In this document: positions 1 to 64,000 of the stretch, piece by piece
Layout: each line of letters begins with the position of its first letter
Position numbering within the stretch: the stretch's first letter is position 1
From: Burkholderiales bacterium
Lineage (GTDB): Bacteria; Pseudomonadota; Gammaproteobacteria; Burkholderiales; Burkholderiaceae_C
Assembly: GCA_016000265.1 (NCBI GenBank)
Contig: JAECRL010000001.1
Coordinates: 186,001 to 250,000, forward strand
Direction of reading: 5' to 3'
DNA length: 64,000 nucleotides
Made by a program: the position numbers and the translations under genes
The notes under the pieces: model-generated
The model's input: the letters and a program-made list of their open reading frames with translations, nothing else
What the model was told of the DNA's origin: nothing
Databases searched by the model: none

Positions 1-2
1 GC

Positions 3-137
3 TGGCTGGCCCTGCCCGCCGACGAATGGCAGGCCATGAAGCAGGCGGCCGAGCGCTGCTTCCACGAGCGATTCCTGATCGACCGCACGGCGGATTCGGT
101 GCTGGAGGCGATGGGTCGATTTCCCGCTTCACGTTGA
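3..137 (+). CDS. C-terminal fragment, probable glycosyltransferase
   Basis: This is the last 44 codons of a gene that enters from the left edge and stops at the TGA at 135-137. The visible peptide contains CFHERFLIDRTADSVLEAM, which resembles the C-terminal helix of GT-B (family GT4) glycosyltransferases, where a short segment follows the donor-binding domain. The fragment shows no catalytic motif, so the call leans on this resemblance and on the polysaccharide genes that follow. It could be the tail of another GT-B enzyme. The next gene lies 184 bases downstream and has its own leader region. Confidence 0.45.
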   Translation, partial: WLALPADEWQAMKQAAERCFHERFLIDRTADSVLEAMGRFPASR

Positions 138-169
138 CGACTTGACACACACCCGTGGTCTGCACGGAT

Positions 170-185
170 GGTGATAAATGTCACG
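170..185. promoter_or_regulatory. CRP/FNR-family-like palindrome
   Basis: GTGATAAATGTCAC at 171-184 is an exact GTGA-N6-TCAC inverted repeat, the core architecture of CRP-family operators (TGTGA-N6-TCACA). It lies about 140 bases upstream of the beta-helix lipoprotein gene in the 184-base gap. A TTGACA hexamer lies nearby at 142-147, but no convincing -10 pairs with it. CRP-family proteins, including c-di-GMP-responsive ones, control EPS genes in other bacteria. Binding here is inferred. Confidence 0.4.
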
Positions 186-321
186 CAAGGTATGCTGCCG
201 CACGCAGTCACGGGCAGATGTAACCAGCGGCAAGGGGGCGGCAAGGCGTGAAGTCCTTGCTCGTCTTGAGGGGCGTTGCTGACGAAACTCCGGTGTGACT
301 TTCGAATCAGCAAGGACCCCC

Positions 322-2769
322 ATGTTTTCAGCAGTTTCGCGGCCTCGGTCGCGCAATCTCTTCAGCGCTGGCGCCGCCATCAAGCGGCCATGGGCCCTCG
401 TCCTTGCCGTGGGCCTGACCCTGGCTGGATGCGGTGGGGGCGGAGGCGGTGACCCCGCCTCAGCGGGCGGACAGCTGACCGAGCAAAGCGCGGCAGAGGC
501 AGCCGCCTTGCGCCTGCGCAGCGGCACGGGCGACTCCAGCCCCAGCTTGATCCCGGGGGCCATGGCCGCGAGCCTGCCTGTTGCTCTGCCCGCTCTGGCT
601 GTGGCCATGGACGATGCAGAAGCCCTGGGACCCTTCCCAAGCTGGGCCAATGCCAAGCGCGATTACGGCGCCGTGGGTGATGGCGTGGCCGATGACACGG
701 CAGCCCTCCAAAGGGCGCTGGACGACCTGGGCAGGAGCAAGCCCGTGCTCTTTTTGCCGGAAGGCCGCTACAAGATCACCCGAAGCCTCAAGCTCAATGG
801 CAGCCCTGCGACAGGAGGTTTCTGGCTGGGCGGAGTGGGGCTGGTCGGCGAGTCCGCCGACCTCACCCAGATCGTGTGGGCAGGCCCGGCGGGCGACCCC
901 ATGCTGGTGCAAAACGGTGGTTTCAACACGCGCTACAGCCGCATCACATGGGATGGCAAAGGCGTGGCCGGCTACGGCGTGGCCCACTGGTGGAACGCCA
1001 AAGCCAGCACGGTGCACGGGGGCAGTCCAGAACACACCGACGAGGTTTTCAAAGACATGAAGATCGGCATCATGGCCGGTCGTTTGGGTGCCAACTACGG
1101 GCAACTCGATTCTGAAGGCCAGGTCCGCCGCGTGCGCTTCATCAACAACACGGTGGCCGGCGTGAACACCGGCAGCTGGAACGCGTTGAACTGGTGGGTG
1201 TGGGACTCCCGCTTCACGGACTGCGGCCGCGGCATCAGTAACACGTTCACCGTGTCAGACGCCGGGACCGAGTCCGGCGCAGGCGGCGTGCACGTCTACC
1301 GCAGCCTGTTTGAGCGATCCAAGGTGGCCGACGTCCACATTGCCAACACGAGTTTCTTCTCCGTGCATCAGAACGTGTCGGTGGGCTCAAGGCGCTTCTT
1401 TCAGGGCGATGGCATGGGCAACAACAACGCCTCCATCGTCATCCAGGGCAACCGTGTCATCGACACGACCGAACCTGCTGCGATCATCAATGGCAACCTG
1501 GGCCCGCTGGTGCTGGTGGACAACGAGATCCGCAGCGCGGTGGGCAACACCTCGGCTGCCGTGGTGCTGAACGATTGGATTCAGCGGCGCGACGTGGTGT
1601 CCATCGGCAACAAGTACACCGTTGCCAATCCCATCAAGGTGATCGACAGCACCGACCGAAACTTCACGATGGATGACACCGTGGTGGACCGGTCCGCCAT
1701 TTCGGCTGCCCTGCCGAACTTGCAAGCCACGCCCGCACGCAGCGCGCGGCAGGTTTACGAGGTGCCCGCTGGCGCCACCGACACCATGATCCAGGCCATC
1801 ATCAACCTCGCAGCGCAAAGCGAGGCGGTGAACCCGGTGGTGCACTTTGCTGCTGGCATCTACAAGGTCAGCCGCACCCTGGTCATTCCGGCCAAGGCGC
1901 GCATCCAACTGGTCGGAGATGGCCTGCTCAGCCGCCTCCAATGGAGCGGGCCGGGCGCGGGAATCCTTTTGCAACTCGACGGCCCCAGCTACGCCACCAT
2001 CCGCGACCTGCACCTGCTGGCCAACACACCGTCAGCCCGCGCCTTCGCCCTCAGCAACGCCAACCAGGCGGGGGGGCGCATCGTGGTCATGGGCAGCGCC
2101 ATCGGCACCCTGTCCACCCACAAAATGCAGCAAACGCAAATCAGCTTGCAAGCCAACACGGGCCTGAACGGCATGGATCTGTCCAATGCCGGCAGCGTGG
2201 CGGCTGTGGGCACCGGTGGATTGGGCCCCGTCAAGGTGCGAGATGGCTCCCGTGTCTTGCTGTCTGACACTTGGTACGAAGGCCCTGATTCGGCCCTCTT
2301 TCACATCACCTCTGGCGAGTTCACCTACCTCAACGGCCACATCTCACCGGCCTCACACCCGGGCACAACCGATTTCGTGTCGGCAGCCGTCACCCTCGAT
2401 GGGCTCAGCGGGAAGGCCACGTTCCTGTCCTTCAGCATCAACACGGGCCCCATCGTGTCCGGCACGGGTGTGCGCATCACCAACGAAACCACCGCCAGCA
2501 AGATGCTGATGATGGCTGGCTCTGCCCATGACGGCCGCTACGTCGAGCGCTTGGGTACCGCCGGCAGTTACGGCGGCTTGATCAACAAAGGCGGTGAGTA
2601 CGCGAACCGCGGTCGTGCGGACACTGCCTTCGTGCGCGACATGCTTGCGCAGACCCGCGGCATGACATGGGACAAGCAGCCCTACGCGGCACCTGCGAAC
2701 GCCACCAACGTCCGCATCTACCGCGTCCACGCGTCTCAGACGCTGGGCACCGTCATCGCAGGCAACTGA
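322..2769 (+). CDS. Double beta-helix lipoprotein, pectate-lyase superfamily
   Basis: An 815-residue secreted lipoprotein. The ATG at 322 is preceded by AAGGA at 312-316; an upstream in-frame GTG at 295 is less likely. The signal sequence ends in the lipobox LAGC (Cys37) followed by a glycine run. Residues from about 110 carry the Pectate_lyase_3 opening (DYGAVGDGVADDTAALQRAL, then LFLPEGRYKITRSL). A second, diverged copy of this block appears around residue 485-560 (VVHFAAGIYKVSRTLVIPA, then QLVGDGLLSRLQWSGPG), so two beta-helix modules appear to be fused. Such proteins cleave or bind polysaccharide outside the cytoplasm; a role in trimming or holding the local EPS is inferred. Its 3' end overlaps the convergent GT9 gene by 34 bases. 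Confidence 0.8.
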   Translation: MFSAVSRPRSRNLFSAGAAIKRPWALVLAVGLTLAGCGGGGGGDPASAGGQLTEQSAAEAAALRLRSGTGDSSPSLIPGAMAASLPVALPALAVAMDDAEALGPFPSWANAKRDYGAVGDGVADDTAALQRALDDLGRSKPVLFLPEGRYKITRSLKLNGSPATGGFWLGGVGLVGESADLTQIVWAGPAGDPMLVQNGGFNTRYSRITWDGKGVAGYGVAHWWNAKASTVHGGSPEHTDEVFKDMKIGIMAGRLGANYGQLDSEGQVRRVRFINNTVAGVNTGSWNALNWWVWDSRFTDCGRGISNTFTVSDAGTESGAGGVHVYRSLFERSKVADVHIANTSFFSVHQNVSVGSRRFFQGDGMGNNNASIVIQGNRVIDTTEPAAIINGNLGPLVLVDNEIRSAVGNTSAAVVLNDWIQRRDVVSIGNKYTVANPIKVIDSTDRNFTMDDTVVDRSAISAALPNLQATPARSARQVYEVPAGATDTMIQAIINLAAQSEAVNPVVHFAAGIYKVSRTLVIPAKARIQLVGDGLLSRLQWSGPGAGILLQLDGPSYATIRDLHLLANTPSARAFALSNANQAGGRIVVMGSAIGTLSTHKMQQTQISLQANTGLNGMDLSNAGSVAAVGTGGLGPVKVRDGSRVLLSDTWYEGPDSALFHITSGEFTYLNGHISPASHPGTTDFVSAAVTLDGLSGKATFLSFSINTGPIVSGTGVRITNETTASKMLMMAGSAHDGRYVERLGTAGSYGGLINKGGEYANRGRADTAFVRDMLAQTRGMTWDKQPYAAPANATNVRIYRVHASQTLGTVIAGN

Positions 2770-3764
2770 GCCAGCTTCGCCTGGGCCACCTGTGCAACCT
2801 GCGTCACGGCGATGTGACGCACCCCTCGCATGTCGTGCAAGGCGATATTGGCGCGTCCGTAGGGGTGCCACTTGGCCGGCGGGTTGTTGTTGCCGAACAG
2901 GCCGATGCAGTGCACGCCCATGGCGGCGGCCAGGTGCATGGGGCCTGAATCGTGGCCGATGAACAGCGCAGCGCCTTCCACGGCCGCGGCGCTTTCGCGC
3001 GGCTTCAAGGCGCCGCAGGCGTTCACCAAAGTTCCCTGCCACACCTGGGCGACCTCTTCGCCACGAGGGTGGTCTTCAGGGCCGCCCACCACCAGCAGGC
3101 CGAGGGTCGGGTGGGCTTCGCTCAGTTGCCGCAGCAGTGGCAGCCAGTGGTCCATGCCCCAGTCGTTGATGGCGACCTTCCCGCCCATGTTGATGGCCAT
3201 GAAGCGCTGGCCTTGCAGGGCCACGGTGCAGGCGGCGGCGCGCGCGCGCTCGGCGGCGCTCAGGCCCAGGCTCCAGTGGCCACGGTCGTGCACGGGGATG
3301 GGGCCCAGCGCGTGCAGGCAGCGCGCCAGTCGCAGGCACTCCTGTTCGAGGTCGCCTTCTGCGTTGACGACGCGGTTGGCTTGCAGCTCGGCCGTCAGTG
3401 GCGCACCCACGATGTGCCTGAACCCGCACAGCTTGAAAAACAGCCAGTCGCGCCAGGCGGCGGCCAGGCCGCGCGCGGGCGTCAGGTAGTACAGCGTGTC
3501 TGCCCCCAGGGCGCGCAGTTCGCCGCGCAGCGCCCAGAGCGCCTTCAAGGAACGCGTGCCCACGGGGTAGGCCATGGCGCGATCCATCAGCCCGCTGCCG
3601 CCGAGGATGCCCTCCAATGGCGCTGCCTTCGCGCTCACGGGGAAGTTGGTCAGCACGATGCGCTCCGCCCCCGGGTGGGCCTTCGTGATGGCGTGAAAGC
3701 AGGGCAGGGCGACGATGGTGTCGCCCAGGCTGCCGAGGCGGTAGATGACGATGGGCTTCTTCAT
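2736..3764 (-). CDS. Glycosyltransferase family 9 (heptosyltransferase-like)
   Basis: A 342-residue cytoplasmic GT-B enzyme of the ADP-heptose:LPS heptosyltransferase family (GT9). The N-terminal acceptor-domain motif is GSLGD (residues 11-15) after a short beta strand. The donor-domain signature HDSGPMHLAAAMG is at 271-283. GT9 members transfer heptose or related sugars to LPS core or other glycans, and the sugar cannot be read from sequence. Its start overlaps the stop of the upstream AGE-family gene by four bases (ATGA, 3761-3764), so the two are co-transcribed and probably translationally coupled. The family call is firm; the specific acceptor is unknown. Confidence 0.85.
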   Translation of the reverse strand: MKKPIVIYRLGSLGDTIVALPCFHAITKAHPGAERIVLTNFPVSAKAAPLEGILGGSGLMDRAMAYPVGTRSLKALWALRGELRALGADTLYYLTPARGLAAAWRDWLFFKLCGFRHIVGAPLTAELQANRVVNAEGDLEQECLRLARCLHALGPIPVHDRGHWSLGLSAAERARAAACTVALQGQRFMAINMGGKVAINDWGMDHWLPLLRQLSEAHPTLGLLVVGGPEDHPRGEEVAQVWQGTLVNACGALKPRESAAAVEGAALFIGHDSGPMHLAAAMGVHCIGLFGNNNPPAKWHPYGRANIALHDMRGVRHIAVTQVAQVAQAKLAQLPAMTVPSV

Positions 3765-4984
3765 GCAAAGTCGCCAGCATCAGCCAGCGTTTCCAGGGCA
3801 CACACGATGTGATAAAGGCTGCTGGCGCGCACGGGTTCGGGCTGCCAGCTGCCGTCGGCTCGCCACACCTCCTGCCAGCCTCCGGGCACCGGATGGTGCA
3901 GGTAGGCGCGCAGGCCTTCGACGGCTGCTGTGGCCGCTTGCAGGGCCTGTGCCATGGCGGGGCGATCGCCTTCCGACTGGGCCAGCTGAGCCATCGCCAC
4001 CCAGGCCTTGATGCGCTCGGTCTGCGGCCACAGCTTGGCGTGGGCGTCGCGGATGCTCAGGTCGGTGTTCAGCTCGTTGATGGCGATGCCGCGTGTCGGG
4101 TCGAGCCCGTGCGCCTCAGCCAGCCTCACCATGCGCCTGGCGGCGGCCCGTGCTGCCACGGCATCGGGGTGCTGTGGGTTGGGGTGCTGGCTCGCCCAGC
4201 GGGTCAGTAGCCACCCCCACTCGTACTGGTGGCCGGGTTCTGCCAGCGTGCCATCGGTGCCGGGCATGGGCTCCCAGTTGGCTGCGAAAAGCTCGGTCAC
4301 CAGACCCGAAGATGCGTCGATCAGGTGGCGCAAAGCCAGCGTGGCCAGCTCGTCTGCCAACGCTCGCCAGGGGGCGCTGTGGGTGGCGTCATCCTCGGCT
4401 TCTGCCCACTGCAGAGCCGCCTCGAACAGGTGCATGTGCGGGTTGGAGCGCAGCGGCACACTGGGCGGTGCGCTTTCTTCGAAGCCGATGGCTGGGTGCG
4501 CCCAGCCGGTGCGCAAAGCAGCCAGCAGGCGCGCCGACACGCCACGCAGGTGCGCGCGGCGGCTTGGGTCCTGCCGGTAGGCCGTGGCCATGGCGAACAG
4601 CGCGAAGGCCTGCTCGTACAGGTCAAAGCGGGCGTTCACCACCGCACCTCCCGTCGTCACCGATGAGGCGAAGGTGCCATCGGCTTGCTGCTGACGCGTC
4701 AGCAGAAAGTCCAGTCCGTGGTCAACCCAGCGCGGGGCGTCGCCCGTCCAGCCGAGTTTGCGCGCCACGCTGAACACATACACCTGGCGTGCCACCACGC
4801 GGGTGCGGCGAGGCTCGTCCACGGGCTCCCCTTGGGGGTCGAGCTTCTCGGCAAAGCCGCCCTGGGCCCAGTCGGTGCCGTTGGTGCTCCACAGCGGCAT
4901 GGCTTGCGAGGTGAACCAACCGAGCAAATCGGCGCGGGCGCGCAGGAAGTCGGCGGTTGGGGCGGTTGCGGGGTGCGCTGTCAT
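3761..4984 (-). CDS. AGE-family sugar epimerase/isomerase
   Basis: A 407-residue (alpha/alpha)6-barrel enzyme of the N-acylglucosamine 2-epimerase / mannose isomerase family. Conserved barrel motifs appear in order: RRTRVVARQVYVF (59-71), NPHMHLFEA (181-189), GHQYEWGWLL (251-260) and KLWPQTE (317-323). These hold the active-site His, Glu and Arg residues typical of the family. Members interconvert mannose with glucose or fructose, or epimerise GlcNAc to ManNAc; the substrate cannot be assigned by eye. It is the first gene of a two-gene minus-strand unit with the GT9 enzyme, so supplying or recycling a sugar for glycan assembly is a reasonable inference. Confidence 0.85.
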   Translation of the reverse strand: MTAHPATAPTADFLRARADLLGWFTSQAMPLWSTNGTDWAQGGFAEKLDPQGEPVDEPRRTRVVARQVYVFSVARKLGWTGDAPRWVDHGLDFLLTRQQQADGTFASSVTTGGAVVNARFDLYEQAFALFAMATAYRQDPSRRAHLRGVSARLLAALRTGWAHPAIGFEESAPPSVPLRSNPHMHLFEAALQWAEAEDDATHSAPWRALADELATLALRHLIDASSGLVTELFAANWEPMPGTDGTLAEPGHQYEWGWLLTRWASQHPNPQHPDAVAARAAARRMVRLAEAHGLDPTRGIAINELNTDLSIRDAHAKLWPQTERIKAWVAMAQLAQSEGDRPAMAQALQAATAAVEGLRAYLHHPVPGGWQEVWRADGSWQPEPVRASSLYHIVCALETLADAGDFA

Positions 4985-5119
4985 TCGTCTATCGCTCTTC
5001 AGAGGGGCCTTTGACTTAGGGAGTGTATAGACGGCACATCACAGCCCGATGTCAGACTGCGCCCCGGCTTGGGGGAGTCACCCCCGGTCAATCCCAACTA
5101 TTCAACACAGGAACCCACC

Positions 5120-5599
5120 ATGAGCCAGAACCTGATTTCACTGTCCCTGACGGCCGACGACTACGCGGCCATCGACCAAGCCATTGCCACACTGGAAGCT
5201 CGCCTCGGTGGCCTCATTGACCTCAGTGTGGACGAGCGCCGCGGCATCGTCCGCATGGGCGACAAGTCCGAAGCGTTTTGCCGCCAGACCTTGTCGGTGA
5301 TGACCCAGAATCGGACCCTGGTGCCTGCTGGGGTGAGTCTCGACGAGGCCCTCAACGACCTGAGTCAGCTCGACCTGCTGCGTCAACGCACCATCCGCCT
5401 GCGCCAACTGACCGGACGCTGTGAAGATTCCGAGACGGCTCTGGGCAGCGACGTGATGAGCACCTCACTGGAAGGCTATGCGCTGCTGAAAGTCCTGGGG
5501 AAGGGCTCCGCTCTGGAGGGGCTGCGCCAGGAAATTTCGGTGCGCTTCAACCGCAAAAGTGCCACTGGCGGCGCGAAAACCGCCACCGCCGCCCCTTGA
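5120..5599 (+). CDS. Small conserved helical protein, function unknown
   Basis: A 159-residue soluble protein without a signal peptide. The ATG at 5120 follows an AGGA-type ribosome site and is preferred over an upstream in-frame codon at 5069. It is rich in predicted helix and carries RMGDKSEAF (45-53), followed by a stretch ending in NRTLVP. I recall similar small uncharacterised proteins, including in Bacteroidota, with an MGDK...F core and a following (N)P/T-LVP element, but no function is known to me. It stands alone between two minus-strand units, and its stop codon lies inside a hairpin (5590-5606). Confidence 0.6.
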   Translation: MSQNLISLSLTADDYAAIDQAIATLEARLGGLIDLSVDERRGIVRMGDKSEAFCRQTLSVMTQNRTLVPAGVSLDEALNDLSQLDLLRQRTIRLRQLTGRCEDSETALGSDVMSTSLEGYALLKVLGKGSALEGLRQEISVRFNRKSATGGAKTATAAP

Positions 5600-5606
5600 A
5601 GGGGCG
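5590..5606 (+). terminator. Hairpin over the stop codon, weak terminator candidate
   Basis: CGCCCCT (5590-5596) pairs perfectly with AGGGGCG (5600-5606) around a TGA loop that is the stop codon of the small conserved protein. No T-run follows, so intrinsic termination is doubtful. It may mark the transcript's 3' end or be coincidental in GC-rich DNA. The remaining bases to 5805 show no gene or clear signal. Confidence 0.3.
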
Positions 5607-5805
5607 CGTCCCTCGCTTGATGTGACGCCATCGTCCCTCACTGGGGCGTGAACGGCACGTTCAATCTCAGCGCTGGGGTCAAGCTGCGCCGACGGTGCCC
5701 TTCAAAGGAGCGCTGTTGGCGCAACCAGCACCATGCATGTCGCAAAAAGCGACGACTGCGGCGCAGGAACCGCCATGCACGGCGCTTGGGAATGTGGACC
5801 GTGCG

Positions 5806-6942
5806 TCAGAGCGGGGCGTGAGCGGCGGTTGAAGTGCCACCCTTGGTCGACGGTGGGAAGAACCTCTCACGCAAGGCCAGGGCGGGGAACTCGACCAGGC
5901 GAGTGGTTACGTAGCCCACCACAATCCCCGCGGCACATTGTGCTGCGAGCGTGCCAAACCACGCCACATGCACTTCGATCCCGCTGGTCTGTGCCCACGC
6001 GATGAGCTTGCGTCCAGGCTCCAGAGAGACCGTGTGCCAAAGGTAGATCCCGTAGGAGTACACGCCGATCCAAGCGATCCCACGGTACCAAAGCGACCGT
6101 GTCATCCCGCCGCTGTACTTGCAGATCAGCACGATCAATGCGCAGAACGAGATGCCTTGTGCGGCGTACCCCACGATCCGTTCCAGTGCAGGATCCTGGT
6201 TCAGCAATTCCGCCACGATGAACGCCACCGACGACAGAGCCAGCAGCAGCCACCGTTGGTCTTCCAGCCGTTTGAACGTGGTGGGATGGAATCGCTGCAC
6301 AGCGGCCAGGATCACCCCATACAGCAAGCTGTCCATGCGGAACTGAGTTTGGCGGAACGCGGCGTCCAGCTGGCCTGCGTCAACGGCCATCCATCGCGCC
6401 AGGAAGCTCAGCAGGGCCACTGCAGCCATCACCCCCATGATGGCCTTGGGTGCACGCGTCGCCAGCAGGCTCAGCACCAATGCCAGGAAGATGTAGAAAT
6501 GCTCTTCCACCGCCAGGGACCATGTGGGTGCCAATGAGGTGCCGAAGTAGTTCTGGACATGCAGCAGGTTCTGCCACGCGAAGGACTCGATGGGGTGTCG
6601 GCCGATCACGATGTGCGCCAGCACCAGGAAGTAGAGCGGGGGCCAGATCTTGAAGGCCCGACGCACCAGGAAGCGCGTCGCGTTGACCTGCCCGGTGCGT
6701 TGAAGCTCCGCCATTAACAGCCCGCCCACCAGGTAGCCGCTCAGCGCAAAGAACAGGTTGACCCCGATGCCCCCGTTGCTCTTCAGGTACGCGGATACCG
6801 CATCGATGGCCCAGGAGTTGGTCGTCATGAACGCGTAGTGAGAGCCCATGACCAGCAGGATGGCGACGCCCCGGATGAAGTCCAGCTCGATTCGCCGCCC
6901 TGTCATGGGCGTCGGGGTGGTCATTTGGTTCAAGGTGGTCAT
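5806..6942 (-). CDS. Acyltransferase family 3 membrane protein
   Basis: A 378-residue polytopic inner-membrane protein of the acyltransferase-3 (OafA/NodX/WecH) family. The N-terminal signature DFIRGVAILLVMGSHY (21-36) carries the conserved Arg24 and His35, followed by NLFFALSGYLVGGLL in the next helix. About ten hydrophobic segments follow. These enzymes usually O-acetylate sugars of surface glycans. No strong ribosome site precedes the ATG at 6942; Met7 is an alternative start. It is transcribed away from the plus-strand decoration cassette starting at 7089, so the 146 bases between are a divergent promoter region. Confidence 0.85.
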   Translation of the reverse strand: MTTLNQMTTPTPMTGRRIELDFIRGVAILLVMGSHYAFMTTNSWAIDAVSAYLKSNGGIGVNLFFALSGYLVGGLLMAELQRTGQVNATRFLVRRAFKIWPPLYFLVLAHIVIGRHPIESFAWQNLLHVQNYFGTSLAPTWSLAVEEHFYIFLALVLSLLATRAPKAIMGVMAAVALLSFLARWMAVDAGQLDAAFRQTQFRMDSLLYGVILAAVQRFHPTTFKRLEDQRWLLLALSSVAFIVAELLNQDPALERIVGYAAQGISFCALIVLICKYSGGMTRSLWYRGIAWIGVYSYGIYLWHTVSLEPGRKLIAWAQTSGIEVHVAWFGTLAAQCAAGIVVGYVTTRLVEFPALALRERFFPPSTKGGTSTAAHAPL

Positions 6943-7088
6943 TGTTTGAGTCTAGTCAGCCCAAGTAACAAACAGGTGTCAGTCTGGGCTGGATACAGCC
7001 ATGGCCAACCCCCGTGTTTCGGTGATCTGGTGCTGCCTTGGGTGTGGTGTCACGGTCCGCATGGACAATCGGGCACCTGGAGTTGCAC

Positions 7089-7685
7089 ATGAGCACCGCC
7101 CCCCTTCCGACCACATCCAAGACCCCCTCGCCGCAAGACGGCGGACCCAGCTTCGGGCTGCGCAACCGCCTGGTGCGGTTGGTGTGGGGCGTCGTTTGGC
7201 TGTTGCTTGCGTCTTGGACGCCTGCGCCGCTTCACCCCTGGCGCCGCGCGCTGTTGCGTTTGTTCGGCGCCCGCATGGGCCACCGCGCCGACGTTCGCGG
7301 CTCGTCGCGGGTGTGGCTGCCCAGCCACCTTGTCATGGCCGACCATGCCCTGATCGGCCCCAAGGTGACCTGCTACAACCAGGCCCCCATCACCCTGGGC
7401 GAGCGCGCGCTGGTGTCGCAAGGCGCCCACCTCTGCGCTGGCACGCACGACATCGACCGCGCCGACTTCCCCCTGGTGGCAAAGCCCATCGTGATCGGCG
7501 CGCACGCCTGGGTGGCCGCCGAAGCCTTCGTGGGGCCGGGGGCCGTGATCGGTGAAGGCTGCGTGCTGGGCGCACGCGCGGTGGCCTTCGGCCGTTTGGA
7601 CGATTGGGGCGTGTACGCCGGCAACCCGGCACGGCGCGTGCGCGAGCGCCGCTGGCGCAGCCCAGGCAGCGGTGCCCCGGCATGA
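7089..7685 (+). CDS. WcaF-like hexapeptide acetyltransferase
   Basis: A 198-residue left-handed beta-helix acyltransferase of the WcaF/colanic-acid type. A hydrophobic N-terminal segment (about 28-43) precedes the hexapeptide repeats (about 65-180). CAGTHD holds the likely catalytic His120, and the C-terminal YAGNPAR (176-182) is the classic end motif of the xenobiotic/maltose/galactoside acetyltransferase group. The ATG at 7089 is chosen because an upstream in-frame start at 7038 adds a non-conserved leader. It probably transfers acetyl from acetyl-CoA to a sugar of the EPS repeat. It overlaps the next gene by four bases (ATGA). Confidence 0.85.
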   Translation: MSTAPLPTTSKTPSPQDGGPSFGLRNRLVRLVWGVVWLLLASWTPAPLHPWRRALLRLFGARMGHRADVRGSSRVWLPSHLVMADHALIGPKVTCYNQAPITLGERALVSQGAHLCAGTHDIDRADFPLVAKPIVIGAHAWVAAEAFVGPGAVIGEGCVLGARAVAFGRLDDWGVYAGNPARRVRERRWRSPGSGAPA

Positions 7686-8776
7686 AGTTCGGTTTGCTAC
7701 ACGACGCTCGCTTCGTGGCAGCGCTGCTGGTGGTGGGCTTCCATGCCAGCCTGAACTTCAACAAGCCGAAGTACTTCGGCGAATCTGCCGATGCTTTGGC
7801 GACTGCCCTGTGGTTCGCCGGTGACGCGGGCGTGGCGTTCTTCTTTGTCCTGAGCGGCTTCATCATCCAGCACGTTCACGGTGCCGACGTCGGGCGGCCT
7901 GAGCGTTTGCGGCACTACCTCGTCAGGCGCTTGGTGCGCATCTACCCCGCGTACTGGATTGTCTTCGTGGGCACCTGGTGTGCGGCGTCACTGTTCCCTG
8001 ATTTGCGCAGCAGCCTGCCTCATGCGCCCGACGTGCTCCTCAAGTCCTTGCTGCTGTGGCCGCAGGACGCTGCGGTGGTGGGCGGCACCGGCGCCCCCTT
8101 GATCGTCGTGGCATGGTCGTTGCAGTACGAGCTCATGTTCTACGCCCTCATGGCTTTGGCGATCGTGAACGTTCGCTTGGGCGTGCTGGCCGGCACGGGT
8201 GTGTTGGTTTGCGTGGCCCTCCATTGGGTGTCGGGTGACGATGCTTTCCCGCTTCGCTTTGTTGGCAGTCACCACATGCTCATGTTCGCTGCGGGCATGG
8301 TGGCTGCGGTGTGGGTGAAGCGTTCTGCGCCTTCTCGCCACGCTGGGTGGTGGTTGGCCATCGGACTCCTGGGGTTCTTCGCCACGGGGGTGGTGTCCAC
8401 CTGGATGAAACCGGTGTACGTTCGGGAGTGGGCCGACTTCGCTTACAGCTTGACAGGCGCCGTCGCCATCGTGGGGCTGGTGGACCTGGACCGTGCGAGG
8501 CCCGCCAAAGCATGCGGTGTGCTGCCCCCCGTGCTGGGCGACGCATCGTATGTGCTGTACCTCGTTCATTACCCGCTGGTTTCTGCCTTGAGCAAGGGGC
8601 TGTCCCTGGTGCTGGCGCACACCCCCATGCAGGTTGGGCTGGCCTTGTTGCTCACCGTGGTGGTTTGCGTGGCCGCCAGCGTCGTGTTCCATCGCCGCGT
8701 CGAACGCCCTGTGGCCCGTTGGCTCAACCGGCAATTGCTTTCAACGGGCACGCGCCGTGCTCAAGGTGCTTCATGA
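7682..8776 (+). CDS. Acyltransferase family 3 membrane protein
   Basis: A 364-residue polytopic membrane protein, the second acyltransferase-3 enzyme in this part of the locus. It opens with LLHDARFVAALLVVGFHASL (conserved Arg10 and His21), then AGVAFFFVLSGFII, followed by about ten hydrophobic helices. The ATG at 7682 overlaps the preceding acetyltransferase stop; a longer reading from 7604 would lie inside that gene. Its stop overlaps the following GT4 start (8773-8776). The tight coupling suggests one decoration operon in which sugars are acylated at the membrane and in the cytoplasm. The substrate is unknown. Confidence 0.85.
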   Translation: MKFGLLHDARFVAALLVVGFHASLNFNKPKYFGESADALATALWFAGDAGVAFFFVLSGFIIQHVHGADVGRPERLRHYLVRRLVRIYPAYWIVFVGTWCAASLFPDLRSSLPHAPDVLLKSLLLWPQDAAVVGGTGAPLIVVAWSLQYELMFYALMALAIVNVRLGVLAGTGVLVCVALHWVSGDDAFPLRFVGSHHMLMFAAGMVAAVWVKRSAPSRHAGWWLAIGLLGFFATGVVSTWMKPVYVREWADFAYSLTGAVAIVGLVDLDRARPAKACGVLPPVLGDASYVLYLVHYPLVSALSKGLSLVLAHTPMQVGLALLLTVVVCVAASVVFHRRVERPVARWLNRQLLSTGTRRAQGAS

Positions 8777-9870
8777 AGATCCTGTCCATCACACCCGCCT
8801 TCGCGCCTCAAATCGGCGGCATCGAGATGGTGGTGCAAGAGCTGGCAACCCGGCTGAACGCCCGAGGCCATCGGGTGGACGTGGCCCACGTGAACACAGC
8901 GCACCGGAGCCTGCACACCGAGCAGGTTGGCGGTCTCACGGTGCACCGAGTGCCTTTGTTGGGCCACCGCCTGCTGGGCCTGGCCCCAGCGCTCGGACCC
9001 TTGGCTGTTGGCTATGACCTGCTGCACGTACACGACCCCCAGTTGATGGCCATCACGGCCAGCGTGCGCCTGTTTGCGGGCCGTGTGCCGGCGGTGTTGA
9101 GCACGCACGGCGGCTTCCATCACACCCAGCAACTGTCGCTCTTCAAGCGCATGTTCGAGCGCTTTGGCTTGCGCCATGCCTTGAACCACTACCGCAGCGT
9201 GCTGGCCAGCAGCGTGGCCGATGAAGCGTACTTTCGTGCCTTCTCAGACCGCGTGGTGCTGTGCGGCAACGGTGTGGCCACCGACAAGTTCGGCGTGGTG
9301 CCGGTGTCCCTCGATCGCCCGCTGAACCGCTGGATCTACTGGGGTCGCTTGTCACGCAACAAGCGCGTGGACCAGCTCATCGACACCGTGGCCTTGGCGC
9401 ACCGAGAGGGCATGCCAGTGGACCTGCTGATTTGCGGCCGTGACTCCGATGGCCTTGCCGATCAGCTCAAGGCTCAGGTGGCCTCGCTGGGCCTGGGCTC
9501 TGCAATCCGGTTCGAGTCGCACCTGAATGACGACGACCTACTGCGCGAACTGCACACTCGCGGCGTTTACGCCACCGCCAGCGAGCATGAGGGCTTTGGG
9601 CTGAGCATCGTTGAGGCGATGGCAGCGGGCATGCAGATCCTTTGCCGGGACATGACGCCACTCAACACATTTGTCCAGCTGGGCATCACGGGGCAGTTCA
9701 TGCGCTTTGACTCAGGGTCGACGGACTCACAAGCGTTGCGTGCGTTGCTGCAACAAGGTGTCACTGAACGTGCGCGGGGCCGACATCAGGCGCATTCAAT
9801 CGCAAGCCAGTACAACTGGGATGGGGCTGTTACTCGTTTCCAATCGAGTTTTGAGAGGTGCCTGCCGTGA
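8773..9870 (+). CDS. Glycosyltransferase family 4
   Basis: A 365-residue cytoplasmic GT-B enzyme. The N-terminal domain has the glycine-rich GGIEMVVQELA (15-25) and LLHVHDPQ (83-90). The donor domain has YWGRLSRNKRVDQLI (189-203) and the E-x7-E signature region EHEGFGLSIVEAMAAG (271-286). The ATG at 8773 overlaps the acyltransferase stop by four bases, and its own stop overlaps the following SGNH gene, so it sits in the middle of a coupled plus-strand operon. It probably adds one sugar of the repeat unit from a nucleotide-sugar donor, identity unknown. Confidence 0.85.
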   Translation: MKILSITPAFAPQIGGIEMVVQELATRLNARGHRVDVAHVNTAHRSLHTEQVGGLTVHRVPLLGHRLLGLAPALGPLAVGYDLLHVHDPQLMAITASVRLFAGRVPAVLSTHGGFHHTQQLSLFKRMFERFGLRHALNHYRSVLASSVADEAYFRAFSDRVVLCGNGVATDKFGVVPVSLDRPLNRWIYWGRLSRNKRVDQLIDTVALAHREGMPVDLLICGRDSDGLADQLKAQVASLGLGSAIRFESHLNDDDLLRELHTRGVYATASEHEGFGLSIVEAMAAGMQILCRDMTPLNTFVQLGITGQFMRFDSGSTDSQALRALLQQGVTERARGRHQAHSIASQYNWDGAVTRFQSSFERCLP

Positions 9871-10745
9871 GAAAAATTACCTCGCGCATCGCCATGGCCA
9901 TGGTGTTGCTTGTCGGGTTGGCCGAACTGACACTGCGTGTGATCGGCATGGTGGATTTCCCGCTGTACCACGCCGACGCGCGCATCGGCTATGTCCCGAT
10001 GGCTTCTCAGGAGGGAAGCTTTTTGCGGCGCAACACCTGGGCGTTCAATGAAATGAGCATGGGCACTGCGCGGCGATTTGACCCAAGCGCTGCCGCGAAT
10101 GACGTCTTTCTGGTTGGCGACAGCATCGTTCTGGGGGGCAACACTTTGCCGCAAGGCAGCAAGCTCGCGTCGCTCATGGAGGCACAACAAGAACGCCGCG
10201 TTTGGCCGATCGCGGCTGGCAGTTGGGCATTGCGCAACGAGCTTCGATACATCAAGGACCACCCTGACGTGGCCCGAAAGGTCGGCCGCCTCGTTCTGGT
10301 GCTGAACTCGGCTGACTTCGGCGAGGCGTCAAGTTGGGCTTGCGAATTGACCCACCCTCGTCAGCGGCCCGCGCTGGCTTTGCTTTACGTTGCCAGGAAG
10401 TATGTCCATGACTGGGCCCCATGCGGTTCTCCACCGCAGGAGTTGCAGGTGCCCCCCGGTGATTGGCGAGCTGAGCTGCGACATTTGGTGGACGAGGGGG
10501 TCGTGCGCCCAGCGGACACCACCGTGGTTCTGTACCCCACACGCAAAGAAGCGGGGGAGCCGACCCTCATGGCGTGGGCGCTGGAGTCACGGATGGTTGA
10601 ATTGAAGGCCGTCATGGGAGACACGGTCAGGTTCATCAGTGTGGGGAGAGACCATCGCTGGACGACGGATCTTTATCGCGATGACATCCATCCGTCAGCT
10701 CAAGGGTATGCGGTGTTGGCCAAAGTGATTGGCGCCGGCCTCTAG
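9867..10745 (+). CDS. SGNH-hydrolase-like protein, membrane anchored or secreted
   Basis: A 292-residue protein with an N-terminal hydrophobic segment (about 8-26) and SGNH-hydrolase-like signatures: FLVGDSIVLGG with the Gly-Asp-Ser nucleophile motif (Ser86), and DDIHPSAQGYAVLA with the Asp/His pair (Asp272, His275). Such proteins act as esterases or acyltransferases on extracytoplasmic glycans; alginate and peptidoglycan O-acetylation proteins belong to this fold. The GTG at 9867 overlaps the upstream stop (GTGA) and is served by GAGAGG at 9853-9858; a GTG at 9858 would overlap that ribosome site. With two acyltransferases in the same cluster, a role in O-acyl modification is a fair inference. 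Confidence 0.75.
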   Translation: MRKITSRIAMAMVLLVGLAELTLRVIGMVDFPLYHADARIGYVPMASQEGSFLRRNTWAFNEMSMGTARRFDPSAAANDVFLVGDSIVLGGNTLPQGSKLASLMEAQQERRVWPIAAGSWALRNELRYIKDHPDVARKVGRLVLVLNSADFGEASSWACELTHPRQRPALALLYVARKYVHDWAPCGSPPQELQVPPGDWRAELRHLVDEGVVRPADTTVVLYPTRKEAGEPTLMAWALESRMVELKAVMGDTVRFISVGRDHRWTTDLYRDDIHPSAQGYAVLAKVIGAGL

Positions 10746-10784
10746 CGCGTAGGCGGTGAATTCAGTATTCATTGAGGGGCGTTC

Positions 10785-11810
10785 ATGCTTGGGCATTCTG
10801 GTCTTTTCGGCAAAGCTGATGTCGTTGTGAACATCCTCCTGTCGATGTGCATTGCGGCGGCCTATGTCCTCGGGTCCCACATGCTGCCGCAGTCGTACGT
10901 CTCGGCGGAGGCGGCCTTGAGCATCGATGCGCCGTTTGTCTACCGTTTGCTGCTGCCCTACGGGCTTGGCCTGGTGTGCTCGCCCCAAGTCCTGGATTCA
11001 TTCCTGCTGCGGTTCTCTGTTGCCGCTGTCTCGGTTTTCGTCATCTTGGCGTGGCTTCCGGCTTACCTGCGACGCATGTCATTTGGAAATGTCGAGGCAA
11101 GTTTTCATGGCGTGTTGGTGCAAGTGGCCGGCGCTGCGGTGCTGTGCGCTCACTACGTGCTGCCACACCGATTCCACTTTTATTACATCTATGACCTGCC
11201 CGCGATCGTCTTCTATTTGGCGTTGTTCCTGTGCTTGACCAGTGAGCACCCCTGGCGTTGGTGGGCCGCGCTGCCATTGGCGGCCATCTTGTCGCTGAAC
11301 CGGGAAACGGTCGTTGTCGCGGTGTTGCACGCCCTGATGCTGAACTGGACCGTCTCCAAGGATGGGTTGCCTGGGAAGTTCAAGCTGCTGGCTCAAAGCG
11401 CCGCGTTGGTCGCGGTGGTGGCTTTGGTGCGGCTGGCCGTCATGTCCGCGATCTCGGCGCCGCATGGCGAAGTGGCCGAGTACATGGATGGTCAGGACAT
11501 TCGGCTGCTCGCGAATCTCCGTCGGGTCGCAGGCCAGGTGCAGCACACCGTCACCATCGCCTACTTCGGCTTCGGCTTGCTGGTCTGGCTGCCGATGGTG
11601 TGGTCGAAATTGCCTCGCGCTATGAGGCAGTTGTTCCAGTGGTCGTTGTTGCCGATGGGGCTGCTGTTCGTGGTGGGCAACCCGACCGAATTGCGCATCT
11701 TCAATGAGTTCGTGCCGCTGTTTGCCGTGGGCCTCGCCGTCTTCCTCGGCACCCGGCTGCCAGGGCGTTGGTTGGCTTTGCTCAACCACCGTCCTGCCAC
11801 GTCGCATTAG
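10785..11810 (+). CDS. Polytopic membrane protein of EPS locus, unknown function
   Basis: A 341-residue protein with eight to ten hydrophobic helices and no soluble domain. The ATG at 10785 follows GAGGGGCG. A polar LSLNRETVVVAVLHAL stretch around residue 168 resembles conserved polar motifs in some uncharacterised membrane proteins of polysaccharide loci. It lacks the DD or DE motif of GT-C glycosyltransferases and the long periplasmic loop of Wzy polymerases, so I do not assign it to either. It ends the plus-strand decoration cluster and collides with a minus-strand remnant, overlapping it by four bases. Confidence 0.6.
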   Translation: MLGHSGLFGKADVVVNILLSMCIAAAYVLGSHMLPQSYVSAEAALSIDAPFVYRLLLPYGLGLVCSPQVLDSFLLRFSVAAVSVFVILAWLPAYLRRMSFGNVEASFHGVLVQVAGAAVLCAHYVLPHRFHFYYIYDLPAIVFYLALFLCLTSEHPWRWWAALPLAAILSLNRETVVVAVLHALMLNWTVSKDGLPGKFKLLAQSAALVAVVALVRLAVMSAISAPHGEVAEYMDGQDIRLLANLRRVAGQVQHTVTIAYFGFGLLVWLPMVWSKLPRAMRQLFQWSLLPMGLLFVVGNPTELRIFNEFVPLFAVGLAVFLGTRLPGRWLALLNHRPATSH

Positions 11811-12049
11811 GGTTGCCGCAACACGATGAACCGGTCTTTACGGAACACCTCGGTGTACTGGTAGCCGCCATTTGCGATGGTGGCGCCAATCCAGGCAAAG
11901 ATGCCCTGGTCTCTGGCGAGAGGCATGAACAGGGTGAAGACCAGCCCTGTCAGCGACAGGGCACACAGGCAAAGCACCAGAACCGTGACCACACGCATCG
12001 CCACGATCGCATGAACGCGGTTGGACAGGCCCGCGGTCAGTTCAGGCAT
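11807..12049 (-). pseudogene. Truncated GT-C (GT39-like) glycosyltransferase remnant
   Basis: This reading frame encodes 80 residues: one hydrophobic helix (about 18-42) followed by RDQGIFAWIGATIANGGYQY (46-65). That pattern closely resembles the first extracytoplasmic loop of GT39-type polyprenyl-phosphate-dependent transferases, where D-x-G-x-[FY]-x-[YW]-I-G and a GG-x-x-Y block lead into a roughly 500-residue enzyme. Here the frame ends 15 residues later, and no continuation is visible in any minus-strand frame because the intact plus-strand gene 10785-11810 begins there. It looks like the 5' stub of a gene cut by a rearrangement, though a functional small membrane protein cannot be excluded. 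The start overlaps the upstream GT-C gene by 13 bases. Confidence 0.5.
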
Positions 12050-13656
12050 GTGGGATGGACCTCGTACAAGGTCAGTGCTGACACGGCCCACGCGGCAGCG
12101 CCTTCGTCCAGCACGCGCACGGGCCTGATGCAGATCGCGACCCTGGGGTCGTTGTAGCCACCCCGCACACGCATGCCATAGCTGCGGAACATGTTGGCGT
12201 AATCGACGATGTATCGGATCTTTCGCTGGCCAACGTAATCCAGCAGCGTGTTGCTCTGGATGTAGGGCACGGCGTCGTCGTTGGTCAGGCCGTCGAGGTT
12301 GATGTAGGGCTGCTCAGAGAAGTAGCTGATGATCCCGGCATTCCATCCGCCGTAGGCGATGTCACGGGGTTGCTCCTTCAGGAACAGCGCCGCCTGCAGC
12401 ATCCCGGCTTGGTGGGGCCAGGTCACTTTGTTCAGGTGCAGCAACCCTGACACAGCGAATGCCGCTGCGATCAGGCCAGCCACCCAACGCCGGGTGTCTT
12501 GCAGCATCAGGTGATAAAGCCCGCCCAGGGCCAAGCCGACGGGCAGCAGCAGGTTGGCGGCATACCAGCTCTGCAGCGCAGCCGAGTTGTGCTTGTAGAA
12601 AACGACGTAACCCAAGCAGGTCACGACACACCCCAGCCAAAGGAAGAGGCTGGGGGTCACCAGGGCCTGCCGCCCAGCAGGGCCCATTGAGCGCCAGCGG
12701 TAAACCACGCCGGAGGCCACAGCCGCAGCAACGATGGCTGCCATCCAAGGGAACCAGTGGTATAGCAGGCGTGTGTGCTCCACGCTCAGCCCGCGGGTCA
12801 GCGCACCGATGTCGGTGGCAAAGGGCACGGTCAGCGGAAAGACAACCAGCAAGGGCGGCAGCCAGCTGTGCCCCACCACCGCTGACCAGTGCAGCTTGAT
12901 CTGGGCGCTGGCTTGAGAGAACTCGCCAGAGATGTGATGGGTGTGAAGCAGCACGATCACGACACCCAGCACCGCACCAGCCAGCGCACAAATCAGGCGC
13001 TGCCGGGTGACCAGCGGCACGACCTTGTGCCCAGCCCAGCCCAGTACGCACAGGCAGCCGGCAAGCAGGCCGAAGTCCGAGCGCGCCATGGAGCCGAGCG
13101 CCGCTGTCGCGACCAGGGCCGTCGCGGTGAGCCAGTTGAGTGGCGCGGTGCGCCCCAGCTGGAACAGCATCAGTGACGCCAGCAGGATGACCAGCCATGA
13201 CTCCATCATCGAGGTGCTTTGCACCAACGCGGCCACGGAGAAAAAGGGGGCGATGGCCACCAGAGATGCCGCGCGCCCCCACCACCCGCGCACCGTGACC
13301 CAGGTCAGCCAGACTGCGATGGCCATCGACAGCGATGCCAGCACGCTCACCAGCAGGTAAACATCTCGCCACGATGCTGAGGGCGCGATCTTGTAGACCG
13401 CCACCAGGCCGTAGGCGTACAACATGTGAAAGCCCGTGGTGGGGGCCGTGCCATCGAAGGTCCACAGGCCCAACTTTGCATGGTTCTGCGCGAGCTTGAT
13501 GTAGTAGAAGGCGTCGTCTGGCACAACACCCACAAGGGTGGCATCGGGCGCCAAATAGAAGTGGATGACGCGCACGGCCAGCGCTGTCAGCAGGGCCAGT
13601 GAAATGAGCCAGGCGATGCGCGTGTCACGCAGAGGCTGGGTGTGTGGGCTGGACAT
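12037..13656 (-). CDS. GT-C superfamily membrane glycosyltransferase
   Basis: A 539-residue protein with about ten to twelve transmembrane helices and a soluble C-terminal tail. The first loop after helix 1 carries VPDDAFYYIKLAQNHA, with the Asp-Asp pair (47-48) expected of GT-C enzymes that use polyprenyl-phosphate sugars, followed by TTGFHMLYAYG. The C-terminal region (about 420-539) includes YGGWNAGIISYFSEQPYINL, which resembles the periplasmic domain of such proteins. It lies eight bases below the GT9 gene in module A and would act on the periplasmic face, adding a side sugar to the lipid-linked or exported glycan. Donor and acceptor are unknown. Confidence 0.75.
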   Translation of the reverse strand: MSSPHTQPLRDTRIAWLISLALLTALAVRVIHFYLAPDATLVGVVPDDAFYYIKLAQNHAKLGLWTFDGTAPTTGFHMLYAYGLVAVYKIAPSASWRDVYLLVSVLASLSMAIAVWLTWVTVRGWWGRAASLVAIAPFFSVAALVQSTSMMESWLVILLASLMLFQLGRTAPLNWLTATALVATAALGSMARSDFGLLAGCLCVLGWAGHKVVPLVTRQRLICALAGAVLGVVIVLLHTHHISGEFSQASAQIKLHWSAVVGHSWLPPLLVVFPLTVPFATDIGALTRGLSVEHTRLLYHWFPWMAAIVAAAVASGVVYRWRSMGPAGRQALVTPSLFLWLGCVVTCLGYVVFYKHNSAALQSWYAANLLLPVGLALGGLYHLMLQDTRRWVAGLIAAAFAVSGLLHLNKVTWPHQAGMLQAALFLKEQPRDIAYGGWNAGIISYFSEQPYINLDGLTNDDAVPYIQSNTLLDYVGQRKIRYIVDYANMFRSYGMRVRGGYNDPRVAICIRPVRVLDEGAAAWAVSALTLYEVHPTCLN

Positions 13657-13663
13657 GGTGGAT

Positions 13664-14737
13664 TCAGGCAGCTTGCGCGCGGAGTGTCTGTTGGAGGGCG
13701 GCTTGCCCTTGGACGCGGTCGAGGTTGTTCACATCACCGTCTGAAAGGGGGGTGACCAAACTGGCCAGTGGCGATGCCGGTGCCCAGACGATGGTGGTGT
13801 AGTGGGAGTCGTGGAACAGGACGGTGGACGGGATCGCGAGCGCCGCTGCGATGTGCCCGATGCTCGTGTCGGGTGTGACCACGGCCTGGCATTGAGCGAC
13901 GAGCGCCGTCAGCTCCCACAAACTCATGTCGGGCGGGGCGAGCATCAAGTCAGGTGTGCCGCCCACGCCATGACGTTGGGCAAACGCGTCACGTTCTGGG
14001 CCCGGCACGTTGAAGACGATCCGCGCGCCCGGGCACGTGGCCTGCACCTGCGCCATGAGCCAGTCGATGGTGTCGCCGTTGAAAGTGCGGTGGGGGCCGG
14101 CGCCAAACGTGTTGAGGAACACATGGGGCACGCCTGCGGCCAAGGTCACGCGGGGCGTGAGGCCGCTTGAGGCCACGTCTTTGAGTGCGCTGTCAGTTTG
14201 GTAATTCAGGGACAGCAGTTCGCAGACAGCGCACAGGCGATCGGTGACATGTCGGCGCGGGTGGTCGTAGCTGTGGTCAGCGATGGAGTAGCTGAACAGC
14301 TTGTATCGCCCGACGTTCAGGCCGATGCTGATGCGCGGCTTGACGCTGCGCATGAAGCGCACGGTGTCCAGGCTGAGGAAGGCTTCGGTCGAGACAAACA
14401 CATCGACCTGGCCCACCGCTGCGAGCACCGCTCGTGCGGTGGTACCGCCTGTGGTCGCCCCGATCACCGCATGAACGCCGGGAATGCGTTCCCAGAAGCC
14501 CTGGAGTGATGGCGCGCACACCACCACGATGCGCAGGTCAGGGCGCTGGCTGAACAGGCTGGACACCAGGGTGGTGTGCAGCACCGAGTCGCCCAGCTTG
14601 CCGTCGGGTTGCCAGATCAACACCGCAGCGCCTTGGGCGGGGGTGAATGGGCCGTTGGGCTGCCGCCAGTAGTAACGGTCGTCTCGATCAGCCAGCCAGT
14701 CCAGCAGCAACCCCCTCAGGGCGGTTTTGAGTTTCAT
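13664..14737 (-). CDS. Glycosyltransferase family 9 (heptosyltransferase-like)
   Basis: A 357-residue GT-B enzyme. An N-terminal extension of about 35 residues precedes LIWQPDGKLGDSVLHTTL, with the GT9 motif GKLGD at 46-50. The donor-domain signature VTPDTSIGHIAAAL lies at 287-300. It differs from the GT9 protein at 2736-3764 in length and motif detail (PDTSIGH rather than HDSGPMH), so they are not recent copies. It sits seven bases after the WcaI-like gene in a tightly packed minus-strand run. It probably adds one sugar to the module-A glycan; the donor sugar is not deducible. Confidence 0.8.
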   Translation of the reverse strand: MKLKTALRGLLLDWLADRDDRYYWRQPNGPFTPAQGAAVLIWQPDGKLGDSVLHTTLVSSLFSQRPDLRIVVVCAPSLQGFWERIPGVHAVIGATTGGTTARAVLAAVGQVDVFVSTEAFLSLDTVRFMRSVKPRISIGLNVGRYKLFSYSIADHSYDHPRRHVTDRLCAVCELLSLNYQTDSALKDVASSGLTPRVTLAAGVPHVFLNTFGAGPHRTFNGDTIDWLMAQVQATCPGARIVFNVPGPERDAFAQRHGVGGTPDLMLAPPDMSLWELTALVAQCQAVVTPDTSIGHIAAALAIPSTVLFHDSHYTTIVWAPASPLASLVTPLSDGDVNNLDRVQGQAALQQTLRAQAA

Positions 14738-14743
14738 GGCGGT

Positions 14744-15991
14744 TCAGGCTTGCGCAGAGAACGGCGCCGGGCGCTCCCGAAACGCCACCATGTCGTTGGC
14801 CAGCTTGCCCAGCACGGCGTCCCTGCCGATTTGCTCCTCGGCATAGCGGCGCGCGGTTAACCCCATCTGGCGGCGGCCTTCTGCGTCGTCGGCCAATTGC
14901 ACGATGGCCTGGGCCAGCGCAGGTGCGTTTTCCGGGGGCACCACGAGGCCGCACTGGCTCACGACCGAAGCGATCTCGCTGCCTGGGTTGCAGGTGGCGA
15001 TGATGGCGCGGCCGCTGGACACCATGCCGGTCAGCTTGGACGGCAGCACCAGGTCTTCGGCCTCGGGGCTTTGCGGCAGCAGGTGGATGTCGGCCAGGCC
15101 CAGCAGGTCGGCCAGGCGCTCCACCGGCTGCAGCGGCAGCAGGTGCACGCGGTCGAGGTCGCTGCAGGCCTTCTCCAGCTCTGGCTTCATCACACCATCA
15201 CCGCAGATGACGTAGTGGATGTCCACCCGGGTGGACAGCAGCTGTGCCGCCTGAGGGATGACCATGAGGCCCTGCTTGCGGCCCAGCGAACCAGAGAACA
15301 GACACACCACGGCGGTGTCGGGAATGCCCAGTTGCTTGCGGTAACTGCTTGGCTGCGTCAGGGGCCTGATGCGATCGATGTCCACCCAGTTGGGGAACAG
15401 GCGGCAGCGTTCAGCTGGGATGCCTTTGTTCTTGAGCAGCGCCAACATGCGACCAGAGATGGTGGATACGGCATCGAAGCGCCGCATCATGGCGCTTTCC
15501 AGTCCGCGCACCACGTAGCGTGCCAGCCCACCTTTCAGCAGGCCCATGGTGAAGGCCACGTCCACCTCGAAATCCTGCACGTGCAACCAGGCGGTGGCGC
15601 CGGTCATGCGGGCTGTCAGGCAACCCATGGGACTGCACATGAATGAGGGCGCCACGGTCAGCACCACGTCGGGCTTCCATCCCCATTGCATGACCATCAG
15701 CGGCAGCGAGGTCAGGCTGAAGCTGGCCAGATGCAGCACGCGTTTGAGGCCGCCTGGGTTGCGGGGCACCCACAAAGGTGCGCGCCACACGGTGCAACCC
15801 CGGATTCGTTCCTTGCGGTAGGGCGGCCAGCGGTAGCCCTCGGCCACCTTCCAGTCGGGGTAATAGGGAGGGGCTGCCACCACGCGAACCTCATGACCCT
15901 GCTGCGCCAGCCATTCGGCCATCTCGCCCGAGTATTTGCCGATGCCTGTGGGCTCGGGGGCGTAGTTCGCGCTGTAGATGAGGATCTTCAT
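14744..15991 (-). CDS. wcaI: WcaI-type glycosyltransferase (GT4)
   Basis: A 415-residue GT-B enzyme that matches the colanic-acid WcaI pattern: start MKILIYSANYAPEPTGIGKY, AAPPYYPDWKV (39-49), RAPLWVPRNP (70-79), and HVQDFEVDVAF (137-147). The C-terminal donor domain has LFSGSLGRKQGL and LLPQSPEAEDLVLPSKLTGM. In colanic acid, WcaI adds a fucose to the lipid-linked repeat, which fits the gmd and fcl genes of the same cluster. Transferring this specificity here is inferred. Gaps to neighbours are 4 and 6 bases. Confidence 0.8.
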   Translation of the reverse strand: MKILIYSANYAPEPTGIGKYSGEMAEWLAQQGHEVRVVAAPPYYPDWKVAEGYRWPPYRKERIRGCTVWRAPLWVPRNPGGLKRVLHLASFSLTSLPLMVMQWGWKPDVVLTVAPSFMCSPMGCLTARMTGATAWLHVQDFEVDVAFTMGLLKGGLARYVVRGLESAMMRRFDAVSTISGRMLALLKNKGIPAERCRLFPNWVDIDRIRPLTQPSSYRKQLGIPDTAVVCLFSGSLGRKQGLMVIPQAAQLLSTRVDIHYVICGDGVMKPELEKACSDLDRVHLLPLQPVERLADLLGLADIHLLPQSPEAEDLVLPSKLTGMVSSGRAIIATCNPGSEIASVVSQCGLVVPPENAPALAQAIVQLADDAEGRRQMGLTARRYAEEQIGRDAVLGKLANDMVAFRERPAPFSAQA

Positions 15992-15995
15992 GGAC

Positions 15996-16829
15996 TCACC
16001 TTTTCGACGGTTGCTGCCGTTCCAGTTCGTCGACCTTGAGCACGATCATGTACTCGTAGATGGACTGCAGGATGGCGTAACGCAAACCCGCGACGCCGTC
16101 GAGGAACCCACGCTTGCCCACGTACAGCAGCAGGAATTTCACAAAGGGGCGCAGCGGCAAGCGGTAGAAAAGTTCCTTCTGGTGGTAGCGGCGCTCGTTG
16201 AAGTCTTTCGCCGTGAAGGCTTTGGCCAGCGAGAACGGCGCTTGACCACGGCGATTGGCCATGATTTGTTCGGCCTCGAAGCGGCTGTACGAGTTGTGGC
16301 GGTCAAGCCAGTGGCCGATGCCCTTGCTGAAGGGGAAGTGATCAAGGTATCCCGTCACTTCGCCAACAGGGCCGTCGGCGATGGAGATGGGGTTGACCAG
16401 CCGTTCGTATCGCATCTTCTCGGGGCGGAACAACCGCATGTAAAACGGCGAGGCTTGGACGTGCTTGAGCCAGGTGCCCACGAAGAAATCGCGACGCTGC
16501 ACCCGGAAAGCCACATTGTCTCCCGCTTGGTCGACGGCCTTCTGTGCGCTTGCCATCAGTTCGGGTGACATGCGCTCGTCGGCGTCGATGTAGAACACCC
16601 ATTCGTGCTTGAACGGGATGTTGGCCAGCCCCCAGTTCTGGTGCGCTGCCCAGTTGTCGAATGCGCGCTTGGTGACCTTGGCGCCGAACTGTTCGGCGAT
16701 CTCCACTGTGCGGTCGGTGCTCAATGAGTCGTACACATGTACGTCGTCCGACCACGCCACGCTGGCAAGGCAGCCGGGCAGGTCTTGCTGTTCGTTCTTC
16801 GTCAGGATGAGGACGGAAATCTGGCTCAT
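15996..16829 (-). CDS. Glycosyltransferase family 2 (WaaE/KdtX-like)
   Basis: A 277-residue GT-A enzyme. The N-terminal ISVLILTKNEQQDLPGCLAS (4-23), the first Asp of DSLSTDR (34-40) and the metal-binding YIDADERM (80-87) are the hallmarks of the WaaE/LgtF branch of GT2, beta-glucosyltransferases acting on LPS core or glycan. The C-terminal part (about 220-277) has an amphipathic stretch rich in Phe, Arg and Lys (LRPFVKFLLLYVGKRGFLDG), which members use to associate with the membrane. It begins a sub-run of five minus-strand frames after a 150-base gap that carries phased GTGAC repeats. No Shine-Dalgarno sequence is obvious. Confidence 0.85.
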   Translation of the reverse strand: MSQISVLILTKNEQQDLPGCLASVAWSDDVHVYDSLSTDRTVEIAEQFGAKVTKRAFDNWAAHQNWGLANIPFKHEWVFYIDADERMSPELMASAQKAVDQAGDNVAFRVQRRDFFVGTWLKHVQASPFYMRLFRPEKMRYERLVNPISIADGPVGEVTGYLDHFPFSKGIGHWLDRHNSYSRFEAEQIMANRRGQAPFSLAKAFTAKDFNERRYHQKELFYRLPLRPFVKFLLLYVGKRGFLDGVAGLRYAILQSIYEYMIVLKVDELERQQPSKR

Positions 16830-16890
16830 GCGATGGGTGTTGCAACTCGTCGGGAATGGCTCGTCATCGAACGGACTGACGAATCTCGCG

Positions 16891-16969
16891 GTGACGCTGA
16901 GGTGACCGCAGGTGACGTGCCGTCACCGAAGGAGACTAGTGAAGATATGTGACATGACGTTCTCGTCAC
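16891..16969. promoter_or_regulatory. Phased GTGAC/GTCAC repeat array
   Basis: Six copies of the pentamer GTGAC or its complement GTCAC fall within 79 bases, starting at 16891, 16902, 16912, 16922, 16949 and 16965. The first four are spaced 11, 10 and 10 bases, one helical turn apart. The third and fourth form the perfect palindrome GGTGACGTGCCGTCACC (16911-16927). The array lies 62-140 bases upstream of the GT2 start codon in the only sizeable gap of module A, so it looks like a multi-site operator for an internal promoter. The cognate regulator is unknown, and no convincing -10/-35 pair was found. Confidence 0.45.
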
Positions 16970-16979
16970 CATCGCTCAT

Positions 16980-18602
16980 TCATGGTGTTGCGGGTTGTGT
17001 TTTTGTGTCGGCTGCGGTTGTGCCGACGGAGACGAAGGCCTCTCGCCTGAAGAGCTGCAACATCGCGTAGATGCTCAGGACGACCAGTGCGTAAAGCACC
17101 CAAGGCTGGAGCGTGCCTCGCGTGATCTGGTTGACCTTGAAGGAAATGGACTCGCCGCCGATGCCGTACAGGTACAGCGGCCACAGCGCACACAGCGCGG
17201 CAGGGCAGATGAAGTGGCCTGCATCGAACCGACCATTGGCGTCCATCAGCACGAAAACCACCGTGATCAACACGAACAGCACGAGCGGGAACCATGCGCC
17301 GAAAACAACGTACATGTCAGCCCAGATGGACCCGGTGGCGAAGCCACCAAAGGCGCCGCCGTGATCGATGAAACGGTAATAGTCACCAGTAGAAAACATG
17401 AAGTCGTTTTTGTTGAATTTGATGCCCAAAGCGTCATACACGTTCTGAGGCAAGATGGCTTTGACCTTGTCGGTCTGGTTGTCGATGAGGCGCAGCCTGT
17501 CTTCTTCGCTGAACAGGCTGCCAAAGTGAATCATGTTGTCGTGAAACTTGGTCTCGGTGAATCGGGCGAACAGCGGGTTGCTCAGGTAGGTTTCGTCGTA
17601 CGTCAAGTTGATGTACGTGCCTCGGCTGGCGTCGCGGTACTGACTGATGCGGGTTTTGTCAAAAAAGATGTCTGCCGTTTCTTTGGCGACTTCGACCGTC
17701 GACGCTGTGTATCGCTTGTCACGCGCAATTTCCATGGCGATGGCCAGGTCTGACATCGCTGGGATGGCGATGGCCGCTGTGAGCGCACCGGCTGCAAGAA
17801 CTTTGAGGGTGCGTTTGGAGACTGCCTCCGCGGTTCGACAGCTTTCGAGGACGAAGAGAAAGGTCAGTTGGATGGGGCCGATGAACAGCATGGACCGGAT
17901 GTTTCGGCTCAGGGCGATGGCGACGATGACCAAGGTGTAAGCGGCCAGCAGCATGTATTGCTTTTTCATGTCGCCATAACCCGGACCGACGATCTTGGCG
18001 TAAATGGGGATCAAGTAAGGAACCCACAGCAGGAACGAGAAGCCCGCGAGGAATTTGCCGCCGGCGTCGCCAAAACTTCCGCCGCCCATGACTGCCGCAA
18101 GGACCCCCAGGGCCGACATGAGCCAGACGGTCATGAGCGTGGGGATGCTGTGGATCTTCAACGGTGACAGCACCTTGACGGCAATCACCTTCGGGATGTT
18201 TGCCAGCGGGGCGAAATTTCTGTAAGTGAAATGCGCCAGCACCACCGTGACATGCACGATGGCCAGCACCCCGAAAGTCAACAGCGGTGAGCGCAGGTAC
18301 TGGACCATCGGCACCCAGTCGAAGGTCTGGAACACCAAGGCCACGAACTGGCTGCTTGCGGTGAAGCCCAGCAGCGTGAACGCCGTCAGCGGTTGCGTGG
18401 TCATCGCGGCACTCAGGCGCAGGTACTGAAGCACCAGGGATGTGCTGGCGACGATGAGGGTGACAGGCAACAGGTTGTCTGTGCTGCTGTCAATCACGCA
18501 CTGGGCGAGCCAGCAGATCAGACACAGTGCTTGCATGCCATTGAGCAGCAAGGACTTGAATGTCAGCTGGCTTTGGCGGCTGGTGGGTGGGTTGGTGTCC
18601 AT
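16980..18602 (-). CDS. Polytopic membrane protein, candidate Wzy EPS polymerase
   Basis: A 540-residue inner-membrane protein with roughly ten hydrophobic helices in its first 310 residues, a large polar loop (about 310-440, including DETYLSNPLFARFTETKFHD and FNKNDFMFSTGDYYRF) and three further C-terminal helices. That layout fits oligosaccharide-repeat-unit polymerases. Sequence similarity in this class is weak, so the assignment rests on topology and on being the only polymerase candidate in module A. The ATG at 18602 is used; in-frame codons upstream overlap the neighbouring gene and encode non-conserved sequence. It starts four bases after the preceding glycosyltransferase stop. Confidence 0.55.
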   Translation of the reverse strand: MDTNPPTSRQSQLTFKSLLLNGMQALCLICWLAQCVIDSSTDNLLPVTLIVASTSLVLQYLRLSAAMTTQPLTAFTLLGFTASSQFVALVFQTFDWVPMVQYLRSPLLTFGVLAIVHVTVVLAHFTYRNFAPLANIPKVIAVKVLSPLKIHSIPTLMTVWLMSALGVLAAVMGGGSFGDAGGKFLAGFSFLLWVPYLIPIYAKIVGPGYGDMKKQYMLLAAYTLVIVAIALSRNIRSMLFIGPIQLTFLFVLESCRTAEAVSKRTLKVLAAGALTAAIAIPAMSDLAIAMEIARDKRYTASTVEVAKETADIFFDKTRISQYRDASRGTYINLTYDETYLSNPLFARFTETKFHDNMIHFGSLFSEEDRLRLIDNQTDKVKAILPQNVYDALGIKFNKNDFMFSTGDYYRFIDHGGAFGGFATGSIWADMYVVFGAWFPLVLFVLITVVFVLMDANGRFDAGHFICPAALCALWPLYLYGIGGESISFKVNQITRGTLQPWVLYALVVLSIYAMLQLFRREAFVSVGTTAADTKTQPATP

Positions 18603-18606
18603 GAGC

Positions 18607-19632
18607 TTAGGCTTGAAGTGCGTGGAGCAACATCTGGGCCATGATGTCCTGGTTGCCATGCCTGTTGCGCAGATACCGTTCGTGTCCACGCGCCGCAACG
18701 GCCATGCGCTTGGGCTCATCGGCCAGCAGTTGCGAGCACATCCGGGCGCACTCGGCGGCATCCGACCAGAACACCGCTTCGACCCCGTCTTCGTACATGG
18801 CCAGGTGCTCGCTGGTGCGTTCTGCGCAGAACAAGGCCCCCAGGGCAGGGATCTCCAGTGAGCGTGTGGTGTGCAGGTCGCGGTTGCCCTTGGACAGCAG
18901 GCCCAGGTTCACCTTCGCGCATTGAATGGCCTTGGCGTAGTCGTCGCCCCCGATGGCGCCGCCCTTCCAATGCGCTTTGAGCTCGCGCCATTCCGGGGCC
19001 TTTTGCCAATGGCTGCCTCGGATGGTCAGTGGCACGCCGCGTTGGATCAGCTCCAGCAGGAAGGGGCCGCGCTCGGGCATCCATGTGCCCAGGAAGAGCA
19101 CATCGCAGTCCCACTTGGCGTGATCTTCGGGGGTGAGGGGGCGGGGTGCGTGCTCCACCTCGTCGGCCGAGCGCCACACGCGCATCATCCGACGTGCGCC
19201 CAGGGCCTTCAGTTCGGGCAGGTTGTCTTCGCGCACCACGGCCACCAGGTCGTAGTGCGGCACGGCTCGGCGGTAGGCCGCAAAGCGCTGCATGTCGCGG
19301 GGGCCGGTGGGGTCGTCGATGTTGTAGTTGATGACCCGTCCGCAATGGCGGCGCAGCACCTTGACGATGGCCGCCGACACCCACTCGCCGTTGTCCACGT
19401 GGCAGAGGTCAAAACGCTGGCCCGAGAGTTGGCGCGACAAGGCCGCAGCCAGGGGCCAGGCCAGCCAGTGGCCGCCTGCGCGCCAGAGGATGCGGTCGAC
19501 CCAGACGGTCTTGGGCAACAAGGGGCGCAGGTCCAAGTGGGTGACCCGATGGCCCAGGCGGCGCAAGGCGTTGGCGCGGTCCAGACAGGTGCCGGAGACG
19601 GGCCCGATGTAGAGGATGTGCAGGGGCGTCAT
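18607..19632 (-). CDS. Glycosyltransferase, CgeB/group-1-like
   Basis: A 341-residue GT-B-like protein. The N-terminal half opens MTPLHILYIGPVSGTCLDRA, and the middle has VINYNIDDPTGPRD followed by YDLVAVVREDNLPELKALGA. The C-terminal half carries VLFLGTWMPERGPFLLELI, NLGLLSKGNRDLHTTRSLEI and PALGALFCAE, the pattern of the glycosyltransferase family that includes CgeB and spore-coat proteins, in which RS/TR-x-x-E-I-P-A-x-G contacts the donor. Its start overlaps the preceding GT4 stop by four bases. It probably adds one sugar of the repeat unit; the specificity is unknown. Confidence 0.7.
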   Translation of the reverse strand: MTPLHILYIGPVSGTCLDRANALRRLGHRVTHLDLRPLLPKTVWVDRILWRAGGHWLAWPLAAALSRQLSGQRFDLCHVDNGEWVSAAIVKVLRRHCGRVINYNIDDPTGPRDMQRFAAYRRAVPHYDLVAVVREDNLPELKALGARRMMRVWRSADEVEHAPRPLTPEDHAKWDCDVLFLGTWMPERGPFLLELIQRGVPLTIRGSHWQKAPEWRELKAHWKGGAIGGDDYAKAIQCAKVNLGLLSKGNRDLHTTRSLEIPALGALFCAERTSEHLAMYEDGVEAVFWSDAAECARMCSQLLADEPKRMAVAARGHERYLRNRHGNQDIMAQMLLHALQA

Positions 19633-20789
19633 GTCGTCAGCAGGCTCTGGTAGATGTGCAGGGCCCGGTCGCCGTAGGCGCGCCAGCCCCCGATGTTGCG
19701 AACCACGCTCTGGGCGGCGTCGGACAGGCGTTGGCGTGTTTCAGGGTCGTCTGCCAGTTGCTGGAGTTGCTCGGCCATGAGGTCGGCGCGACGGATGGGC
19801 AGGATGTAGCCTGCCTCGCCATGCCGGAAGAGGTCGGGCGCTCCTGTGTGTTCGGTGGCGATGACGGGGCAGCCGCACGCCAGGGCCTGAGGGATGACGA
19901 GGCCAAAGCCCTCTTCGATGCTGGGCAGAACCATGACGTGGCTGCGGCTCATGCGCTCGCGCAGGTCTTGCCAGGGCAGGTGGCCCAGCAGCTGGATGCC
20001 TTCTGACCAAAGGCCCAGTGCTTTCATGCGCTCGACCATGCGTGGCGAGAACGCGCCCGCGAAGCTCAAGGACTTGCGCGGGTGCTTGAGGCGTTGAAAC
20101 GCCTGCAGCAGGTAAGGCACGCCTTTGCGGAGGTCGCCCACGCCAACGAAGAGGATGTCAAAACGGTCTGCGGCGGGCTTCGCCGTGGGGCGGAAGGCAT
20201 CGAGGTTGACGCCGTAGCTCAGCCGGTGGACCTTGTGCGCGGGCACGCCTTGCTGAACGAAGCTGCGGGCGCTGAATGAGGAGGGCACGGTGATGGCGTC
20301 GGCCTCGGCGTACTCGGCTTCTTCACGCGCGATGATGCGCGGGTCCGTGGGCATGTAGGGCATGCCCCAGTGCGCGTATTCGTCGCGCAGGAGATCGTCT
20401 TGCGTGCGGATGTGGGTGGAGCCCCGGTCGCACACGTAGCGCGCGCCCATGGCGTGCGCTCGCCGCCCGCTCAGCAGGGACGACGATGACAGGCCGACGA
20501 ACACGTCGCACGCGGGCAGGTGCCGCGCCACATGGCGGTCGAAGCTCACGCAGTTGATGTGTTCCCAGCCGCGAAGCAGGAAGCGCCCCAGGCGCTCGCG
20601 CTGTGGGAAGGCCAGGTAGGGTGTGTTGACCCAGGGGAAGGTGTGGATGCTGCCCGCTGGCAGGTGCTCGCGGCGCAGCTTGTACATGGGGTAGCCCGAG
20701 TACACGGCCTGCAGGGCCTGGCGTGCTGCCAGCTCGCGGGCGAGGTCAAAGGTGTGGAACTTGCCCAGCACCGAAAGCGTGACCTTCAT
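19629..20789 (-). CDS. Glycosyltransferase family 4
   Basis: A 386-residue GT-B enzyme. The start at 20789 (MKVTLSVLGKFHTFDLAREL) overlaps the Wzx stop by four bases; a longer in-frame reading upstream is spurious. The acceptor domain includes FVGLSSSSLLSGRRAHAMGA, and the donor domain has LFVGVGDLRKGVPYLLQAF (213-231) and the signature EEGFGLVIPQALACGCPVIA (292-311). The ending EHTGAPDLFRHG and the final helix are typical. It is part of the translationally coupled run Wzx, GT4, CgeB-like GT. Confidence 0.85.
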   Translation of the reverse strand: MKVTLSVLGKFHTFDLARELAARQALQAVYSGYPMYKLRREHLPAGSIHTFPWVNTPYLAFPQRERLGRFLLRGWEHINCVSFDRHVARHLPACDVFVGLSSSSLLSGRRAHAMGARYVCDRGSTHIRTQDDLLRDEYAHWGMPYMPTDPRIIAREEAEYAEADAITVPSSFSARSFVQQGVPAHKVHRLSYGVNLDAFRPTAKPAADRFDILFVGVGDLRKGVPYLLQAFQRLKHPRKSLSFAGAFSPRMVERMKALGLWSEGIQLLGHLPWQDLRERMSRSHVMVLPSIEEGFGLVIPQALACGCPVIATEHTGAPDLFRHGEAGYILPIRRADLMAEQLQQLADDPETRQRLSDAAQSVVRNIGGWRAYGDRALHIYQSLLTT

Positions 20790-22093
20790 GTGGGTCCGCC
20801 TTGGCGGCGGAAGGCCGCGCCGCTGCGCAGGAAGTCGCGGGCCAGCTTGAGGCACACAACGGCCATCAGCAACTCGGAGGCGAGCATGGCCAGGCACACG
20901 CCCTCGATGCCCATGGGGCCTTGCAGCAGGTAGGCCGCGCCCATGGCAACCACCGCCCCCACCAGCGACCATTGCGCCAGCCCGATGTGCTGGTTGGTGG
21001 ACAGCAGCAGCACGCGGGGCACATGCCAGGTGCCCGCGATGGCGGCGTAGCCCAGCAGGATCAGCATGGGCCAGGCCTGGAAGGGGATCTGCCCGTGTGA
21101 CCACAGCTCCAGCAGCAGCGGTGCAGCGAAGTACAGGATCAGGCTCAGTGCGGCTGATCCTGCCGCACCCAGCATCAGGCTGCGTCGGTAAATGGGGCGA
21201 ACGGCCTCGGTGCCCCCCTTGCCAAACAGGAAGGAGAACTCACCCCACACGGCGTTGGACAGGATGGAGGTGGCTTGCACCGCCACGCGTGCGATGGTGC
21301 GGTAGCTGTTGAAGATGGCGACCACGGCGGGCCCGAAGAAGTGGCCCACCAGCAGCGTGATGCCTTGCAGGCTCAGCGCGCTGGACAAGGGAAACACCAT
21401 GAAGGACAGCGCGGGTTTGAACAGGGACTTGATCTCGTCCATGCTGGCGTGGCGCCAGTGCCAGGTCAGGCCATGGCTGCCTTGGGCAGACACCCCCACC
21501 AGCACCGCGGTGCAGGCCACGCGCACCAGCAGGCCGCCGAGCGCCACCGCGGTGAACGTGCCCGCCAGGTAGAGGCCGGCCATCATGCCGCCCCACTCCA
21601 GCAGGCGCAGCACGTTGCCCAGCATCACGGCCTGCGCAAAGCGCCCGGTGGCGCGGAAGATGGCGTCAGACAGGCCACCGAATTGGGCCACCAGCACGCC
21701 CAGGATGAGCAGGCAGATGGCCATGCGCTGGTCTGCGCTTTGCAGGCTGTCAACGGGGGCAAAGAGGGCCAGGGGCACGCTCAGCAAAACCGCACCACCC
21801 GTCATGGCCAGCACGAACATGAAGGCGCTGTGGAAGAGGCGGTTGGCTTCGACCCGGTCGCCGTGCCCGAGGGCCATGGTCATGCGGTTGCCCGCGGTGG
21901 CGACCATGCCCAGGTCGGTCATCGCCAGGTAGGACGGCATGGCCGACAGCAGCAGCCAGGTGCCGTAGGTGGCCGTGTCCCATTGCTTGAGGAACAGGGG
22001 GAGCGAAAAAATCTGGATGACGATGACGACCGCCTGACCGAACGCGCCTGCGCCCATGGCGGCGACGATCCTCCTCCCCAGTGCACTGCTCAC
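20786..22093 (-). CDS. Wzx-type polysaccharide flippase (MATE/MOP superfamily)
   Basis: A 435-residue protein with about twelve hydrophobic segments in the Wzx arrangement. The start GAGAFGQAVVIVIQIFSLPL is followed by QWDTATYGTWLLLSAMPSYL, and the mid-protein DEIKSLFKPALSFMVFPLSS and FNSYRTIARVAVQATSILSN are characteristic of polysaccharide-biosynthesis MOP transporters. It would move the lipid-linked repeat unit from the cytoplasmic to the periplasmic leaflet for the polymerase. It lies one base below the epsI stop and overlaps the GT4 start. A second, different flippase is encoded in module B. Confidence 0.85.
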   Translation of the reverse strand: MSSALGRRIVAAMGAGAFGQAVVIVIQIFSLPLFLKQWDTATYGTWLLLSAMPSYLAMTDLGMVATAGNRMTMALGHGDRVEANRLFHSAFMFVLAMTGGAVLLSVPLALFAPVDSLQSADQRMAICLLILGVLVAQFGGLSDAIFRATGRFAQAVMLGNVLRLLEWGGMMAGLYLAGTFTAVALGGLLVRVACTAVLVGVSAQGSHGLTWHWRHASMDEIKSLFKPALSFMVFPLSSALSLQGITLLVGHFFGPAVVAIFNSYRTIARVAVQATSILSNAVWGEFSFLFGKGGTEAVRPIYRRSLMLGAAGSAALSLILYFAAPLLLELWSHGQIPFQAWPMLILLGYAAIAGTWHVPRVLLLSTNQHIGLAQWSLVGAVVAMGAAYLLQGPMGIEGVCLAMLASELLMAVVCLKLARDFLRSGAAFRRQGGPT

Positions 22094-22094
22094 A

Positions 22095-22802
22095 TCAGCT
22101 CTCTCGTTTGCCGATCAGGTAGCCGCGTTGTTGGGTGGGCAGCGCGTTGAGGAGGTCGTTGATGAACTGGTCCTGCAGCACGAAGGGGTCGTCCCGGCGG
22201 GTGACCTCGGAGACGCGAATCAGCGTGCCGTCCACCAGGTATCCACGCATGGCCAGCTTGATGCGCTCGACGTTGCGCTCTTTGGAGCCACGCGCCACGG
22301 CATCACCCACGCGGATGAAGTAGGTCAGGGGTTCGTGTCGATCCGTGCCGAGGGTGGTGTTCAGGCGCACCACCTTGAGGTCACCGAAATTCGTGGGCAC
22401 GTTGACGTCGGAGCGCTTTTCGACCCGAAAGCCTTGGGACGGGTAGCACTGATCGGGCGTGTGCAGCTGCGTGTCGTTGGTCTGGTCTCGGCCGTAGGCG
22501 ATGGACAGCATGATGCCGCGGCCTGTTGGCGTGTGCACGAAGGTGCGACTGAAGGTCTGGCTGTAGATGCGGCGCAGGCTTTCTTCCTGCACCGGGTTGA
22601 CCACGCGGCTGCCGGCGTAAGGCACCTCTTGCCACACCCCGAACTGCTTGGGGATGATCTTTTCGTAGTCGGGCTCGCCAGTGTGGTCGGCCCAGTATTG
22701 AGTCGGGCGCAGCGTCTCGGCCAGCACCACCGCTCCCACCATGATGGCGAGGGCGGCCGCGATCACGGCTGGCTTGAGGGTCAGGGGCTTGAAGAAGCTC
22801 AT
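22095..22802 (-). CDS. epsI: Exosortase-associated protein EpsI (module A)
   Basis: A 235-residue protein of the EpsI family (DUF3485), with an N-terminal membrane helix (about 11-29) and a periplasmic domain. The diagnostic motif HTPDQCYPSQGF (114-125) corresponds to the family's H-x-P-[DE]-x-C-Y-x-x-[QG]-G, following IAYGRDQTNDTQ. EpsI proteins accompany EPS-type exosortases and are needed for methanolan export in Methylobacillus; the biochemical role is unclear. Its start overlaps the xrtB stop by four bases. It is clearly paralogous to the EpsI at 30560-31243, which carries HRPEVCYAAQGF at the same place. Confidence 0.9.
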   Translation of the reverse strand: MSFFKPLTLKPAVIAAALAIMVGAVVLAETLRPTQYWADHTGEPDYEKIIPKQFGVWQEVPYAGSRVVNPVQEESLRRIYSQTFSRTFVHTPTGRGIMLSIAYGRDQTNDTQLHTPDQCYPSQGFRVEKRSDVNVPTNFGDLKVVRLNTTLGTDRHEPLTYFIRVGDAVARGSKERNVERIKLAMRGYLVDGTLIRVSEVTRRDDPFVLQDQFINDLLNALPTQQRGYLIGKRES

Positions 22803-23713
22803 GCGGGGGCTCCAGGGGCCGGCTCTTTCGCTGGGAACACCAGGCGCAGCAGGCCGTCGATGGAGATGGTCAGGATCAATGCGATGACGAACAGCACGAG
22901 CCCGGCGAAGCCGTGCAGGTAACCCTGTCCGACCTCATCTCCGAAGTGGTAGGTGATGAGCGCCAGGAACAGCACGCGCAGCATGTTGGCAACGAACGAG
23001 ATGGGCACGATCAGCAGGCCCAGGGTGATGTTGCGCATCAACGAGGTGTGGCGCACCACGTTGAGGTAGAAGATGCCCATGGCTTCGAGCATGAACAGGG
23101 TGCGCATGCCGGCGCAAGCGTCGGCCACCAGCAGCTGGTAGGGGCCGATGGTCAGCACCACGCCGGTGTGGCCGATGGGGTAGCCGAAGTACCAGAGGAT
23201 CTCGGCTGTGGCGATCGAGATGTGGAGCTTGACGAACTGGCTGATCGGGTCGAGCACGAAGCCCGGAATGGGCACCATGAAGAGCAGGAAGAACAGCGGG
23301 AACTTCAGCTTGTTGAGCAGGGGCCAGCCACCGATGAGGGCGACCACGCCGATCAACATCGGGATGAAGGCGAAAACCTCGAAATAAATGATGTTCAGCG
23401 CGCGTCCGGGTGCGTAGAACAGCACGGCCACCACAAACATGACCCAGGCCAGCCAGGTGCCGGGTGCGGTGCCATCGAGCTTGCCGTCGAACTCTTTCCA
23501 GCGCGCGTGCAGCAGCCAGAGGGACAGGCACAACATGATGGGGCCGTGGCTGTGCTCGTCTTTGTTCCACAGGCCTGCGTCGACGTTGAAAAACAGGTCG
23601 TGCAGGGTCAGCGTGAACATGCCCAGCAGCCCGAGGCTGAGGAGCACGACGTCCAGGGGCAGCGGCAGGAAGCCGGCGGCTGCCGGCTTGTGAACATCAC
23701 TCGTGGTAGTCAT
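22799..23713 (-). CDS. xrtB: Exosortase B (module A)
   Basis: A 304-residue polytopic membrane transpeptidase-like protein. The catalytic triad expected of exosortases is present: Cys200 in VADACAGMR, Arg246 in ANMLRV and His267 in YLHGFAG. A charged EHSHGP near residue 53 and MVPIPGF near 146 are also typical. Exosortases recognise C-terminal PEP-CTERM signals and process proteins for surface attachment. The B type occurs in EPS loci, as here next to epsI and Wzx. Its start overlaps the gmd stop by 17 bases. Motif spacing (Cys to Arg 46, Arg to His 21) is identical in the second copy at 29664-30563. Confidence 0.92.
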
Positions 23714-24842
23714 AGGCTTGGAACCCGGCTTGTTTGACCAGGTTGTCCCGTTTGGCTGAGGTGTAGTCGCTGATGACCATTTCCTTGACCAGCTCGGCCA
23801 GGGTGGTTTTCGGGGTCCAGCCCAGCTTGGCCTTGGCCTTGCTCGGGTCGCCCAGCAGGGTTTCGACTTCGGTGGGGCGGTAGTAGCGCGGGTCGACCTT
23901 GACGATGACGTCGCCGACCTGGCAGCTCGCCAGCATCTCGCTTTCGCCCTTGTCGTTGACCACGGGCTCGACCTTGACCACGCGGCCCACTTCGGCTTCG
24001 CCCTCGCCCTCGAAGGCGATGGTGACGCCCAGCTCCTTGGCCGAGAACTCCACGAACTGGCGCACGCTGTACTGCACGCCGGTGGCGATCACGAAGTCAT
24101 CGGCCTGGTCTTGCTGCAGCATCAGCCACTGCATTTCGACGTAGTCGCGGGCGTGGCCCCAGTCGCGCAGGGCGCTCATGTTGCCCAGGTACAGGCAGTC
24201 TTGCAGGCCGAGTGCGATGCGGCTGATGGCGCGCGTGATCTTGCGGGTCACGAAGGTTTCGCCGCGCACCGGGCTCTCGTGGTTGAAGAGGATGCCGTTG
24301 CAGGCGTACATGCCATAGGCCTCGCGGTAGTTCACCGTGATCCAGTAGGCGTACATCTTGGCCACCGCGTAAGGGCTGCGCGGGTAGAAGGGCGTGGTCT
24401 CCTTCTGAGGGATCTCTTGCACCAGGCCGTAGAGCTCGGAGGTGGAGGCCTGGTAGAAGCGGGTCTTCTTCTCCAGGCCCAGGATGCGGATGGCTTCCAG
24501 CAGGCGCAGCGCACCCAGGCCGTCGGCGTTGGCGGTGTACTCGGGCTCTTCGAAGCTCACGCCCACGTGGCTTTGTGCCGCCAGGTTGTAGATCTCGTCG
24601 GGCTGCACCTTTTGAACGATGCGCACCAGCGAAGTCGAGTCCGTGAGGTCACCGTAGTGCAGCACGAAGTTGCGGTTGTCGACGTGCGGGTCCTGGTAGA
24701 GGTGGTCGATGCGGTCGGTGTTGAACAGCGAGGAGCGACGCTTGATGCCGTGGACTTCGTAGCCCTTGTTGAGCAGGAACTCGGCCAGGTAGGCGCCGTC
24801 CTGGCCCGTGACGCCGGTGATCAGTGCAATCTTCTTGGTCAT
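23697..24842 (-). CDS. gmd: GDP-mannose 4,6-dehydratase
   Basis: A 381-residue cytoplasmic short-chain-dehydrogenase-type enzyme that converts GDP-D-mannose to GDP-4-keto-6-deoxy-D-mannose. The NADP-binding GVTGQDG is at 10-16. STSELYG (133-139) and Tyr158-x3-Lys162 in [12 protein letters not shown] form the catalytic set. [20 protein letters not shown] is a Gmd signature. Length and order match the family. An AGGAGAAG ribosome site precedes the ATG. With fcl, 2.4 kb upstream in the same run, it completes GDP-L-fucose synthesis. Confidence 0.97.
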
Positions 24843-24859
24843 TTTTTTACTTCTCCTGG

Positions 24860-25726
24860 TCAGAATTCATTGACGAGCACGCCGGCCATCTTGACCTTGC
24901 TCTTCGTGAGGTGCTTGATGAGCGACTGCATGTCTGCGGTCTTGCTCTCGCGTTTGCGGGCCACCACCATGGCCGCACCGCAATGCGTGGCGATGATGCG
25001 CGCGTCAGGGCCGTGGCTGGCCGCCGGGGTGTCGATCAACACGTTGTCGAACTTGCTCAGCAGCTCGCGCAGCAGCAGGCTGAAGGAGGCGCGGTGCAGC
25101 AGTTCGGCCGGGTTGGGCGGCTGGGTGCCGGCGGGCAGCAGGTACAGGTTGGGCAGGTGCCCCACCGGCTTGATGACGTTGGGTTCGGTGCGGCCCGCCA
25201 GGATGCCGCTGAGGCCCACGCTGGCTTCGAGGCCGAAGACCTCGTGCAGGCGCGGGGTGCGCAGGTCGGCGTCGATCAGCAGGGTGCGCCCGGGCAGCTG
25301 GCTGAACGCCGTGGCCAGGTTGGCGGCGATGAAGGTCTTGCCCTCGCCCACGTCGGCGCTGACGATGGCCAGCGCCGAGCGCCGGTCTTCGGCCCCCATG
25401 ACGCTCATGATGAGCTGGGTGCGCAGGTCGCGGAAGGCCTCCACGTTCTCGTCGAACGGGGAGTTGGCCACCACGAGCTCTTCGTTGAGCGTGCGGTCGC
25501 TGACCGGGTTGTAGGGGTAGTGAAACTGCTGCGACAGCGCCCAGATGACGTCCTCGGGGTGGGCCATGCCCAGGGCCACGACGGCCTCGCCGAAGCGCAC
25601 GCCATTGGCACGCTGGTACTCCAGGGCCTGCGCGACTTGCTCGCCCGTGAGGCCTTTGGTGCGGCGCAGGATGTCGCCCAGGGACGGGTCCTGAACGGTC
25701 TGCTCGTTGTTGTGAGGGTCGCTCAT
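24860..25726 (-). CDS. epsG: EPS tyrosine kinase EpsG with MshEN-like domain (module A)
   Basis: A 288-residue BY-kinase (CpsD/CapB type) that partners the EpsF chain-length protein. Walker [10 protein letters not shown] (123-131), Walker A' [11 protein letters not shown] (149-159) and Walker B VLIDTPA (229-235) are intact. Residues 15-72 form a separate N-terminal domain with two tandem helix-turn units (SLGDILRR...EQV..ALEYQ, then [10 protein letters not shown]...[10 protein letters not shown]), resembling MshEN modules of secretion ATPases. The protein ends VLVNEF with no tyrosine-rich tail, unlike Wzc. The ATG at 25726 is chosen over an in-frame TTG at 25756 that falls at the epsF stop. 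EpsG of the methanolan type is the closest known match. Confidence 0.88.
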
Positions 25727-25752
25727 GTTCTCGCTTGCGTGCGTGAGGGGAC

Positions 25753-27180
25753 TCAACCGTTCATGGTGAGTGCGCGGACGGGGGGCTTCTTGCTGAGGCT
25801 CAGGCGGGACGAGAGCTCACTGAGGCGAGACGGCTTCTTGAAGGAAGGGATGACGCCGATGACCGGTTGGTTGAAGAGGGGTTCGACCTCGGAGAGGGTG
25901 CGCAGGCGGCGGTCACGGAACTCGATGATGAGCGTCAGCATCAGGGCCACGACGAACGCGGCGGCGGTGCCCAGCATGACGTTGCTGAAAACACGCGGAC
26001 CCGAGGGCGTGGCCGGGGCGCGGGCGTACTCGAGCGCGGTGACGTTGTTTTGCTGGGCCTGGCTTTCCAGGGAGGCGCTTTGCAGGCGGGCGGTGACGCC
26101 GTCGAGGGCGCGTTGGGCCACGTCGACTTCACGCTGCAGGATGGCGGCTTCGTCGCGGATGGACTTGAGCTTGAGCACCTTGGCGCGCTGCTCGTCGAGC
26201 GAGGCGCGGATCTGGCTGGCGCGCGAGGTGTTGACGTTGTTGTTGATGCCCAGGCTGCCCGTGACGCGGCCGATTTCCTGGTTGAGTTTGGAGCGAAGGT
26301 CGTTGATGTTGGTCTTGACCTCGATGACCTGGGGGTGCTGCTCGCCCAGGCGGGTGCGCATCTGCTCCAGAGAGGCTTCCTGGCGCAGGATGTCGGCCTT
26401 CAGGCCCGAGACCAGCGGGTTGCTGATGACGTCGGGAGACTGGTCGGCGTTGGTGCGCGCCGCCACCTGGCGGCTGCCCGAATCGGCCATGGCGGCTTGC
26501 ATGCCCACCAGCTGCGAAGACAGCTCGTTGAGCCGGGCGGTTTCGATGTCCAGTCGCTCGTCGGTGACGATCAGGCCCTCTTGCTGCTGAAAGGCCGACA
26601 GGCGGGCTTGGGCCTCTTCAACCGACTGACGCAGCGCACGTGCGTTGGTGTCGAACTGGGCGTTGAACTGTTTGGCCGGCGTGGTGCGCATCTCGACCGA
26701 GGTTTCGAGGTAGGCCTCGACGAAGGCGTTGACGATGTTGGCCGCGAAGACCGGATCGGGGGCCTTGTAGGACAGGTAGATCACGTTGGAGCCGCGAGAC
26801 GGGCGGGCTTCGATGCCTTTGCGGAACAGGTCCGCCATCCACAGCTCGAAGTCGCCGGTGCCAGCGGTCGCATCCTGCCAGCGGGCCTTCATGACGGAGT
26901 TGCTGGCCAGGTTCAGGTTCTTGACCACCTTCAGGCCGACCCGCGAGCTGGTCATGATGTCGATCTGCGTCATCAGGTAGCTGGGGGTGCCCACGGCACC
27001 GGTCACCATGCCGGCGATCGGGTCGGGGTTCTTGATGTCGAGCACGACCGAGCCGGTGGCGGTGTAGGTCTTGGGCGCCAGCAGGGTCAGCACGGCAACG
27101 GTGCCGCTGATCAGGACGAAGGTCGCCAGCGCGATCGCCCAGCGCGCGCGCAGGACGGCGATCAGTTGTTCAAAGCTCAT
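25753..27180 (-). CDS. epsF: Chain-length determinant EpsF (module A)
   Basis: A 475-residue Wzz/PCP-type inner-membrane protein. It opens MSFEQLIAVLRARWAIALAT, with one helix (about 13-34), a long periplasmic coiled-coil domain (about 35-410, rich in EEAQARLSAFQQQEG and DERLDIETARLNELSSQL patterns) and a second helix (about 413-433). The cytoplasmic tail is followed by the separate kinase EpsG, the split PCP-2a arrangement. It sets polymer length and couples polymerase to export. CGGAG precedes the ATG. It is homologous along its whole length to the protein at 39726-41195, which has DERLDAEAARLNDLSAQI at the matching position. Confidence 0.9.
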   Translation of the reverse strand: MSFEQLIAVLRARWAIALATFVLISGTVAVLTLLAPKTYTATGSVVLDIKNPDPIAGMVTGAVGTPSYLMTQIDIMTSSRVGLKVVKNLNLASNSVMKARWQDATAGTGDFELWMADLFRKGIEARPSRGSNVIYLSYKAPDPVFAANIVNAFVEAYLETSVEMRTTPAKQFNAQFDTNARALRQSVEEAQARLSAFQQQEGLIVTDERLDIETARLNELSSQLVGMQAAMADSGSRQVAARTNADQSPDVISNPLVSGLKADILRQEASLEQMRTRLGEQHPQVIEVKTNINDLRSKLNQEIGRVTGSLGINNNVNTSRASQIRASLDEQRAKVLKLKSIRDEAAILQREVDVAQRALDGVTARLQSASLESQAQQNNVTALEYARAPATPSGPRVFSNVMLGTAAAFVVALMLTLIIEFRDRRLRTLSEVEPLFNQPVIGVIPSFKKPSRLSELSSRLSLSKKPPVRALTMNG

Positions 27181-27228
27181 CTGGGAACTCCGGTGGGGGC
27201 GTTTTCAAGGGACGGGCGAGGCGGGGCC

Positions 27229-28158
27229 TCAGCCGTGGCGCTTCAGGAAGTCCTGATAGGCCAGGGCGATGCCGTCTTTGAGCAAGGTTCGGGCCCGCCA
27301 GCCCAGGCCGTGCAGCCGCGAGACGTCCATGAGCTTGCGGGGGGTGCCATCGGGCTTGGTGGTGTCGAAGGTCAGCTCGCCCTGGAAGCCGACCACGCTG
27401 ACCACGGTTTCCGCGAGCTCGCGGATGGTGACGTCGGTGCCCGTGCCGATGTTGACGAGCGGGCCGCTGTAGCCGCTTTGCATGAGGTGCACGCAGGCGT
27501 CGGCGAGGTCATCGGCGTAGAGGAATTCGCGCATCGGGGTGCCGGTGCCCCAGACGACCAGGCTCTTGTCGCCGCGGACCTTGGCCTCGTGCGCCTTGCG
27601 GATGAGCGCCGGCAGCACGTGGCTGTTGTTGAGGTCGTAGTTGTCGTTGAGGCCGTACAGGTTGGTCGGCATGACGCTGATGTACTGGCGGCCGTGCTGG
27701 TCGTTGTAGGCCTCGCAGAGCTTGATGCCGGCGATCTTGGCGATGGCGTAGGGCTCGTTGGTGGGCTCCAGGGGGCCAGTCAGCAGGCAGTCTTCCTTCA
27801 GGGGCTGAGGCGCCATCTTGGGGTAGATGCAGCTGGAGCCCAGGAACATCAGGCGCTGCACGCCCGCGGTGTGGCAGGCGTGGATGAGGTTGGCCTCGAT
27901 GATGAGGTTCTCGTAGAGGAAGTCGGCGCGGTAGGTGTTGTTGGCCTGGATGCCGCCGACCTTGGCCGCGGCCAGGAAGACGTAGTCGGGCCGTTCGGCG
28001 CCGATGAAGTCATGCACGGCTTGCTGGTGGGTCAGGTCGACTTCCTGCCGGCTGCGGGTGATGACGCGGCCGAAGCCTGCGCCCTGGAGCCTGCGGACGA
28101 TGGCGGAGCCCACCATGCCCCGGTGTCCGGCAACGAAAATCTTGGCTTGCTGATCCAT
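27229..28158 (-). CDS. fcl: GDP-L-fucose synthase
   Basis: A 309-residue bifunctional epimerase-reductase that turns GDP-4-keto-6-deoxymannose into GDP-L-fucose. The NADP-binding GHRGMVG is at 11-17, FLGSSCIYP (105-113) holds the catalytic Ser and Cys, and [12 protein letters not shown] holds Tyr137 and Lys141. [12 protein letters not shown] and [17 protein letters not shown] are family signatures. The ATG at 28158 gives the standard length; a reading from 28332 would add a non-conserved leader. It is the first gene of the module-A minus-strand run, so its upstream gap (28159-28484) probably contains the main promoter. Confidence 0.95.
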
Positions 28159-28370
28159 GTGCGAGTCGAAAGTTGAGCCTGTGCTGCTGTCGGAGGCGTG
28201 CGGCCTCCGGGAGTTCCCGGATCCCACCTGGCCTCCCCCCATGTGAGCGGGTCCCAGCATAGTCCGAAAGGACTGTCGGTCGAGTGTATCGACGGAAGAT
28301 GACACTTCGTCGGCGCCGCGCGGGTGCGCCACACCCAGATCGGGTGGGCCTCACGGCGTGGGTGGCCCGA

Positions 28371-28406
28371 CTGTGTAAGCAGCTGTGTGAGCAGCTGTGC
28401 GAACCA
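28371..28406. repeat. 12-bp tandem repeat, 2-3 units
   Basis: Units CTGTGTAAGCAG (28371-28382) and CTGTGTGAGCAG (28383-28394) differ at one base. A decayed third unit, CTGTGCGAACCA (28395-28406), follows. The array abuts the terminator of the WecG-like gene. It may be a slippage product with no function. Confidence 0.6.
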
Positions 28407-28407
28407 G

Positions 28408-28436
28408 AAAAAACGCCGCGGGGTGAGCGCGGCGTT
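28408..28436 (-). terminator. Rho-independent terminator of the WecG-like gene
   Basis: Read on the minus strand, AACGCCGC pairs perfectly with GCGGCGTT (28412-28419 with 28429-28436) around a nine-base loop, and a run of six T follows at 28413-28408. It begins about 48 bases after the stop at 28485. It separates that transcript from the module-A operon, which starts further down on the same strand. Confidence 0.8.
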
Positions 28437-28484
28437 CGGGCGGGGTGGGGCGCTTTCAGGGGGCGCCCTTCGGTGGCCGTTGTG

Positions 28485-29360
28485 TCAGTGGCGTTCTTCT
28501 TGCTGCACCGAGGGGTTGCCCAGCATCAGGCTTTTTGCCATGCGGTACATGAAGATGCTGTTGGTGACGGTGTAGCGCTTGAACAGGCGGCGCGGCTCGC
28601 TCAGCAGGCGGTGGAACCACTCCATGCCGATCTTCTGCATCCAGACCGGGGCGCGCTGGATGGTGCCGGCGTGGTAGTCGAACGCGGCGCCGACGCCCAG
28701 CATGACGGCCTTGATGCGACCGCGGTGGGCAGCCATCCAGGCTTCTTGCTTGGGGCAACCCAGGCCAACGAACAGCACGTTGGCGCCGGACTGGTTGATC
28801 TGGTCAACGTAGGCCTGGTCTTCTTCTTCGCTCAGCTCGCGGTAGGGAGGGGACTCCATGCCGACGATCTTGAGCTTGGGGAAGCTGGCCTTGATGCGGA
28901 CCATCAGGCGGTCCAGGGTGTCCTGGGTGCTGCCGTAGAAGAAAACGGATTGGCCGAGTTGCTCGGCGACCTGCAGGTAGCGCCAGGTCAGGTCGGGCCC
29001 GTTGATGCGTTGCTGCTCGCCGAAGCCTTCGCGGCGCAGGGCCCAGGCCACGGGGGCACCGTCGGGCAGGGCCAGGTCGGCCTGGCTGAGCACGGTCTGG
29101 AAGGCGGGCTCCTGGCTGGCCGTCACGACGGAGTGCACGTTGCACAGCGCCACCACACGAGACTGGCGGTGAGCGGCCCAGCTGGCGATGCGCGAAACGA
29201 CCTCATCCCAGCTGATGGCATCGATGTGGGTGTCTAGAACGTGTGCGCCACGACGCATGAACAGCTTGCTCTTTGTTGCCTGCTTGACGCCGGCGAGCAT
29301 GCGTTCGCGCTCGACGAGGGACAGCGACGGGTAACCAAAATTGGGGTCTGGATGTCTCAT
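28485..29360 (-). CDS. WecG/TagA/CpsF-family glycosyltransferase
   Basis: A 291-residue GT26-type enzyme. LCNVHSVVTA (72-81), LALPDGAPVAWALRR with conserved Asp100, INGPDL (119-124) and LFVGLGCPKQEAWMAAHR are family signatures, and the C-terminal Arg/Lys-rich helix (EWFHRLLSEPRRLFKRY) is the membrane-docking appendage. Members add the second sugar to an undecaprenyl-diphosphate-linked primer. The ATG at 29360 has GAGGTGG five bases upstream; an in-frame GTG at 29369 overlaps that site. It is a single-gene unit with its own terminator, divergent from the xrtB2 operon. Confidence 0.9.
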   Translation of the reverse strand: MRHPDPNFGYPSLSLVERERMLAGVKQATKSKLFMRRGAHVLDTHIDAISWDEVVSRIASWAAHRQSRVVALCNVHSVVTASQEPAFQTVLSQADLALPDGAPVAWALRREGFGEQQRINGPDLTWRYLQVAEQLGQSVFFYGSTQDTLDRLMVRIKASFPKLKIVGMESPPYRELSEEEDQAYVDQINQSGANVLFVGLGCPKQEAWMAAHRGRIKAVMLGVGAAFDYHAGTIQRAPVWMQKIGMEWFHRLLSEPRRLFKRYTVTNSIFMYRMAKSLMLGNPSVQQEERH

Positions 29361-29663
29361 TCCACCCACCTCATGGATGTTATGTTGGTTTGTCGACGGT
29401 TTTGCGACAACCTTGAGATTCAGTTTACGGGGCGCGTTCCATGCGAACGTTCAGGGAAAGCCATCGGTCAGGTGACCCACCCCCTTCTTTGAGGGTGGAC
29501 CATTTCACGAACAACGCTCGTTGGTGGGGGAAGTCCCACGAGAGTTCCCCCTGATCAGGGTTTCCCTGTGTGATCCGCTCGCCCGAATACAGGGGGCACC
29601 CAGGGAACTTGTTTCAGGGTGCAAGGCACAATCCAGCCTGTCCACACGATCTGCTGTAGCGCC
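29361..29663. promoter_or_regulatory. Divergent regulatory region between WecG-like and xrtB2
   Basis: A 303-base gap between two divergent transcripts. It contains the inverted repeat TTGTCG-N9-CGACAA (29390-29410), the 12-base palindrome CCCTGATCAGGG (29549-29560), GGTGGACCATTTCACG (29494-29509), which is one base from the GTGA-N6-TCAC core seen at 171-184, and at least seven CAGGG/CCCTG pentamers between about 29450 and 29620. These point to a regulated bidirectional promoter. No -35/-10 pair is clear enough to mark, and no reading frame in the gap looks real. Confidence 0.45.
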
Positions 29664-30563
29664 ATGGGCACCCTAGCCAAACCTCATCCGATGCTGTCTG
29701 TTCCGCCCGGGGTGCACGTCCCGGCTCTGCTGTTGCTGATCGTGGGGCTGGCGGCGCTGTTCGTGCCGACTTACCTGACCTTGGCCAGCGACACCTGGAG
29801 CAACGACGCCCACGGTCACGGGCCCCTGATCCTCGGGGTCTGCCTGTGGCTGCTCTGGTTCGACCGCCACAAGATTTTCGCGGGCGAGGCGCGCCCGGCG
29901 CCGGTCAGCGGCTTCGCGCTGATGGCGTTCGGGCTGCTGGTGCACGTGTTCGGGCATTCGCAGTCCATCAACATGTTCACCACGCTGGCTCAGCCGGTGG
30001 TGTTCGCGGCCTGCATCCTGCTGCTGCACGGCTGGCCTGCCCTGCGGCGCGCCTGGTTCCCGCTGTGCTTCATGCTGTTCATGGTGCCGCTGCCCGAGGT
30101 GGCGGTGCAGGCCATCACGATGCCGCTCAAGCAGGCGGTGTCCGTGGTGACGGAGTGGATCCTGTATCACGCAGGCTACCCGATCGCCCGCGCGGGCGTG
30201 ACCTTGTCCATCGGGCCGTATCAGTTGCTGGTGGCGGACGCCTGCTCGGGCATGAACTCCCTGTTGACGCTGGAGTCGCTGGGGTTGCTGTACATGCGCC
30301 TGATGAATTACACGTCGAAGACGCGCAACACGCTGCTGGCCATCGCCATCATCCCGACCTCGTTTGCGGCCAACGTGATCCGCGTGATCATCCTGGTGCT
30401 GGTGACCTACCACTACGGCGACGAAGTGGGGCAGGGCTTCGTGCACAGCTTCTCGGGGTTGGTGCTGTTCACCGTGTCCCTGGTGAGCATTTATTTCATC
30501 GACAAATTGCTGGGCATCTGGTTCAAGCCGGCCCCGGCGTCGCAGCAGGGTCCTTCGGCATGA
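29664..30563 (+). CDS. xrtB: Exosortase B (module B)
   Basis: A 299-residue polytopic membrane protein, the second exosortase of the locus. The triad is Cys194 (VADACSGMN), Arg240 (ANVIRV) and His261 (FVHSFSG). Spacing is identical to the module-A copy, and long stretches match closely ([24 protein letters not shown] against [12 protein letters not shown]). The ATG at 29664 is chosen; in-frame starts at 29619 and 29691 are possible, and none has a strong ribosome site. It heads an eight-gene plus-strand operon and overlaps epsI by four bases. Its PEP-CTERM substrates are not in this window. Confidence 0.92.
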   Translation: MGTLAKPHPMLSVPPGVHVPALLLLIVGLAALFVPTYLTLASDTWSNDAHGHGPLILGVCLWLLWFDRHKIFAGEARPAPVSGFALMAFGLLVHVFGHSQSINMFTTLAQPVVFAACILLLHGWPALRRAWFPLCFMLFMVPLPEVAVQAITMPLKQAVSVVTEWILYHAGYPIARAGVTLSIGPYQLLVADACSGMNSLLTLESLGLLYMRLMNYTSKTRNTLLAIAIIPTSFAANVIRVIILVLVTYHYGDEVGQGFVHSFSGLVLFTVSLVSIYFIDKLLGIWFKPAPASQQGPSA

Positions 30564-31243
30564 GTGGTTCGTCTCGTTTGTGGGTGGCGCTGTCGGCCGC
30601 CGCCCTGATGGCTGGTGCGTCCTGGTTCGGTGGCTGGGCTCAGCCCACCGTGCGCATGGCCGATGTGCAAAAGCGCGAGCCGCTGGCCACGGTGTTTCCC
30701 CGGCAGATGGGGGACTGGCGCATCGACGAGCTGTCGATCAACATCGAGTTGCCCCCCGATGTGGCGGCGCAGGTCAAAGCCATCTACACGGAGGTGGCCG
30801 ACAAGGTCTACGTCAACAGCCAGGGTGATCGCATCATGGTGACCATCGCCTACGGGCGGGATCAGTCCGATGGCTTCAAGGTGCACCGCCCCGAGGTGTG
30901 TTACGCCGCGCAGGGCTTCCACGTCGATGCGACGCAGGATGCGGTGGTCAAGCTCGATGATCACGCCATCGACGTCAAGCGCGTGATGACCCACCTGGGT
31001 GAGCGCCACGAGCCGGTGACCTACTGGATGGTGATCGGCGACGACGTGGTGAACTCCCCGGCGCGCCACAAGATGATGCAGGTGCGGCACGCGCTCGACG
31101 GCCTGATCGCCGATGGCTTGCTGGTGCGGGTGTCGTCCATCTCGCGTGACCCCGAGGCCGCTTACGTCGTGCAGGATGCTTTCGTGCGCGAGTGGAAGTT
31201 GCATGTGCCGGCGTCGCAGCGCGCGCGGCTGTTTGGCAGCTGA
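30560..31243 (+). CDS. epsI: Exosortase-associated protein EpsI (module B)
   Basis: A 227-residue EpsI-family (DUF3485) protein with an N-terminal helix (about 6-24) and a periplasmic domain. The motif HRPEVCYAAQGF is at 109-120, preceded by IAYGRDQSDGFK, the same element as in the module-A paralogue. ERHEPVTYWMVIGD corresponds to DRHEPLTYFIRVGD in the other copy. The ATG overlaps the exosortase stop (ATGA). The pairing of each exosortase with its own EpsI suggests that the pair works as a unit. The exact activity of EpsI is not known. Confidence 0.9.
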   Translation: MSGSSRLWVALSAAALMAGASWFGGWAQPTVRMADVQKREPLATVFPRQMGDWRIDELSINIELPPDVAAQVKAIYTEVADKVYVNSQGDRIMVTIAYGRDQSDGFKVHRPEVCYAAQGFHVDATQDAVVKLDDHAIDVKRVMTHLGERHEPVTYWMVIGDDVVNSPARHKMMQVRHALDGLIADGLLVRVSSISRDPEAAYVVQDAFVREWKLHVPASQRARLFGS

Positions 31244-31287
31244 GCCGTGTGCGTCGCGAGCGGGCCCCGGGCGGGAGCGGTTGAAGC

Positions 31288-32430
31288 ATGAAGCGTCAGT
31301 TCTATGAGGTGCCGCCGCAGTACCTGCGTGGCCCGGTCTTCCACAAGAACCGGCTGCGCCTGAGTTCGTTCATCTTCGGTTTTTCGTTCTTCCTGGCGCT
31401 GACCTGCCTGGCGTTCCCGCCGTTTCGCTACCTGGCGTACAGCGTGCCGGTGCTGGTGCTGCTGGCTTGCATGGCCGATGGCAGCGCGTCCATCGGTGAC
31501 GAGGTCAAGCCGTTCCTGGTGATCATCGCCGCCGGCGTGATGCTGGGGCCCTTGACCAAGGGCGAGGGCTGGAAGGACCTGTTCTTCATCTTCGCGGGCG
31601 TGTCGGTGGCGCTGCTGGGCCGGGTGCCGCGCATCAGCCTGTGGTCGATGTTCGGCTGGCTGATGCTGAGCTTCGTCTACCTCTATGGCGTGTGGGGTGA
31701 CTTCCGAGGCGGCTTTCACTACAACTTCCTGAATTCGGAGTCGACCTTCGAGGGCAACTTCAGCTTCGTGTTCGCTTTGCTGGTGCCGTTCGCGGTGCAC
31801 CAGCGCAAGTACCTGCTGGCGGTGCTGTGCCTGGCCATGGCGGTGCTGACGCTCAAGCGCATCGCCATCCTGGCGGCGGTGGTGTCGTCCATCATGGTGT
31901 TGATCGGGCCCAAGCGCGGCAAGCTGCTGCTCAACCCGGCGACGATGGTGGGGCTCAACGCTTTCGTGCTGGTGGCCGACATGGCCTACACCACGGGCAT
32001 GCTGGACTACTTCATTCAGCAGCTGACGGGGCAGAGCTCGAACCAGCTGGGCATGGGGCGGCAGTCGATGCACAAGTACGTGGTCGATGGCCTGCTCAAC
32101 GAGCCCTGGTGGGCCTTCCTGGGGCATGGCCTGGGCTCGGTCTACTCGATCGCGGAGCAGGGCTTTGGCGTGTACGAGAAGGTCAACCTGCACAGCGACT
32201 TGCTCAAGCTTTGTTACGAGATCGGCTACATCTGCACGGCCGCGGTGTTCTGGCTGATGTACGCCCCGCGCAGCTACATGATCCGGGTGGCCTTCTTTTT
32301 CCAGAACATGCTGTTCTTCACGGACAACACGCTGATTTACTTCTTCCTGACGTATTTCATCTTCCTGCTGATGCGCATTCACCGCGATGAGGACGAGTTG
32401 TCACATGAAGCCAAACCCGCTGCTGCCTGA
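31288..32430 (+). CDS. O-antigen ligase/Wzy-like polymerase
   Basis: A 380-residue inner-membrane protein with about ten helices. A periplasmic loop near residues 245-315 contains NQLGMGRQSMHKYVVDGL, GHGLGSVYSIAEQG and EKVNLHSDLLKLCYEIG. This resembles the Wzy_C/O-antigen-ligase signature, in which GxG and H-[NS]-D-x-L motifs flank the active loop. It is the best polymerase candidate of module B and sits directly after xrtB-epsI. Its last 26 bases overlap the start of the glycoside hydrolase gene. Specificity is unknown; ligase rather than polymerase activity is possible. Confidence 0.75.
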   Translation: MKRQFYEVPPQYLRGPVFHKNRLRLSSFIFGFSFFLALTCLAFPPFRYLAYSVPVLVLLACMADGSASIGDEVKPFLVIIAAGVMLGPLTKGEGWKDLFFIFAGVSVALLGRVPRISLWSMFGWLMLSFVYLYGVWGDFRGGFHYNFLNSESTFEGNFSFVFALLVPFAVHQRKYLLAVLCLAMAVLTLKRIAILAAVVSSIMVLIGPKRGKLLLNPATMVGLNAFVLVADMAYTTGMLDYFIQQLTGQSSNQLGMGRQSMHKYVVDGLLNEPWWAFLGHGLGSVYSIAEQGFGVYEKVNLHSDLLKLCYEIGYICTAAVFWLMYAPRSYMIRVAFFFQNMLFFTDNTLIYFFLTYFIFLLMRIHRDEDELSHEAKPAAA

Positions 32431-34177
32431 GGTCGTGCGGGCGCTGGCCCGGCCGTTGTTGCTGAGCCTGGGGCTCGTGCTGTGTGGCGCGCCCGCGCAG
32501 GCGCAAGGGGTGAAGCTGGCCGAGCGGCCCTGGGTGCTGCAGGCCTGGGGCAAGCCGGATCCGGTGGCGGATGCGGGCCCGAATGCGGCTTGTGATGCGG
32601 GCTCGGGGGCGGCGCCCGGCGCGGCCTTCCTGTTTGCCAAGTCGCGCTCCAGTGCGACGGCCAACGCCGAGTTGATCATCCCTTCGGTGCTGGTGCCGGG
32701 CAAGGCCTACGAGCTGTCGCTGCCGATGCGCCTGGTGCGAGGCGGCGCCGGCGTGGACGTGCTTTTCCGCCGCGATTCCCCGTATTACGAGACCACGGCC
32801 ATCCGCACCGTGCAGGCCCAGGCGGGCTGGCAAACGGTGGTGCTGCGTGGCGTGCACGACGCGCCGCGGGTGGGCTCGGTGCGCGTGGGCTTGCGCCAGG
32901 ACGGCTCGGCCATCTGCCTGGGCAAGCCGGTGCTGCGCGAGATCAGCCCCGACCTGGTGGGCGCCGACGACCGCTGGCACCCGGTGTCCGACCGCTTCTT
33001 CGGCATCCACCTCAACAAGCTGGGTCGCCACAACAACTGGCCGACCTTCCAGCCTGACCTGGTGCGCATGTGGGGCACGGGCACGACCTGGCACGAGATG
33101 CAGCCCAAGGCCGGTGCCATCCAGTGGCGCGACAACCCGCACGCGCAACGCCTGGAGTACTACCTGCACCATGTGCGCAAGAACAGCCGCGACGCCGCGG
33201 TGCTGATGACCATCGGCATGACGCCGCAGTGGGCCTCGCAGGCGGGGGACAACGGCGCGTGCGCGACCTCGTCGTTTGGCGAGCGCAGCTGCATGCCGCC
33301 CGCGCAGATGGAGTCCTGGCGCAAGCACGTGCGCGAGCTGGCCACGCGTTTCGACGGCGGGCGCATCGCGGTGTGGGAGGTCTGGAACGAGGCCGATGTG
33401 CCCACGCACTGGCTGGGCTCGCCCGAGCTGATGGTGGAGATGGTGCGCGTCGCCCGGGAAGAAACGCGCAAGGCGGACGCCCGCAGCACGCTGATCGGGC
33501 CGAACGTGACCACCAACGGCATGCGCTTCCTCAACGACTTCCTGGTGGCCGGCGGGGGCAAGCACATCGATGGCATCAGCATGCACGCCTACCTGGGATT
33601 TGGATCGAATGCGGCGGTTTCGCGCTTGCGCAACCTGCGCGAGATGCTGCGCTCCCACGGCCTGAGCCTGCCGATCTGGAACACCGAGTCCAACACCGCC
33701 TGCGGTGGCGACGCCGACCCGTCGGCCCATTCGCTGTGTGACCGCAGGCTGGACGAAACCGTGTTGCAGGCCGCCATCCTGCACGCCGCGGAGGGCTTCG
33801 AGAACTTCACGTTCTACACCTGGGAAGGCGCCGAGACCGAGGTCGGTGGCGTCGGCATGGTCAAGGGCGACTTCCGCAGCCGCACGCGATTGGGTGAGCT
33901 CTACGTGGACCTGGTGCAGCAGCTGCGCGGCTCGATGATGAAGGTGGCCCCGCGCGGCCCGGATCCGATCACGCGGGTGCTGTTGACGCGCAATGGACGC
34001 CAGTGCGTGCTGGGCTGGAGCGCGGCCGGGCCGGTGCGCGTGTCGCCCTCGGCCTTCCAGGGCGCCGACCTGGTGCGCGACCTGCAGGGGCGCCCCGCCG
34101 AGCGAGACGCCTCGGGCGCCTGGATGGTGGGGCCGATGCCCCTCATCGGGTGCGAGTCCGCCGCGCCTCGCCATTGA
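32405..34177 (+). CDS. Secreted clan GH-A glycoside hydrolase
   Basis: A 590-residue exported enzyme. The signal peptide ends near GAPAQAQ (29-35). A beta-rich N-terminal region (about 40-180) resembles a carbohydrate-binding domain. The catalytic barrel carries WEVWNEADV with the likely acid/base Glu329, HAYLGFG (394-400), and PIWNTESNT with the likely nucleophile Glu428, the NE and E arrangement of clan GH-A (GH39/GH5/GH79-like). It lies inside the Wzy-Wzx operon, so trimming or releasing the nascent polymer in the periplasm is the likely job, as PslG does in the Pseudomonas psl operon. Substrate linkage is unknown. Confidence 0.78.
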   Translation: MKPNPLLPEVVRALARPLLLSLGLVLCGAPAQAQGVKLAERPWVLQAWGKPDPVADAGPNAACDAGSGAAPGAAFLFAKSRSSATANAELIIPSVLVPGKAYELSLPMRLVRGGAGVDVLFRRDSPYYETTAIRTVQAQAGWQTVVLRGVHDAPRVGSVRVGLRQDGSAICLGKPVLREISPDLVGADDRWHPVSDRFFGIHLNKLGRHNNWPTFQPDLVRMWGTGTTWHEMQPKAGAIQWRDNPHAQRLEYYLHHVRKNSRDAAVLMTIGMTPQWASQAGDNGACATSSFGERSCMPPAQMESWRKHVRELATRFDGGRIAVWEVWNEADVPTHWLGSPELMVEMVRVAREETRKADARSTLIGPNVTTNGMRFLNDFLVAGGGKHIDGISMHAYLGFGSNAAVSRLRNLREMLRSHGLSLPIWNTESNTACGGDADPSAHSLCDRRLDETVLQAAILHAAEGFENFTFYTWEGAETEVGGVGMVKGDFRSRTRLGELYVDLVQQLRGSMMKVAPRGPDPITRVLLTRNGRQCVLGWSAAGPVRVSPSAFQGADLVRDLQGRPAERDASGAWMVGPMPLIGCESAAPRH

Positions 34178-34245
34178 GGGGCGGTGGCGGTTTGCAGCAG
34201 GGCGGTCGTTTGTCTGGCGGTTTGAGGCGTTTGGGGCCGGCCCTG

Positions 34246-35532
34246 ATGGGGCTGTGGGCGTCGCCGCGGGCGTGGGCCTTCGTGGGGGCCTTGTCCACTC
34301 GGGGGGCGGGTTTCGTGGCGAGTTTTTCGCTGGCGCGCTTCGCCGGGGCCACGCCGCTGGCCCTGTACCTGGCCACGGTGGTGGCGGCCTCGGTGGTGTC
34401 CACGCCGCTGGCTCAGGTGTTGTTCAACGGGGGGCTGTTGTCGGCCACCTCGGCGCCCACCGCGGCCTGGGCGCGCGGCTTGTTTCGGGTGGTGCTGGGC
34501 ATGGCGGTGCTGGGGGCCTTGCCCCTGGTGTTGATCTTCGTGGCCATGCACTCGCAGGTGGTCAACGGGGCCTCGCAGCTGGCCGCGCGCGAGGTGGCGT
34601 GGTTGTGGGTGGCCGGCGTGGGGGCGGTGTGCGGGCAGGTGCTCACGCAGGCCTTGAGCGGGCTCCTCAATGGCCTGGGGGCGCAGTTGCCCACGGCCCG
34701 CGTGACGGCGTGTTTGTCGACCTTGCTGATGCCGCTGTCGGTGCCCGCTGTGTGGTGGCTGGGGCTGCAGGGCGCCTGGATCATGCTGCTGCTGAGTTCG
34801 TGGTTGCCGGTGCTGGTGCTGGGGGCGCTGGTGCTGCGCTGGCTCCAGCGTGGTTGGCGCGCTGTGGAGGCATCCGAGGTCGCCGAGGCCGACGGACCCG
34901 CTCAGGCGATGTGGCAGCAGGTGCGCTCGGGCTGGCCCAACGCCGTGGCCTTGATGGCCGCGGGGGCGGCGGGCTGGTTGTGCTCGATCTACCTGGTGCA
35001 GCGCCACCAGGGTGCCGCCGGCGTGGCGGTGCTGGGCGTGGCCACGCAGTGGATGACGTTGATCCTGATGCCGGCCACGAGTTGGGGCGGGGTGGTGTTG
35101 CGCGAGCTGGCCGAGGCGCGGCTGCGCAGCGACGCCCGCTCGGCCCTGGGCCCGACCTTGCGCCGGCTCATGCTGCGCAACGCGCTGGTGACCCTGGCCG
35201 TGGCCGCGGTGGTGCTGGCGGCGTCGGGCTGGCTGGAGCGGGCCTATCGCCTCGATGGCGCGGGCCTGCCGGCCTTGCTGGCCGTCAGCGTGCTGGCCTC
35301 GCTGGTGCTGTCGGCCAACGGCGTGCTGGAGCGCGCCTTGATCACGTGGGACCGACAATGGGCGCTGATGCTCATCTCGTTCGCGGGCCTGGCGGCGCAG
35401 GTCGCCTGCACCTGGATGTGGGTGGAGCGTTCGGTGCAGGCCGTGCAGTGGGGGCTGATGCTGTCGGCCATCGTCTCGGGCGGTTTGATGTTGCGGGCTT
35501 TGGCGCGCATGCGCGAAGGAGGTCGGGCATGA
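34246..35532 (+). CDS. Wzx-type polysaccharide flippase (module B)
   Basis: A 428-residue protein with about twelve hydrophobic segments and the MOP-superfamily layout: FVGALSTRGAGFVASFSLAR at the start, then alternating helices and VRSGWPNAVALMAAGAAGWL near the middle, typical of oligosaccharide flippases. Similarity to the module-A flippase is only general, so the two probably carry different lipid-linked glycans. The ATG at 34246 lacks a good ribosome site; an in-frame TTG at 34231 behind TGAGG is an alternative. It overlaps the following GT2 by four bases. The 68 bases before it are GC-rich and show no clear signal. Confidence 0.75.
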   Translation: MGLWASPRAWAFVGALSTRGAGFVASFSLARFAGATPLALYLATVVAASVVSTPLAQVLFNGGLLSATSAPTAAWARGLFRVVLGMAVLGALPLVLIFVAMHSQVVNGASQLAAREVAWLWVAGVGAVCGQVLTQALSGLLNGLGAQLPTARVTACLSTLLMPLSVPAVWWLGLQGAWIMLLLSSWLPVLVLGALVLRWLQRGWRAVEASEVAEADGPAQAMWQQVRSGWPNAVALMAAGAAGWLCSIYLVQRHQGAAGVAVLGVATQWMTLILMPATSWGGVVLRELAEARLRSDARSALGPTLRRLMLRNALVTLAVAAVVLAASGWLERAYRLDGAGLPALLAVSVLASLVLSANGVLERALITWDRQWALMLISFAGLAAQVACTWMWVERSVQAVQWGLMLSAIVSGGLMLRALARMREGGRA

Positions 35533-36485
35533 CGGCCGTGACCGTGGTGATCCCGCTGTACAACAAGGCCGAGACCATCGTGGCGGCGGTCGAGTCGGTG
35601 CGGCGGCAGTCGTTTCAAGACTGGTCGCTGATCGTGGTGGACGATGGCTCGCGCGACGATGGCGCCGCCCGCGTGGAGGCCCTGGGCGACCCCCGCATCC
35701 GCGTCATCCGCCAGGCCAACGCCGGCGTGGCCGCGGCGCGCAACGCAGGGCTGGCGGCCGCCGAGACCGAGTGGGTGGCGCTGCTGGATGCCGACGACCA
35801 CGTGCACCCCGACCACCTGGCGCGCCTGATGGCGCTGGCGCAACGCCACCCGCAGGCGGTGCTGTGCGGAGCCGGCTTCAACTACGTCAACGAGGCCGGC
35901 GAGGTGAGGCCCTCGGCGCTGTCGCCGGCCATCGAGTCGGCCCCCGATGGGCTGTGCCTGCTGCCGGACTTTTTCATGGAGACCCACCTGCACCACATCC
36001 CCTTCAACAGCTCGGCGGTGATGCTGCGCCGCGACGTCGCCCTGCGCGTGGGCGGTTTCCAGCGCGGCGTGGTGGCCGGTGAAGACCTGTTGATGTGGGC
36101 CCGCATGGCCTGCGCCGGGCCGGTGGCGCAGTCGGCGCAGCGCACCTCGTATTACGTGGAGCCGCCGATGAGCGCGGCCTCGCGCGTGAGCGTGATTCGC
36201 CGCCCGCAGCAGCCCGATGTGGTGGGCGCGGCCCTGCGCGAGCTGGTGCAGGCCCACCCCGAGCGGCCCTCCCTGCGGCTCTTCGTGGCCGACTGGCACC
36301 GCATGCGCGGTGTGCTCTTCATGGAGCTCAACGAGCGCGGGGCGGCCGTGCGCGAGTTGCTCACGGCCGTGCGCTGGCACGCCCTCACGCGCAAAGACCT
36401 GATCTGCCTGGCGGCCTTGCTGCTGCCCGCCGGCTGGCGGGCGAACTTGCTGGCCCGCCGCCGAGCGGGCAAGGAAAGCACCTGA
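35529..36485 (+). CDS. Glycosyltransferase family 2
   Basis: A 318-residue GT-A enzyme. VTVVIPLYNKAETIVAAVES (4-23), VVDDGSRDD with Asp38-Asp39, and LLDADDHVHPDH with the metal-binding DADD (87-90) are all present. Around residue 185-200, GEDLLMWARMA supplies the catalytic-base ED motif. The C-terminal 90 residues are helical and Arg-rich. The ATG overlaps the flippase stop. It is the first of three consecutive transferases in module B and probably adds one sugar in the cytoplasm; the donor is unknown. Confidence 0.88.
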   Translation: MTAVTVVIPLYNKAETIVAAVESVRRQSFQDWSLIVVDDGSRDDGAARVEALGDPRIRVIRQANAGVAAARNAGLAAAETEWVALLDADDHVHPDHLARLMALAQRHPQAVLCGAGFNYVNEAGEVRPSALSPAIESAPDGLCLLPDFFMETHLHHIPFNSSAVMLRRDVALRVGGFQRGVVAGEDLLMWARMACAGPVAQSAQRTSYYVEPPMSAASRVSVIRRPQQPDVVGAALRELVQAHPERPSLRLFVADWHRMRGVLFMELNERGAAVRELLTAVRWHALTRKDLICLAALLLPAGWRANLLARRRAGKEST

Positions 36486-36487
36486 AC

Positions 36488-37624
36488 ATGAGCACCACGG
36501 GCTCCTTCGTCGAGCGGCCCATCCGGGTCGCCCTGGTCACCAACATCCCCGCGCCGTATCGGGTGCCGGTCTACGAGCGCCTGGCCCGCATGCCGGGCTG
36601 TGACCTGCACATGATCTTCTGCAGCGGCTCGGAGCCCGATCGCCACTGGCAGATCCAAGCCGGCGATTACCGCAGCACGGCCTTGCGCGAGCGTTTCGTC
36701 ACCGTCAAGGGGCGCTTCATCCACGTCAACCCCGATGTGTGGTCGGTGCTGCAAGCCAGCGACCCGGATGTCGTCATCACCACCGGCTACAACCCCACGC
36801 ACCTGATCGCGTTCGCGTGGGCGGTGTGGCGGGGGCGTGCACACGTGGTCATGACCGACGGCACGCTGCGCTCGGAGGCCACGCTCAGCGGCGCACACCG
36901 CTTCCTGAGGCGCCGCGTGTTCGCGCGCTCGCAGGCCTTCGTGGGGCCCAGCGAAGGGGCGATGGACCTGTTTCGCTCATACGGCTTGCCGGCCGACCGG
37001 CTGTTCAAGTCCCACCTGTGCGCCGACAACGACGCCTTCTTGAGCCTGCCGGATGGCCCCCGACCGCTGGACCTGCTGTTTTGCGGCCGCCTCGTGGCCA
37101 TCAAGAACCCCTTGTTTGCGCTCGACGTGGCCCGCCGCATCAGCGGCCTGCTGGGGCGGCGCGTGAGCCTGGGCTACCTCGGCTCGGGCGAGATGGAGTC
37201 GCAGGTGCGCGAGGCCGCCGCGCGGCTCACCGAGCACGTCGACGTGACCTTCATGGGCTTTGCCCAACCCGCTGAGTTGCCGCAGCGTTATGCGCAGGCG
37301 CGGCTGTTTCTGTTTCCCACCTCCTGGGACCCGTGGGGCGTGGTGGCCAACGAGGCGTGCGCCGCGGGGGTGCCGGTGCTGGTGACGCCGCACGCCGGGG
37401 CCGTGGGTGACCTGGTGATCGACGGCGTCAACGGCCTGGTCTTGCCGCTGGATGCGCACGCCTGGGCAGAGGCGGGGGCCCGCCTGTTGAATGACCCGGT
37501 GGAGTGGGCGCGCCTGTCGGCGGCCGCACGAGCGCGCGTCAAGGGCTTCAGCTACGACGCCGCGGCCCTGGGCTTGTGGCAGGCGGTGCAGCGCGCCATG
37601 GCAGACCGCAAGGAGCAGGCATGA
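36488..37624 (+). CDS. Glycosyltransferase family 4
   Basis: A 378-residue GT-B enzyme. The N-terminal domain opens RVALVTNIPAPYRVPVYERL, which is characteristic of a GT4 subgroup common in EPS loci. The donor domain has LLFCGRLVAIKNPLFALDV (196-214), YLGSGEMESQV (230-240) and SWDPWGVVANEACAAGVPVL (279-298), in which the usual E-x7-E region begins with a DPWG variant. AAGGAAA precedes the ATG at 36488. It overlaps the next GT4 gene by four bases. Specificity is unknown. Confidence 0.87.
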   Translation: MSTTGSFVERPIRVALVTNIPAPYRVPVYERLARMPGCDLHMIFCSGSEPDRHWQIQAGDYRSTALRERFVTVKGRFIHVNPDVWSVLQASDPDVVITTGYNPTHLIAFAWAVWRGRAHVVMTDGTLRSEATLSGAHRFLRRRVFARSQAFVGPSEGAMDLFRSYGLPADRLFKSHLCADNDAFLSLPDGPRPLDLLFCGRLVAIKNPLFALDVARRISGLLGRRVSLGYLGSGEMESQVREAAARLTEHVDVTFMGFAQPAELPQRYAQARLFLFPTSWDPWGVVANEACAAGVPVLVTPHAGAVGDLVIDGVNGLVLPLDAHAWAEAGARLLNDPVEWARLSAAARARVKGFSYDAAALGLWQAVQRAMADRKEQA

Positions 37625-38793
37625 GCGAACGCATGCGCGTGCTGGTGGTGCACAACGCCTACCAGCAGAGGGGGGGGGAGGACGCCGTGGTGGCCTCCGA
37701 GGTGGCGCTGTTGCGCGAGCAGGGCCACGAGGTGAGCCTGCACCTGCGCCACAACGACGACGTCAAGACCGCTTCGCGCGTGGGCGTGGCGCTGCAGGCC
37801 GTGTGGTCGCGCCAGACCGGGCAGGACATCGCCGCCCTGGTGGCAAGCTTTCGCCCGGACGTCATCCACGTTCACAACACGCTGCCGCTGGTCTCGCCCT
37901 CGGTGTTCTGGGCCGCGCGACGAGCCGGTGTGCCGGTGGTGCAGACGCTGCACAACTTCCGCCTGATGTGCCCGCAGGCCATGTTCCTGCGCGAGAGCAA
38001 GCCCTGCGAGGACTGCCTGGGCAAGGTGCCCTGGCGTGGCGTGGTGCGGGGCTGCTATCGGCATTCGGTGGTGCAGACCGGCGTGCTGACGGCCTCGCTG
38101 ATGGCGCACCGCGCCCTGGGCACCTACGAGCGCGCCGTGGACGCTTTCATCGCGCTCAGCGAGTTCTCCAAGAGCAAGTTCGTGGCCGCGGGCATGGAGC
38201 CGGGGCGCATCTTCATCAAGCCCAACTTCGTGGAGGACGCCGGAGACGGCCTGCCCGAGGGGCGCGAGGGCGGGCTGTTCGTGGGCCGCCTGTCGGACGA
38301 GAAGGGCGTGGGGGTGTTGCTGGAGGCTTTGAACCAGGGCGTGCGCGTGGAGCTGATCGGCGAAGGCGAGTGGTTCGAGCGCGCCAAGGTGCAGCTGGGC
38401 CCGCTTGCGCCTGGCTTCCTGCCCATGCCCGCCATCATCGAGAAGATGAAGCGCGCGGCCTTCCTGGTGCTGCCCAGCCTGTGTGGCGAGAACTTCCCGC
38501 GCACCCTGGCCGAGGCCTACAGCTGTGGCCTGCCGGTGATCGCCAGCCGCGTGGGCGCCCTGGCCGAGCTGGTGAAAGACGGGGAGACCGGCCTGCTGTT
38601 CGAGACCGGCAACGCGCAGGACCTGGCGGCCAAGCTGGCCTGGGCCCAGGCGAACCCGCAGGCCATGCGCGAGATGGGGCGCCAGGCCCGCCGGCGCTAT
38701 GAGGCGCTGTACTCGCCGCTCACCAACCACCGGCGTTTGCTGGAGGTGTATGAGGCCGCGAGGGCGGCGCAGGCTGCTCGAACCGCGTCCTGA
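37621..38793 (+). CDS. Glycosyltransferase family 4 with Cys quartet and G9 tract
   Basis: A 390-residue GT-B enzyme. It opens VLVVHNAYQQRGGEDAVVAS and has DVIHVHNTLPLVSPSVFWAA. The donor domain has LFVGRLSDEKGVGVLLEAL and LCGENFPRTLAEAYSCGLPV. Four cysteines (117, 129, 132, 145) cluster in MCPQ...CEDC...GCYR between the domains, a possible metal site or structural loop. A run of nine G (37670-37678) encodes the RGGE motif near the N terminus and could slip. It ends module B, 15 bases before the convergent epsG2 stop, with no terminator visible between them. Confidence 0.87.
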   Translation: MSERMRVLVVHNAYQQRGGEDAVVASEVALLREQGHEVSLHLRHNDDVKTASRVGVALQAVWSRQTGQDIAALVASFRPDVIHVHNTLPLVSPSVFWAARRAGVPVVQTLHNFRLMCPQAMFLRESKPCEDCLGKVPWRGVVRGCYRHSVVQTGVLTASLMAHRALGTYERAVDAFIALSEFSKSKFVAAGMEPGRIFIKPNFVEDAGDGLPEGREGGLFVGRLSDEKGVGVLLEALNQGVRVELIGEGEWFERAKVQLGPLAPGFLPMPAIIEKMKRAAFLVLPSLCGENFPRTLAEAYSCGLPVIASRVGALAELVKDGETGLLFETGNAQDLAAKLAWAQANPQAMREMGRQARRRYEALYSPLTNHRRLLEVYEAARAAQAARTAS

Positions 38794-38808
38794 CCAACTG
38801 ACCCGGAC

Positions 38809-39726
38809 TCAGAACTCGTTCATCACGGAGCCCACCATCTTGGTGGGGCCCATGCTGATGGTGTTGAGCAGGTCTTGCAGGGCGTACATGCGCGTCTTGT
38901 TCTGACGGGCGATGGAGACCGCGGCACCGCAGCGGGCGGCGATGACGGCAAAGTCAGAACCCAGCGTGGCGGCCGGTGTGTCCACGATGACCTGGTCGAA
39001 CTTGGTCAGCAGCTCGCGGATCAGCAGGCCGAAGGCCGGGCGCTCCAGGAGCTCCAGGGGGTTGGGGGGCGTCGGGCCCACCGGCAGCACGAACAGGCTG
39101 GGCAGCTCGCGGATGGGGCAAACCACGTTGCCCGCGGCCCGCCCGGAGAGGATGGACGACAGACCCACGCTCTTGCCTTGCAGTCCGAAGATCTCGTGCA
39201 GGCGCGGGTTGCGCATGTCGGCGTCGATCAGCAGGGTGCGGCCCGAGAGCTGCGAGAACGCCGCGGCCAGGTTGGCGGCGAAGTAGGTTTTGCCGTCGCC
39301 GCTGTCGGGGCTGACCACCGCCAGCGCGCTGCGCGGGCCGTTGTCGGAGTACATGCGCATGATCATGTGGCTGCGCATCGTCCGGAAGGCTTCGGCTTGC
39401 TCGGAGAAGGGCTTGGTCGCCACCACCAGCTCGGCCGGCAGGTGCGAGGTCTGCTCTGCCGCGTAGGGGTAGTGGAACTGCTGGGCCAGCGCCCACAGCA
39501 CGTCGTCGCTGTTGGCCAGGCCCAGCGCCACGGCGGCTTCGCCGAAGCGCACGCCGTTGTCTTTCTGGTAGCTCAGGATCTGCTGGATCTGCTCGGCCGA
39601 CAGGTTGTTGGCCTGGCTGATGATCTCGCCGATGGAGCGTTCGTGCGGCACCTGTTGGGTGTCGGGGAAGTGGGAGTCGCGCGCGTCCATGGTGGAGCTC
39701 TGGAATGCAGGGTTGTTCGAGCCCAT
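38809..39726 (-). CDS. epsG: EPS tyrosine kinase EpsG with MshEN-like domain (module B)
   Basis: A 305-residue BY-kinase paralogous to the module-A EpsG. Walker A SPDSGDGKT (139-147), Walker A' LLIDADMRNPR (165-175) and Walker B VIVDTPA (246-252) are intact. The N-terminal MshEN-like domain covers about 30-88 (SIGEIISQANNLSAEQIQQI, then RFGEAAVALGLANSDDVLWA and LAQQFHYPY). It ends VMNEF without a tyrosine cluster. It starts on the stop of epsF2 (TGATG), so the two are translationally coupled. It probably phosphorylates EpsF or itself to control polymer length and export. Confidence 0.88.
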   Translation of the reverse strand: MGSNNPAFQSSTMDARDSHFPDTQQVPHERSIGEIISQANNLSAEQIQQILSYQKDNGVRFGEAAVALGLANSDDVLWALAQQFHYPYAAEQTSHLPAELVVATKPFSEQAEAFRTMRSHMIMRMYSDNGPRSALAVVSPDSGDGKTYFAANLAAAFSQLSGRTLLIDADMRNPRLHEIFGLQGKSVGLSSILSGRAAGNVVCPIRELPSLFVLPVGPTPPNPLELLERPAFGLLIRELLTKFDQVIVDTPAATLGSDFAVIAARCGAAVSIARQNKTRMYALQDLLNTISMGPTKMVGSVMNEF

Positions 39727-41195
39727 CAGGAATCGCTCCGTCCGGTGGAGAGGGCGGTGCCACCGCCCAGGGAAGATCCGGCCAGGGCCAGGCCCGAGCC
39801 ACCGCGCACGGTGGCCGTGCGCAGGCCCAGGCGGCGGCGCCAGCTCTTGCTGACGGGGCCGGGCATCACGCCCACGATGGGGATGCCAGCGCCTTGCAGC
39901 AGGTCTTGCGTGCCGCGGATGCGGCGGTCGAAGAGCTCGACGGCCAGGGTCACGAGGATGGCCAGCAGCGTGCCCACCGACATGGCCAGCAGCAGGGCCA
40001 GCGTGATGCGGGGGAAGACGTGTTTGCTGGGCTCGGTGGCCGCGCTCACCAGCACGATGTTGTTCTGGGTGTTGTTGCTCTCCAGGCCCATCTGGCTGAG
40101 GCGCGCCTGGATGGCTTCATAGACGCGCTGGGCGCTTTCGACTTCACGCTCCAGCACCGACAGCTCGGTGCGAGCGTCCTTGAGTGCCAGGACCTTGTCG
40201 CGCTGCTCTTCGTAGGCGATCTTGGCCTGGGCCTGACGCGAAGCGGTGATGGTGTCGTTGATGCCCAGGCTGCTGGTCACGCGGTTGGTTTCGGTGCGCA
40301 GGCGGGTGCGCAGGCTGTCGACGGTGGCGCGCGCTTCGATGAGCAGCGGGTGGGCGTCTCCGTAGCGGGCTTCGAGCTCTTCCATGCGGGCTTCGGAGCG
40401 GGTCAGCTCGGCCTTGATGCTGGTGATCAGGCCGTTGTTGAGCACGTCGGCGACCTGGTCGGAGCTCTTGCGGGCGGCGGCCGAGCGGCTGTTGGAGTCG
40501 GCCGCGGTGGCGCGCAGGGCCACGATCTGGGCAGACAGGTCGTTGAGTCGGGCGGCCTCGGCGTCCAGGCGCTCGTCGGTCACGACGATGCCGCGCTCTT
40601 TCTGGGCCTGGGCCAGTTTGACCTGGGCGGCTTCGAGTTTGTCTCGAGCCAGGCGGGCGCGCTCTTCGAAGAAAGAGTAGTACTGCCGCGCCGGGTCGAC
40701 GCGGAACTGCACGCTGGAGTCCATGTAGGCCTTGGCGAAGGCGTTGGACAACACGGCGGCGAATTGCGGCTCGGGCGAGGAGTAAGAGATGTCGATGATG
40801 TTCGACTCGCGCGAGGGCTTGACGTCCAGGCCGCCGCTGATGAACTCACCGAGCCAGGTGATGTAGTCACCCTTGCCCTTGGTGGCCTTTTCCCACTGCT
40901 TGCGCAGCTGCGGGTTCTGGTCCATGCCCAGCTGGCGAACCACGCGGGCGGCCACGCTCGGGCTGGTGATGATGTCGATCTGCGTGGCCATCAGGACGGG
41001 CGAGGTGGCCGCGCCCATGCCGGACATGCCGGCAACGGGGTCGGGCTTGAGGTCCACCATCACGGAGGCGGTGGCCTTGTAGCTCTTGGGCAAGACAAGA
41101 CAGACGACCAACGTGATGAGAACCAGGGTCGTCACCACGCTCAGCGCGAGCAGCCAACGGGCCCTCAGAACTCTGAAAAACTGGTCGAACGTCAT
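39726..41195 (-). CDS. epsF: Chain-length determinant EpsF (module B)
   Basis: A 489-residue PCP-2a-type inner-membrane protein. Helix 1 lies at about 14-36, a coiled-coil periplasmic domain at about 37-400 and helix 2 at about 402-427. The cytoplasmic tail (RRRLGLRTATVRGG...) ends in a Gly/Ser-rich segment absent from the module-A EpsF. AGGAG precedes the ATG at 41195. It shares the start pattern F[DE]Q(L/F)-x-x-VLRARW with the module-A copy and is similar throughout. It works with EpsG2, and epsD lies just upstream on the same strand. Confidence 0.9.
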   Translation of the reverse strand: MTFDQFFRVLRARWLLALSVVTTLVLITLVVCLVLPKSYKATASVMVDLKPDPVAGMSGMGAATSPVLMATQIDIITSPSVAARVVRQLGMDQNPQLRKQWEKATKGKGDYITWLGEFISGGLDVKPSRESNIIDISYSSPEPQFAAVLSNAFAKAYMDSSVQFRVDPARQYYSFFEERARLARDKLEAAQVKLAQAQKERGIVVTDERLDAEAARLNDLSAQIVALRATAADSNSRSAAARKSSDQVADVLNNGLITSIKAELTRSEARMEELEARYGDAHPLLIEARATVDSLRTRLRTETNRVTSSLGINDTITASRQAQAKIAYEEQRDKVLALKDARTELSVLEREVESAQRVYEAIQARLSQMGLESNNTQNNIVLVSAATEPSKHVFPRITLALLLAMSVGTLLAILVTLAVELFDRRIRGTQDLLQGAGIPIVGVMPGPVSKSWRRRLGLRTATVRGGSGLALAGSSLGGGTALSTGRSDS

Positions 41196-41249
41196 TCAAT
41201 GCACTCCTGCTGGCATGCCGACACGGCACGCCCCTTCCTGGAACAGCTT

Positions 41250-41278
41250 CGTGACCCGCGGGTGCGGGTCACGTTTTT
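41250..41278 (+). terminator. Nine-pair hairpin with T-run between epsD and epsF2
   Basis: CGTGACCCG (41250-41258) pairs perfectly with CGGGTCACG (41265-41273) and is followed on the plus strand by TTTTT (41274-41278), a textbook terminator shape. Both flanking genes run on the minus strand, where the hairpin has no T-run after it. It could stop antisense transcription arriving from the left, or act in the minus-strand mRNA as an RNA-stabilising or attenuating element between epsD and epsF2. Confidence 0.5.
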
Positions 41279-41282
41279 GGGG

Positions 41283-42290
41283 TCACTTCAGACCCGACAG
41301 GCCTTTGCTCAGCGCGGCGGGATCGAGGGCCGGGGCCGAAGCCGCGTCCGCTGCCGAAGCCGTCAGCGAGGGAGCCGATGCCACGCTCGAAGCGGCGGCG
41401 GCACCCGAGGCGGGCTTCTCGGCGAACTTGCCGATGTACTCGATCTTGGCGGCTGCGCGCAGGTTCTTCATTTCCTTCTGGGCGAATTCGCGACGACGCT
41501 CCACGGTCAGGAACTGTTCGATGGCCGGCTTGGCCTGCTCGAACGTCACAGGCTGCTCCTTGCTGGCCACGATCAGGATGGCCTTGAAGCCGTCTTTCGC
41601 GGTGATGAACAGGGACTGACCGTCGTTGACCTTCAGGAGTTGGTCCACGATGGCCAGGGGCAGGCTTTCGGCCGCCTGGGTCACTTGCTGCGTGTTGAAC
41701 TTCAGGCCCGCGGCCTTGATCACCTCTGCGTATTCGGCAGGGGTGCGCTTGTTCTTGAGGAGCTCGATCACTTCTTTGGTCTGCTCGGGCGTGCCGGGCA
41801 CCGTGAACTCTTGCAGGGCGTAGACCTTGCGCTGCGCGAACAGGGCGGGTTTGGTGTCGAAGTACTTGCGCAGGTCTTCAGGCGTGGGGGTGCCGGCGCC
41901 CGCGACCGAGGCCTTCTCCAGGTAGGAGCGCGCCAGGATGTTGCGGCGGGTGGACTCCAGCAGCTGCATGACCTGCGGGTCGCGGTCGAGCTTTTGCTCT
42001 TCGGCCTTGGCCACGGCCAGTTGCTGGTCGATCAGGCCTTCGAGGATCTGGCGGCTGGCGGCGTCGGCCTGCTCGGGGCGAAGGCCTTGCTGGCGCTCCA
42101 GGATCTGGTTGATCTGGTGAACGGTGATTTCGCTGTCGTTGACGCGGACGGCCGACTGGCTGGCCTTGGCCTCGGGCTTGTCGGACTTCTCGCCGCAGCC
42201 TGCGGCCAGGGCGGCGGCGATGACGACGGGCAGCAGGGCCATCATGCGGATGGCGCGCGGTTGGGCGGAGGCGTGCAGGCGGTTGTGCAT
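41283..42290 (-). CDS. epsD: EpsD-family peptidyl-prolyl cis-trans isomerase lipoprotein
   Basis: A 335-residue exported lipoprotein with lipobox LAAGC (Cys32). It has a SurA/PrsA-like chaperone domain (about 45-115, VRVNDSEITVHQINQILERQ) followed by a rotamase-like region (about 130-245) and a low-complexity Ala/Ser-rich tail. EpsD proteins accompany EPS export in exosortase-containing loci and are thought to help fold the outer-membrane channel. Only one copy occurs in the window, upstream of epsF2-epsG2. An internal Met16 is an alternative start. The 110 bases upstream, to the rhombosortase stop at 42401, show no clear promoter. Confidence 0.85.
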   Translation of the reverse strand: MHNRLHASAQPRAIRMMALLPVVIAAALAAGCGEKSDKPEAKASQSAVRVNDSEITVHQINQILERQQGLRPEQADAASRQILEGLIDQQLAVAKAEEQKLDRDPQVMQLLESTRRNILARSYLEKASVAGAGTPTPEDLRKYFDTKPALFAQRKVYALQEFTVPGTPEQTKEVIELLKNKRTPAEYAEVIKAAGLKFNTQQVTQAAESLPLAIVDQLLKVNDGQSLFITAKDGFKAILIVASKEQPVTFEQAKPAIEQFLTVERRREFAQKEMKNLRAAAKIEYIGKFAEKPASGAAAASSVASAPSLTASAADAASAPALDPAALSKGLSGLK

Positions 42291-42400
42291 GGTGTGAGAG
42301 GTTGTGGGTTCTGTGTGGAAGAGACCAGGCGACGGGGCCCGGACATCAGAGCATGATCAGCGGATGGCTGCGAAGTTCCCCGGGAATGCACCATGACCGC

Positions 42401-43072
42401 TCAAACGGGTGGGATGCGCGTGGGGCGGGGCCAGGTCATCCTGACCGCCCACCATGACAGCGCGCCTGCGACGCTGCCACTCAAATGCGCCCAAGGGGCC
42501 ACGTTTATAGCCGACGCCGATGACATAACCAGGGTGTGCGCCCAGGGGTTTTCCATGACCAGCTTGCCAACCAGCCAGGCCAGCAGCACCAGGCCCACCA
42601 CCCCGTTTGCGGGGCGGCGCTCGGGTGTGAGGCAGCTCAGGCCGAGCACGACGACGCCGGCGTGCAACACCCCGGACAGGCCCACGTAGGCCGTCAGCGA
42701 GGGCTCCAGCAGCATGCCGACCTGGGTGAGTGGCCAGGCGAGCAGCCAGGCGACGGCGCCGGCCGCACCGGGTCGGATCACCCAGCCCAGCAAGGTGAGC
42801 AGCGCGGTGCCGGCCAGGTTCCACCACAGGTGCGGCGGGCTGCCATGCAACCAGACCGTGGCCCACCAACTGGGCAGGCTTTGTTGGGCGCCGGCGTCGG
42901 GACGCAGCACCAGGGCGCGCGGCAGGGCCGCCCAGAAGTCGGGCGGCAAGCTCAGGGGCACGGGTTCAAAGGCCAGCGCCGGCCAGGCCAGCGCGATGCA
43001 CACCAGCCACCAGCCGATCACGCCCTGAGGGAGCAATGCGGGCGGCCGCGCGCGAGCGCCGGTCGGGCTCAC
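42401..43072 (-). CDS. Rhombosortase-like rhomboid protease
   Basis: A 223-residue inner-membrane protein with about six helices and a rhomboid serine-protease dyad: Ser133 in YVGLSGVLHAG and His196 in APWAHLSGSVAGAL. HLWWNLAGT (81-89) matches the rhomboid H-x3-N element. The short form with GLSG-V-L-H resembles rhombosortases, which cleave GlyGly-CTERM surface proteins. The GTG at 43072 overlaps the glnE stop by four bases (GTGA), so the gene is translationally coupled to glnE. No GlyGly-CTERM substrate was seen in the window. Confidence 0.75.
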   Translation of the reverse strand: MSPTGARARPPALLPQGVIGWWLVCIALAWPALAFEPVPLSLPPDFWAALPRALVLRPDAGAQQSLPSWWATVWLHGSPPHLWWNLAGTALLTLLGWVIRPGAAGAVAWLLAWPLTQVGMLLEPSLTAYVGLSGVLHAGVVVLGLSCLTPERRPANGVVGLVLLAWLVGKLVMENPWAHTLVMSSASAINVAPWAHLSGSVAGALSWWAVRMTWPRPTRIPPV

Positions 43073-45996
43073 TGAGCCGACCCGGGCGCGCCGAACACGG
43101 CCGACCACAGCGCCAGCACGGCGTCGCGGTGGTGCGCGTTGGCCTGCAGCCGCTCACCCGTGAGCTGGGTGGAGGACTCGTTGAGCCGCGCGCGGTGCTG
43201 GATGCGGCGCAACTCGCGGTAGGCCTGGCCCGCGGCCTGGGCCGCCTCGGATGGGATCAGGCCGACGTCCGCGGCGCGTTGCAGCAGGGCGATGTTGCCC
43301 ACGTTGTCCATCAACCCGGGGTGGGCGTGGCTGTGGGCCAGCACCAGGTACTGGACGGCGAACTCGACGTCGATCATGCCGCCGGGGCTGTGCTTGATGT
43401 CGAAGCGATCGGGCGGGCAGGGGTGGGCGTCACGCAGCTTGCTCCGCATGGCCACGACCTCATCGAGCAAGGCGGCGTTGTCGCGGGGGGCCGACAGCAC
43501 GCCTCGGCGGGTCGCTTCGAAGCGCTCGGCCAGCTTCGGCTCGCCGGCGCACCAGCGTGCACGCGTCAAGGCCTGGTGCTCCCAGGTCCAGGCGGTGTTG
43601 CTGCCGCGCTGGCGCTGGTAGTCGTCATAGGAGTGATACGAGGTCACCAGCAAGCCGGAGTTGCCGTTGGGGCGCAGGGCGGTGTCGATTTCGAAGAGCT
43701 CGCCGGCGGAGGTGCGCAGCGTCAGCCAGGTGATGAGCTTGCGCGCGAACAGCAGGTAGGCGTCGATGGGGCTGGGGGTGTCGGGGCCGGCGTCCTGTTC
43801 GGGGGCGTCCTGCGTGTCGTCGAAGACGAAGACGACGTCCAGGTCGGAGCCGTAGCCCAGCTCCTTGCCGCCCAGCTTGCCGTAAGCGATGACGGCGAAG
43901 TGGGGCTCGCGTCCCACCGCGTAGCGGCCTTGTTTGCCGGGGCGCTGTTGCAGCTCGCGCCAGGCCCATTTGAGCGAGATGCCGAGGGTGGCGTCGGCCA
44001 GGGCGGAGAGGTCGTCGGCCACTTGCTCGACGGTGAGCAGGCCCTCGACGTCGCGCACCAGGGTGCGGAAGACCTCGGCGTGGTGGGCGCGCCGCAGGGT
44101 GTCCATCAGGGCCTCTTCGTCGGCCTGGCCGGCGCGCGCCCAGGCGCTGTGGCGCTCCTCGAGTTCGCGTTGGTAGGCGGTGGCGTCGAAGCGGCTGTCG
44201 AACAGGCGGGGGTCGGCCAGCTCGTCGATCACGCCGGGGTGGCGCAGCAGGTAGCGCATGGGCCACTTGGCCAGGCCCAGCAGGCGCAGCAGCCGGTGCA
44301 GCACCTCGGGGCGCTCGGCGAGCAGCGAGAGGTAGCTGTCGCGGCGCAGCAGGGGGTTGAGCCAGTCGATGAAGTGCCGCACGGCTTCGGGGCCGAGGGG
44401 CTCTTCGGTGCTTTCTGCGCCTTCGGCTCCTTCTGTCAGCGCGAGCTTGGTGGCGCGGCCGATCAGCTTGGCCAGTCGCAGCTTGGCCGCGTCCGAGAGC
44501 ATGGCGACCTTGGGTTGGCGCGCGAACTCGACGACGTGTGGGGCGATGGACGCTGGCAGGCGGGCCGCGAAATCGTCGTGGTCGATGGGCAGCGGCGGGC
44601 CGTTGCAGCCTTTGCACTCGTTGTTGCCGCCTCCGCCTTCGCGGCCGTCGTGCAGCAGGGCGTCGAACTCCATGGCGACGAATTCACGCACCTGGCACAG
44701 GGCGTTGAGCAGCTGGCAGGTGGGCGTGAGGCAGTCGGGGTGGGTGGAGAGGTCGGCGCTGCGCTGGGTCAGGCCCATGCTGCGGGCGATCCAGTCCAGG
44801 TCGCTGTCCTGCGTGGGCAGCAGGTGGGTTTGCTGGTCGTCGAGGAACTGGATGCGGTGCTCGATGCGACGCAGGAACACGTAGGCGCGGGCGAGTTGCT
44901 CGGCGGCGTCGGCCGAGATGAGGCCGCGCGCAACCAGACGGGGCAGGGCCTTGAGCGTGGAGCGGGTGCGGATTTCGGGGAACTGCCCGCCGCGCACCAC
45001 CTGCAGCAGCTGCACGGTGAATTCGATTTCGCGGATGCCGCCGCGCGAGAGCTTGACGTCGTTGGCGCGGTCCGGTCGACCGGCGGCACGGCGGGTGGCT
45101 TCGTCGCGGATCTTGCGGTGCAGCTGGCGCAGGCCTTCGAAGACGCCGTAGTCGAGGTAGCGGCGGTAGACGAAGGGCATGACCAGGTTGCGCAGGGCCA
45201 GGGCGCGGCCGTGGTGCTCGCCCGCGGGCATGCAGCGGCGCGGCGCCACGATGCGGCTTTTGAGCCAGGCGAAGCGCTCCCATTCGCGGCCTTGCACGAG
45301 GAAGTACTCCTCCAGCATCGACATGCTGACCACGGGCGGGCCGGAGTTGCCGTTGGGGCGCAGCGCCAGGTCGACGCGGAAGACGAAGCCGTCTTCGGTG
45401 GTGTCGGCGATCAGGGTGCTGAGCTTGCGGGCCACGAACGCAAAGTACTCGTGTGCGCTCACCTGGCCGCTGGTGCGCCCGCTGGCGTCGCCCGGGGCGG
45501 TGACGCCGGTGGTCTGGCCGTCGTCTTCGTAGACGTAGATGAGGTCGATGTCGGACGAGACGTTGAGCTCGCGCCCACCCAGCTTGCCCATGCCGATGAC
45601 CCAGAAGTCGATGCGCTGGCCTTGCTCGTTGAGGGGCGCTCCGTGCTTGAGGTCGGCCTCGGCTTCGGCGGCGGCCAGGGCGTGGTCGAGCGTGACCTCG
45701 GCGAGCTCCGTCATCGCGGCGGTGACGGCCTGCATGGGCGCGGCCAGCTCGACGTCCAGCGTGGCCAGGCGCTCCATGACGAGCTGGCGGGCGACCCGCA
45801 GGGCGCTGGTCAGGTCCCGCCCGCCAGCGAGCAAGCGGGTGATCAGGGCGTGGATGTCGGCGGTGCGAGGGGCGCCATCGCAGGCCTGGGCGAAGTCGGC
45901 CAGCTCGCTGGCATAGCGACGCCGGATGCGTTGCACGTAGCGGGAATGGTCGGCCGGGGCCGAGGACGCGGCGGCGTCAGATGGGATGTCAATCAT
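43069..45996 (-). CDS. glnE: Glutamine synthetase adenylyltransferase/deadenylase
   Basis: A 975-residue bifunctional enzyme that adenylylates and deadenylylates GlnA in response to PII. The order is as in the family: the N-terminal nucleotidyltransferase domain with GMGKLGGRELNVSSDIDLIY (135-154, catalytic Asp149 and Asp151), a helical linker, then the second domain with AYGKLGGKELGYGSDLDVVF at roughly 704-724. The length is near the family norm of about 950. A local GGGNNECKGCNG insert near residue 450 is a low-complexity loop. It is divergent from yhdP; the 113-base gap is the likely promoter region. Confidence 0.97.
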   Translation of the reverse strand: MIDIPSDAAASSAPADHSRYVQRIRRRYASELADFAQACDGAPRTADIHALITRLLAGGRDLTSALRVARQLVMERLATLDVELAAPMQAVTAAMTELAEVTLDHALAAAEAEADLKHGAPLNEQGQRIDFWVIGMGKLGGRELNVSSDIDLIYVYEDDGQTTGVTAPGDASGRTSGQVSAHEYFAFVARKLSTLIADTTEDGFVFRVDLALRPNGNSGPPVVSMSMLEEYFLVQGREWERFAWLKSRIVAPRRCMPAGEHHGRALALRNLVMPFVYRRYLDYGVFEGLRQLHRKIRDEATRRAAGRPDRANDVKLSRGGIREIEFTVQLLQVVRGGQFPEIRTRSTLKALPRLVARGLISADAAEQLARAYVFLRRIEHRIQFLDDQQTHLLPTQDSDLDWIARSMGLTQRSADLSTHPDCLTPTCQLLNALCQVREFVAMEFDALLHDGREGGGGNNECKGCNGPPLPIDHDDFAARLPASIAPHVVEFARQPKVAMLSDAAKLRLAKLIGRATKLALTEGAEGAESTEEPLGPEAVRHFIDWLNPLLRRDSYLSLLAERPEVLHRLLRLLGLAKWPMRYLLRHPGVIDELADPRLFDSRFDATAYQRELEERHSAWARAGQADEEALMDTLRRAHHAEVFRTLVRDVEGLLTVEQVADDLSALADATLGISLKWAWRELQQRPGKQGRYAVGREPHFAVIAYGKLGGKELGYGSDLDVVFVFDDTQDAPEQDAGPDTPSPIDAYLLFARKLITWLTLRTSAGELFEIDTALRPNGNSGLLVTSYHSYDDYQRQRGSNTAWTWEHQALTRARWCAGEPKLAERFEATRRGVLSAPRDNAALLDEVVAMRSKLRDAHPCPPDRFDIKHSPGGMIDVEFAVQYLVLAHSHAHPGLMDNVGNIALLQRAADVGLIPSEAAQAAGQAYRELRRIQHRARLNESSTQLTGERLQANAHHRDAVLALWSAVFGAPGSAQ

Positions 45997-46109
45997 GGAT
46001 CCGGGGTCGTGTGCAACGGGCCTGTGCTAGGGTTCGCTTTTGTCGAATCCGCATGCCCTGCGTTCATGTTAGGGCAGCCGCTGGGCCGATGGGCTTGGTG
46101 GTTCGACGG

Positions 46110-49100
46110 ATGCGCGCTGACTTCATGCCTCCGATGTCTCCTTTGCCCGACGACCGTCCGGCCGGCCCTGCGACCGGCTGGCGTGCCGTGCTGGGCGTTC
46201 CCGCTCGCTGGTTGGGCCGAACGGGGTGGGGGGCGCTCAAGCTGCTGGCCGGGGGCATGGTGGTGCTGGGCATCGCGGTGGCGGTGGCCTGGGGGGTGCT
46301 GTTGATTCAGATTCTGCCCCGTGTTGACGAATGGCGCACTGAGCTCACGCAACAGGCCTCCAAAGCATTGGGCGTGCCCGTGAAAGTGGCGCAGGTCGTG
46401 GGCCGCGCCGACGGCATCTGGCCGACCCTTTCCCTGCGTGAAGTCCAGCTGCTCGATGCGCGCGGCCAGGTGGCCTTGCGTTTGCCCGAGGTCGAAGCGC
46501 GCCTGTCGCTGACCACGCTGTCGCCTCAGGCTTTGCTCGACGGCGAGTTGCGGCTGGACCGCCTGGTGCTGGTGGCGCCCGAGCTCGATGTGCGCCGCGA
46601 CCGCCACGGCGCGCTCCACGTCGCCGGGCTGAAGTTGCCCGATGGTGCGCAGACCGGTGGGTCGTCAGGGGGGGCGGACTGGGTGATGTCGCAGTCGCGC
46701 ATCCAGATCCGCGGCGGCACGGTGCGCTGGAGTGACGAGTACCTGGGGGCGCCCACGCTGGCTTTGCAGCAAGTCGAGCTGACCCTGCGCAACCGCCCGT
46801 CGCTGCGGGGACGCGTGCACGAACTCACGCTGTCGGCCACGCCGCCGGCCATCTTCGGCCAGCGCTTCGTCATCGAAGCCAGCATGACGCAGCCCCTGTG
46901 GCTGGTGGGGCAGGGCCTGGAGTCAGCGCCCCAGCAGCCGGTGCACGCCAGCTGGGTGCCGCGCTTCGACGTGGATGCGACCCGTCCGGCCGACTGGCAG
47001 AGCTGGTCGGGCACCGCGCAGGCGCGCTTCCCCGGGGTCGATGTGCAGCGACTGCGCCAGCACGTGCGCCTGCCCATCGAAGTCAGTGGCGGGCGCGGGG
47101 CCGTGACCGCGGGGCTGACGCTGCGCGCCGGTCGCATCCAGGGCGTGAGCCTGCAGGCCGATGTGCGCGATGTGCAGGTGCGCCTGGCCTCGGGCTTGCA
47201 ACCCCTGGCTTTCCGCCGCTTTCAGGGGGAGGTCACCGCCTCCAACGACGCCCGCACCGCTTCGCTGGCCTACCGGCAGCTGGCCTTCACCCTGACGGAC
47301 GGCGTGCAGTGGCCCGTCAGCGCCGGCAGCCTGTCGTGGCGACACGCGCCCTGGCCCGCCGGCTGGCCCGCATCCGGCTGGAGCGACAACCTCGGGGGCG
47401 AGGTGCTGGCCGACCGGCTGGACCTGGCTTTGCTGGCGAACCTGGCGGACCGGCTGCCCTTGTCGGGCCAGGCCCGTGCGCACCTGGCCGACCTGGCCCC
47501 GCGCGGGGGGGTCGAGGACCTGGCCTGGCGCTGGGACGGCCCTGCCACGGCCCCCGCCACCTACCAATTGAGCGCCCGCATCAAGGCCCTGAGCCTGGCC
47601 GACTCCGCGGAGCAGGGGCGACCCGGCCTGGCGGGCGCCGACGCGGTCGTCAACGCGACCGAATCCGGCGGGCGCGCCGAGCTCAAGCTCACCAACGGCT
47701 GGCTGGCGTTCCCGGGGGTGTTCGAGGAGGCGCGCATCGGCCTGGACAGCCTTTCAGCCGAGGTGCGATGGCAGATTCGCGCGGGCGCCAAGGCCGGTGA
47801 GCCCCCGCGCTGGCAGGTCGACGTCAAGCCGGCGCGCTTCGCCAACGCCCAGGTGGCCGGCGAGCTGGAGGCCAGCTGGCGCACGGGAGAAGGCGCCGAC
47901 GCCCGCCTGCCAGGTGTGCTCGCCCTCCAAGGCAGCTTGCAGCGGGCCGACGCCACCGCGGTGTGGCGCTACCTGCCCCTGACCATCGGCGCCTCGGCGC
48001 GCGACTACGTGCGACAGGCCCTGCGCGGCGGGCGCGGCGAGGACGTGCGCTTCTCCGTCGATGGCCGCCTCGCCGATTTCCCCTTCAAGGACGACCAGGG
48101 CGGGCGCTTCCGCGTCAAGGTGCCCCTGCAGGACGTGGCGCTGGACTACGCGCCGGCGGCCATCACCGGCGAGCCCGAAGGGCGTCTGTGGTCGCCCTTC
48201 ACCTCCTTGCAAGGCGAGCTGCTCTTCGAGGGCCAGCGCATGCTGATCCGCCAGGGGCGTGCGCGCCTGGGTGACGTCGGCGGTGGCGCCTTCGCGCTCA
48301 GCAACGTCGAAGGCCGCATCGACGACCTCGCCGCCGACGACCCCGTGCTGCAGATCGGCGGCCAGGGTGAAGGCCCGCTGCAAGACGCGTTGATCTTCCT
48401 GTCGAACTCCCCCCTGTCGGCCCACCTGGGCTCGGTGCTGACGCAGGCGCAAGGGCAGGGGCGCAGTGCCTTGCAGATCGCGCTGGAGATCCCGCTCAAC
48501 CGCAGCATCGACACCCGCCTGCGCGGCGAAGTCGTGCTCAAGGAAAAGGACCGCGCGGGCATCCGCCTGGGAGGCAACATCCCGCTGATGAGCATGGTGC
48601 GGGGGCGCATCGCCTTCACCGAATCGCAGCTCAACGTCAGCGCCCGCGCCCGCGTCTGGGGGCAGGAGATGGTCGTCGAAGGCCTGCGCTCGACCGATGG
48701 CGTCATGCGGTTCACCGCGCAGGGCTCCGTCACGGCCGAGGCCCTGCGCCAGGCCGAGGAATACCCCTTCGTGGCCCGCCTGGCGCCGCGGCTGTCGGGC
48801 GAGGCCCCCATCAGCGTCAGCGTGACCATGGGCGCGCGCGCCACCCCCGACGGGCCGCCGGCGCGCCCCGAAGTGCAGGTCACCAGCACCCTGCGTGGCG
48901 TGGCGTCGACCTTGCCGGCGCCGCTCAACAAACCCGCCCAGGCCCCTTGGCCCCTGAAGGTGACCTACCGCGTCGAAGACGACCAGGCTCACAGCGACGC
49001 CGTCATCGTCGACCTGGGCAACCCGCAGACGGCGCAGATCACCTCCAGCACCATGCCGTGGTTGCGCGTCGACCTCCGGCGCGACATCCGCCAGGACCCC

Positions 49101-50597
49101 ACCCGCGTCACGCGCGGCCAGATCCACCTGGTGCAGCCGGGCCTGGGGGGCGCCGTCAACCTCGCGCCCATGCCGGCCAAAGGCGTCAGCGCCCAGGTGG
49201 TGGCGGGCCCGCTCGACGTGCTGGCCTGGAAGCAGGTGCTCGACAGCGTCATCGACCCATCGGGTGGGCGCGGGCCCCGGCCGACGCTGTCCGTGGCCGA
49301 GCAGGCCGTCCACCAGGCCGCCGATGAGAGCTTCATCCCCGACACGATCACCCTGCAGAGTTCCGCCCTGAGCTGGCAGCAGCGCACGCTCAAGAACGTC
49401 TCGCTCAACGTGGCCCACCCCTCGCCCGGTGTGTGGCGCGCCACCGTGGACGCCCCCCAGGTCGCCGGCCAGGTCGAGTGGCTGCCCGAGAAGGCCCCGG
49501 TTGCCGGTGGCCCGCAATCCACGCGCGTGGTGGCTCGCCTGTCGCGCCTGCAGGTGCCCCCCGCGGAGGCCGAGGCCCTGCAGGACCAGGCCGCCGCCCG
49601 CATGCTCTCCAGCGAGCCCGCCGGCAGCTTGCCGGCGCTGGACATCGTCATCGACCAGTTCGAGTGGCGTGGCCTGGACCTCGGCCGCTTCGAGGTGGAG
49701 GCCATCAACCGGCTGGTGCCTGTGGTGGGCGGGGCGCCTTTGCCCGAATGGCGCGTCACCCGCATGCGCCTGGGCAACGCCGACGCCCAGCTCGACGCGA
49801 CCGGCAACTGGACGGCCCTGGGCGCGCAGAACGCCACCCGCCGCAGCAGCGGGGTCAAGCTCCTGCCGCGCTCGGCCTTCAGCTTCACCCTCGACCTGCA
49901 AAACAGCGGCGCCCTGCTCACGCGCCTGGGCCTGCCCCAGGCCGTGCGCGGTGGCAAGGGCAAGCTCACCGGGCAGGTCAGCTGGCTGGGCTCGCCCCTG
50001 GAGCCCGACCCCACCAGCATGAGCGGCGACGTCAAGGTCGCCATCAGCGAAGGCCAGTTCCTCAAGGTGGACGCCGGCATGGCCCGCCTGCTGGGCGTGC
50101 TGAGCCTGCAGGCGCTGCCCCGGCGCTTCTTGCTGGACTTCCGCGACATCTTTCAGCAAGGCTTCGCGTTCGACGGCATCGACGGCGACGTCAAGGTGAC
50201 CCAAGGTGTGGCCACGACGCGCAACCTGCGCATGCGCGGGGTCCAGGCCATCGTGTTGATGGAAGGCCAGGCCGACCTCAGCAAGGAAACGCAGAACCTG
50301 CACGTCTTCGTCATCCCCGAGATCAACGCCGGCACGGCCTCGCTGGCCTATGCGGCCATCAACCCCGTGGTGGGCCTGGGCACCTTCCTGGCGCAAATGC
50401 TGCTGCGCAAGCAGGTCTCCGAGGCGGCCACCCGCGAGTTCTGGGTCACCGGCACCTGGGCCGATCCGCAGGTCGACAAGACCGCGCCTCGCGCGGCCAC
50501 CGAACCCGGCGCCAGCGCGGACACCGTGCCCGAGCCCGCCGTTTCGCGCACAATGCGGGCCGTCGACAGCCACCCTGACCCGAGGCGCCCGCCATGA
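46110..50597 (+). CDS. yhdP: YhdP-family AsmA-like bridge protein
   Basis: A protein of about 1495 residues of the YhdP/TIGR02099 type, with one N-terminal inner-membrane helix (about 43-67) and a very long repetitive periplasmic beta structure. AsmA-like proteins form bridges that move phospholipids between the inner and outer membranes. The C-terminal NPVVGLGTFLAQMLLRKQVS and FWVTGTWADPQVDK are diagnostic. Start codons at 46089, 46110 and 46125 are all in frame; none has a clear ribosome site, and 46110 is a compromise. The stop overlaps the next gene (ATGA at 50594), so a thioredoxin-like lipoprotein is coupled to it. Confidence 0.92.
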   Translation: MRADFMPPMSPLPDDRPAGPATGWRAVLGVPARWLGRTGWGALKLLAGGMVVLGIAVAVAWGVLLIQILPRVDEWRTELTQQASKALGVPVKVAQVVGRADGIWPTLSLREVQLLDARGQVALRLPEVEARLSLTTLSPQALLDGELRLDRLVLVAPELDVRRDRHGALHVAGLKLPDGAQTGGSSGGADWVMSQSRIQIRGGTVRWSDEYLGAPTLALQQVELTLRNRPSLRGRVHELTLSATPPAIFGQRFVIEASMTQPLWLVGQGLESAPQQPVHASWVPRFDVDATRPADWQSWSGTAQARFPGVDVQRLRQHVRLPIEVSGGRGAVTAGLTLRAGRIQGVSLQADVRDVQVRLASGLQPLAFRRFQGEVTASNDARTASLAYRQLAFTLTDGVQWPVSAGSLSWRHAPWPAGWPASGWSDNLGGEVLADRLDLALLANLADRLPLSGQARAHLADLAPRGGVEDLAWRWDGPATAPATYQLSARIKALSLADSAEQGRPGLAGADAVVNATESGGRAELKLTNGWLAFPGVFEEARIGLDSLSAEVRWQIRAGAKAGEPPRWQVDVKPARFANAQVAGELEASWRTGEGADARLPGVLALQGSLQRADATAVWRYLPLTIGASARDYVRQALRGGRGEDVRFSVDGRLADFPFKDDQGGRFRVKVPLQDVALDYAPAAITGEPEGRLWSPFTSLQGELLFEGQRMLIRQGRARLGDVGGGAFALSNVEGRIDDLAADDPVLQIGGQGEGPLQDALIFLSNSPLSAHLGSVLTQAQGQGRSALQIALEIPLNRSIDTRLRGEVVLKEKDRAGIRLGGNIPLMSMVRGRIAFTESQLNVSARARVWGQEMVVEGLRSTDGVMRFTAQGSVTAEALRQAEEYPFVARLAPRLSGEAPISVSVTMGARATPDGPPARPEVQVTSTLRGVASTLPAPLNKPAQAPWPLKVTYRVEDDQAHSDAVIVDLGNPQTAQITSSTMPWLRVDLRRDIRQDPTRVTRGQIHLVQPGLGGAVNLAPMPAKGVSAQVVAGPLDVLAWKQVLDSVIDPSGGRGPRPTLSVAEQAVHQAADESFIPDTITLQSSALSWQQRTLKNVSLNVAHPSPGVWRATVDAPQVAGQVEWLPEKAPVAGGPQSTRVVARLSRLQVPPAEAEALQDQAAARMLSSEPAGSLPALDIVIDQFEWRGLDLGRFEVEAINRLVPVVGGAPLPEWRVTRMRLGNADAQLDATGNWTALGAQNATRRSSGVKLLPRSAFSFTLDLQNSGALLTRLGLPQAVRGGKGKLTGQVSWLGSPLEPDPTSMSGDVKVAISEGQFLKVDAGMARLLGVLSLQALPRRFLLDFRDIFQQGFAFDGIDGDVKVTQGVATTRNLRMRGVQAIVLMEGQADLSKETQNLHVFVIPEINAGTASLAYAAINPVVGLGTFLAQMLLRKQVSEAATREFWVTGTWADPQVDKTAPRAATEPGASADTVPEPAVSRTMRAVDSHPDPRRPP

Positions 50598-51112
50598 CCC
50601 TTTCGCGACGTTCGATGCTGCTGAGCCTGCCCGTGCTGTTGTCCGGGGTGCTGCCTGTCCTCACGGCCTGCTCCGGCAGGGCCGTCTCGCAGATGCCCGA
50701 CCTGCCCTTCACCGAACTCGACGGCCAGGCCCGCCGCCTGGCGGACTTGCAAGGCAAGGTCGTCGTGCTGAACTTCTGGGCGACCAGCTGCAGCACCTGC
50801 GTCAAGGAGATGCCTCGCCTGGTGGAGACCCACACGCGCTTCAAGGCCCAGGGCCTGGAGACGCTGGCCGTGGCCATGTCCTATGACCCGCCGGCTTACG
50901 TGATGCAGTTCGCCCAGACCCGACAGCTGCCGTTTCGCGTGGCCATCGACCACGACGGTGGCCTGGCGCGGGCGTTCGGTGACGTGCAGCTCACCCCCAC
51001 CACCCTGGTCATCGACCGCAAGGGCCAGATCGTCAAGCGCTACGTGGGTGAGCCCGATTTCGCGGCGCTGGACGACCTGATCACCCGGCTGCTGGGGCAG
51101 CCCCCAGCCTGA
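50594..51112 (+). CDS. Thioredoxin-like TlpA-family lipoprotein
   Basis: A 172-residue periplasmic lipoprotein with lipobox LTAC (Cys26) and a thioredoxin fold. The redox motif is CSTC (Cys66, Cys69) in LNFWATSCSTCVKEMP. LTPTTLVIDRKGQIVKRYVG supplies the cis-Pro loop and the following strand. TlpA/ResA-type proteins reduce disulfides in the periplasm. The ATG at 50594 overlaps the yhdP stop, suggesting co-translation. A specific partner is not evident. Confidence 0.88.
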   Translation: MTLSRRSMLLSLPVLLSGVLPVLTACSGRAVSQMPDLPFTELDGQARRLADLQGKVVVLNFWATSCSTCVKEMPRLVETHTRFKAQGLETLAVAMSYDPPAYVMQFAQTRQLPFRVAIDHDGGLARAFGDVQLTPTTLVIDRKGQIVKRYVGEPDFAALDDLITRLLGQPPA

Positions 51113-51130
51113 GCAGCGTCCCGGGCGGGC

Positions 51131-51856
51131 TCACCGCTCGGGCATGTGGAGCGGCGCCTGCGCGTCGGCGGTGAAATTCAGCGTGATCAGCGTGTCCATC
51201 CGCGTGGGGCGCCCCGAGCGAACCTGGTGGGCGTGGACCCAGGCCACGTTCATGCACCGCGCCAGGTGGTCGAACAGGTGCCAGTTCAGCGTCATGCCGG
51301 GCAGGCGCTGTGGGTCGGGTTCGAAGCGGCACCGCAATTGAGCCTGAACAGGCCACTCCCCGCTGGCGAGCTCCAGCGTGACGGCCCCCAGGGCCACGTC
51401 CTGGCAGGCATCCAGCAGGGCCCGCAGCAGGGTGCCCAGCAAGGCCGAGTCGGCGTCCACCATCACGGCGCGCCCCACCGAGGCCGAAAGCCCCTCGCTG
51501 GGCCCCAGCCGCCCGGCGGCCTCGGCCTGCCGGTGGGCCAGCAGGGTGCGCAGGGTGTCGTCCAGCGCCACCGGCTCCGGCGAGGGCCGCGCCTGCCCTT
51601 GCGCCAGCCGCGCGATCTGTTGGCACACGATGCCCACCTGGCGTCCGCGCGCCACCGCCTCGCGCAAGGCGCGCAGCCCGGCGGGCGCCAGGCTGCCCTG
51701 GGTGGTCAGGGTGCTGGCGAGCTCCAGCGCGTGCGTGAGCGGCCCGGCCAGCTCTCGTCCGAGTTGCTCCAGCAGTTGGGGGTCCAGCGACAGGGGGAGG
51801 CCCGCTGAGGGCGGGCTGGCTTCGGTTTGATGGTGAGCGGGGTTGAATCGGTTCAT
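51131..51856 (-). CDS. Histidine-kinase-like protein, degenerate
   Basis: A 241-residue soluble protein. LEQLGRELAGPLTHALELAS (about 29-48) resembles a histidine-kinase dimerisation helix, with His in a shifted position, and VDADSALLGTLLRALLDACQ (about 132-152) resembles the N-box helix of the ATPase domain. Clear G-boxes are not recognisable, so ATP binding is doubtful. It may be an adaptor or anti-regulator derived from a kinase, or an unrelated helical protein. The ATG at 51856 has AGGAAG upstream; a longer reading to 51961 is not supported. It is divergent from the lipoprotein gene at 51960. Confidence 0.5.
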   Translation of the reverse strand: MNRFNPAHHQTEASPPSAGLPLSLDPQLLEQLGRELAGPLTHALELASTLTTQGSLAPAGLRALREAVARGRQVGIVCQQIARLAQGQARPSPEPVALDDTLRTLLAHRQAEAAGRLGPSEGLSASVGRAVMVDADSALLGTLLRALLDACQDVALGAVTLELASGEWPVQAQLRCRFEPDPQRLPGMTLNWHLFDHLARCMNVAWVHAHQVRSGRPTRMDTLITLNFTADAQAPLHMPER

Positions 51857-51959
51857 GCCGCACGACTTCCTGTTTTCGTGGCAGTCTTGACTCCCGCGAT
51901 CACAGCGTCCATCCCACCGTGGGGTGAGCCCCCCCTGACCCGATGGAGTTCGCCGACCC

Positions 51960-52565
51960 ATGTTCTTTCGCCTGATTCAACGCACCCGGGGCTGGCCGTT
52001 GCTCCTGCTGGCGCTGCTGGGCGCTTGCGCCCCGGCCTTGAACTGGCGCGAGGTTCGCCCCCCGCACGCCGATGGCCTGGTGGGCAGCTTCCCCTGCAAG
52101 CCCGACACCCGTGAGCGGCGCCTGAGCCTGCCCGGCGTGGAGCGACCGGTGACCATGCACCTGTGGTCCTGCGAAGCCGATGGCGCCACCTGGGCCCTGG
52201 GTTTTTTGCGCCTGGACGACGCCCTGGCGGTCGCGCCGGCCTTGCGCGCGCTGGCCGCCTCCACCCGCGACAACCTCAAGGCCGCGGGTGGCCAGCCCGC
52301 CCAGGCCGAAGACCTGGGCGGGGTCGACGTGCCCCGGATGACGCCCCAGGCGGACGCCCGCGGCTGGCGCTTTTCTGGCCAGCGCCCCGATGGCGGCGGG
52401 ACGCCGGGGGACGCGCAGGTGCCGGTGAGCGTCACGGCGTGGCATTTTTCCCACGGTCTGACGGTGTTCCAGGCCTCGGTGTGGCGCACCGGGGCGCCCG
52501 CGGCGGGGCAATCCGGGCAGGAAGCCGCAGACGCCTTCATGCGGGGATTCCACTTTCCGGGCTGA
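51960..52565 (+). CDS. Lipoprotein, function unknown
   Basis: A 201-residue exported lipoprotein: the signal sequence RGWPLLLLALLGAC gives acylation at Cys23. The mature domain is about 178 residues, contains LVGSFPCKPDTRERRLSLPG and WSCEADGATWALGF, and has no motif I can name. It resembles small uncharacterised betaproteobacterial lipoproteins that precede the EIIA-HPr pair, but this is from memory only. It lies 21 bases before the EIIA gene on the same strand. Confidence 0.7.
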   Translation: MFFRLIQRTRGWPLLLLALLGACAPALNWREVRPPHADGLVGSFPCKPDTRERRLSLPGVERPVTMHLWSCEADGATWALGFLRLDDALAVAPALRALAASTRDNLKAAGGQPAQAEDLGGVDVPRMTPQADARGWRFSGQRPDGGGTPGDAQVPVSVTAWHFSHGLTVFQASVWRTGAPAAGQSGQEAADAFMRGFHFPG

Positions 52566-52586
52566 CCGGCCGATAATCCCAAACTT

Positions 52587-53048
52587 ATGTCCGGCCTGTT
52601 CCTCATCGCGCACGAGCCGCTGGCGTCCGCCCTCAAGATGGCCGCCCAGCACTGCTTTCCCGAAGCCGTGTCCTCCTTGCAGGCCCTGGACGTGAGCGCC
52701 TGCCAGTCGCCCGAGGAGGTCGAGGCCCAGGCCCGCGTCCTGCTGCAGGCCGCCCAAGACGCCGACCCGCGGGGGGAGGTGCTCATCCTGACCGACGTGT
52801 TCGGCGCCACGCCGTGCAACACCGTTCAGCGCCTGGCCGACGGTCAGCACGTCAAGGTCATCACCGGCGTGAACCTGCCCATGCTCTGGCGCGCCCTGAA
52901 CTATTCAGGTGAAACGCTCGACACCCTGATCACCCGCGCGGTTTCCGGCGGCGTGCAGGGGGTCATGCAGATCGCCACCAGCCGGCCGCAGAACCAGGCC
53001 TCCCAACCCAGCAGTCATGATCAAGACCACCGTCACCATCAGCAATAA
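52587..53048 (+). CDS. PTS mannose-family EIIA component
   Basis: A 153-residue cytoplasmic phosphocarrier of the mannose/sorbose EIIA type. SGLFLIAHEPLASALK places the phosphorylation site at His9; LILTDVFGATPCNTVQRLAD and VKVITGVNLPMLWRAL are conserved fold motifs. In many proteobacteria without sugar-transporting EIIB/C partners, this EIIA works with HPr in regulation. The last 32 bases overlap the HPr gene, and this region gives the unusual His-rich C-terminal tail, probably a by-product of the overlap. Confidence 0.92.
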   Translation: MSGLFLIAHEPLASALKMAAQHCFPEAVSSLQALDVSACQSPEEVEAQARVLLQAAQDADPRGEVLILTDVFGATPCNTVQRLADGQHVKVITGVNLPMLWRALNYSGETLDTLITRAVSGGVQGVMQIATSRPQNQASQPSSHDQDHRHHQQ

Positions 53049-53286
53049 GCTGGGCCTGCACGCCCGCGCCTCGGCCAAGCTCACCAAGCTGGCCAGTGGT
53101 TTTCCTTGCCAGGTTCACATGAGCCGCAACGACCGCCGCGTCAACGCCAAGAGCATCATGGGCGTGATGATGCTGGCCGCCGGCCTGGGCACTTCGGTCG
53201 AGCTGGAGTGCGAGGGCGAGCGAGAAGACGACGCGATCAAGGCCCTGGTGGCCCTGATCAACGACAAGTTCGGCGAGGGCGAGTAA
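53017..53286 (+). CDS. ptsH: Phosphocarrier protein HPr
   Basis: An 89-residue HPr. His15 in KLGLHARASAK is the EI-dependent phosphorylation site, and Ser46 in NAKSIMGVMMLAA is the regulatory site phosphorylated by HPr kinase. It starts inside the EIIA gene (32-base overlap). The enzyme I gene, often directly downstream in related bacteria, is absent here; the next plus-strand gene is an outer-membrane protein 211 bases away. Its role is probably regulation of carbon or nitrogen metabolism rather than sugar uptake. Confidence 0.95.
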   Translation: MIKTTVTISNKLGLHARASAKLTKLASGFPCQVHMSRNDRRVNAKSIMGVMMLAAGLGTSVELECEGEREDDAIKALVALINDKFGEGE

Positions 53287-53496
53287 ACCCTGATCCTCGC
53301 CCCCCTCCATTCGGGCGGTTTTCGCCGATAACCGGGTGTGTGGTGCGCAAGAGTTTGTCGTGGCCGGGCCACATCGGCGTCACAAAACGAGGCGGCCGCG
53401 GCACAGTCTGTTGCAAGTGAAACGCGGGTCGTTTCCGGTTGAGCCAGGCGTGTCACGCCGTTTGAGCCTGGCCCGTTCTGCATTCAAGGAGTTTCC

Positions 53497-54594
53497 ATGG
53501 TTCGCCTTCGTCGTCACGCGGGTTCGGCATCGCTGTCTGCCGTTGCCATCGCCGCATCGCTGTTGTCCCTGAGCGGGGTGGCCCAGTCCGCCGAAAACGG
53601 CCTGCAGCGCTACTCGCCCGGCATCGGCGGCAGCGACATGACGGCGCCCCTGGCCCCCGGCCTGTACCTGCAGGTGCCGCTGGTGCACTACCACGCCAAC
53701 AAGCTCAAGGGCGGCGACCGCGGTGCCGCCACCACGCCCACGCCCGTGGGCTCGCCCCCGGCGCCCGTGGCCCTGCCCAACCTGCGCTCCGAACTGGGCA
53801 TCTCGGCCGACACCTACGCCGCGCTGCCGCGCCTGACCTACCTGAGCACCACCCGCCTGCTGGGCGGCAACGTGGGCATCACGGCCATGCTCCCCCTGGT
53901 CAACCGCCAGGCGCGCTTCACCGCCACGCCGGTCGGCCTGCCCGCCAACCTGACGGCCGCGCTCGCCCCGACCATCAGCTCCTCGGTCGGCACCCTGCTC
54001 AACGGCAACGAAACCGGCATCGGTGACCTGGAGATCTCGCCCCTGATCCACTGGGAGATCGGCGATCACCAGGCGCTCAACATCGCCCCCACCCTCGTGC
54101 TGCCCACCGGCAACTACGACGTCACGCGCCGCGTGAACCCGGGCTACGGCAACTTCTACACCTTCCGCCCCTCGATCCAGTACAGCTTCATCGGCGACGG
54201 CTGGGACTTCGGCGTGCGCACCGTGTTCTCGTTCAACACCCGCAACAAGGACAACGGCTACTACTCGGGCAACATGTTCAACGTCGACTGGCAGCTGATG
54301 CGCTTCATCAGCGACGACGTTCGCCTGGGTGTGCAGGGCTACTTCGTGCGCCAGCTCTCCAAGGACACCCGCGACCTCAGCGGCTTCTCGTCGACCGAGA
54401 TCGCCGCCAAGGGCCTGAACCGCACGGAAATCATCAACGGCAACAAGTCGAGCGTGACGGCCCTGGGCCCCGCGCTGGGCTGGGTGGTCAACGGCGGCGA
54501 GATGCTCATCGAGGGCAAGTACCTGCAGGAATTCGGCGCGCGCAACCGCACCGAAGGCCAGGCGGTCTGGTTGTCCATCTCCAAGCCCCTGTGA
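53497..54594 (+). CDS. Outer-membrane beta-barrel, SphA/phenol MetA-like
   Basis: A 365-residue exported protein. The signal peptide ends near AQSA|E (about residue 32). The mature part contains alternating polar/aromatic strands and the pattern of the 'MetA-pathway of phenol degradation' family (GIGDLEISPLIHWEIGDHQ, FRPSIQYSFIGDGWDFG, VQGYFVRQLSKD, GPALGWVV), ending in a hydrophobic strand. Members are putative outer-membrane transporters for hydrophobic compounds. AAGGAG at 53486-53491 supports the ATG at 53497. The 210-base upstream gap probably carries a promoter; no hexamers are convincing. Confidence 0.8.
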   Translation: MVRLRRHAGSASLSAVAIAASLLSLSGVAQSAENGLQRYSPGIGGSDMTAPLAPGLYLQVPLVHYHANKLKGGDRGAATTPTPVGSPPAPVALPNLRSELGISADTYAALPRLTYLSTTRLLGGNVGITAMLPLVNRQARFTATPVGLPANLTAALAPTISSSVGTLLNGNETGIGDLEISPLIHWEIGDHQALNIAPTLVLPTGNYDVTRRVNPGYGNFYTFRPSIQYSFIGDGWDFGVRTVFSFNTRNKDNGYYSGNMFNVDWQLMRFISDDVRLGVQGYFVRQLSKDTRDLSGFSSTEIAAKGLNRTEIINGNKSSVTALGPALGWVVNGGEMLIEGKYLQEFGARNRTEGQAVWLSISKPL

Positions 54595-54621
54595 CGCCGT
54601 TTTCCGGCAGGAGCGTTGATC

Positions 54622-55296
54622 ATGCAGCCAGCGTCCGTTCGCGACTTCATCGAGTCCCTCCCCACGCCCGGTGAGCGCCGCCGCGCGATGCTCATCGCGG
54701 CCGCGGCCTCCGTGCTGACGCCCTTTGCGGCGCCCGCCCACGCAGCCGTCGAGATCGAGGGCGTGGAGCTGCCCGAGACCGTCACGGCCTACGGACAGAA
54801 GCTGGTGCTCAACGGGGCGGGCCTGCGCAAGCGCGGCTACTTCAAGGCCGACGTCACCGCCTTGTACCTGCCCGAAAAACGCACCACCGCCGACGCGATC
54901 TACCGCCTCAACGGCATCCGTCGCATTCAGCTCAACATCCTGCGCGAGTTCACGTCCTCGACGATCTCGCGCATCTTCCTGTCCGACTTCAAGCAGTCGG
55001 CCACCGAAGAGGAGTTCAAGAAGCTGATCGGCCCCATCGGCCTGATCGGCGCGGCCTACTCCAACGTCAAGCGCGTGGTCAAGGGCGACGTCGTCAACCT
55101 CGACTGGGTGCCGGGCACGGGCTGGATGGCCACGCACAACGGCCGCCAGCTCACCAGCGACGGCGGCAACATGCTGGCCATCAACGACGAGCTGGCCTAC
55201 CAGATCTACCTGCGCATGTACATCGGCCCGGCGGCGCCGGAGGACCTGCGCAACGGCCTGTTGGGGCTGACCAAGCTGCCGCGCAGCAACGATTGA
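54622..55296 (+). CDS. Chalcone-isomerase-like exported protein
   Basis: A 224-residue protein with a probable export signal (RRRAMLIAAAASVLTPFAAP, Arg-rich and possibly Tat-like) followed by a chalcone-isomerase-like domain: VEIEGVELPETVTAYGQKLV, LNGAGLRKRGYFKADVTALY and NVKRVVKGDVVNLDWVPGTG. In bacteria this fold usually lacks the plant enzyme activity and may bind fatty acids or other ligands. The ATG at 54622 is used because CAGGAG at 54608-54613 is too close to an in-frame TTG at 54616. It follows the outer-membrane protein by 27 bases and is probably co-transcribed with it. Confidence 0.8.
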   Translation: MQPASVRDFIESLPTPGERRRAMLIAAAASVLTPFAAPAHAAVEIEGVELPETVTAYGQKLVLNGAGLRKRGYFKADVTALYLPEKRTTADAIYRLNGIRRIQLNILREFTSSTISRIFLSDFKQSATEEEFKKLIGPIGLIGAAYSNVKRVVKGDVVNLDWVPGTGWMATHNGRQLTSDGGNMLAINDELAYQIYLRMYIGPAAPEDLRNGLLGLTKLPRSND

Positions 55297-55358
55297 CGCG
55301 TTGATCGGCCTGATCGTTTGATCGGCTGGCGCGCACGGCCCGCCTCAGGCGCGGCCCT

Positions 55359-57314
55359 TCAGGCGCTGCGGTAGTGCGCCTCCAGCATGGGGGGCATGGG
55401 CGCTTCCAGCAGGCTGGCCATCAGGCGCAGCGCGTCTGCGGTTTCGTGGCTCATGAGCCCGTGAGGGCTGTGGTTCATCGCCTCTTCCACCCAGGCTTTC
55501 AGCAACTGGGGGCGCATCATCCACGAGAGCTCCTGCAGGCCCGACAGGGCGTGCGCCAGCGCGTCGGCGTCGGGGCGTTGCGGGGTTTCCTGCCCTTGCC
55601 AGCTGGCCCCGATGCGGCGGTTGACAGCGGCCAGCCAGGCCTGGTTCGCCGGCGCCAGCGAGCCATCGCTCGGCTCCATGGGCAGCATGCGCGCCAGGTA
55701 GGCCGAGACGGCCTTGACGTGGTGCTGGTCCTCCGGGCTGAGGTTGCTGAGGTCCTGCCCCTGTCCCGTCACCGGTCGCATGAAGGCCTGTTTGTTTTGC
55801 GGCATGCCCATGCGGTGGCGCAGCGTCAGCCACCACAGGCGGTCGCGGGGGCTGACGCGGCCGTCGGCGCGCAGCAGGTCACGGGCTTGTTCGGCCAGGG
55901 CGCGGCGGTGCTCCAGCGGGCCCTTGGCGATGAGTTCGGTCAGCCGCTCGAACTCGGGCACCCGGCGCACGGGCAGCAACCGGCCGACGTCGTCGAGGAT
56001 CTGCTGTTGCTGATGCACGCCCTCGGCCAGTTGCCGCCAGAGCTTGTGCTCGCGGTTGTTGGCGGGGTTCATGATCAAGGCCAGCACGATCAGGCGGGAC
56101 TCGGTTGGCCCCACCCGGTGCTGCAGCCGCTGCATCGCTTCGCGGTCGGCCAGCAGGCGCTCGCGCCGGGCGATTTCTTCGTCGCCGGTGGTGCCGGGGA
56201 GGGAGGCCATGGGCCCCTGTTGCGCATCGACCGTGTGCTCGCGCATCTCGCCTGCGTCGCCAGAGGCAGCCAGGGCCCCGGGTGGCGCCCCCCGGGGCGT
56301 TGCACTGCGCCGCAGGGGCTCGCTGGCCTGCAGCCGCACCAGCGGCGCGGGCAGCGGAGGCAGCACCGAGCCGCAGACGCGCAGGATGCGCACCGGCAGG
56401 GGCGGGTGAGACGCCAGCCAGGCCGCGTGCCCCGACTCGTGCAACAGCAAGGAGGCCACCATGTCGGCGGCCGGGTGGCGCATGCGTCCGGCCAGCACCT
56501 GCTGGTCATGCCAGATCTTGCGCAGCACGTTGCCCAGGCCGTCTCGCGTGCGGGTGTACTGGATCGCGCAGGCGTCGGCGAGGAATTCGCGCTGACGCGA
56601 CACCGCCGCTTGCAGCAGTCGCCCGGCCAGCCAACCCGCCCAGCCCAGCGTCGCGAAGACCACGCCGGCCAGCCAGCTCAGCGGGTTCACGCGGCCTTGC
56701 TCGTCGGAAGCCATCAGGTGGCGGCCGTAGCCGTGCACCAGCGACAGGCCCCACACGAGCGCCAGCAGGCGCATGCTCAGGGGCAGGTCATCGCCTTCGA
56801 TGTGGCCGAATTCGTGCGCGACCAGGCCTTGCAGCTCGGCGCGCGTCAGGCGCTCCAGCGCGCCGCGTGTCACGCACAGGCTGAGGTCTTGCGGGCCCCA
56901 GCCGGCCACGAAGGCGTTGATGGCGTCTTCGCGTGGGAGCACGAACACCCGGGGCACGGGCTGCCCGCTGGCCAGCGCCATCTCGTCGACCACGTTGAGC
57001 AGGCGTCGGTGCAGGGCGTCGTCGGTGCGGGTGACCTCCTGGCCGCCCACCCAGCGCGCCACGCGCGGGCCGCCCCCGTCTTGCAGGCGATGCAGCTCGA
57101 CGAGGCTGCCGCCGATGACGAACAGCATGATCAGGGCGGTGTTGGTCTCGAAGAACAGGGCCGGGTAGCCCTGTGCGAAGGGCGCCAGCAGGCGCCAGCC
57201 CAGGCCCAGCACCAGGTTGACGAAGCCACACAGCGCCACCAGGAGCACGAAAAAGCACACGACCAGCCAGGCGGTGCGGCTGTGCGCCTGGAGCTGATGC
57301 TCACGGAACTGCAT
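55359..57314 (-). CDS. M48-family membrane metallopeptidase, extended
   Basis: A 651-residue protein with N-terminal membrane helices (about 15-42 and 58-76), the zinc site HEFGH (167-171) and the third ligand Glu243 in REFLADA. Further helices at about 182-232 match HtpX-type peptidases. The C-terminal 300 residues are an extra, mostly helical soluble region not found in standard HtpX (about 290 residues). It lies 15 bases downstream of lemA; lemA-M48 pairs are common. The substrate is probably misfolded or surplus membrane protein. The 62 bases before the upstream convergent gene contain two copies of TTGATCGGC. Confidence 0.9.
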   Translation of the reverse strand: MQFREHQLQAHSRTAWLVVCFFVLLVALCGFVNLVLGLGWRLLAPFAQGYPALFFETNTALIMLFVIGGSLVELHRLQDGGGPRVARWVGGQEVTRTDDALHRRLLNVVDEMALASGQPVPRVFVLPREDAINAFVAGWGPQDLSLCVTRGALERLTRAELQGLVAHEFGHIEGDDLPLSMRLLALVWGLSLVHGYGRHLMASDEQGRVNPLSWLAGVVFATLGWAGWLAGRLLQAAVSRQREFLADACAIQYTRTRDGLGNVLRKIWHDQQVLAGRMRHPAADMVASLLLHESGHAAWLASHPPLPVRILRVCGSVLPPLPAPLVRLQASEPLRRSATPRGAPPGALAASGDAGEMREHTVDAQQGPMASLPGTTGDEEIARRERLLADREAMQRLQHRVGPTESRLIVLALIMNPANNREHKLWRQLAEGVHQQQQILDDVGRLLPVRRVPEFERLTELIAKGPLEHRRALAEQARDLLRADGRVSPRDRLWWLTLRHRMGMPQNKQAFMRPVTGQGQDLSNLSPEDQHHVKAVSAYLARMLPMEPSDGSLAPANQAWLAAVNRRIGASWQGQETPQRPDADALAHALSGLQELSWMMRPQLLKAWVEEAMNHSPHGLMSHETADALRLMASLLEAPMPPMLEAHYRSA

Positions 57315-57329
57315 GGGGAGGCGGCGGCG

Positions 57330-57923
57330 TCAGAGTTGCACGCGGATCGGTTCGCGTTCGGCTTCGGACGAGGTCGACGCCAGCATGGCCGCTGCCCGGA
57401 ACCCGAAGGCGCCGGCGAGGGCGTTGGTGGGGAACTGTTGCGCCGCGTTGTTGTAGTTGAGGGTGACGTCGTTGAAGAACTGGCGCGCGAAGGCGACCTT
57501 GTTTTCGGTGTGGCGCAGCTCTTCGTTGAGCTCGCGCAGGTGGCCGTCGGCCTGCAACTCGGGGTAGGACTCGACCACCGCCTGGAAGCGGCCCAGTGCG
57601 CTGGCCAGCGAGCCTTCGGCCATCGACAGGCTCTGGATGCGGCTGGCGTCCAGCGGTTTGCTGCGCACCATGTCGCAAGCGGCCATGGCCTGGGCGCGTG
57701 CCGCGGTGACGCGCTCCAGCGTCTCGCGTTCGTGTTCCAGGTACTTGCGTGCCACCTCGACGAGGTTGGGGATGAGGTCGTGGCGACGCTTGAGCTGCAC
57801 GTCGATCATCGCGAACGCGTTGGCGATCTCGTTGCGCAGCCTCACCAGGCGGTTGTAGGCCCCCGCGGCCCACAGGAACAGCAGCACCAGGATGGCGGTC
57901 ATCACCATGTTCGTGGCATCCAA
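57330..57923 (-). CDS. lemA: LemA family protein
   Basis: A 197-residue membrane-anchored protein with one N-terminal helix (about 6-23). The LemA signature follows: YNRLVRLRNEIANAFAMIDV, QLKRRHDLIPNLVEVARKYL and ALGRFQAVVESYPELQAD. The fold is a long helical bundle facing the cytoplasm or periplasm. Its function is unclear in most bacteria. It pairs with the adjacent M48 peptidase. The final FRAAAMLASTSSEAEREPIR tail is family-typical. Confidence 0.95.
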   Translation of the reverse strand: MDATNMVMTAILVLLFLWAAGAYNRLVRLRNEIANAFAMIDVQLKRRHDLIPNLVEVARKYLEHERETLERVTAARAQAMAACDMVRSKPLDASRIQSLSMAEGSLASALGRFQAVVESYPELQADGHLRELNEELRHTENKVAFARQFFNDVTLNYNNAAQQFPTNALAGAFGFRAAAMLASTSSEAEREPIRVQL

Positions 57924-57935
57924 GTCGTCTCCCCT

Positions 57936-58670
57936 TCAGCGGCCCGTTTGTCGGGCGAATGTGTTGTAGCCGTCGCGGCGCAGCTCGCACGCCGGGCAGG
58001 TGCCGCAGCCGTGGCCCCAGGCGTGGCGCTGGCTGCGGTCGCCCAGGTAGCAAGTGTGCGTGTGTTCGATGACGAGTTCGTTGAAGGCCTCGCCACCCAG
58101 GGTGTCGCTCAGGGCCCAGGTCTGCGCCTTGGTCAGCCACATCAGCGGGGTCTCGATGGTCATGGGGCCACCCAGGCCCAGGCTGATGGCGACCTGCAAG
58201 GCCTTGAGCGTGTTGTCGCGGCAGTCCGGGTAGCCGGAGAAGTCCGTCTCGCACATGCCGCCCACCAGCACGGTGGCGCCGCGCCGGTAGGCCAGGGCGG
58301 CCGCGAAGGTCAGGAACAGCAGGTTGCGTCCGGGCACGAAGGTGTTGGGCAGGCCGTTGGCCTGCATTTCGATGGCGCGCGACTCGGTCAGGGCGGTGTC
58401 GGAGATCTGGCCCAGCAGGCCGAGGTCGAGCAGGTGGTCCTCGCCGAGTTTGGCGCCCCAGTCCGGGAAGCGCTGGTGGATTTCCTCGCGCACGCGCAGG
58501 CGGCAGTCCAGCTCCACGCGGTGGCGCTGCCCATAGTCAAAGCCGATGGTTTCGACGTGTGCGTAGCGGGCCAGCGCCCAGGCCAGGCAAACGGTGGAGT
58601 CCTGCCCGCCGGAGAACACGACCAGGGCGGTGCGGGGATCGGAGTGCAAGGAGCCGGTGGAGGAAAGCAT
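57936..58670 (-). CDS. queC: 7-cyano-7-deazaguanine synthase
   Basis: A 244-residue ATP-dependent enzyme of queuosine biosynthesis that converts 7-carboxy-7-deazaguanine to preQ0. The PP-loop SGGQDS is at 20-25; [11 protein letters not shown] and [16 protein letters not shown] are diagnostic. The zinc-binding cysteines are Cys207, Cys222, Cys225 and Cys228. The start at 58670 puts the PP-loop at the usual distance from the N terminus; 58715 would add 15 residues. It lies 12 bases upstream of lemA on the same strand. Confidence 0.95.
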
Positions 58671-58816
58671 GGCGCGCGCGTGAGCGTGTGAAAAAGCACC
58701 GCGAGCATAGAGCATGCCGCAACGCCCCCCTGGATGCTGGAGCGGCCGCAGGGGTTGCCCGTTCTGCGTGACAATAGAGGGTTTCCGCTCCTGGCACCCT
58801 CACTGGCACCGACACC

Positions 58817-59593
58817 ATGGCCGCGTTCAACCAAGAAACCGTCACCCACGTCCACCACTGGAACGACACGCTGTTCAGTTTCAAGACCACCCGCGACCCG
58901 GCGCTGCGCTTTGCCAGCGGCCACTTCGTGATGATCGGCCTGGAAGTCGAGGGCAAGCCGCTGATGCGCGCTTACTCCATCGCCAGCGCCAACTACGAAG
59001 AGCACCTGGAGTTCCTCTCCATCAAGGTGCAAAACGGCCCACTGACCTCGCGCCTGCAACACCTCAAGGTGGGCGACAAGATCCTGGTCAGCCGCAAGGC
59101 CGTGGGCACCCTGGTCGTTGACGACCTCAAGCCCGCCATGAACCTGTACCTGTTCGGCACCGGCACCGGCCTGGCGCCGTTCATGAGCATCATCCAGGAC
59201 CCGTACACCTACGAGAAGTTCGACAAGGTCGTGCTGGTGCACGGCGTGCGCACCGTCAGCGAGCTGGCGTACCACGACTTCATCTCCGAAGAGCTGCCCA
59301 ACCACGAACTGCTGGGCGAGCTGGTGCGCGACAAGCTGCTGTACTACCCGCTGGTCACCCGCGAGGACTTCCGCAACCAGGGCCGCCTGACCGACCTGAT
59401 CGAGAACGGCAAGATGGCCGCCGACCTGGGCCTGCAGCCGCTGAACCCCGCCACCGATCGCGCCATGATGTGCGGCAGCCCCTCCATGCTGACCGACTTG
59501 TGCAAGATCCTGGACGCCCGTGGCTTCAAGATCTCGCCCTCGCAGGGCGAGCCGGGCGACTACGTGATCGAGCGGGCCTTCGTCGAGAAGTGA
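58817..59593 (+). CDS. fpr: Ferredoxin-NADP reductase
   Basis: A 258-residue flavoprotein that exchanges electrons between NADPH and ferredoxin or flavodoxin. FAD-binding RAYSIAS (51-57), the pyrophosphate-binding FGTGTGLAPF (113-122) and the NADP-binding MMCGSPSM are present in the expected order. The C terminus VIERAFVEK matches the bacterial subclass I enzyme. Its 3' end overlaps the convergent DUF2061 gene by 34 bases. Confidence 0.96.
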   Translation: MAAFNQETVTHVHHWNDTLFSFKTTRDPALRFASGHFVMIGLEVEGKPLMRAYSIASANYEEHLEFLSIKVQNGPLTSRLQHLKVGDKILVSRKAVGTLVVDDLKPAMNLYLFGTGTGLAPFMSIIQDPYTYEKFDKVVLVHGVRTVSELAYHDFISEELPNHELLGELVRDKLLYYPLVTREDFRNQGRLTDLIENGKMAADLGLQPLNPATDRAMMCGSPSMLTDLCKILDARGFKISPSQGEPGDYVIERAFVEK

Positions 59594-59829
59594 CGGCCTG
59601 AGCCGCTGACCTGGCGCACCCCCTGCTGCGTGGCCTGCGCCACGCGGGCACGCACCGCCTGGGCCCGCGGGTGGTCCCAATAGCGCTCGAAGAAGTAGTG
59701 CATGACCGTGTTGACCAGCGGCTCCACGAAGGTGACCACGCCGGCCACGGTGACGCTGCCGGTGATGGCGTAGGTCACGCTGAAAGCGGTGATGACGTGC
59801 ATGACGCCGAAGGTGGCGGTTTTGGCCAT
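59560..59829 (-). CDS. DUF2061 small membrane protein
   Basis: An 89-residue membrane protein with two helices (about 7-26 and 29-48): FGVMHVITAFSVTYAITGSV, then FVEPLVNTVMHYFFERYWDH, the DUF2061 core. AGGAG precedes the ATG. A Fur-like inverted repeat lies 32 bases upstream of the start codon, suggesting iron-dependent control. The C-terminal half is basic. Its function is unknown. Confidence 0.88.
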   Translation of the reverse strand: MAKTATFGVMHVITAFSVTYAITGSVTVAGVVTFVEPLVNTVMHYFFERYWDHPRAQAVRARVAQATQQGVRQVSGSGRHFSTKARSIT

Positions 59830-59860
59830 GGTGGGCTCCTGTGCGAGTCGGTTGCTGCTT

Positions 59861-59875
59861 TGAGAATGGTTCTCA
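59861..59875. promoter_or_regulatory. Fur-box-like inverted repeat
   Basis: TGAGAATGGTTCTCA is a perfect 6-3-6 inverted repeat followed by TTG, close to the Fur heptamer pair TGATAAT-x-ATTATCA and to the TGAGAATnnTTCTCA variants seen in proteobacteria. It lies 32 bases upstream of the DUF2061 gene and 149 bases from the divergent beta-propeller gene. The remaining bases to 60023 show no further signal. Confidence 0.55.
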
Positions 59876-60023
59876 TTGTGCGGACCGCATGACCATGCGT
59901 CCAGGCAATCAAATGAATCCGCCCGATAGTTTTTGACTCTTTAACGGGCCCCATCAGGGCAAGACGGGGGGCGAGGCGGCTTCAGTTTGTTGAATACTCC
60001 ACGCATTCCATGGAGTTCGACCG

Positions 60024-61211
60024 ATGCAGACCTCTCAACGCGGCCGCCTGGCGTGGCTCGCATCCTGGGCCACCCCCATCGTGGCCGCCGCCGCTTACCT
60101 CCTGTTCTGGCCCATCCCCGTCAAGCCCGTGGCCTGGCAGGCTCCCGCTGACGCCGGCTACAGCGGCGCGCACCAGGCCAACACCCGCCTCCAGGGCCTG
60201 CGGCTGATCGCGCTGCGCGAGGGGCAGCAGGGCCCCGAGCACCTCACCGCGCACGCGGGCTGGCTCTACACCGGCCTGTCCAACGGCGAGGTCATCCGGG
60301 TGGACGTGTCCGGCCAGCGGCAAGAAGCCATCGTCAACACCGGCGGGCGTCCCCTGGGCCTGGACGTTGACGCCCAGGGCCGGCTGCTGGTGGCCGACGC
60401 CATGAAGGGGCTGCTGCGCGTGACCGGGCGCGGCGCCGACGCCCGCGTCGAGACCCTGCTCACCACCGTGGCCCACCCCGTGCCGGCCGACCCGGTGCGC
60501 TACGCCGACGCCGTCAAGGTGGGCCCCGACGGCACCCTTTGGTTGACCGATGCGTCGCGCCGCTTCGGGGCCAAGGAATCGGGCGGCACCTTCGAGGCCA
60601 GCGTGCTCGACATCCTGGAGCACAGCTGCAGCGGCCGCCTGATCGCGCAGGACCCCGTCACGCTGCAGGCCCGCGTGGCCCTCAGCGGCTTGTGCTTCCC
60701 CAACGGCCTGGCCTTCTCGGCGGATGGCAAGCGCCTGTTCCTGTCCGAGACGGGCACCTACCGCATCCTGGCCGTCGACCTGCCCAAGCTCTCGCTGGTG
60801 CGCACCTTCGACGGCCACACGGGCGTGCCCACCGTGGAGCAGGCCATGCAGCAAGGCGCCGTCACGGTGCTGATCGACAACCTGCCGGGCTACCCCGACA
60901 ACCTGACCCGCGGCGAGGGGGGGCGCATCTGGGTGGGCCTGACCAAACCGCGCAGCCCCGTCATCGACGCGGCCGACCGCTACCCCCTGCTGCGCTCCAT
61001 CACCTTGCGCCTGCCGCGTGCCCTGTGGCCCGTGCCCAAGGCGCATGGCCACCTGGTGGCGTTCGACGAGCAAGGTCAGGTGCTGGCCGACCTGCAGGAC
61101 CCCAGCGGGGCCTACCCCGAGGCCACCGCGGCCACCGAGGCCGACGGCAAGCTCTTCGTGCAGAGCCTGCACGCCCACGGGATCGGCTGGATGCCCTTGC
61201 CGCTCAAGTGA
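60024..61211 (+). CDS. SMP-30/strictosidine-synthase-like beta-propeller protein
   Basis: A 395-residue membrane-anchored protein with one N-terminal helix (about 10-30) and a six-bladed beta-propeller of the SMP-30/gluconolactonase/strictosidine-synthase group. LGLDVDAQGRLLVADAMKGL, DAVKVGPDGTLWLTDASRRF, CFPNGLAFSADGKRLFLSET and LPGYPDNLTRGEGGRIWVGL are the metal-site and strand motifs. Many such bacterial proteins are lactonases or uncharacterised hydrolases. GGAG precedes the ATG. It stands alone; its substrate is unknown. Confidence 0.85.
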   Translation: MQTSQRGRLAWLASWATPIVAAAAYLLFWPIPVKPVAWQAPADAGYSGAHQANTRLQGLRLIALREGQQGPEHLTAHAGWLYTGLSNGEVIRVDVSGQRQEAIVNTGGRPLGLDVDAQGRLLVADAMKGLLRVTGRGADARVETLLTTVAHPVPADPVRYADAVKVGPDGTLWLTDASRRFGAKESGGTFEASVLDILEHSCSGRLIAQDPVTLQARVALSGLCFPNGLAFSADGKRLFLSETGTYRILAVDLPKLSLVRTFDGHTGVPTVEQAMQQGAVTVLIDNLPGYPDNLTRGEGGRIWVGLTKPRSPVIDAADRYPLLRSITLRLPRALWPVPKAHGHLVAFDEQGQVLADLQDPSGAYPEATAATEADGKLFVQSLHAHGIGWMPLPLK

Positions 61212-61223
61212 GTGGAGGCGGCG

Positions 61224-62009
61224 TCAGGGTGCCAGCAGGCGCCAGGCGTCGTGCCCGGTCTTGACGATCAGGGCGCCCACCACCATCAGGAAGACGCCCC
61301 GCACGAAGCCCGCGCCATGGCGCAAGGCCAGGCGCGTGCCCACGCTGCTGCCCAGCACGTTGGCGGCGGCCATGGGCAGGGCCAGCGCCCACACCACGTG
61401 CCCGGCCGGGATGAACCAGGCCAGCGCGGCCACGTTGGTGGCGAAGTTCAGGCGCTTGGCCGCGGCGCTCGCGTTCAGGAAGTCCCAGCCCAGCAGCCGC
61501 ACCAGCGCGAAGACGAAAAAGCTGCCCGTGCCGGGGCCGAACACCCCGTCGTAGAAGCCGATCAGCGCCCCGATGCCCGTGGCGGTCCAGGCCTCGGCGC
61601 GGGGCGAGAGGTGTGGCGCGTGTGTGCGCCCCAGGTCCTTGCGCCACAGGGTGTAGGCCCACACGGCGCTCAGCAACAGGGGCAGGGCCAGGCGGAAGTG
61701 CCCCGCCGGCACGCGCGTGGCCAGCCAGGCCCCCAGCAGGCCGCCCAGCATGGCCGCCGCGATGGCGCCCAGCAGCCGCCGCGAGGGCAGGGTCACGCGC
61801 TTGGAGAAGCGCCACGCCGACCAGGCCGTGCCCCAGATGGACGCGGCCTTGTTGGTGCCCAGCAGCGTGGCCGGCGCGGCCTGCGGGAACAGCCCGAACA
61901 GCGAGGGCACCATGATCAGCCCGCCGCCGCCCACGACCGCGTCCACCAGCCCGGCGCCAGCCGAGGCCAGCATCATCAGGCCGATGTTCGTGGCGGTGAG
62001 GTCGAGCAA
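61224..62009 (-). CDS. TSUP-family permease (TauE/SafE-like)
   Basis: A 261-residue inner-membrane protein with about seven helices and the two-fold TSUP motif, GAGLVDAVVGGGGLIMVPSL in the first half and GFYDGVFGPGTGSFFVFAL in the second. TSUP proteins export sulfite or small organosulfur anions. The start is taken as TTG at 62009, one base after the proA stop, because the first ATG would remove the beginning of the first helix. It is coupled to proA by position. Confidence 0.88.
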   Translation of the reverse strand: MLDLTATNIGLMMLASAGAGLVDAVVGGGGLIMVPSLFGLFPQAAPATLLGTNKAASIWGTAWSAWRFSKRVTLPSRRLLGAIAAAMLGGLLGAWLATRVPAGHFRLALPLLLSAVWAYTLWRKDLGRTHAPHLSPRAEAWTATGIGALIGFYDGVFGPGTGSFFVFALVRLLGWDFLNASAAAKRLNFATNVAALAWFIPAGHVVWALALPMAAANVLGSSVGTRLALRHGAGFVRGVFLMVVGALIVKTGHDAWRLLAP

Positions 62010-62010
62010 A

Positions 62011-63333
62011 TCAGGTGCGGATTTCGCCCTGGCCCAGCACCACGTACTTCAGCGAGGTCAGGCCCTCCAGGCCCACCGGCCCGCGCGCATGGAACTTGTC
62101 CGTGCTGATGCCGATTTCGGCGCCCAGGCCGTACTCGAAGCCATCGGCGAAGCGCGTGGAGGCGTTGACCATCACGCTGGCCGAGTCCACCTCGCGGATG
62201 AAGCGCATCGCGTTGGGGTGGTTGGTGGTGAGGATCGAGTCGGTGTGGTGCGAGCCGTACTGGTTGATGTGCGCGATGACCTCGTCGAGCGAGTCGACCA
62301 CCTTCACCGCGATGACGGGGGCGAGGTACTCCTCGAACCAGTCCTGCTCGGTGGCGTCGACCAGCAACGCGCCCTGCACGTCCGACAGGATCGCCTTGGC
62401 GCGCGGGTCGCAGCGCATCTCCACGCCCTTGTCGGCGAAGACGCGGCCGATGCGGGGCAGGAAGGCGGCGGCCTGTGCGGCGTGCACCAGCAGCGACTCG
62501 GTGGCGTTGCAGGGGCTGTACTTCTGCGTCTTGGCGTTGTCGGTGACCTTGACGGCCAATGCCAGGTCGACTTCGGCGTCGACGTAGGTGTGGCAGTTGC
62601 CGTCGAGGTGCTTGATCACGGGCACCTTGGCCTCGGCCGTGATGCGCTCGATCAGGCCCTTGCCACCGCGCGGGATGATGACATCCACGAACCGCGGCAT
62701 GGCGATCAGCTGGCCCACGGCGGCGCGGTCGGTGGTCTGCACCAGCTGCACGGCGTGGGTGGGCAGGCCCGACTCGGCCAGCGCAGCCTGCACCAGCTTC
62801 CACAGCGCCAGGTTGGAGTGGATGGCCTCGGAGCCGCCACGCAGCACGCACGCGTTGCCGCTCTTGATGGCCAGCGAAGCGGCTTCGATGGTCACGTTCG
62901 GGCGCGATTCGTAAATCATGCCGAACACGCCGATGGGCACGCGCATCTGGCCCACGCTGATGCCGGTGGGGCGGCGGCGCATCTGGGTGATTTCGCCGAC
63001 CGGGTCGGGCAGGGCGGCGACCTGTTCGCAGCTCTCGGCCATGGTTTCGATGACCTTGTCGGTCAGGCGCAGGCGGTCGACCATCGGGGCGGCCAGGCCG
63101 TTCTTCTCGGCGGCCAGGATGTCCGACTCGTTGCGCGCCTTGAGCTCGCCGGCGTGGGCCCGGATCTGCGCGGCCAGCGCCAGCAGCGCGGCGTTCTTGC
63201 CCGCGGTGCTGGCCGCGGCCATGGCTGACGCGGCGGTGCGGGCGGCCTGGCCCACGGCGGACATGTAGTCGACCACGGATTGGCCCTCGGACCAGGTGAT
63301 GGCGACGTGCGATGGGGATGCGGCGGTGTTCAT
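62011..63333 (-). CDS. proA: Gamma-glutamyl phosphate reductase
   Basis: A 440-residue NADPH-dependent enzyme of proline biosynthesis; it reduces gamma-glutamyl phosphate to the semialdehyde. The catalytic Cys275 lies in [32 protein letters not shown] and [13 protein letters not shown] are diagnostic, and [20 protein letters not shown] is the C-terminal signature. It has about 20 more N-terminal residues than some relatives. proB is not adjacent here. The gap upstream (63334-63413) is divergent from the Cys-cluster protein. Confidence 0.96.
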
Positions 63334-63413
63334 GCCGCGATTGTCTCAAACCTGCCGAGTCCTTGCCGAGACCCTGCACCCGCTATGCTGCCAGGGCTGC
63401 CTGCCCACCCACC

Positions 63414-63728
63414 ATGCCCCCTTCCCACCAGGTCATCCACATCCACCCCGAGGCACCGCCCAAGCCACCCCTGGGCGAGCCGTGCAATGGCTGCGGCGTG
63501 TGTTGCCTGGCCGAGCCCTGCCCGGTGGGCATGCTCATCAGCCGCAAGCGCCGTGGGGCATGCGAGGCGCTGGTGTGGTCGGACCCCGACGGACGTTACC
63601 TGTGCGGCCTGTTGGCCACCCGTGGCCCGTCATCGGGCTGGCGGCGTGTTTGGCGCGCCTGGGTGCGCCGCCTGATCTCGTCGGGCAGCGGCTGCGACGC
63701 CAGCATGGTGGTCGAGCGGCCCCGTTGA
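63414..63728 (+). CDS. Cys-cluster protein, YkgJ-like
   Basis: A 104-residue soluble protein with a Pro-rich N terminus and PCNGCGVCCLAEPCPVG (23-39; Cys24, 27, 30, 31 and 36), the metal-binding pattern of small YkgJ/zinc- or iron-binding proteins. A further Cys lies in YLCGLL near residue 64, and an Arg/Trp-rich helix follows. The ATG at 63414 is chosen because an upstream in-frame codon (63312) would lie inside proA's start region. The function is unknown. Confidence 0.75.
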   Translation: MPPSHQVIHIHPEAPPKPPLGEPCNGCGVCCLAEPCPVGMLISRKRRGACEALVWSDPDGRYLCGLLATRGPSSGWRRVWRAWVRRLISSGSGCDASMVVERPR

Positions 63729-63825
63729 ATTGCGCCCTCACGCGGGGCTTGATCGCGGGATCCCATCGGGGGGTGGCGCCCTACGATGGGGCATCGACCC
63801 CAGGGTCACCACGCTCAGGAGCCCC

Positions 63826-63969
63826 ATGCGAAAGAAGCTGCTGCAAAACACCCTGTTTGCCGCCATCGCTGCGTGGTCGATTTACCTGGCGCAGGGCGCG
63901 GGTTCGGTCGACACCTCGGTCGTCACGGCCCACGCCGCCCCCAGCGCCATGTTCCTGGCTCAGCGCTGA
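63826..63969 (+). CDS. Small exported or membrane peptide
   Basis: A 47-residue protein. AGGAG at 63817-63821 serves the ATG at 63826. A basic start (MRKK) and hydrophobic stretch (LFAAIAAWSIYLA) are followed by a polar half (GAGSVDTSVVTAHAAPSAMF) ending in LAQR. It may be a signal peptide plus a short mature peptide, or a single membrane segment. It resembles nothing I can name. The final 31 bases of the window show nothing. Confidence 0.5.
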   Translation: MRKKLLQNTLFAAIAAWSIYLAQGAGSVDTSVVTAHAAPSAMFLAQR

Positions 63970-64000
63970 TCCACTGCGGATCAACGCCAGCCGAACATCA

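Follow-up and report, generated by a model that had tools for sequence, protein, structure and literature searches.

A composite Aquabacterium locus that probably joins two exopolysaccharide modules, each with its own exosortase B

Why does a single polysaccharide locus carry two exosortases? The question bears on the reason why polysaccharide loci contain exosortases and on what PEP-CTERM proteins are attached to. The locus described here lies in a 64,000-nucleotide stretch of an Aquabacterium genome (the window) and contains two intact exosortase B genes, two epsI genes, two EpsF-EpsG pairs, two glycosyltransferase (GT) cassettes and one epsD. A sequence-only reading had proposed that two polymers, or one polymer made in two forms, each depend on a dedicated exosortase/EpsI pair.

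Gene content of the two modules

We scanned the window with family models up to 50.6 kb, using Pfam only at 0.3–11.8 kb. Both exosortases exceeded the TIGR03113 cut-off of 275 bits: XrtB1 (22799..23713, minus strand) scored 290.9 bits and XrtB2 (29664..30563, plus strand) 321.9 bits when scanned from a longer start at 29619. Each adjoins its own B-type EpsI, as had been claimed. EpsI1 (22095..22802, minus) reached the NF045609 cut-off of 220 with 220.4 bits and EpsI2 (30560..31243, plus), inside a longer ORF, with 250.9 bits. The catalytic Cys, Arg and His are present in XrtB1 and XrtB2 (Cys194/Arg240/His261 in the latter), so neither copy has lost catalytic residues.

The two EpsF-EpsG pairs were also borne out. 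EpsF1 (25753..27180, minus; 458.9 bits) and EpsF2 (39726..41195, minus; 463.6 bits) both exceed the TIGR03017 cut-off of 422.75. EpsG1 (24860..25756, minus) and EpsG2 (38809..39726, minus), both BY-kinases, score 273.4 and 273.8 bits and miss the TIGR03029 cut-off of 313.8, yet this is by far their top family. EpsG1 also contains an MshE-like c-di-GMP motif (within 24860..25756, minus; NF053729 39.9 bits, cut-off 38). The single EpsD of the locus, a PPIase-family protein (41283..42290, minus), scores 190.5 bits with TIGR02925 (cut-off 108.9); a second epsD lies elsewhere in the genome, next to its third exosortase.

The rest of module I lies on the minus strand. From its left end it comprises a GT9-like glycosyltransferase (13664..14737; PF01075 36.2 bits; homologue in genome G033, 43%), a WcaI-family GT4 (14744..15991; NF007640 562 bits, cut-off 276), a GT2 (15996..16829; PF00535 52.0 bits), the polytopic membrane protein Pol1 (16980..18602), a Glyco_trans_1_2 glycosyltransferase (18607..19632; PF13524 74.4 bits), a GT4 (19629..20789; PF00534 112 bits) and Wzx1 (20786..22093). 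Module II runs on the plus strand from XrtB2 through EpsI2, Wzy2 (31288..32430), a glycoside-hydrolase-like protein (32387..34177; PF02449 19.8 and PF11790 18.7 bits, each slightly under cut-off), Wzx2 (34246..35532), a GT2 (35520..36485, start approximate; PF00535 113.5 bits), a GT4 (ORF 36095..37624, real start probably near 36490; PF00534 79.9 bits) and a second GT4 (37504..38793; PF00534 92.0 bits). The ORF starts as first given were too long for Pol1 (likely start 18602, not 18761), the GT4 at 19629 (likely start 20789) and Wzx2.

The assignment of two flippases and two polymerase candidates held for module II and in part for module I. The predicted structure of Wzx2 (pLDDT 87.4) resembles WzxE, its top Foldseek match (9g9o, E 5.1e-7), and Wzy2 passes the Wzy_C cut-off (PF04932 40.0 bits, cut-off 31.7). 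Wzx1 is a candidate flippase, as its sole family match, NF041503, stays at 35.5 bits, under a cut-off of 300. Pol1 matched no Pfam or NCBIfam family, and its model (pLDDT 81.6) had no PDB fold match at E <= 0.001; it therefore stays a candidate polymerase, by position and topology. Pol1 was found within 8 kb of XrtB at 12/19 loci of type I, the XrtB1 lineage, and at none of the 31 type II or 31 type III loci.

Three genes on the minus strand showed no clear ownership by one module when neighbours were counted across XrtB loci: Gmd, a GDP-mannose 4,6-dehydratase (23697..24842; TIGR01472 593 bits, cut-off 415); Fcl, a GDP-L-fucose synthase (27229..28332; NF047922 517 bits, cut-off 500), whose match begins at residue 62 and whose real start is probably nearer 28150; and a WecG/TagA/CpsF-family glycosyltransferase (28485..29369; TIGR00696 182 bits, cut-off 69). 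A 294-bp intergenic region (29370..29663) separates the leftward from the rightward gene run. Sigma-54 control of the locus was considered and dropped: the window holds 4 matches against 9.9 expected, and the divergent region has none with at most one mismatch.

Initiation and exit are encoded elsewhere. The window gave no match to EpsE or to a Bac_transf initiator; an EpsE over cut-off lies on contig 3 of the same genome, and contig 9 encodes a WcaJ-type transferase and, next to it, an EpsL homologue. The Wzx/Wzy-type parts amount to the Wzx2 fold, Wzy_C and EpsF2 for module II, and to the sub-cut-off Wzx1 and the unmatched Pol1 for module I, with an unlinked exporter in both cases. Across the genus EpsF occurs at least twice in 36/42 genomes, while EpsE, the family on which our exporter counts rest, is single in 38/42. 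EpsE and WcaJ-type initiation are presumably common to both modules. Against such a shared front and exit stand a second Bac_transf gene (C6:71149) and, on contig 7, weak matches resembling EpsE (43.8 bits) and EpsF (51.9 bits).

Lineages of XrtB and EpsI in Aquabacterium

The two sets could be copies of one another. They are not near-identical recent duplicates: identity between copies is 42% for XrtB, 34% for EpsI, 40% for EpsF and 52% for EpsG. We built trees from a genus set of 108 XrtB rows from 38 genomes, drawn up without G300:C26, G306:C57, G314:C380, G330:C1:1221202, G334:C241, G318:C65 and G319:C42. Four lineages recur in Aquabacterium, the EPS-linked I, II and III and the EPS-free P, each forming one clade (support 100/96 to 100/100). 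XrtB1 belongs to clade I and XrtB2 to clade II, and a single I+II clade was rejected (p-AU 0.0015; careful tree and AU test on 49 chosen rows). The copies are thus not sisters, which rules out recent duplication. Lineages II and III paired with support 92 in a FastTree tree with a halved outgroup; the careful tree gave no resolution of this pairing, and the AU test did not reject it (p 0.37).

The identical motif spacing of the two copies (Cys-Arg 46, Arg-His 21) had also been pointed out. It is real, but it does not set the two copies apart and is no evidence of kinship, because 108/108 Aquabacterium XrtBs share it. Cys and Arg are kept in 108/108 and His in 107/108, the remaining residue being an X.

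Two EPS-type XrtBs at most 30 kb apart occur in 21/42 Aquabacterium genomes and in 0/96 other XrtB-positive genomes sampled from the family. Multiple XrtB modules are a trait of the genus Aquabacterium, with up to three EPS-linked lineages (19 type I, 31 type II and 31 type III rows). Within 8 kb, type I loci carry EpsI1 in 19/19 cases, the two glycosyltransferases at 18607 and 19629 in 18/19 each, EpsG1-like genes in 17/19 and EpsF1-like genes in 16/19; Wzx1 accompanies 9/19. Their distance to type II is 5.9–7.7 kb, 42–50 kb or 253 kb, or they lie on another contig. Module I behaves as a stable unit both here and where it lies at a distance: its GT cassette is much alike across type I loci, whereas that of type II varies.

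Do the partners travel with their exosortase? All 19 type I EpsIs fall in one clade, while those of type III are a grade of several groups. EpsI distances correlated with those of their own XrtB at r 0.83 (I), 0.83 (III) and 0.85 or 0.89 (II), versus 0.33 (I), 0.41 (III) and 0.22 or 0.53 (II) with the other XrtB in the same genome. For type III the same held for EpsF (0.76 own versus 0.39 other) and EpsG (0.88 versus 0.46). Type I EpsF distances fit XrtB_II (0.54) and XrtB_I (0.50) equally well, and type I EpsG gave 0.59 versus 0.51 in the same comparison. The trees and the EpsI distances support the view that XrtB and EpsI are co-inherited pairs.

PEP-CTERM proteins and the third exosortase

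We wondered which proteins the two exosortases would serve. The genome has 29 PEP-CTERM matches at E <= 0.001, none of them inside the window. Among the 20 best-scoring of 42 matches, a choice that favours the consensus, 19 tails could be read, 18 VPEP and 1 LPEP; a search among these 19 for separate tail types that might go with XrtB1 or XrtB2 found none. With no PEP-CTERM protein in the window and uniform tails, the sequence assigns no substrates to either exosortase.

The third exosortase of the genome, of lineage P, scores 260.1 bits with TIGR03113, under the 275 cut-off. The exosortase model PF09721 was run on this genome alone, and relatives may carry exosortases of other families. Type P loci have EpsD in 23/23 cases and EpsF/EpsG in 0/23. 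A filter for PEP tails within 6 kb, which recovers 19/20 known loci, caught 17/23 type P, 1/19 type I, 3/31 type II and 3/31 type III loci, several of these last visibly not being PEP tails. A looser look upstream, made at type P loci only and with each tail chosen by eye from the regex hits, found a PEP-CTERM-like tail in 23/23. Since lineage P has its own EpsD and PEP-CTERM-like protein, it is probably the EPS-linked XrtBs that serve the scattered VPEP-type proteins. Seven genomes of at least 97% completeness in which no type P was found have 13–45 PEP-CTERM matches each. The idea that more exosortases go with more PEP-CTERM proteins fared poorly: PEP-CTERM number correlates with genome size (Spearman 0.76) better than with EPS-type XrtB count (0.38).

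Readings of the locus and known systems

Taken together, the data favour a composite locus in which two Wzx/Wzy-type EPS modules, inherited independently, stand together: we think it probable that the locus is of this kind, most likely with two polymers, a presumably shared exporter and separate exosortases. Sequence, synteny and trees show that each module has glycosyltransferases, EpsF, EpsG and an XrtB-EpsI pair of its own, along with candidates for flippase and polymerase; both would draw on the WcaJ-type initiation and single EpsE encoded elsewhere. The scattered PEP-CTERM proteins would be exported by Sec and retained by their C-terminal helix; the Cys of XrtB1 or XrtB2 would cut at the PEP motif, and the cut protein would be joined to an acceptor that is part of the polymer of the same module or leaves with it, and EpsI would assist. 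The third exosortase, judging from adjacency, may serve its own neighbouring PEP-CTERM protein. The earlier two-polymer proposal is supported in part, by the separate lineages, the co-inherited pairs and the stability of module I across locations; the locus itself is one instance of a genus-wide modular system.

Alternatively, the two sets could assemble a single repeat unit, or one polymer in two versions, for example under differing growth conditions; the second XrtB-EpsI and EpsF-EpsG would then adjust length or attachment. The single WecG, Fcl and Gmd across both sets, the prevalence of a single EpsE in the genus and the 294-bp region, from which both runs start and could be co-regulated, all suit this idea. 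Yet both sides carry a polymerase and a flippase candidate of their own, the GT4s and flippases compared between the modules are only 27–31% identical, the type II cassette varies while type I is much alike, and in many genomes module I is distant from module II or sits on a different contig. Its stability wherever placed fits two polymers better, and we regard a single polymer as quite unlikely. One exosortase or module might also be a redundant or decaying remnant; decay does happen, as a tandem XrtB copy in locus L083 from other Betaproteobacteria attests. Given that both window copies are intact, that catalytic residues are kept genus-wide and that types I, II and III persist, we give this very little weight.

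A further view makes XrtB and EpsI passengers, kept with EPS genes for historical reasons and all acting on one set of proteins whatever the polymer. The uniform tails and the dependence of PEP-CTERM number on genome size speak for it. It does not explain why EpsI of types I–III, and EpsF/EpsG of type III, track their own XrtB over the neighbour's, or why the type I EpsI accompanies every type I XrtB wherever the module sits, and we hold it to be unlikely. Within the two-module composite that we prefer, we tentatively suggest that XrtB1-EpsI1 and XrtB2-EpsI2 may be specialised for polymer rather than protein tail: proteins from a common VPEP pool would be joined to different acceptors, each produced or sent out by the respective module, exosortase number would follow polymer number, and lineage P, with one substrate and no EPS genes alongside, would be the exception.

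Exosortase count per genome need not equal the count of sorting specificities, and a single EPS operon per species is too simple a model for these bacteria. Aquabacterium offers natural sets of 1, 2 or 3 EPS-linked exosortases against a background of one EpsE, and also an exosortase that is EPS-free and has a putative substrate of its own. These make the acceptor question and the polymer-specificity of sorting enzymes testable.

Our search, with most subscription journals outside it, returned no literature on Aquabacterium exosortases or on multi-exosortase arrangements like this one; Aquabacterium exopolysaccharide gene-cluster papers, judged by title, did not concern this locus type, and the term 'xrtb' was absent from the exosortase literature searched. 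A methanolan-type locus contains EpsE and a single set of XrtB, EpsI, EpsF and EpsG; the methanolan locus itself reportedly names its genes EpsD, EpsF and EpsG and has one set only. The present locus does not fit this pattern: two unrelated sets occur and EpsE and EpsL lie on contigs 3 and 9. Across 80 named loci from other Betaproteobacteria, each at most 21 kb long, the same families recur: XrtB usually has EpsI, EpsF and EpsG in its company, and in many cases EpsD too. Two XrtBs in one stretch occurred there only in five Aquabacterium loci (L073, L075, L077, L078, L079) and in L083, which has single EpsI, EpsF and EpsG genes.

In Methylobacillus sp. 12S, as described in the cited text, EpsI lies directly downstream of EpsH in a large EPS locus, like XrtB-EpsI here, and epsH disruption was without effect on methanolan production (PMC1569441), which makes it likelier that the exosortase serves to couple PEP-CTERM proteins to the polymer. 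A Janthinobacterium report mentions exosortase B together with EpsI (PMC9860564). According to the portions of the reports cited, PEP-CTERM proteins or an exosortase are needed to keep the polymer cell-bound in the Aquincola and Zoogloea floc systems and with Nostoc CrtB (PMC9850573, PMC12188702). Unlike the present locus, these systems are described in those portions with no multi-module arrangement, and CrtB is described as its host's only exosortase, in contrast to the several XrtBs of this Aquabacterium genome.

Gene layout of the window and ancestry of the two exosortases

The window is C6:186001-250000 of our Aquabacterium genome (3.56 Mb, 18 contigs), and all the genes that the sequence-only reading had named are present where it placed them. 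A leftward run (13.7-29.4 kb) reads WecG, Fcl, EpsF1, EpsG1, Gmd, the exosortase B XrtB1, EpsI1, Wzx1, GT4, GT, Pol1, GT2, WcaI and GT9. A rightward run (29.7-38.8 kb) carries XrtB2, EpsI2, Wzy2, a glycoside-hydrolase-like protein, Wzx2, GT2 and two GT4s. Right of 38.8 kb the genes point leftward again: EpsG2, EpsF2 and EpsD, then a rhombosortase-like gene and glnE. Scored with family models, the two copies of XrtB, of EpsI and of EpsF passed their curated cut-offs, and those of EpsG scored under theirs. The N-termini of the EpsG kinases (24860-25756 and 38809-39726) matched a c-di-GMP motif like that of MshE, at 39.9 and 35.6 bits against a cut-off of 38. The rhombosortase-like gene (42401-43108, minus strand; TIGR03902, 67.9 bits, below the cut-off of 84) lies between epsD and glnE, and is found at the same place in several loci of the genus, so that two C-terminal sorting systems adjoin. 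Left of module I (295-10745) are a pectate-lyase-like protein, two acyltransferases, a hexapeptide protein and a GDSL-like protein; given these genes, the EPS region may reach the left end of the window.

The model of the candidate flippase Wzx2 (pLDDT 87.4) matched WzxE structurally (E 5.1e-7). Pol1 (16980-18602; model pLDDT 81.6) is a conserved polytopic protein that matched nothing in Pfam or NCBIfam and no PDB fold at E <= 0.001. Its candidate polymerase role thus rests on position and topology, and it possibly represents an undescribed polymerase family.

Are XrtB1 and XrtB2 duplicates? The catalytic residues are intact in both. The 46/21 motif spacing, which the sequence-only reading had singled out as identical between the copies, is indeed so, but it occurs in 108/108 XrtBs of the genus and is therefore a constant of the family. 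The modules share 42% identity in XrtB, 34% in EpsI, 40% in EpsF and 52% in EpsG, the XrtB value varying with the alignment (38%, 41%, 42%). We built a FastTree of 157 XrtBs and a careful tree of 49. The Aquabacterium XrtBs fell into four clades, the EPS-linked lineages I (with XrtB1), II (with XrtB2) and III and the EPS-free lineage P, with 4 further rows outside; in the careful tree each lineage is a single clade (support 100/96 to 100/100). A 94/91 branch sets lineage I apart, together with Methylophilaceae, Rhodocyclaceae, own-family and other rows. Recent duplication should have left the copies as sisters, and they are not: the AU test rejected a single clade of I+II (p 0.0015) or of I+II+III (p 0.005), and let II+III stand (p 0.37). 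Identities, separate clades and the AU test together rule out XrtB1 and XrtB2 as duplicates. The window is unlike locus L083 (4800-7530), which has the look of a recent duplicate: its tandem XrtBs are near-identical, one is short, degraded and lacking in conserved positions, and EpsI, EpsF and EpsG are single.

Distribution of paired exosortases

We surveyed 299 genomes of the family for XrtB matches at E <= 1e-20 and found them in 100, four of our own genus and 96 others. All four own-genus genomes had two XrtBs less than 30 kb apart on one contig. Two whole XrtBs within 30 kb were found in 0/96 genomes of other genera, among which fragmented ones (G074 and others) could hide pairs; an apparent pair in G185 is one gene in two pieces. 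An order survey (399 genomes, E <= 1e-40) gave matches in 77, and besides our own genome none of the 76 had two XrtBs within 30 kb, the closest approach being 45 kb (G667). Among 80 named loci, only five Aquabacterium loci and L083 had two.

Within the genus (42 genomes), XrtB was matched at E <= 1e-15 in 41 and the cut-off was passed in 39. Of the 38 genomes typed after fetching, 30 carried two or more XrtBs of EPS type, whether I, II, III or other, and in 21/42 genomes two of these lay within 30 kb. Among such close pairs, I/II occurs in five genomes (G000, our own; G033, G299, G302 and G303), always divergent and at 5.9-7.7 kb; II/III occurs in 15, of which 13 have the pair divergent at 2.0-8.6 kb; and I/III occurs in one (G324). 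Thus, lineage II opposes either I or III over a short divergent stretch. In one genome (G159) a stretch of about 55 kb contains I, III and II, and all three come with an EpsI, EpsF and EpsG of their own.

Module content and co-inheritance

We scored any homologue within 8 kb of XrtB at 19 type I, 31 type II and 31 type III loci, naming it by its best match among the window proteins, so that the labels "EpsF1" and "EpsG1" do not denote lineage. The type I module keeps the same company wherever it is located: EpsI1 (19/19), GT4 (18/19), GT (18/19), EpsG1 (17/19), EpsF1 (16/19), Pol1 (12/19) and Wzx1 (9/19), contig ends cutting some stretches. A Pol1 homologue was found within 8 kb of 0/31 type II and 0/31 type III XrtBs. 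The type II cassette varies, with Wzx2 homologues at 7/31 loci and Wzy2 at 2/31, one of them the window.

In the EpsI, EpsF and EpsG trees, each row was labelled by the nearest same-strand XrtB within 6 kb. The 19 type I EpsIs formed a single clade (99), as did the 23 type P EpsIs (100), and type III EpsIs fell into several groups that make up a grade. The label took 3 changes on the EpsI tree, the minimum for four labels. It also took 3 changes in the EpsF and EpsG trees (minimum 2). The 16 type I EpsFs made a single clade plus one unlabelled row, and so did 16 of the 17 type I EpsGs, the odd one being that of G324, located between two XrtBs. EpsG2 of the window grouped with eight other unlabelled rows, beside three type II rows.

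Mantel correlations of type I EpsI were 0.83 with XrtB_I (n=17; partial 0.81) versus 0.33 with XrtB_II. Type II EpsI followed its own XrtB more closely than that of I (0.85 versus 0.22, n=16) or III (0.89 versus 0.53, n=22). For type III, values with the own versus the neighbour's XrtB were 0.83 versus 0.41 for EpsI (n=21), 0.76 versus 0.39 for EpsF (n=13) and 0.88 versus 0.46 for EpsG (n=11). Type I EpsF (0.50 versus 0.54, n=15) and EpsG (0.59 versus 0.51, n=15) gave near-equal values and are thus weakly linked to their own XrtB; type II EpsF and EpsG yielded 2 pairs. Taken together, the trees and Mantel distances support dedicated XrtB-EpsI pairs well, and dedicated EpsF/EpsG clearly for III and, on clade grounds, for I.

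Two copies of Gmd, one near each XrtB module, occur in G033 (L059/L060) and G299 (L182). All are ~96% identical to the window Gmd while the exosortases differ widely, which suggests that this sugar-nucleotide gene is shared or converted.

Presumably shared parts, candidate substrates and the proposed role of the exosortases

In 38/42 genomes of the genus EpsE is single; of the rest, G318 gave a pair of partial matches, and G309, G314 and G334 gave none. EpsF has two or more matches, some of them fragments, in 36/42. Judged from listed positions, G310 and G316 are the only genomes in which EpsE adjoins an EpsF, and G316 shows a canonical order, EpsE-EpsF-EpsG-XrtB-EpsI. The window holds no match to EpsE or Bac_transf; in our genome EpsE is on contig 3, adjoining a GGDEF-EAL protein, whereas contig 9 carries a WcaJ-type transferase and, adjoining it, an EpsL homologue (TIGR03014, 123.5 bits, below the cut-off of 275). 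From this gene content, the two modules would assemble their polymers with a common entry and exit. A second Bac_transf gene (C6:71149) and weak contig 7 matches (EpsE-like, 43.8 bits; EpsF-like, 51.9 bits) count against full sharing.

PEP-CTERM proteins were matched in 42/42 genus genomes (6-62 each at E <= 0.001; 29 in ours); relaxing the threshold to E <= 10 still gave none in the window. The third exosortase of our genome, of lineage P (locus L027:12075-16153, contig 9), is fused to an EpsI domain. It adjoins EpsD and a pair of PEP-CTERM proteins of FxDxF type, one scoring over the cut-off of 50 (72.0 bits) and the other under it (42.3 bits). Across the genus, lineage P loci have EpsD in 23/23 and EpsF or EpsG in 0/23. 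A PEP-CTERM-like tail, picked by eye from regex matches, lies upstream in 23/23; 22/23 tails are of the A-P-E-[PA]-[AS]-[DE] type, and in six loci A replaces the second P, so that the motif reads PEA. Of 19 other tails examined in our genome, 18 are VPEP and one LPEP. Seven genomes at >=97% completeness, judged by XrtB matches, showed no lineage P, their XrtBs all being of types I-III; they have 39 (G301), 45 (G302), 37 (G303), 13 (G307), 17 (G324), 28 (G332) and 38 (G335) PEP-CTERM matches. The simplest reading is that P would serve its own protein, with a common pool left to the EPS-linked XrtBs.

That exosortases act on PEP-CTERM proteins is proposed in PMC1569441 and PMC12188702, and the latter itself raises a possible linking to polymer. 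The sequence-only reading had suggested that two polymers, or two forms of one, could each depend on a dedicated exosortase/EpsI pair. The pairing holds, but dependence for synthesis runs against precedent: as described in PMC1569441, methanolan of Methylobacillus 12S did not need epsH, and, in PMC9850573, an Aquincola rpoN1 mutant produced polymer but mainly released it. In the light of these two systems, the dependence of each polymer on its exosortase would be better read as attachment than as synthesis.
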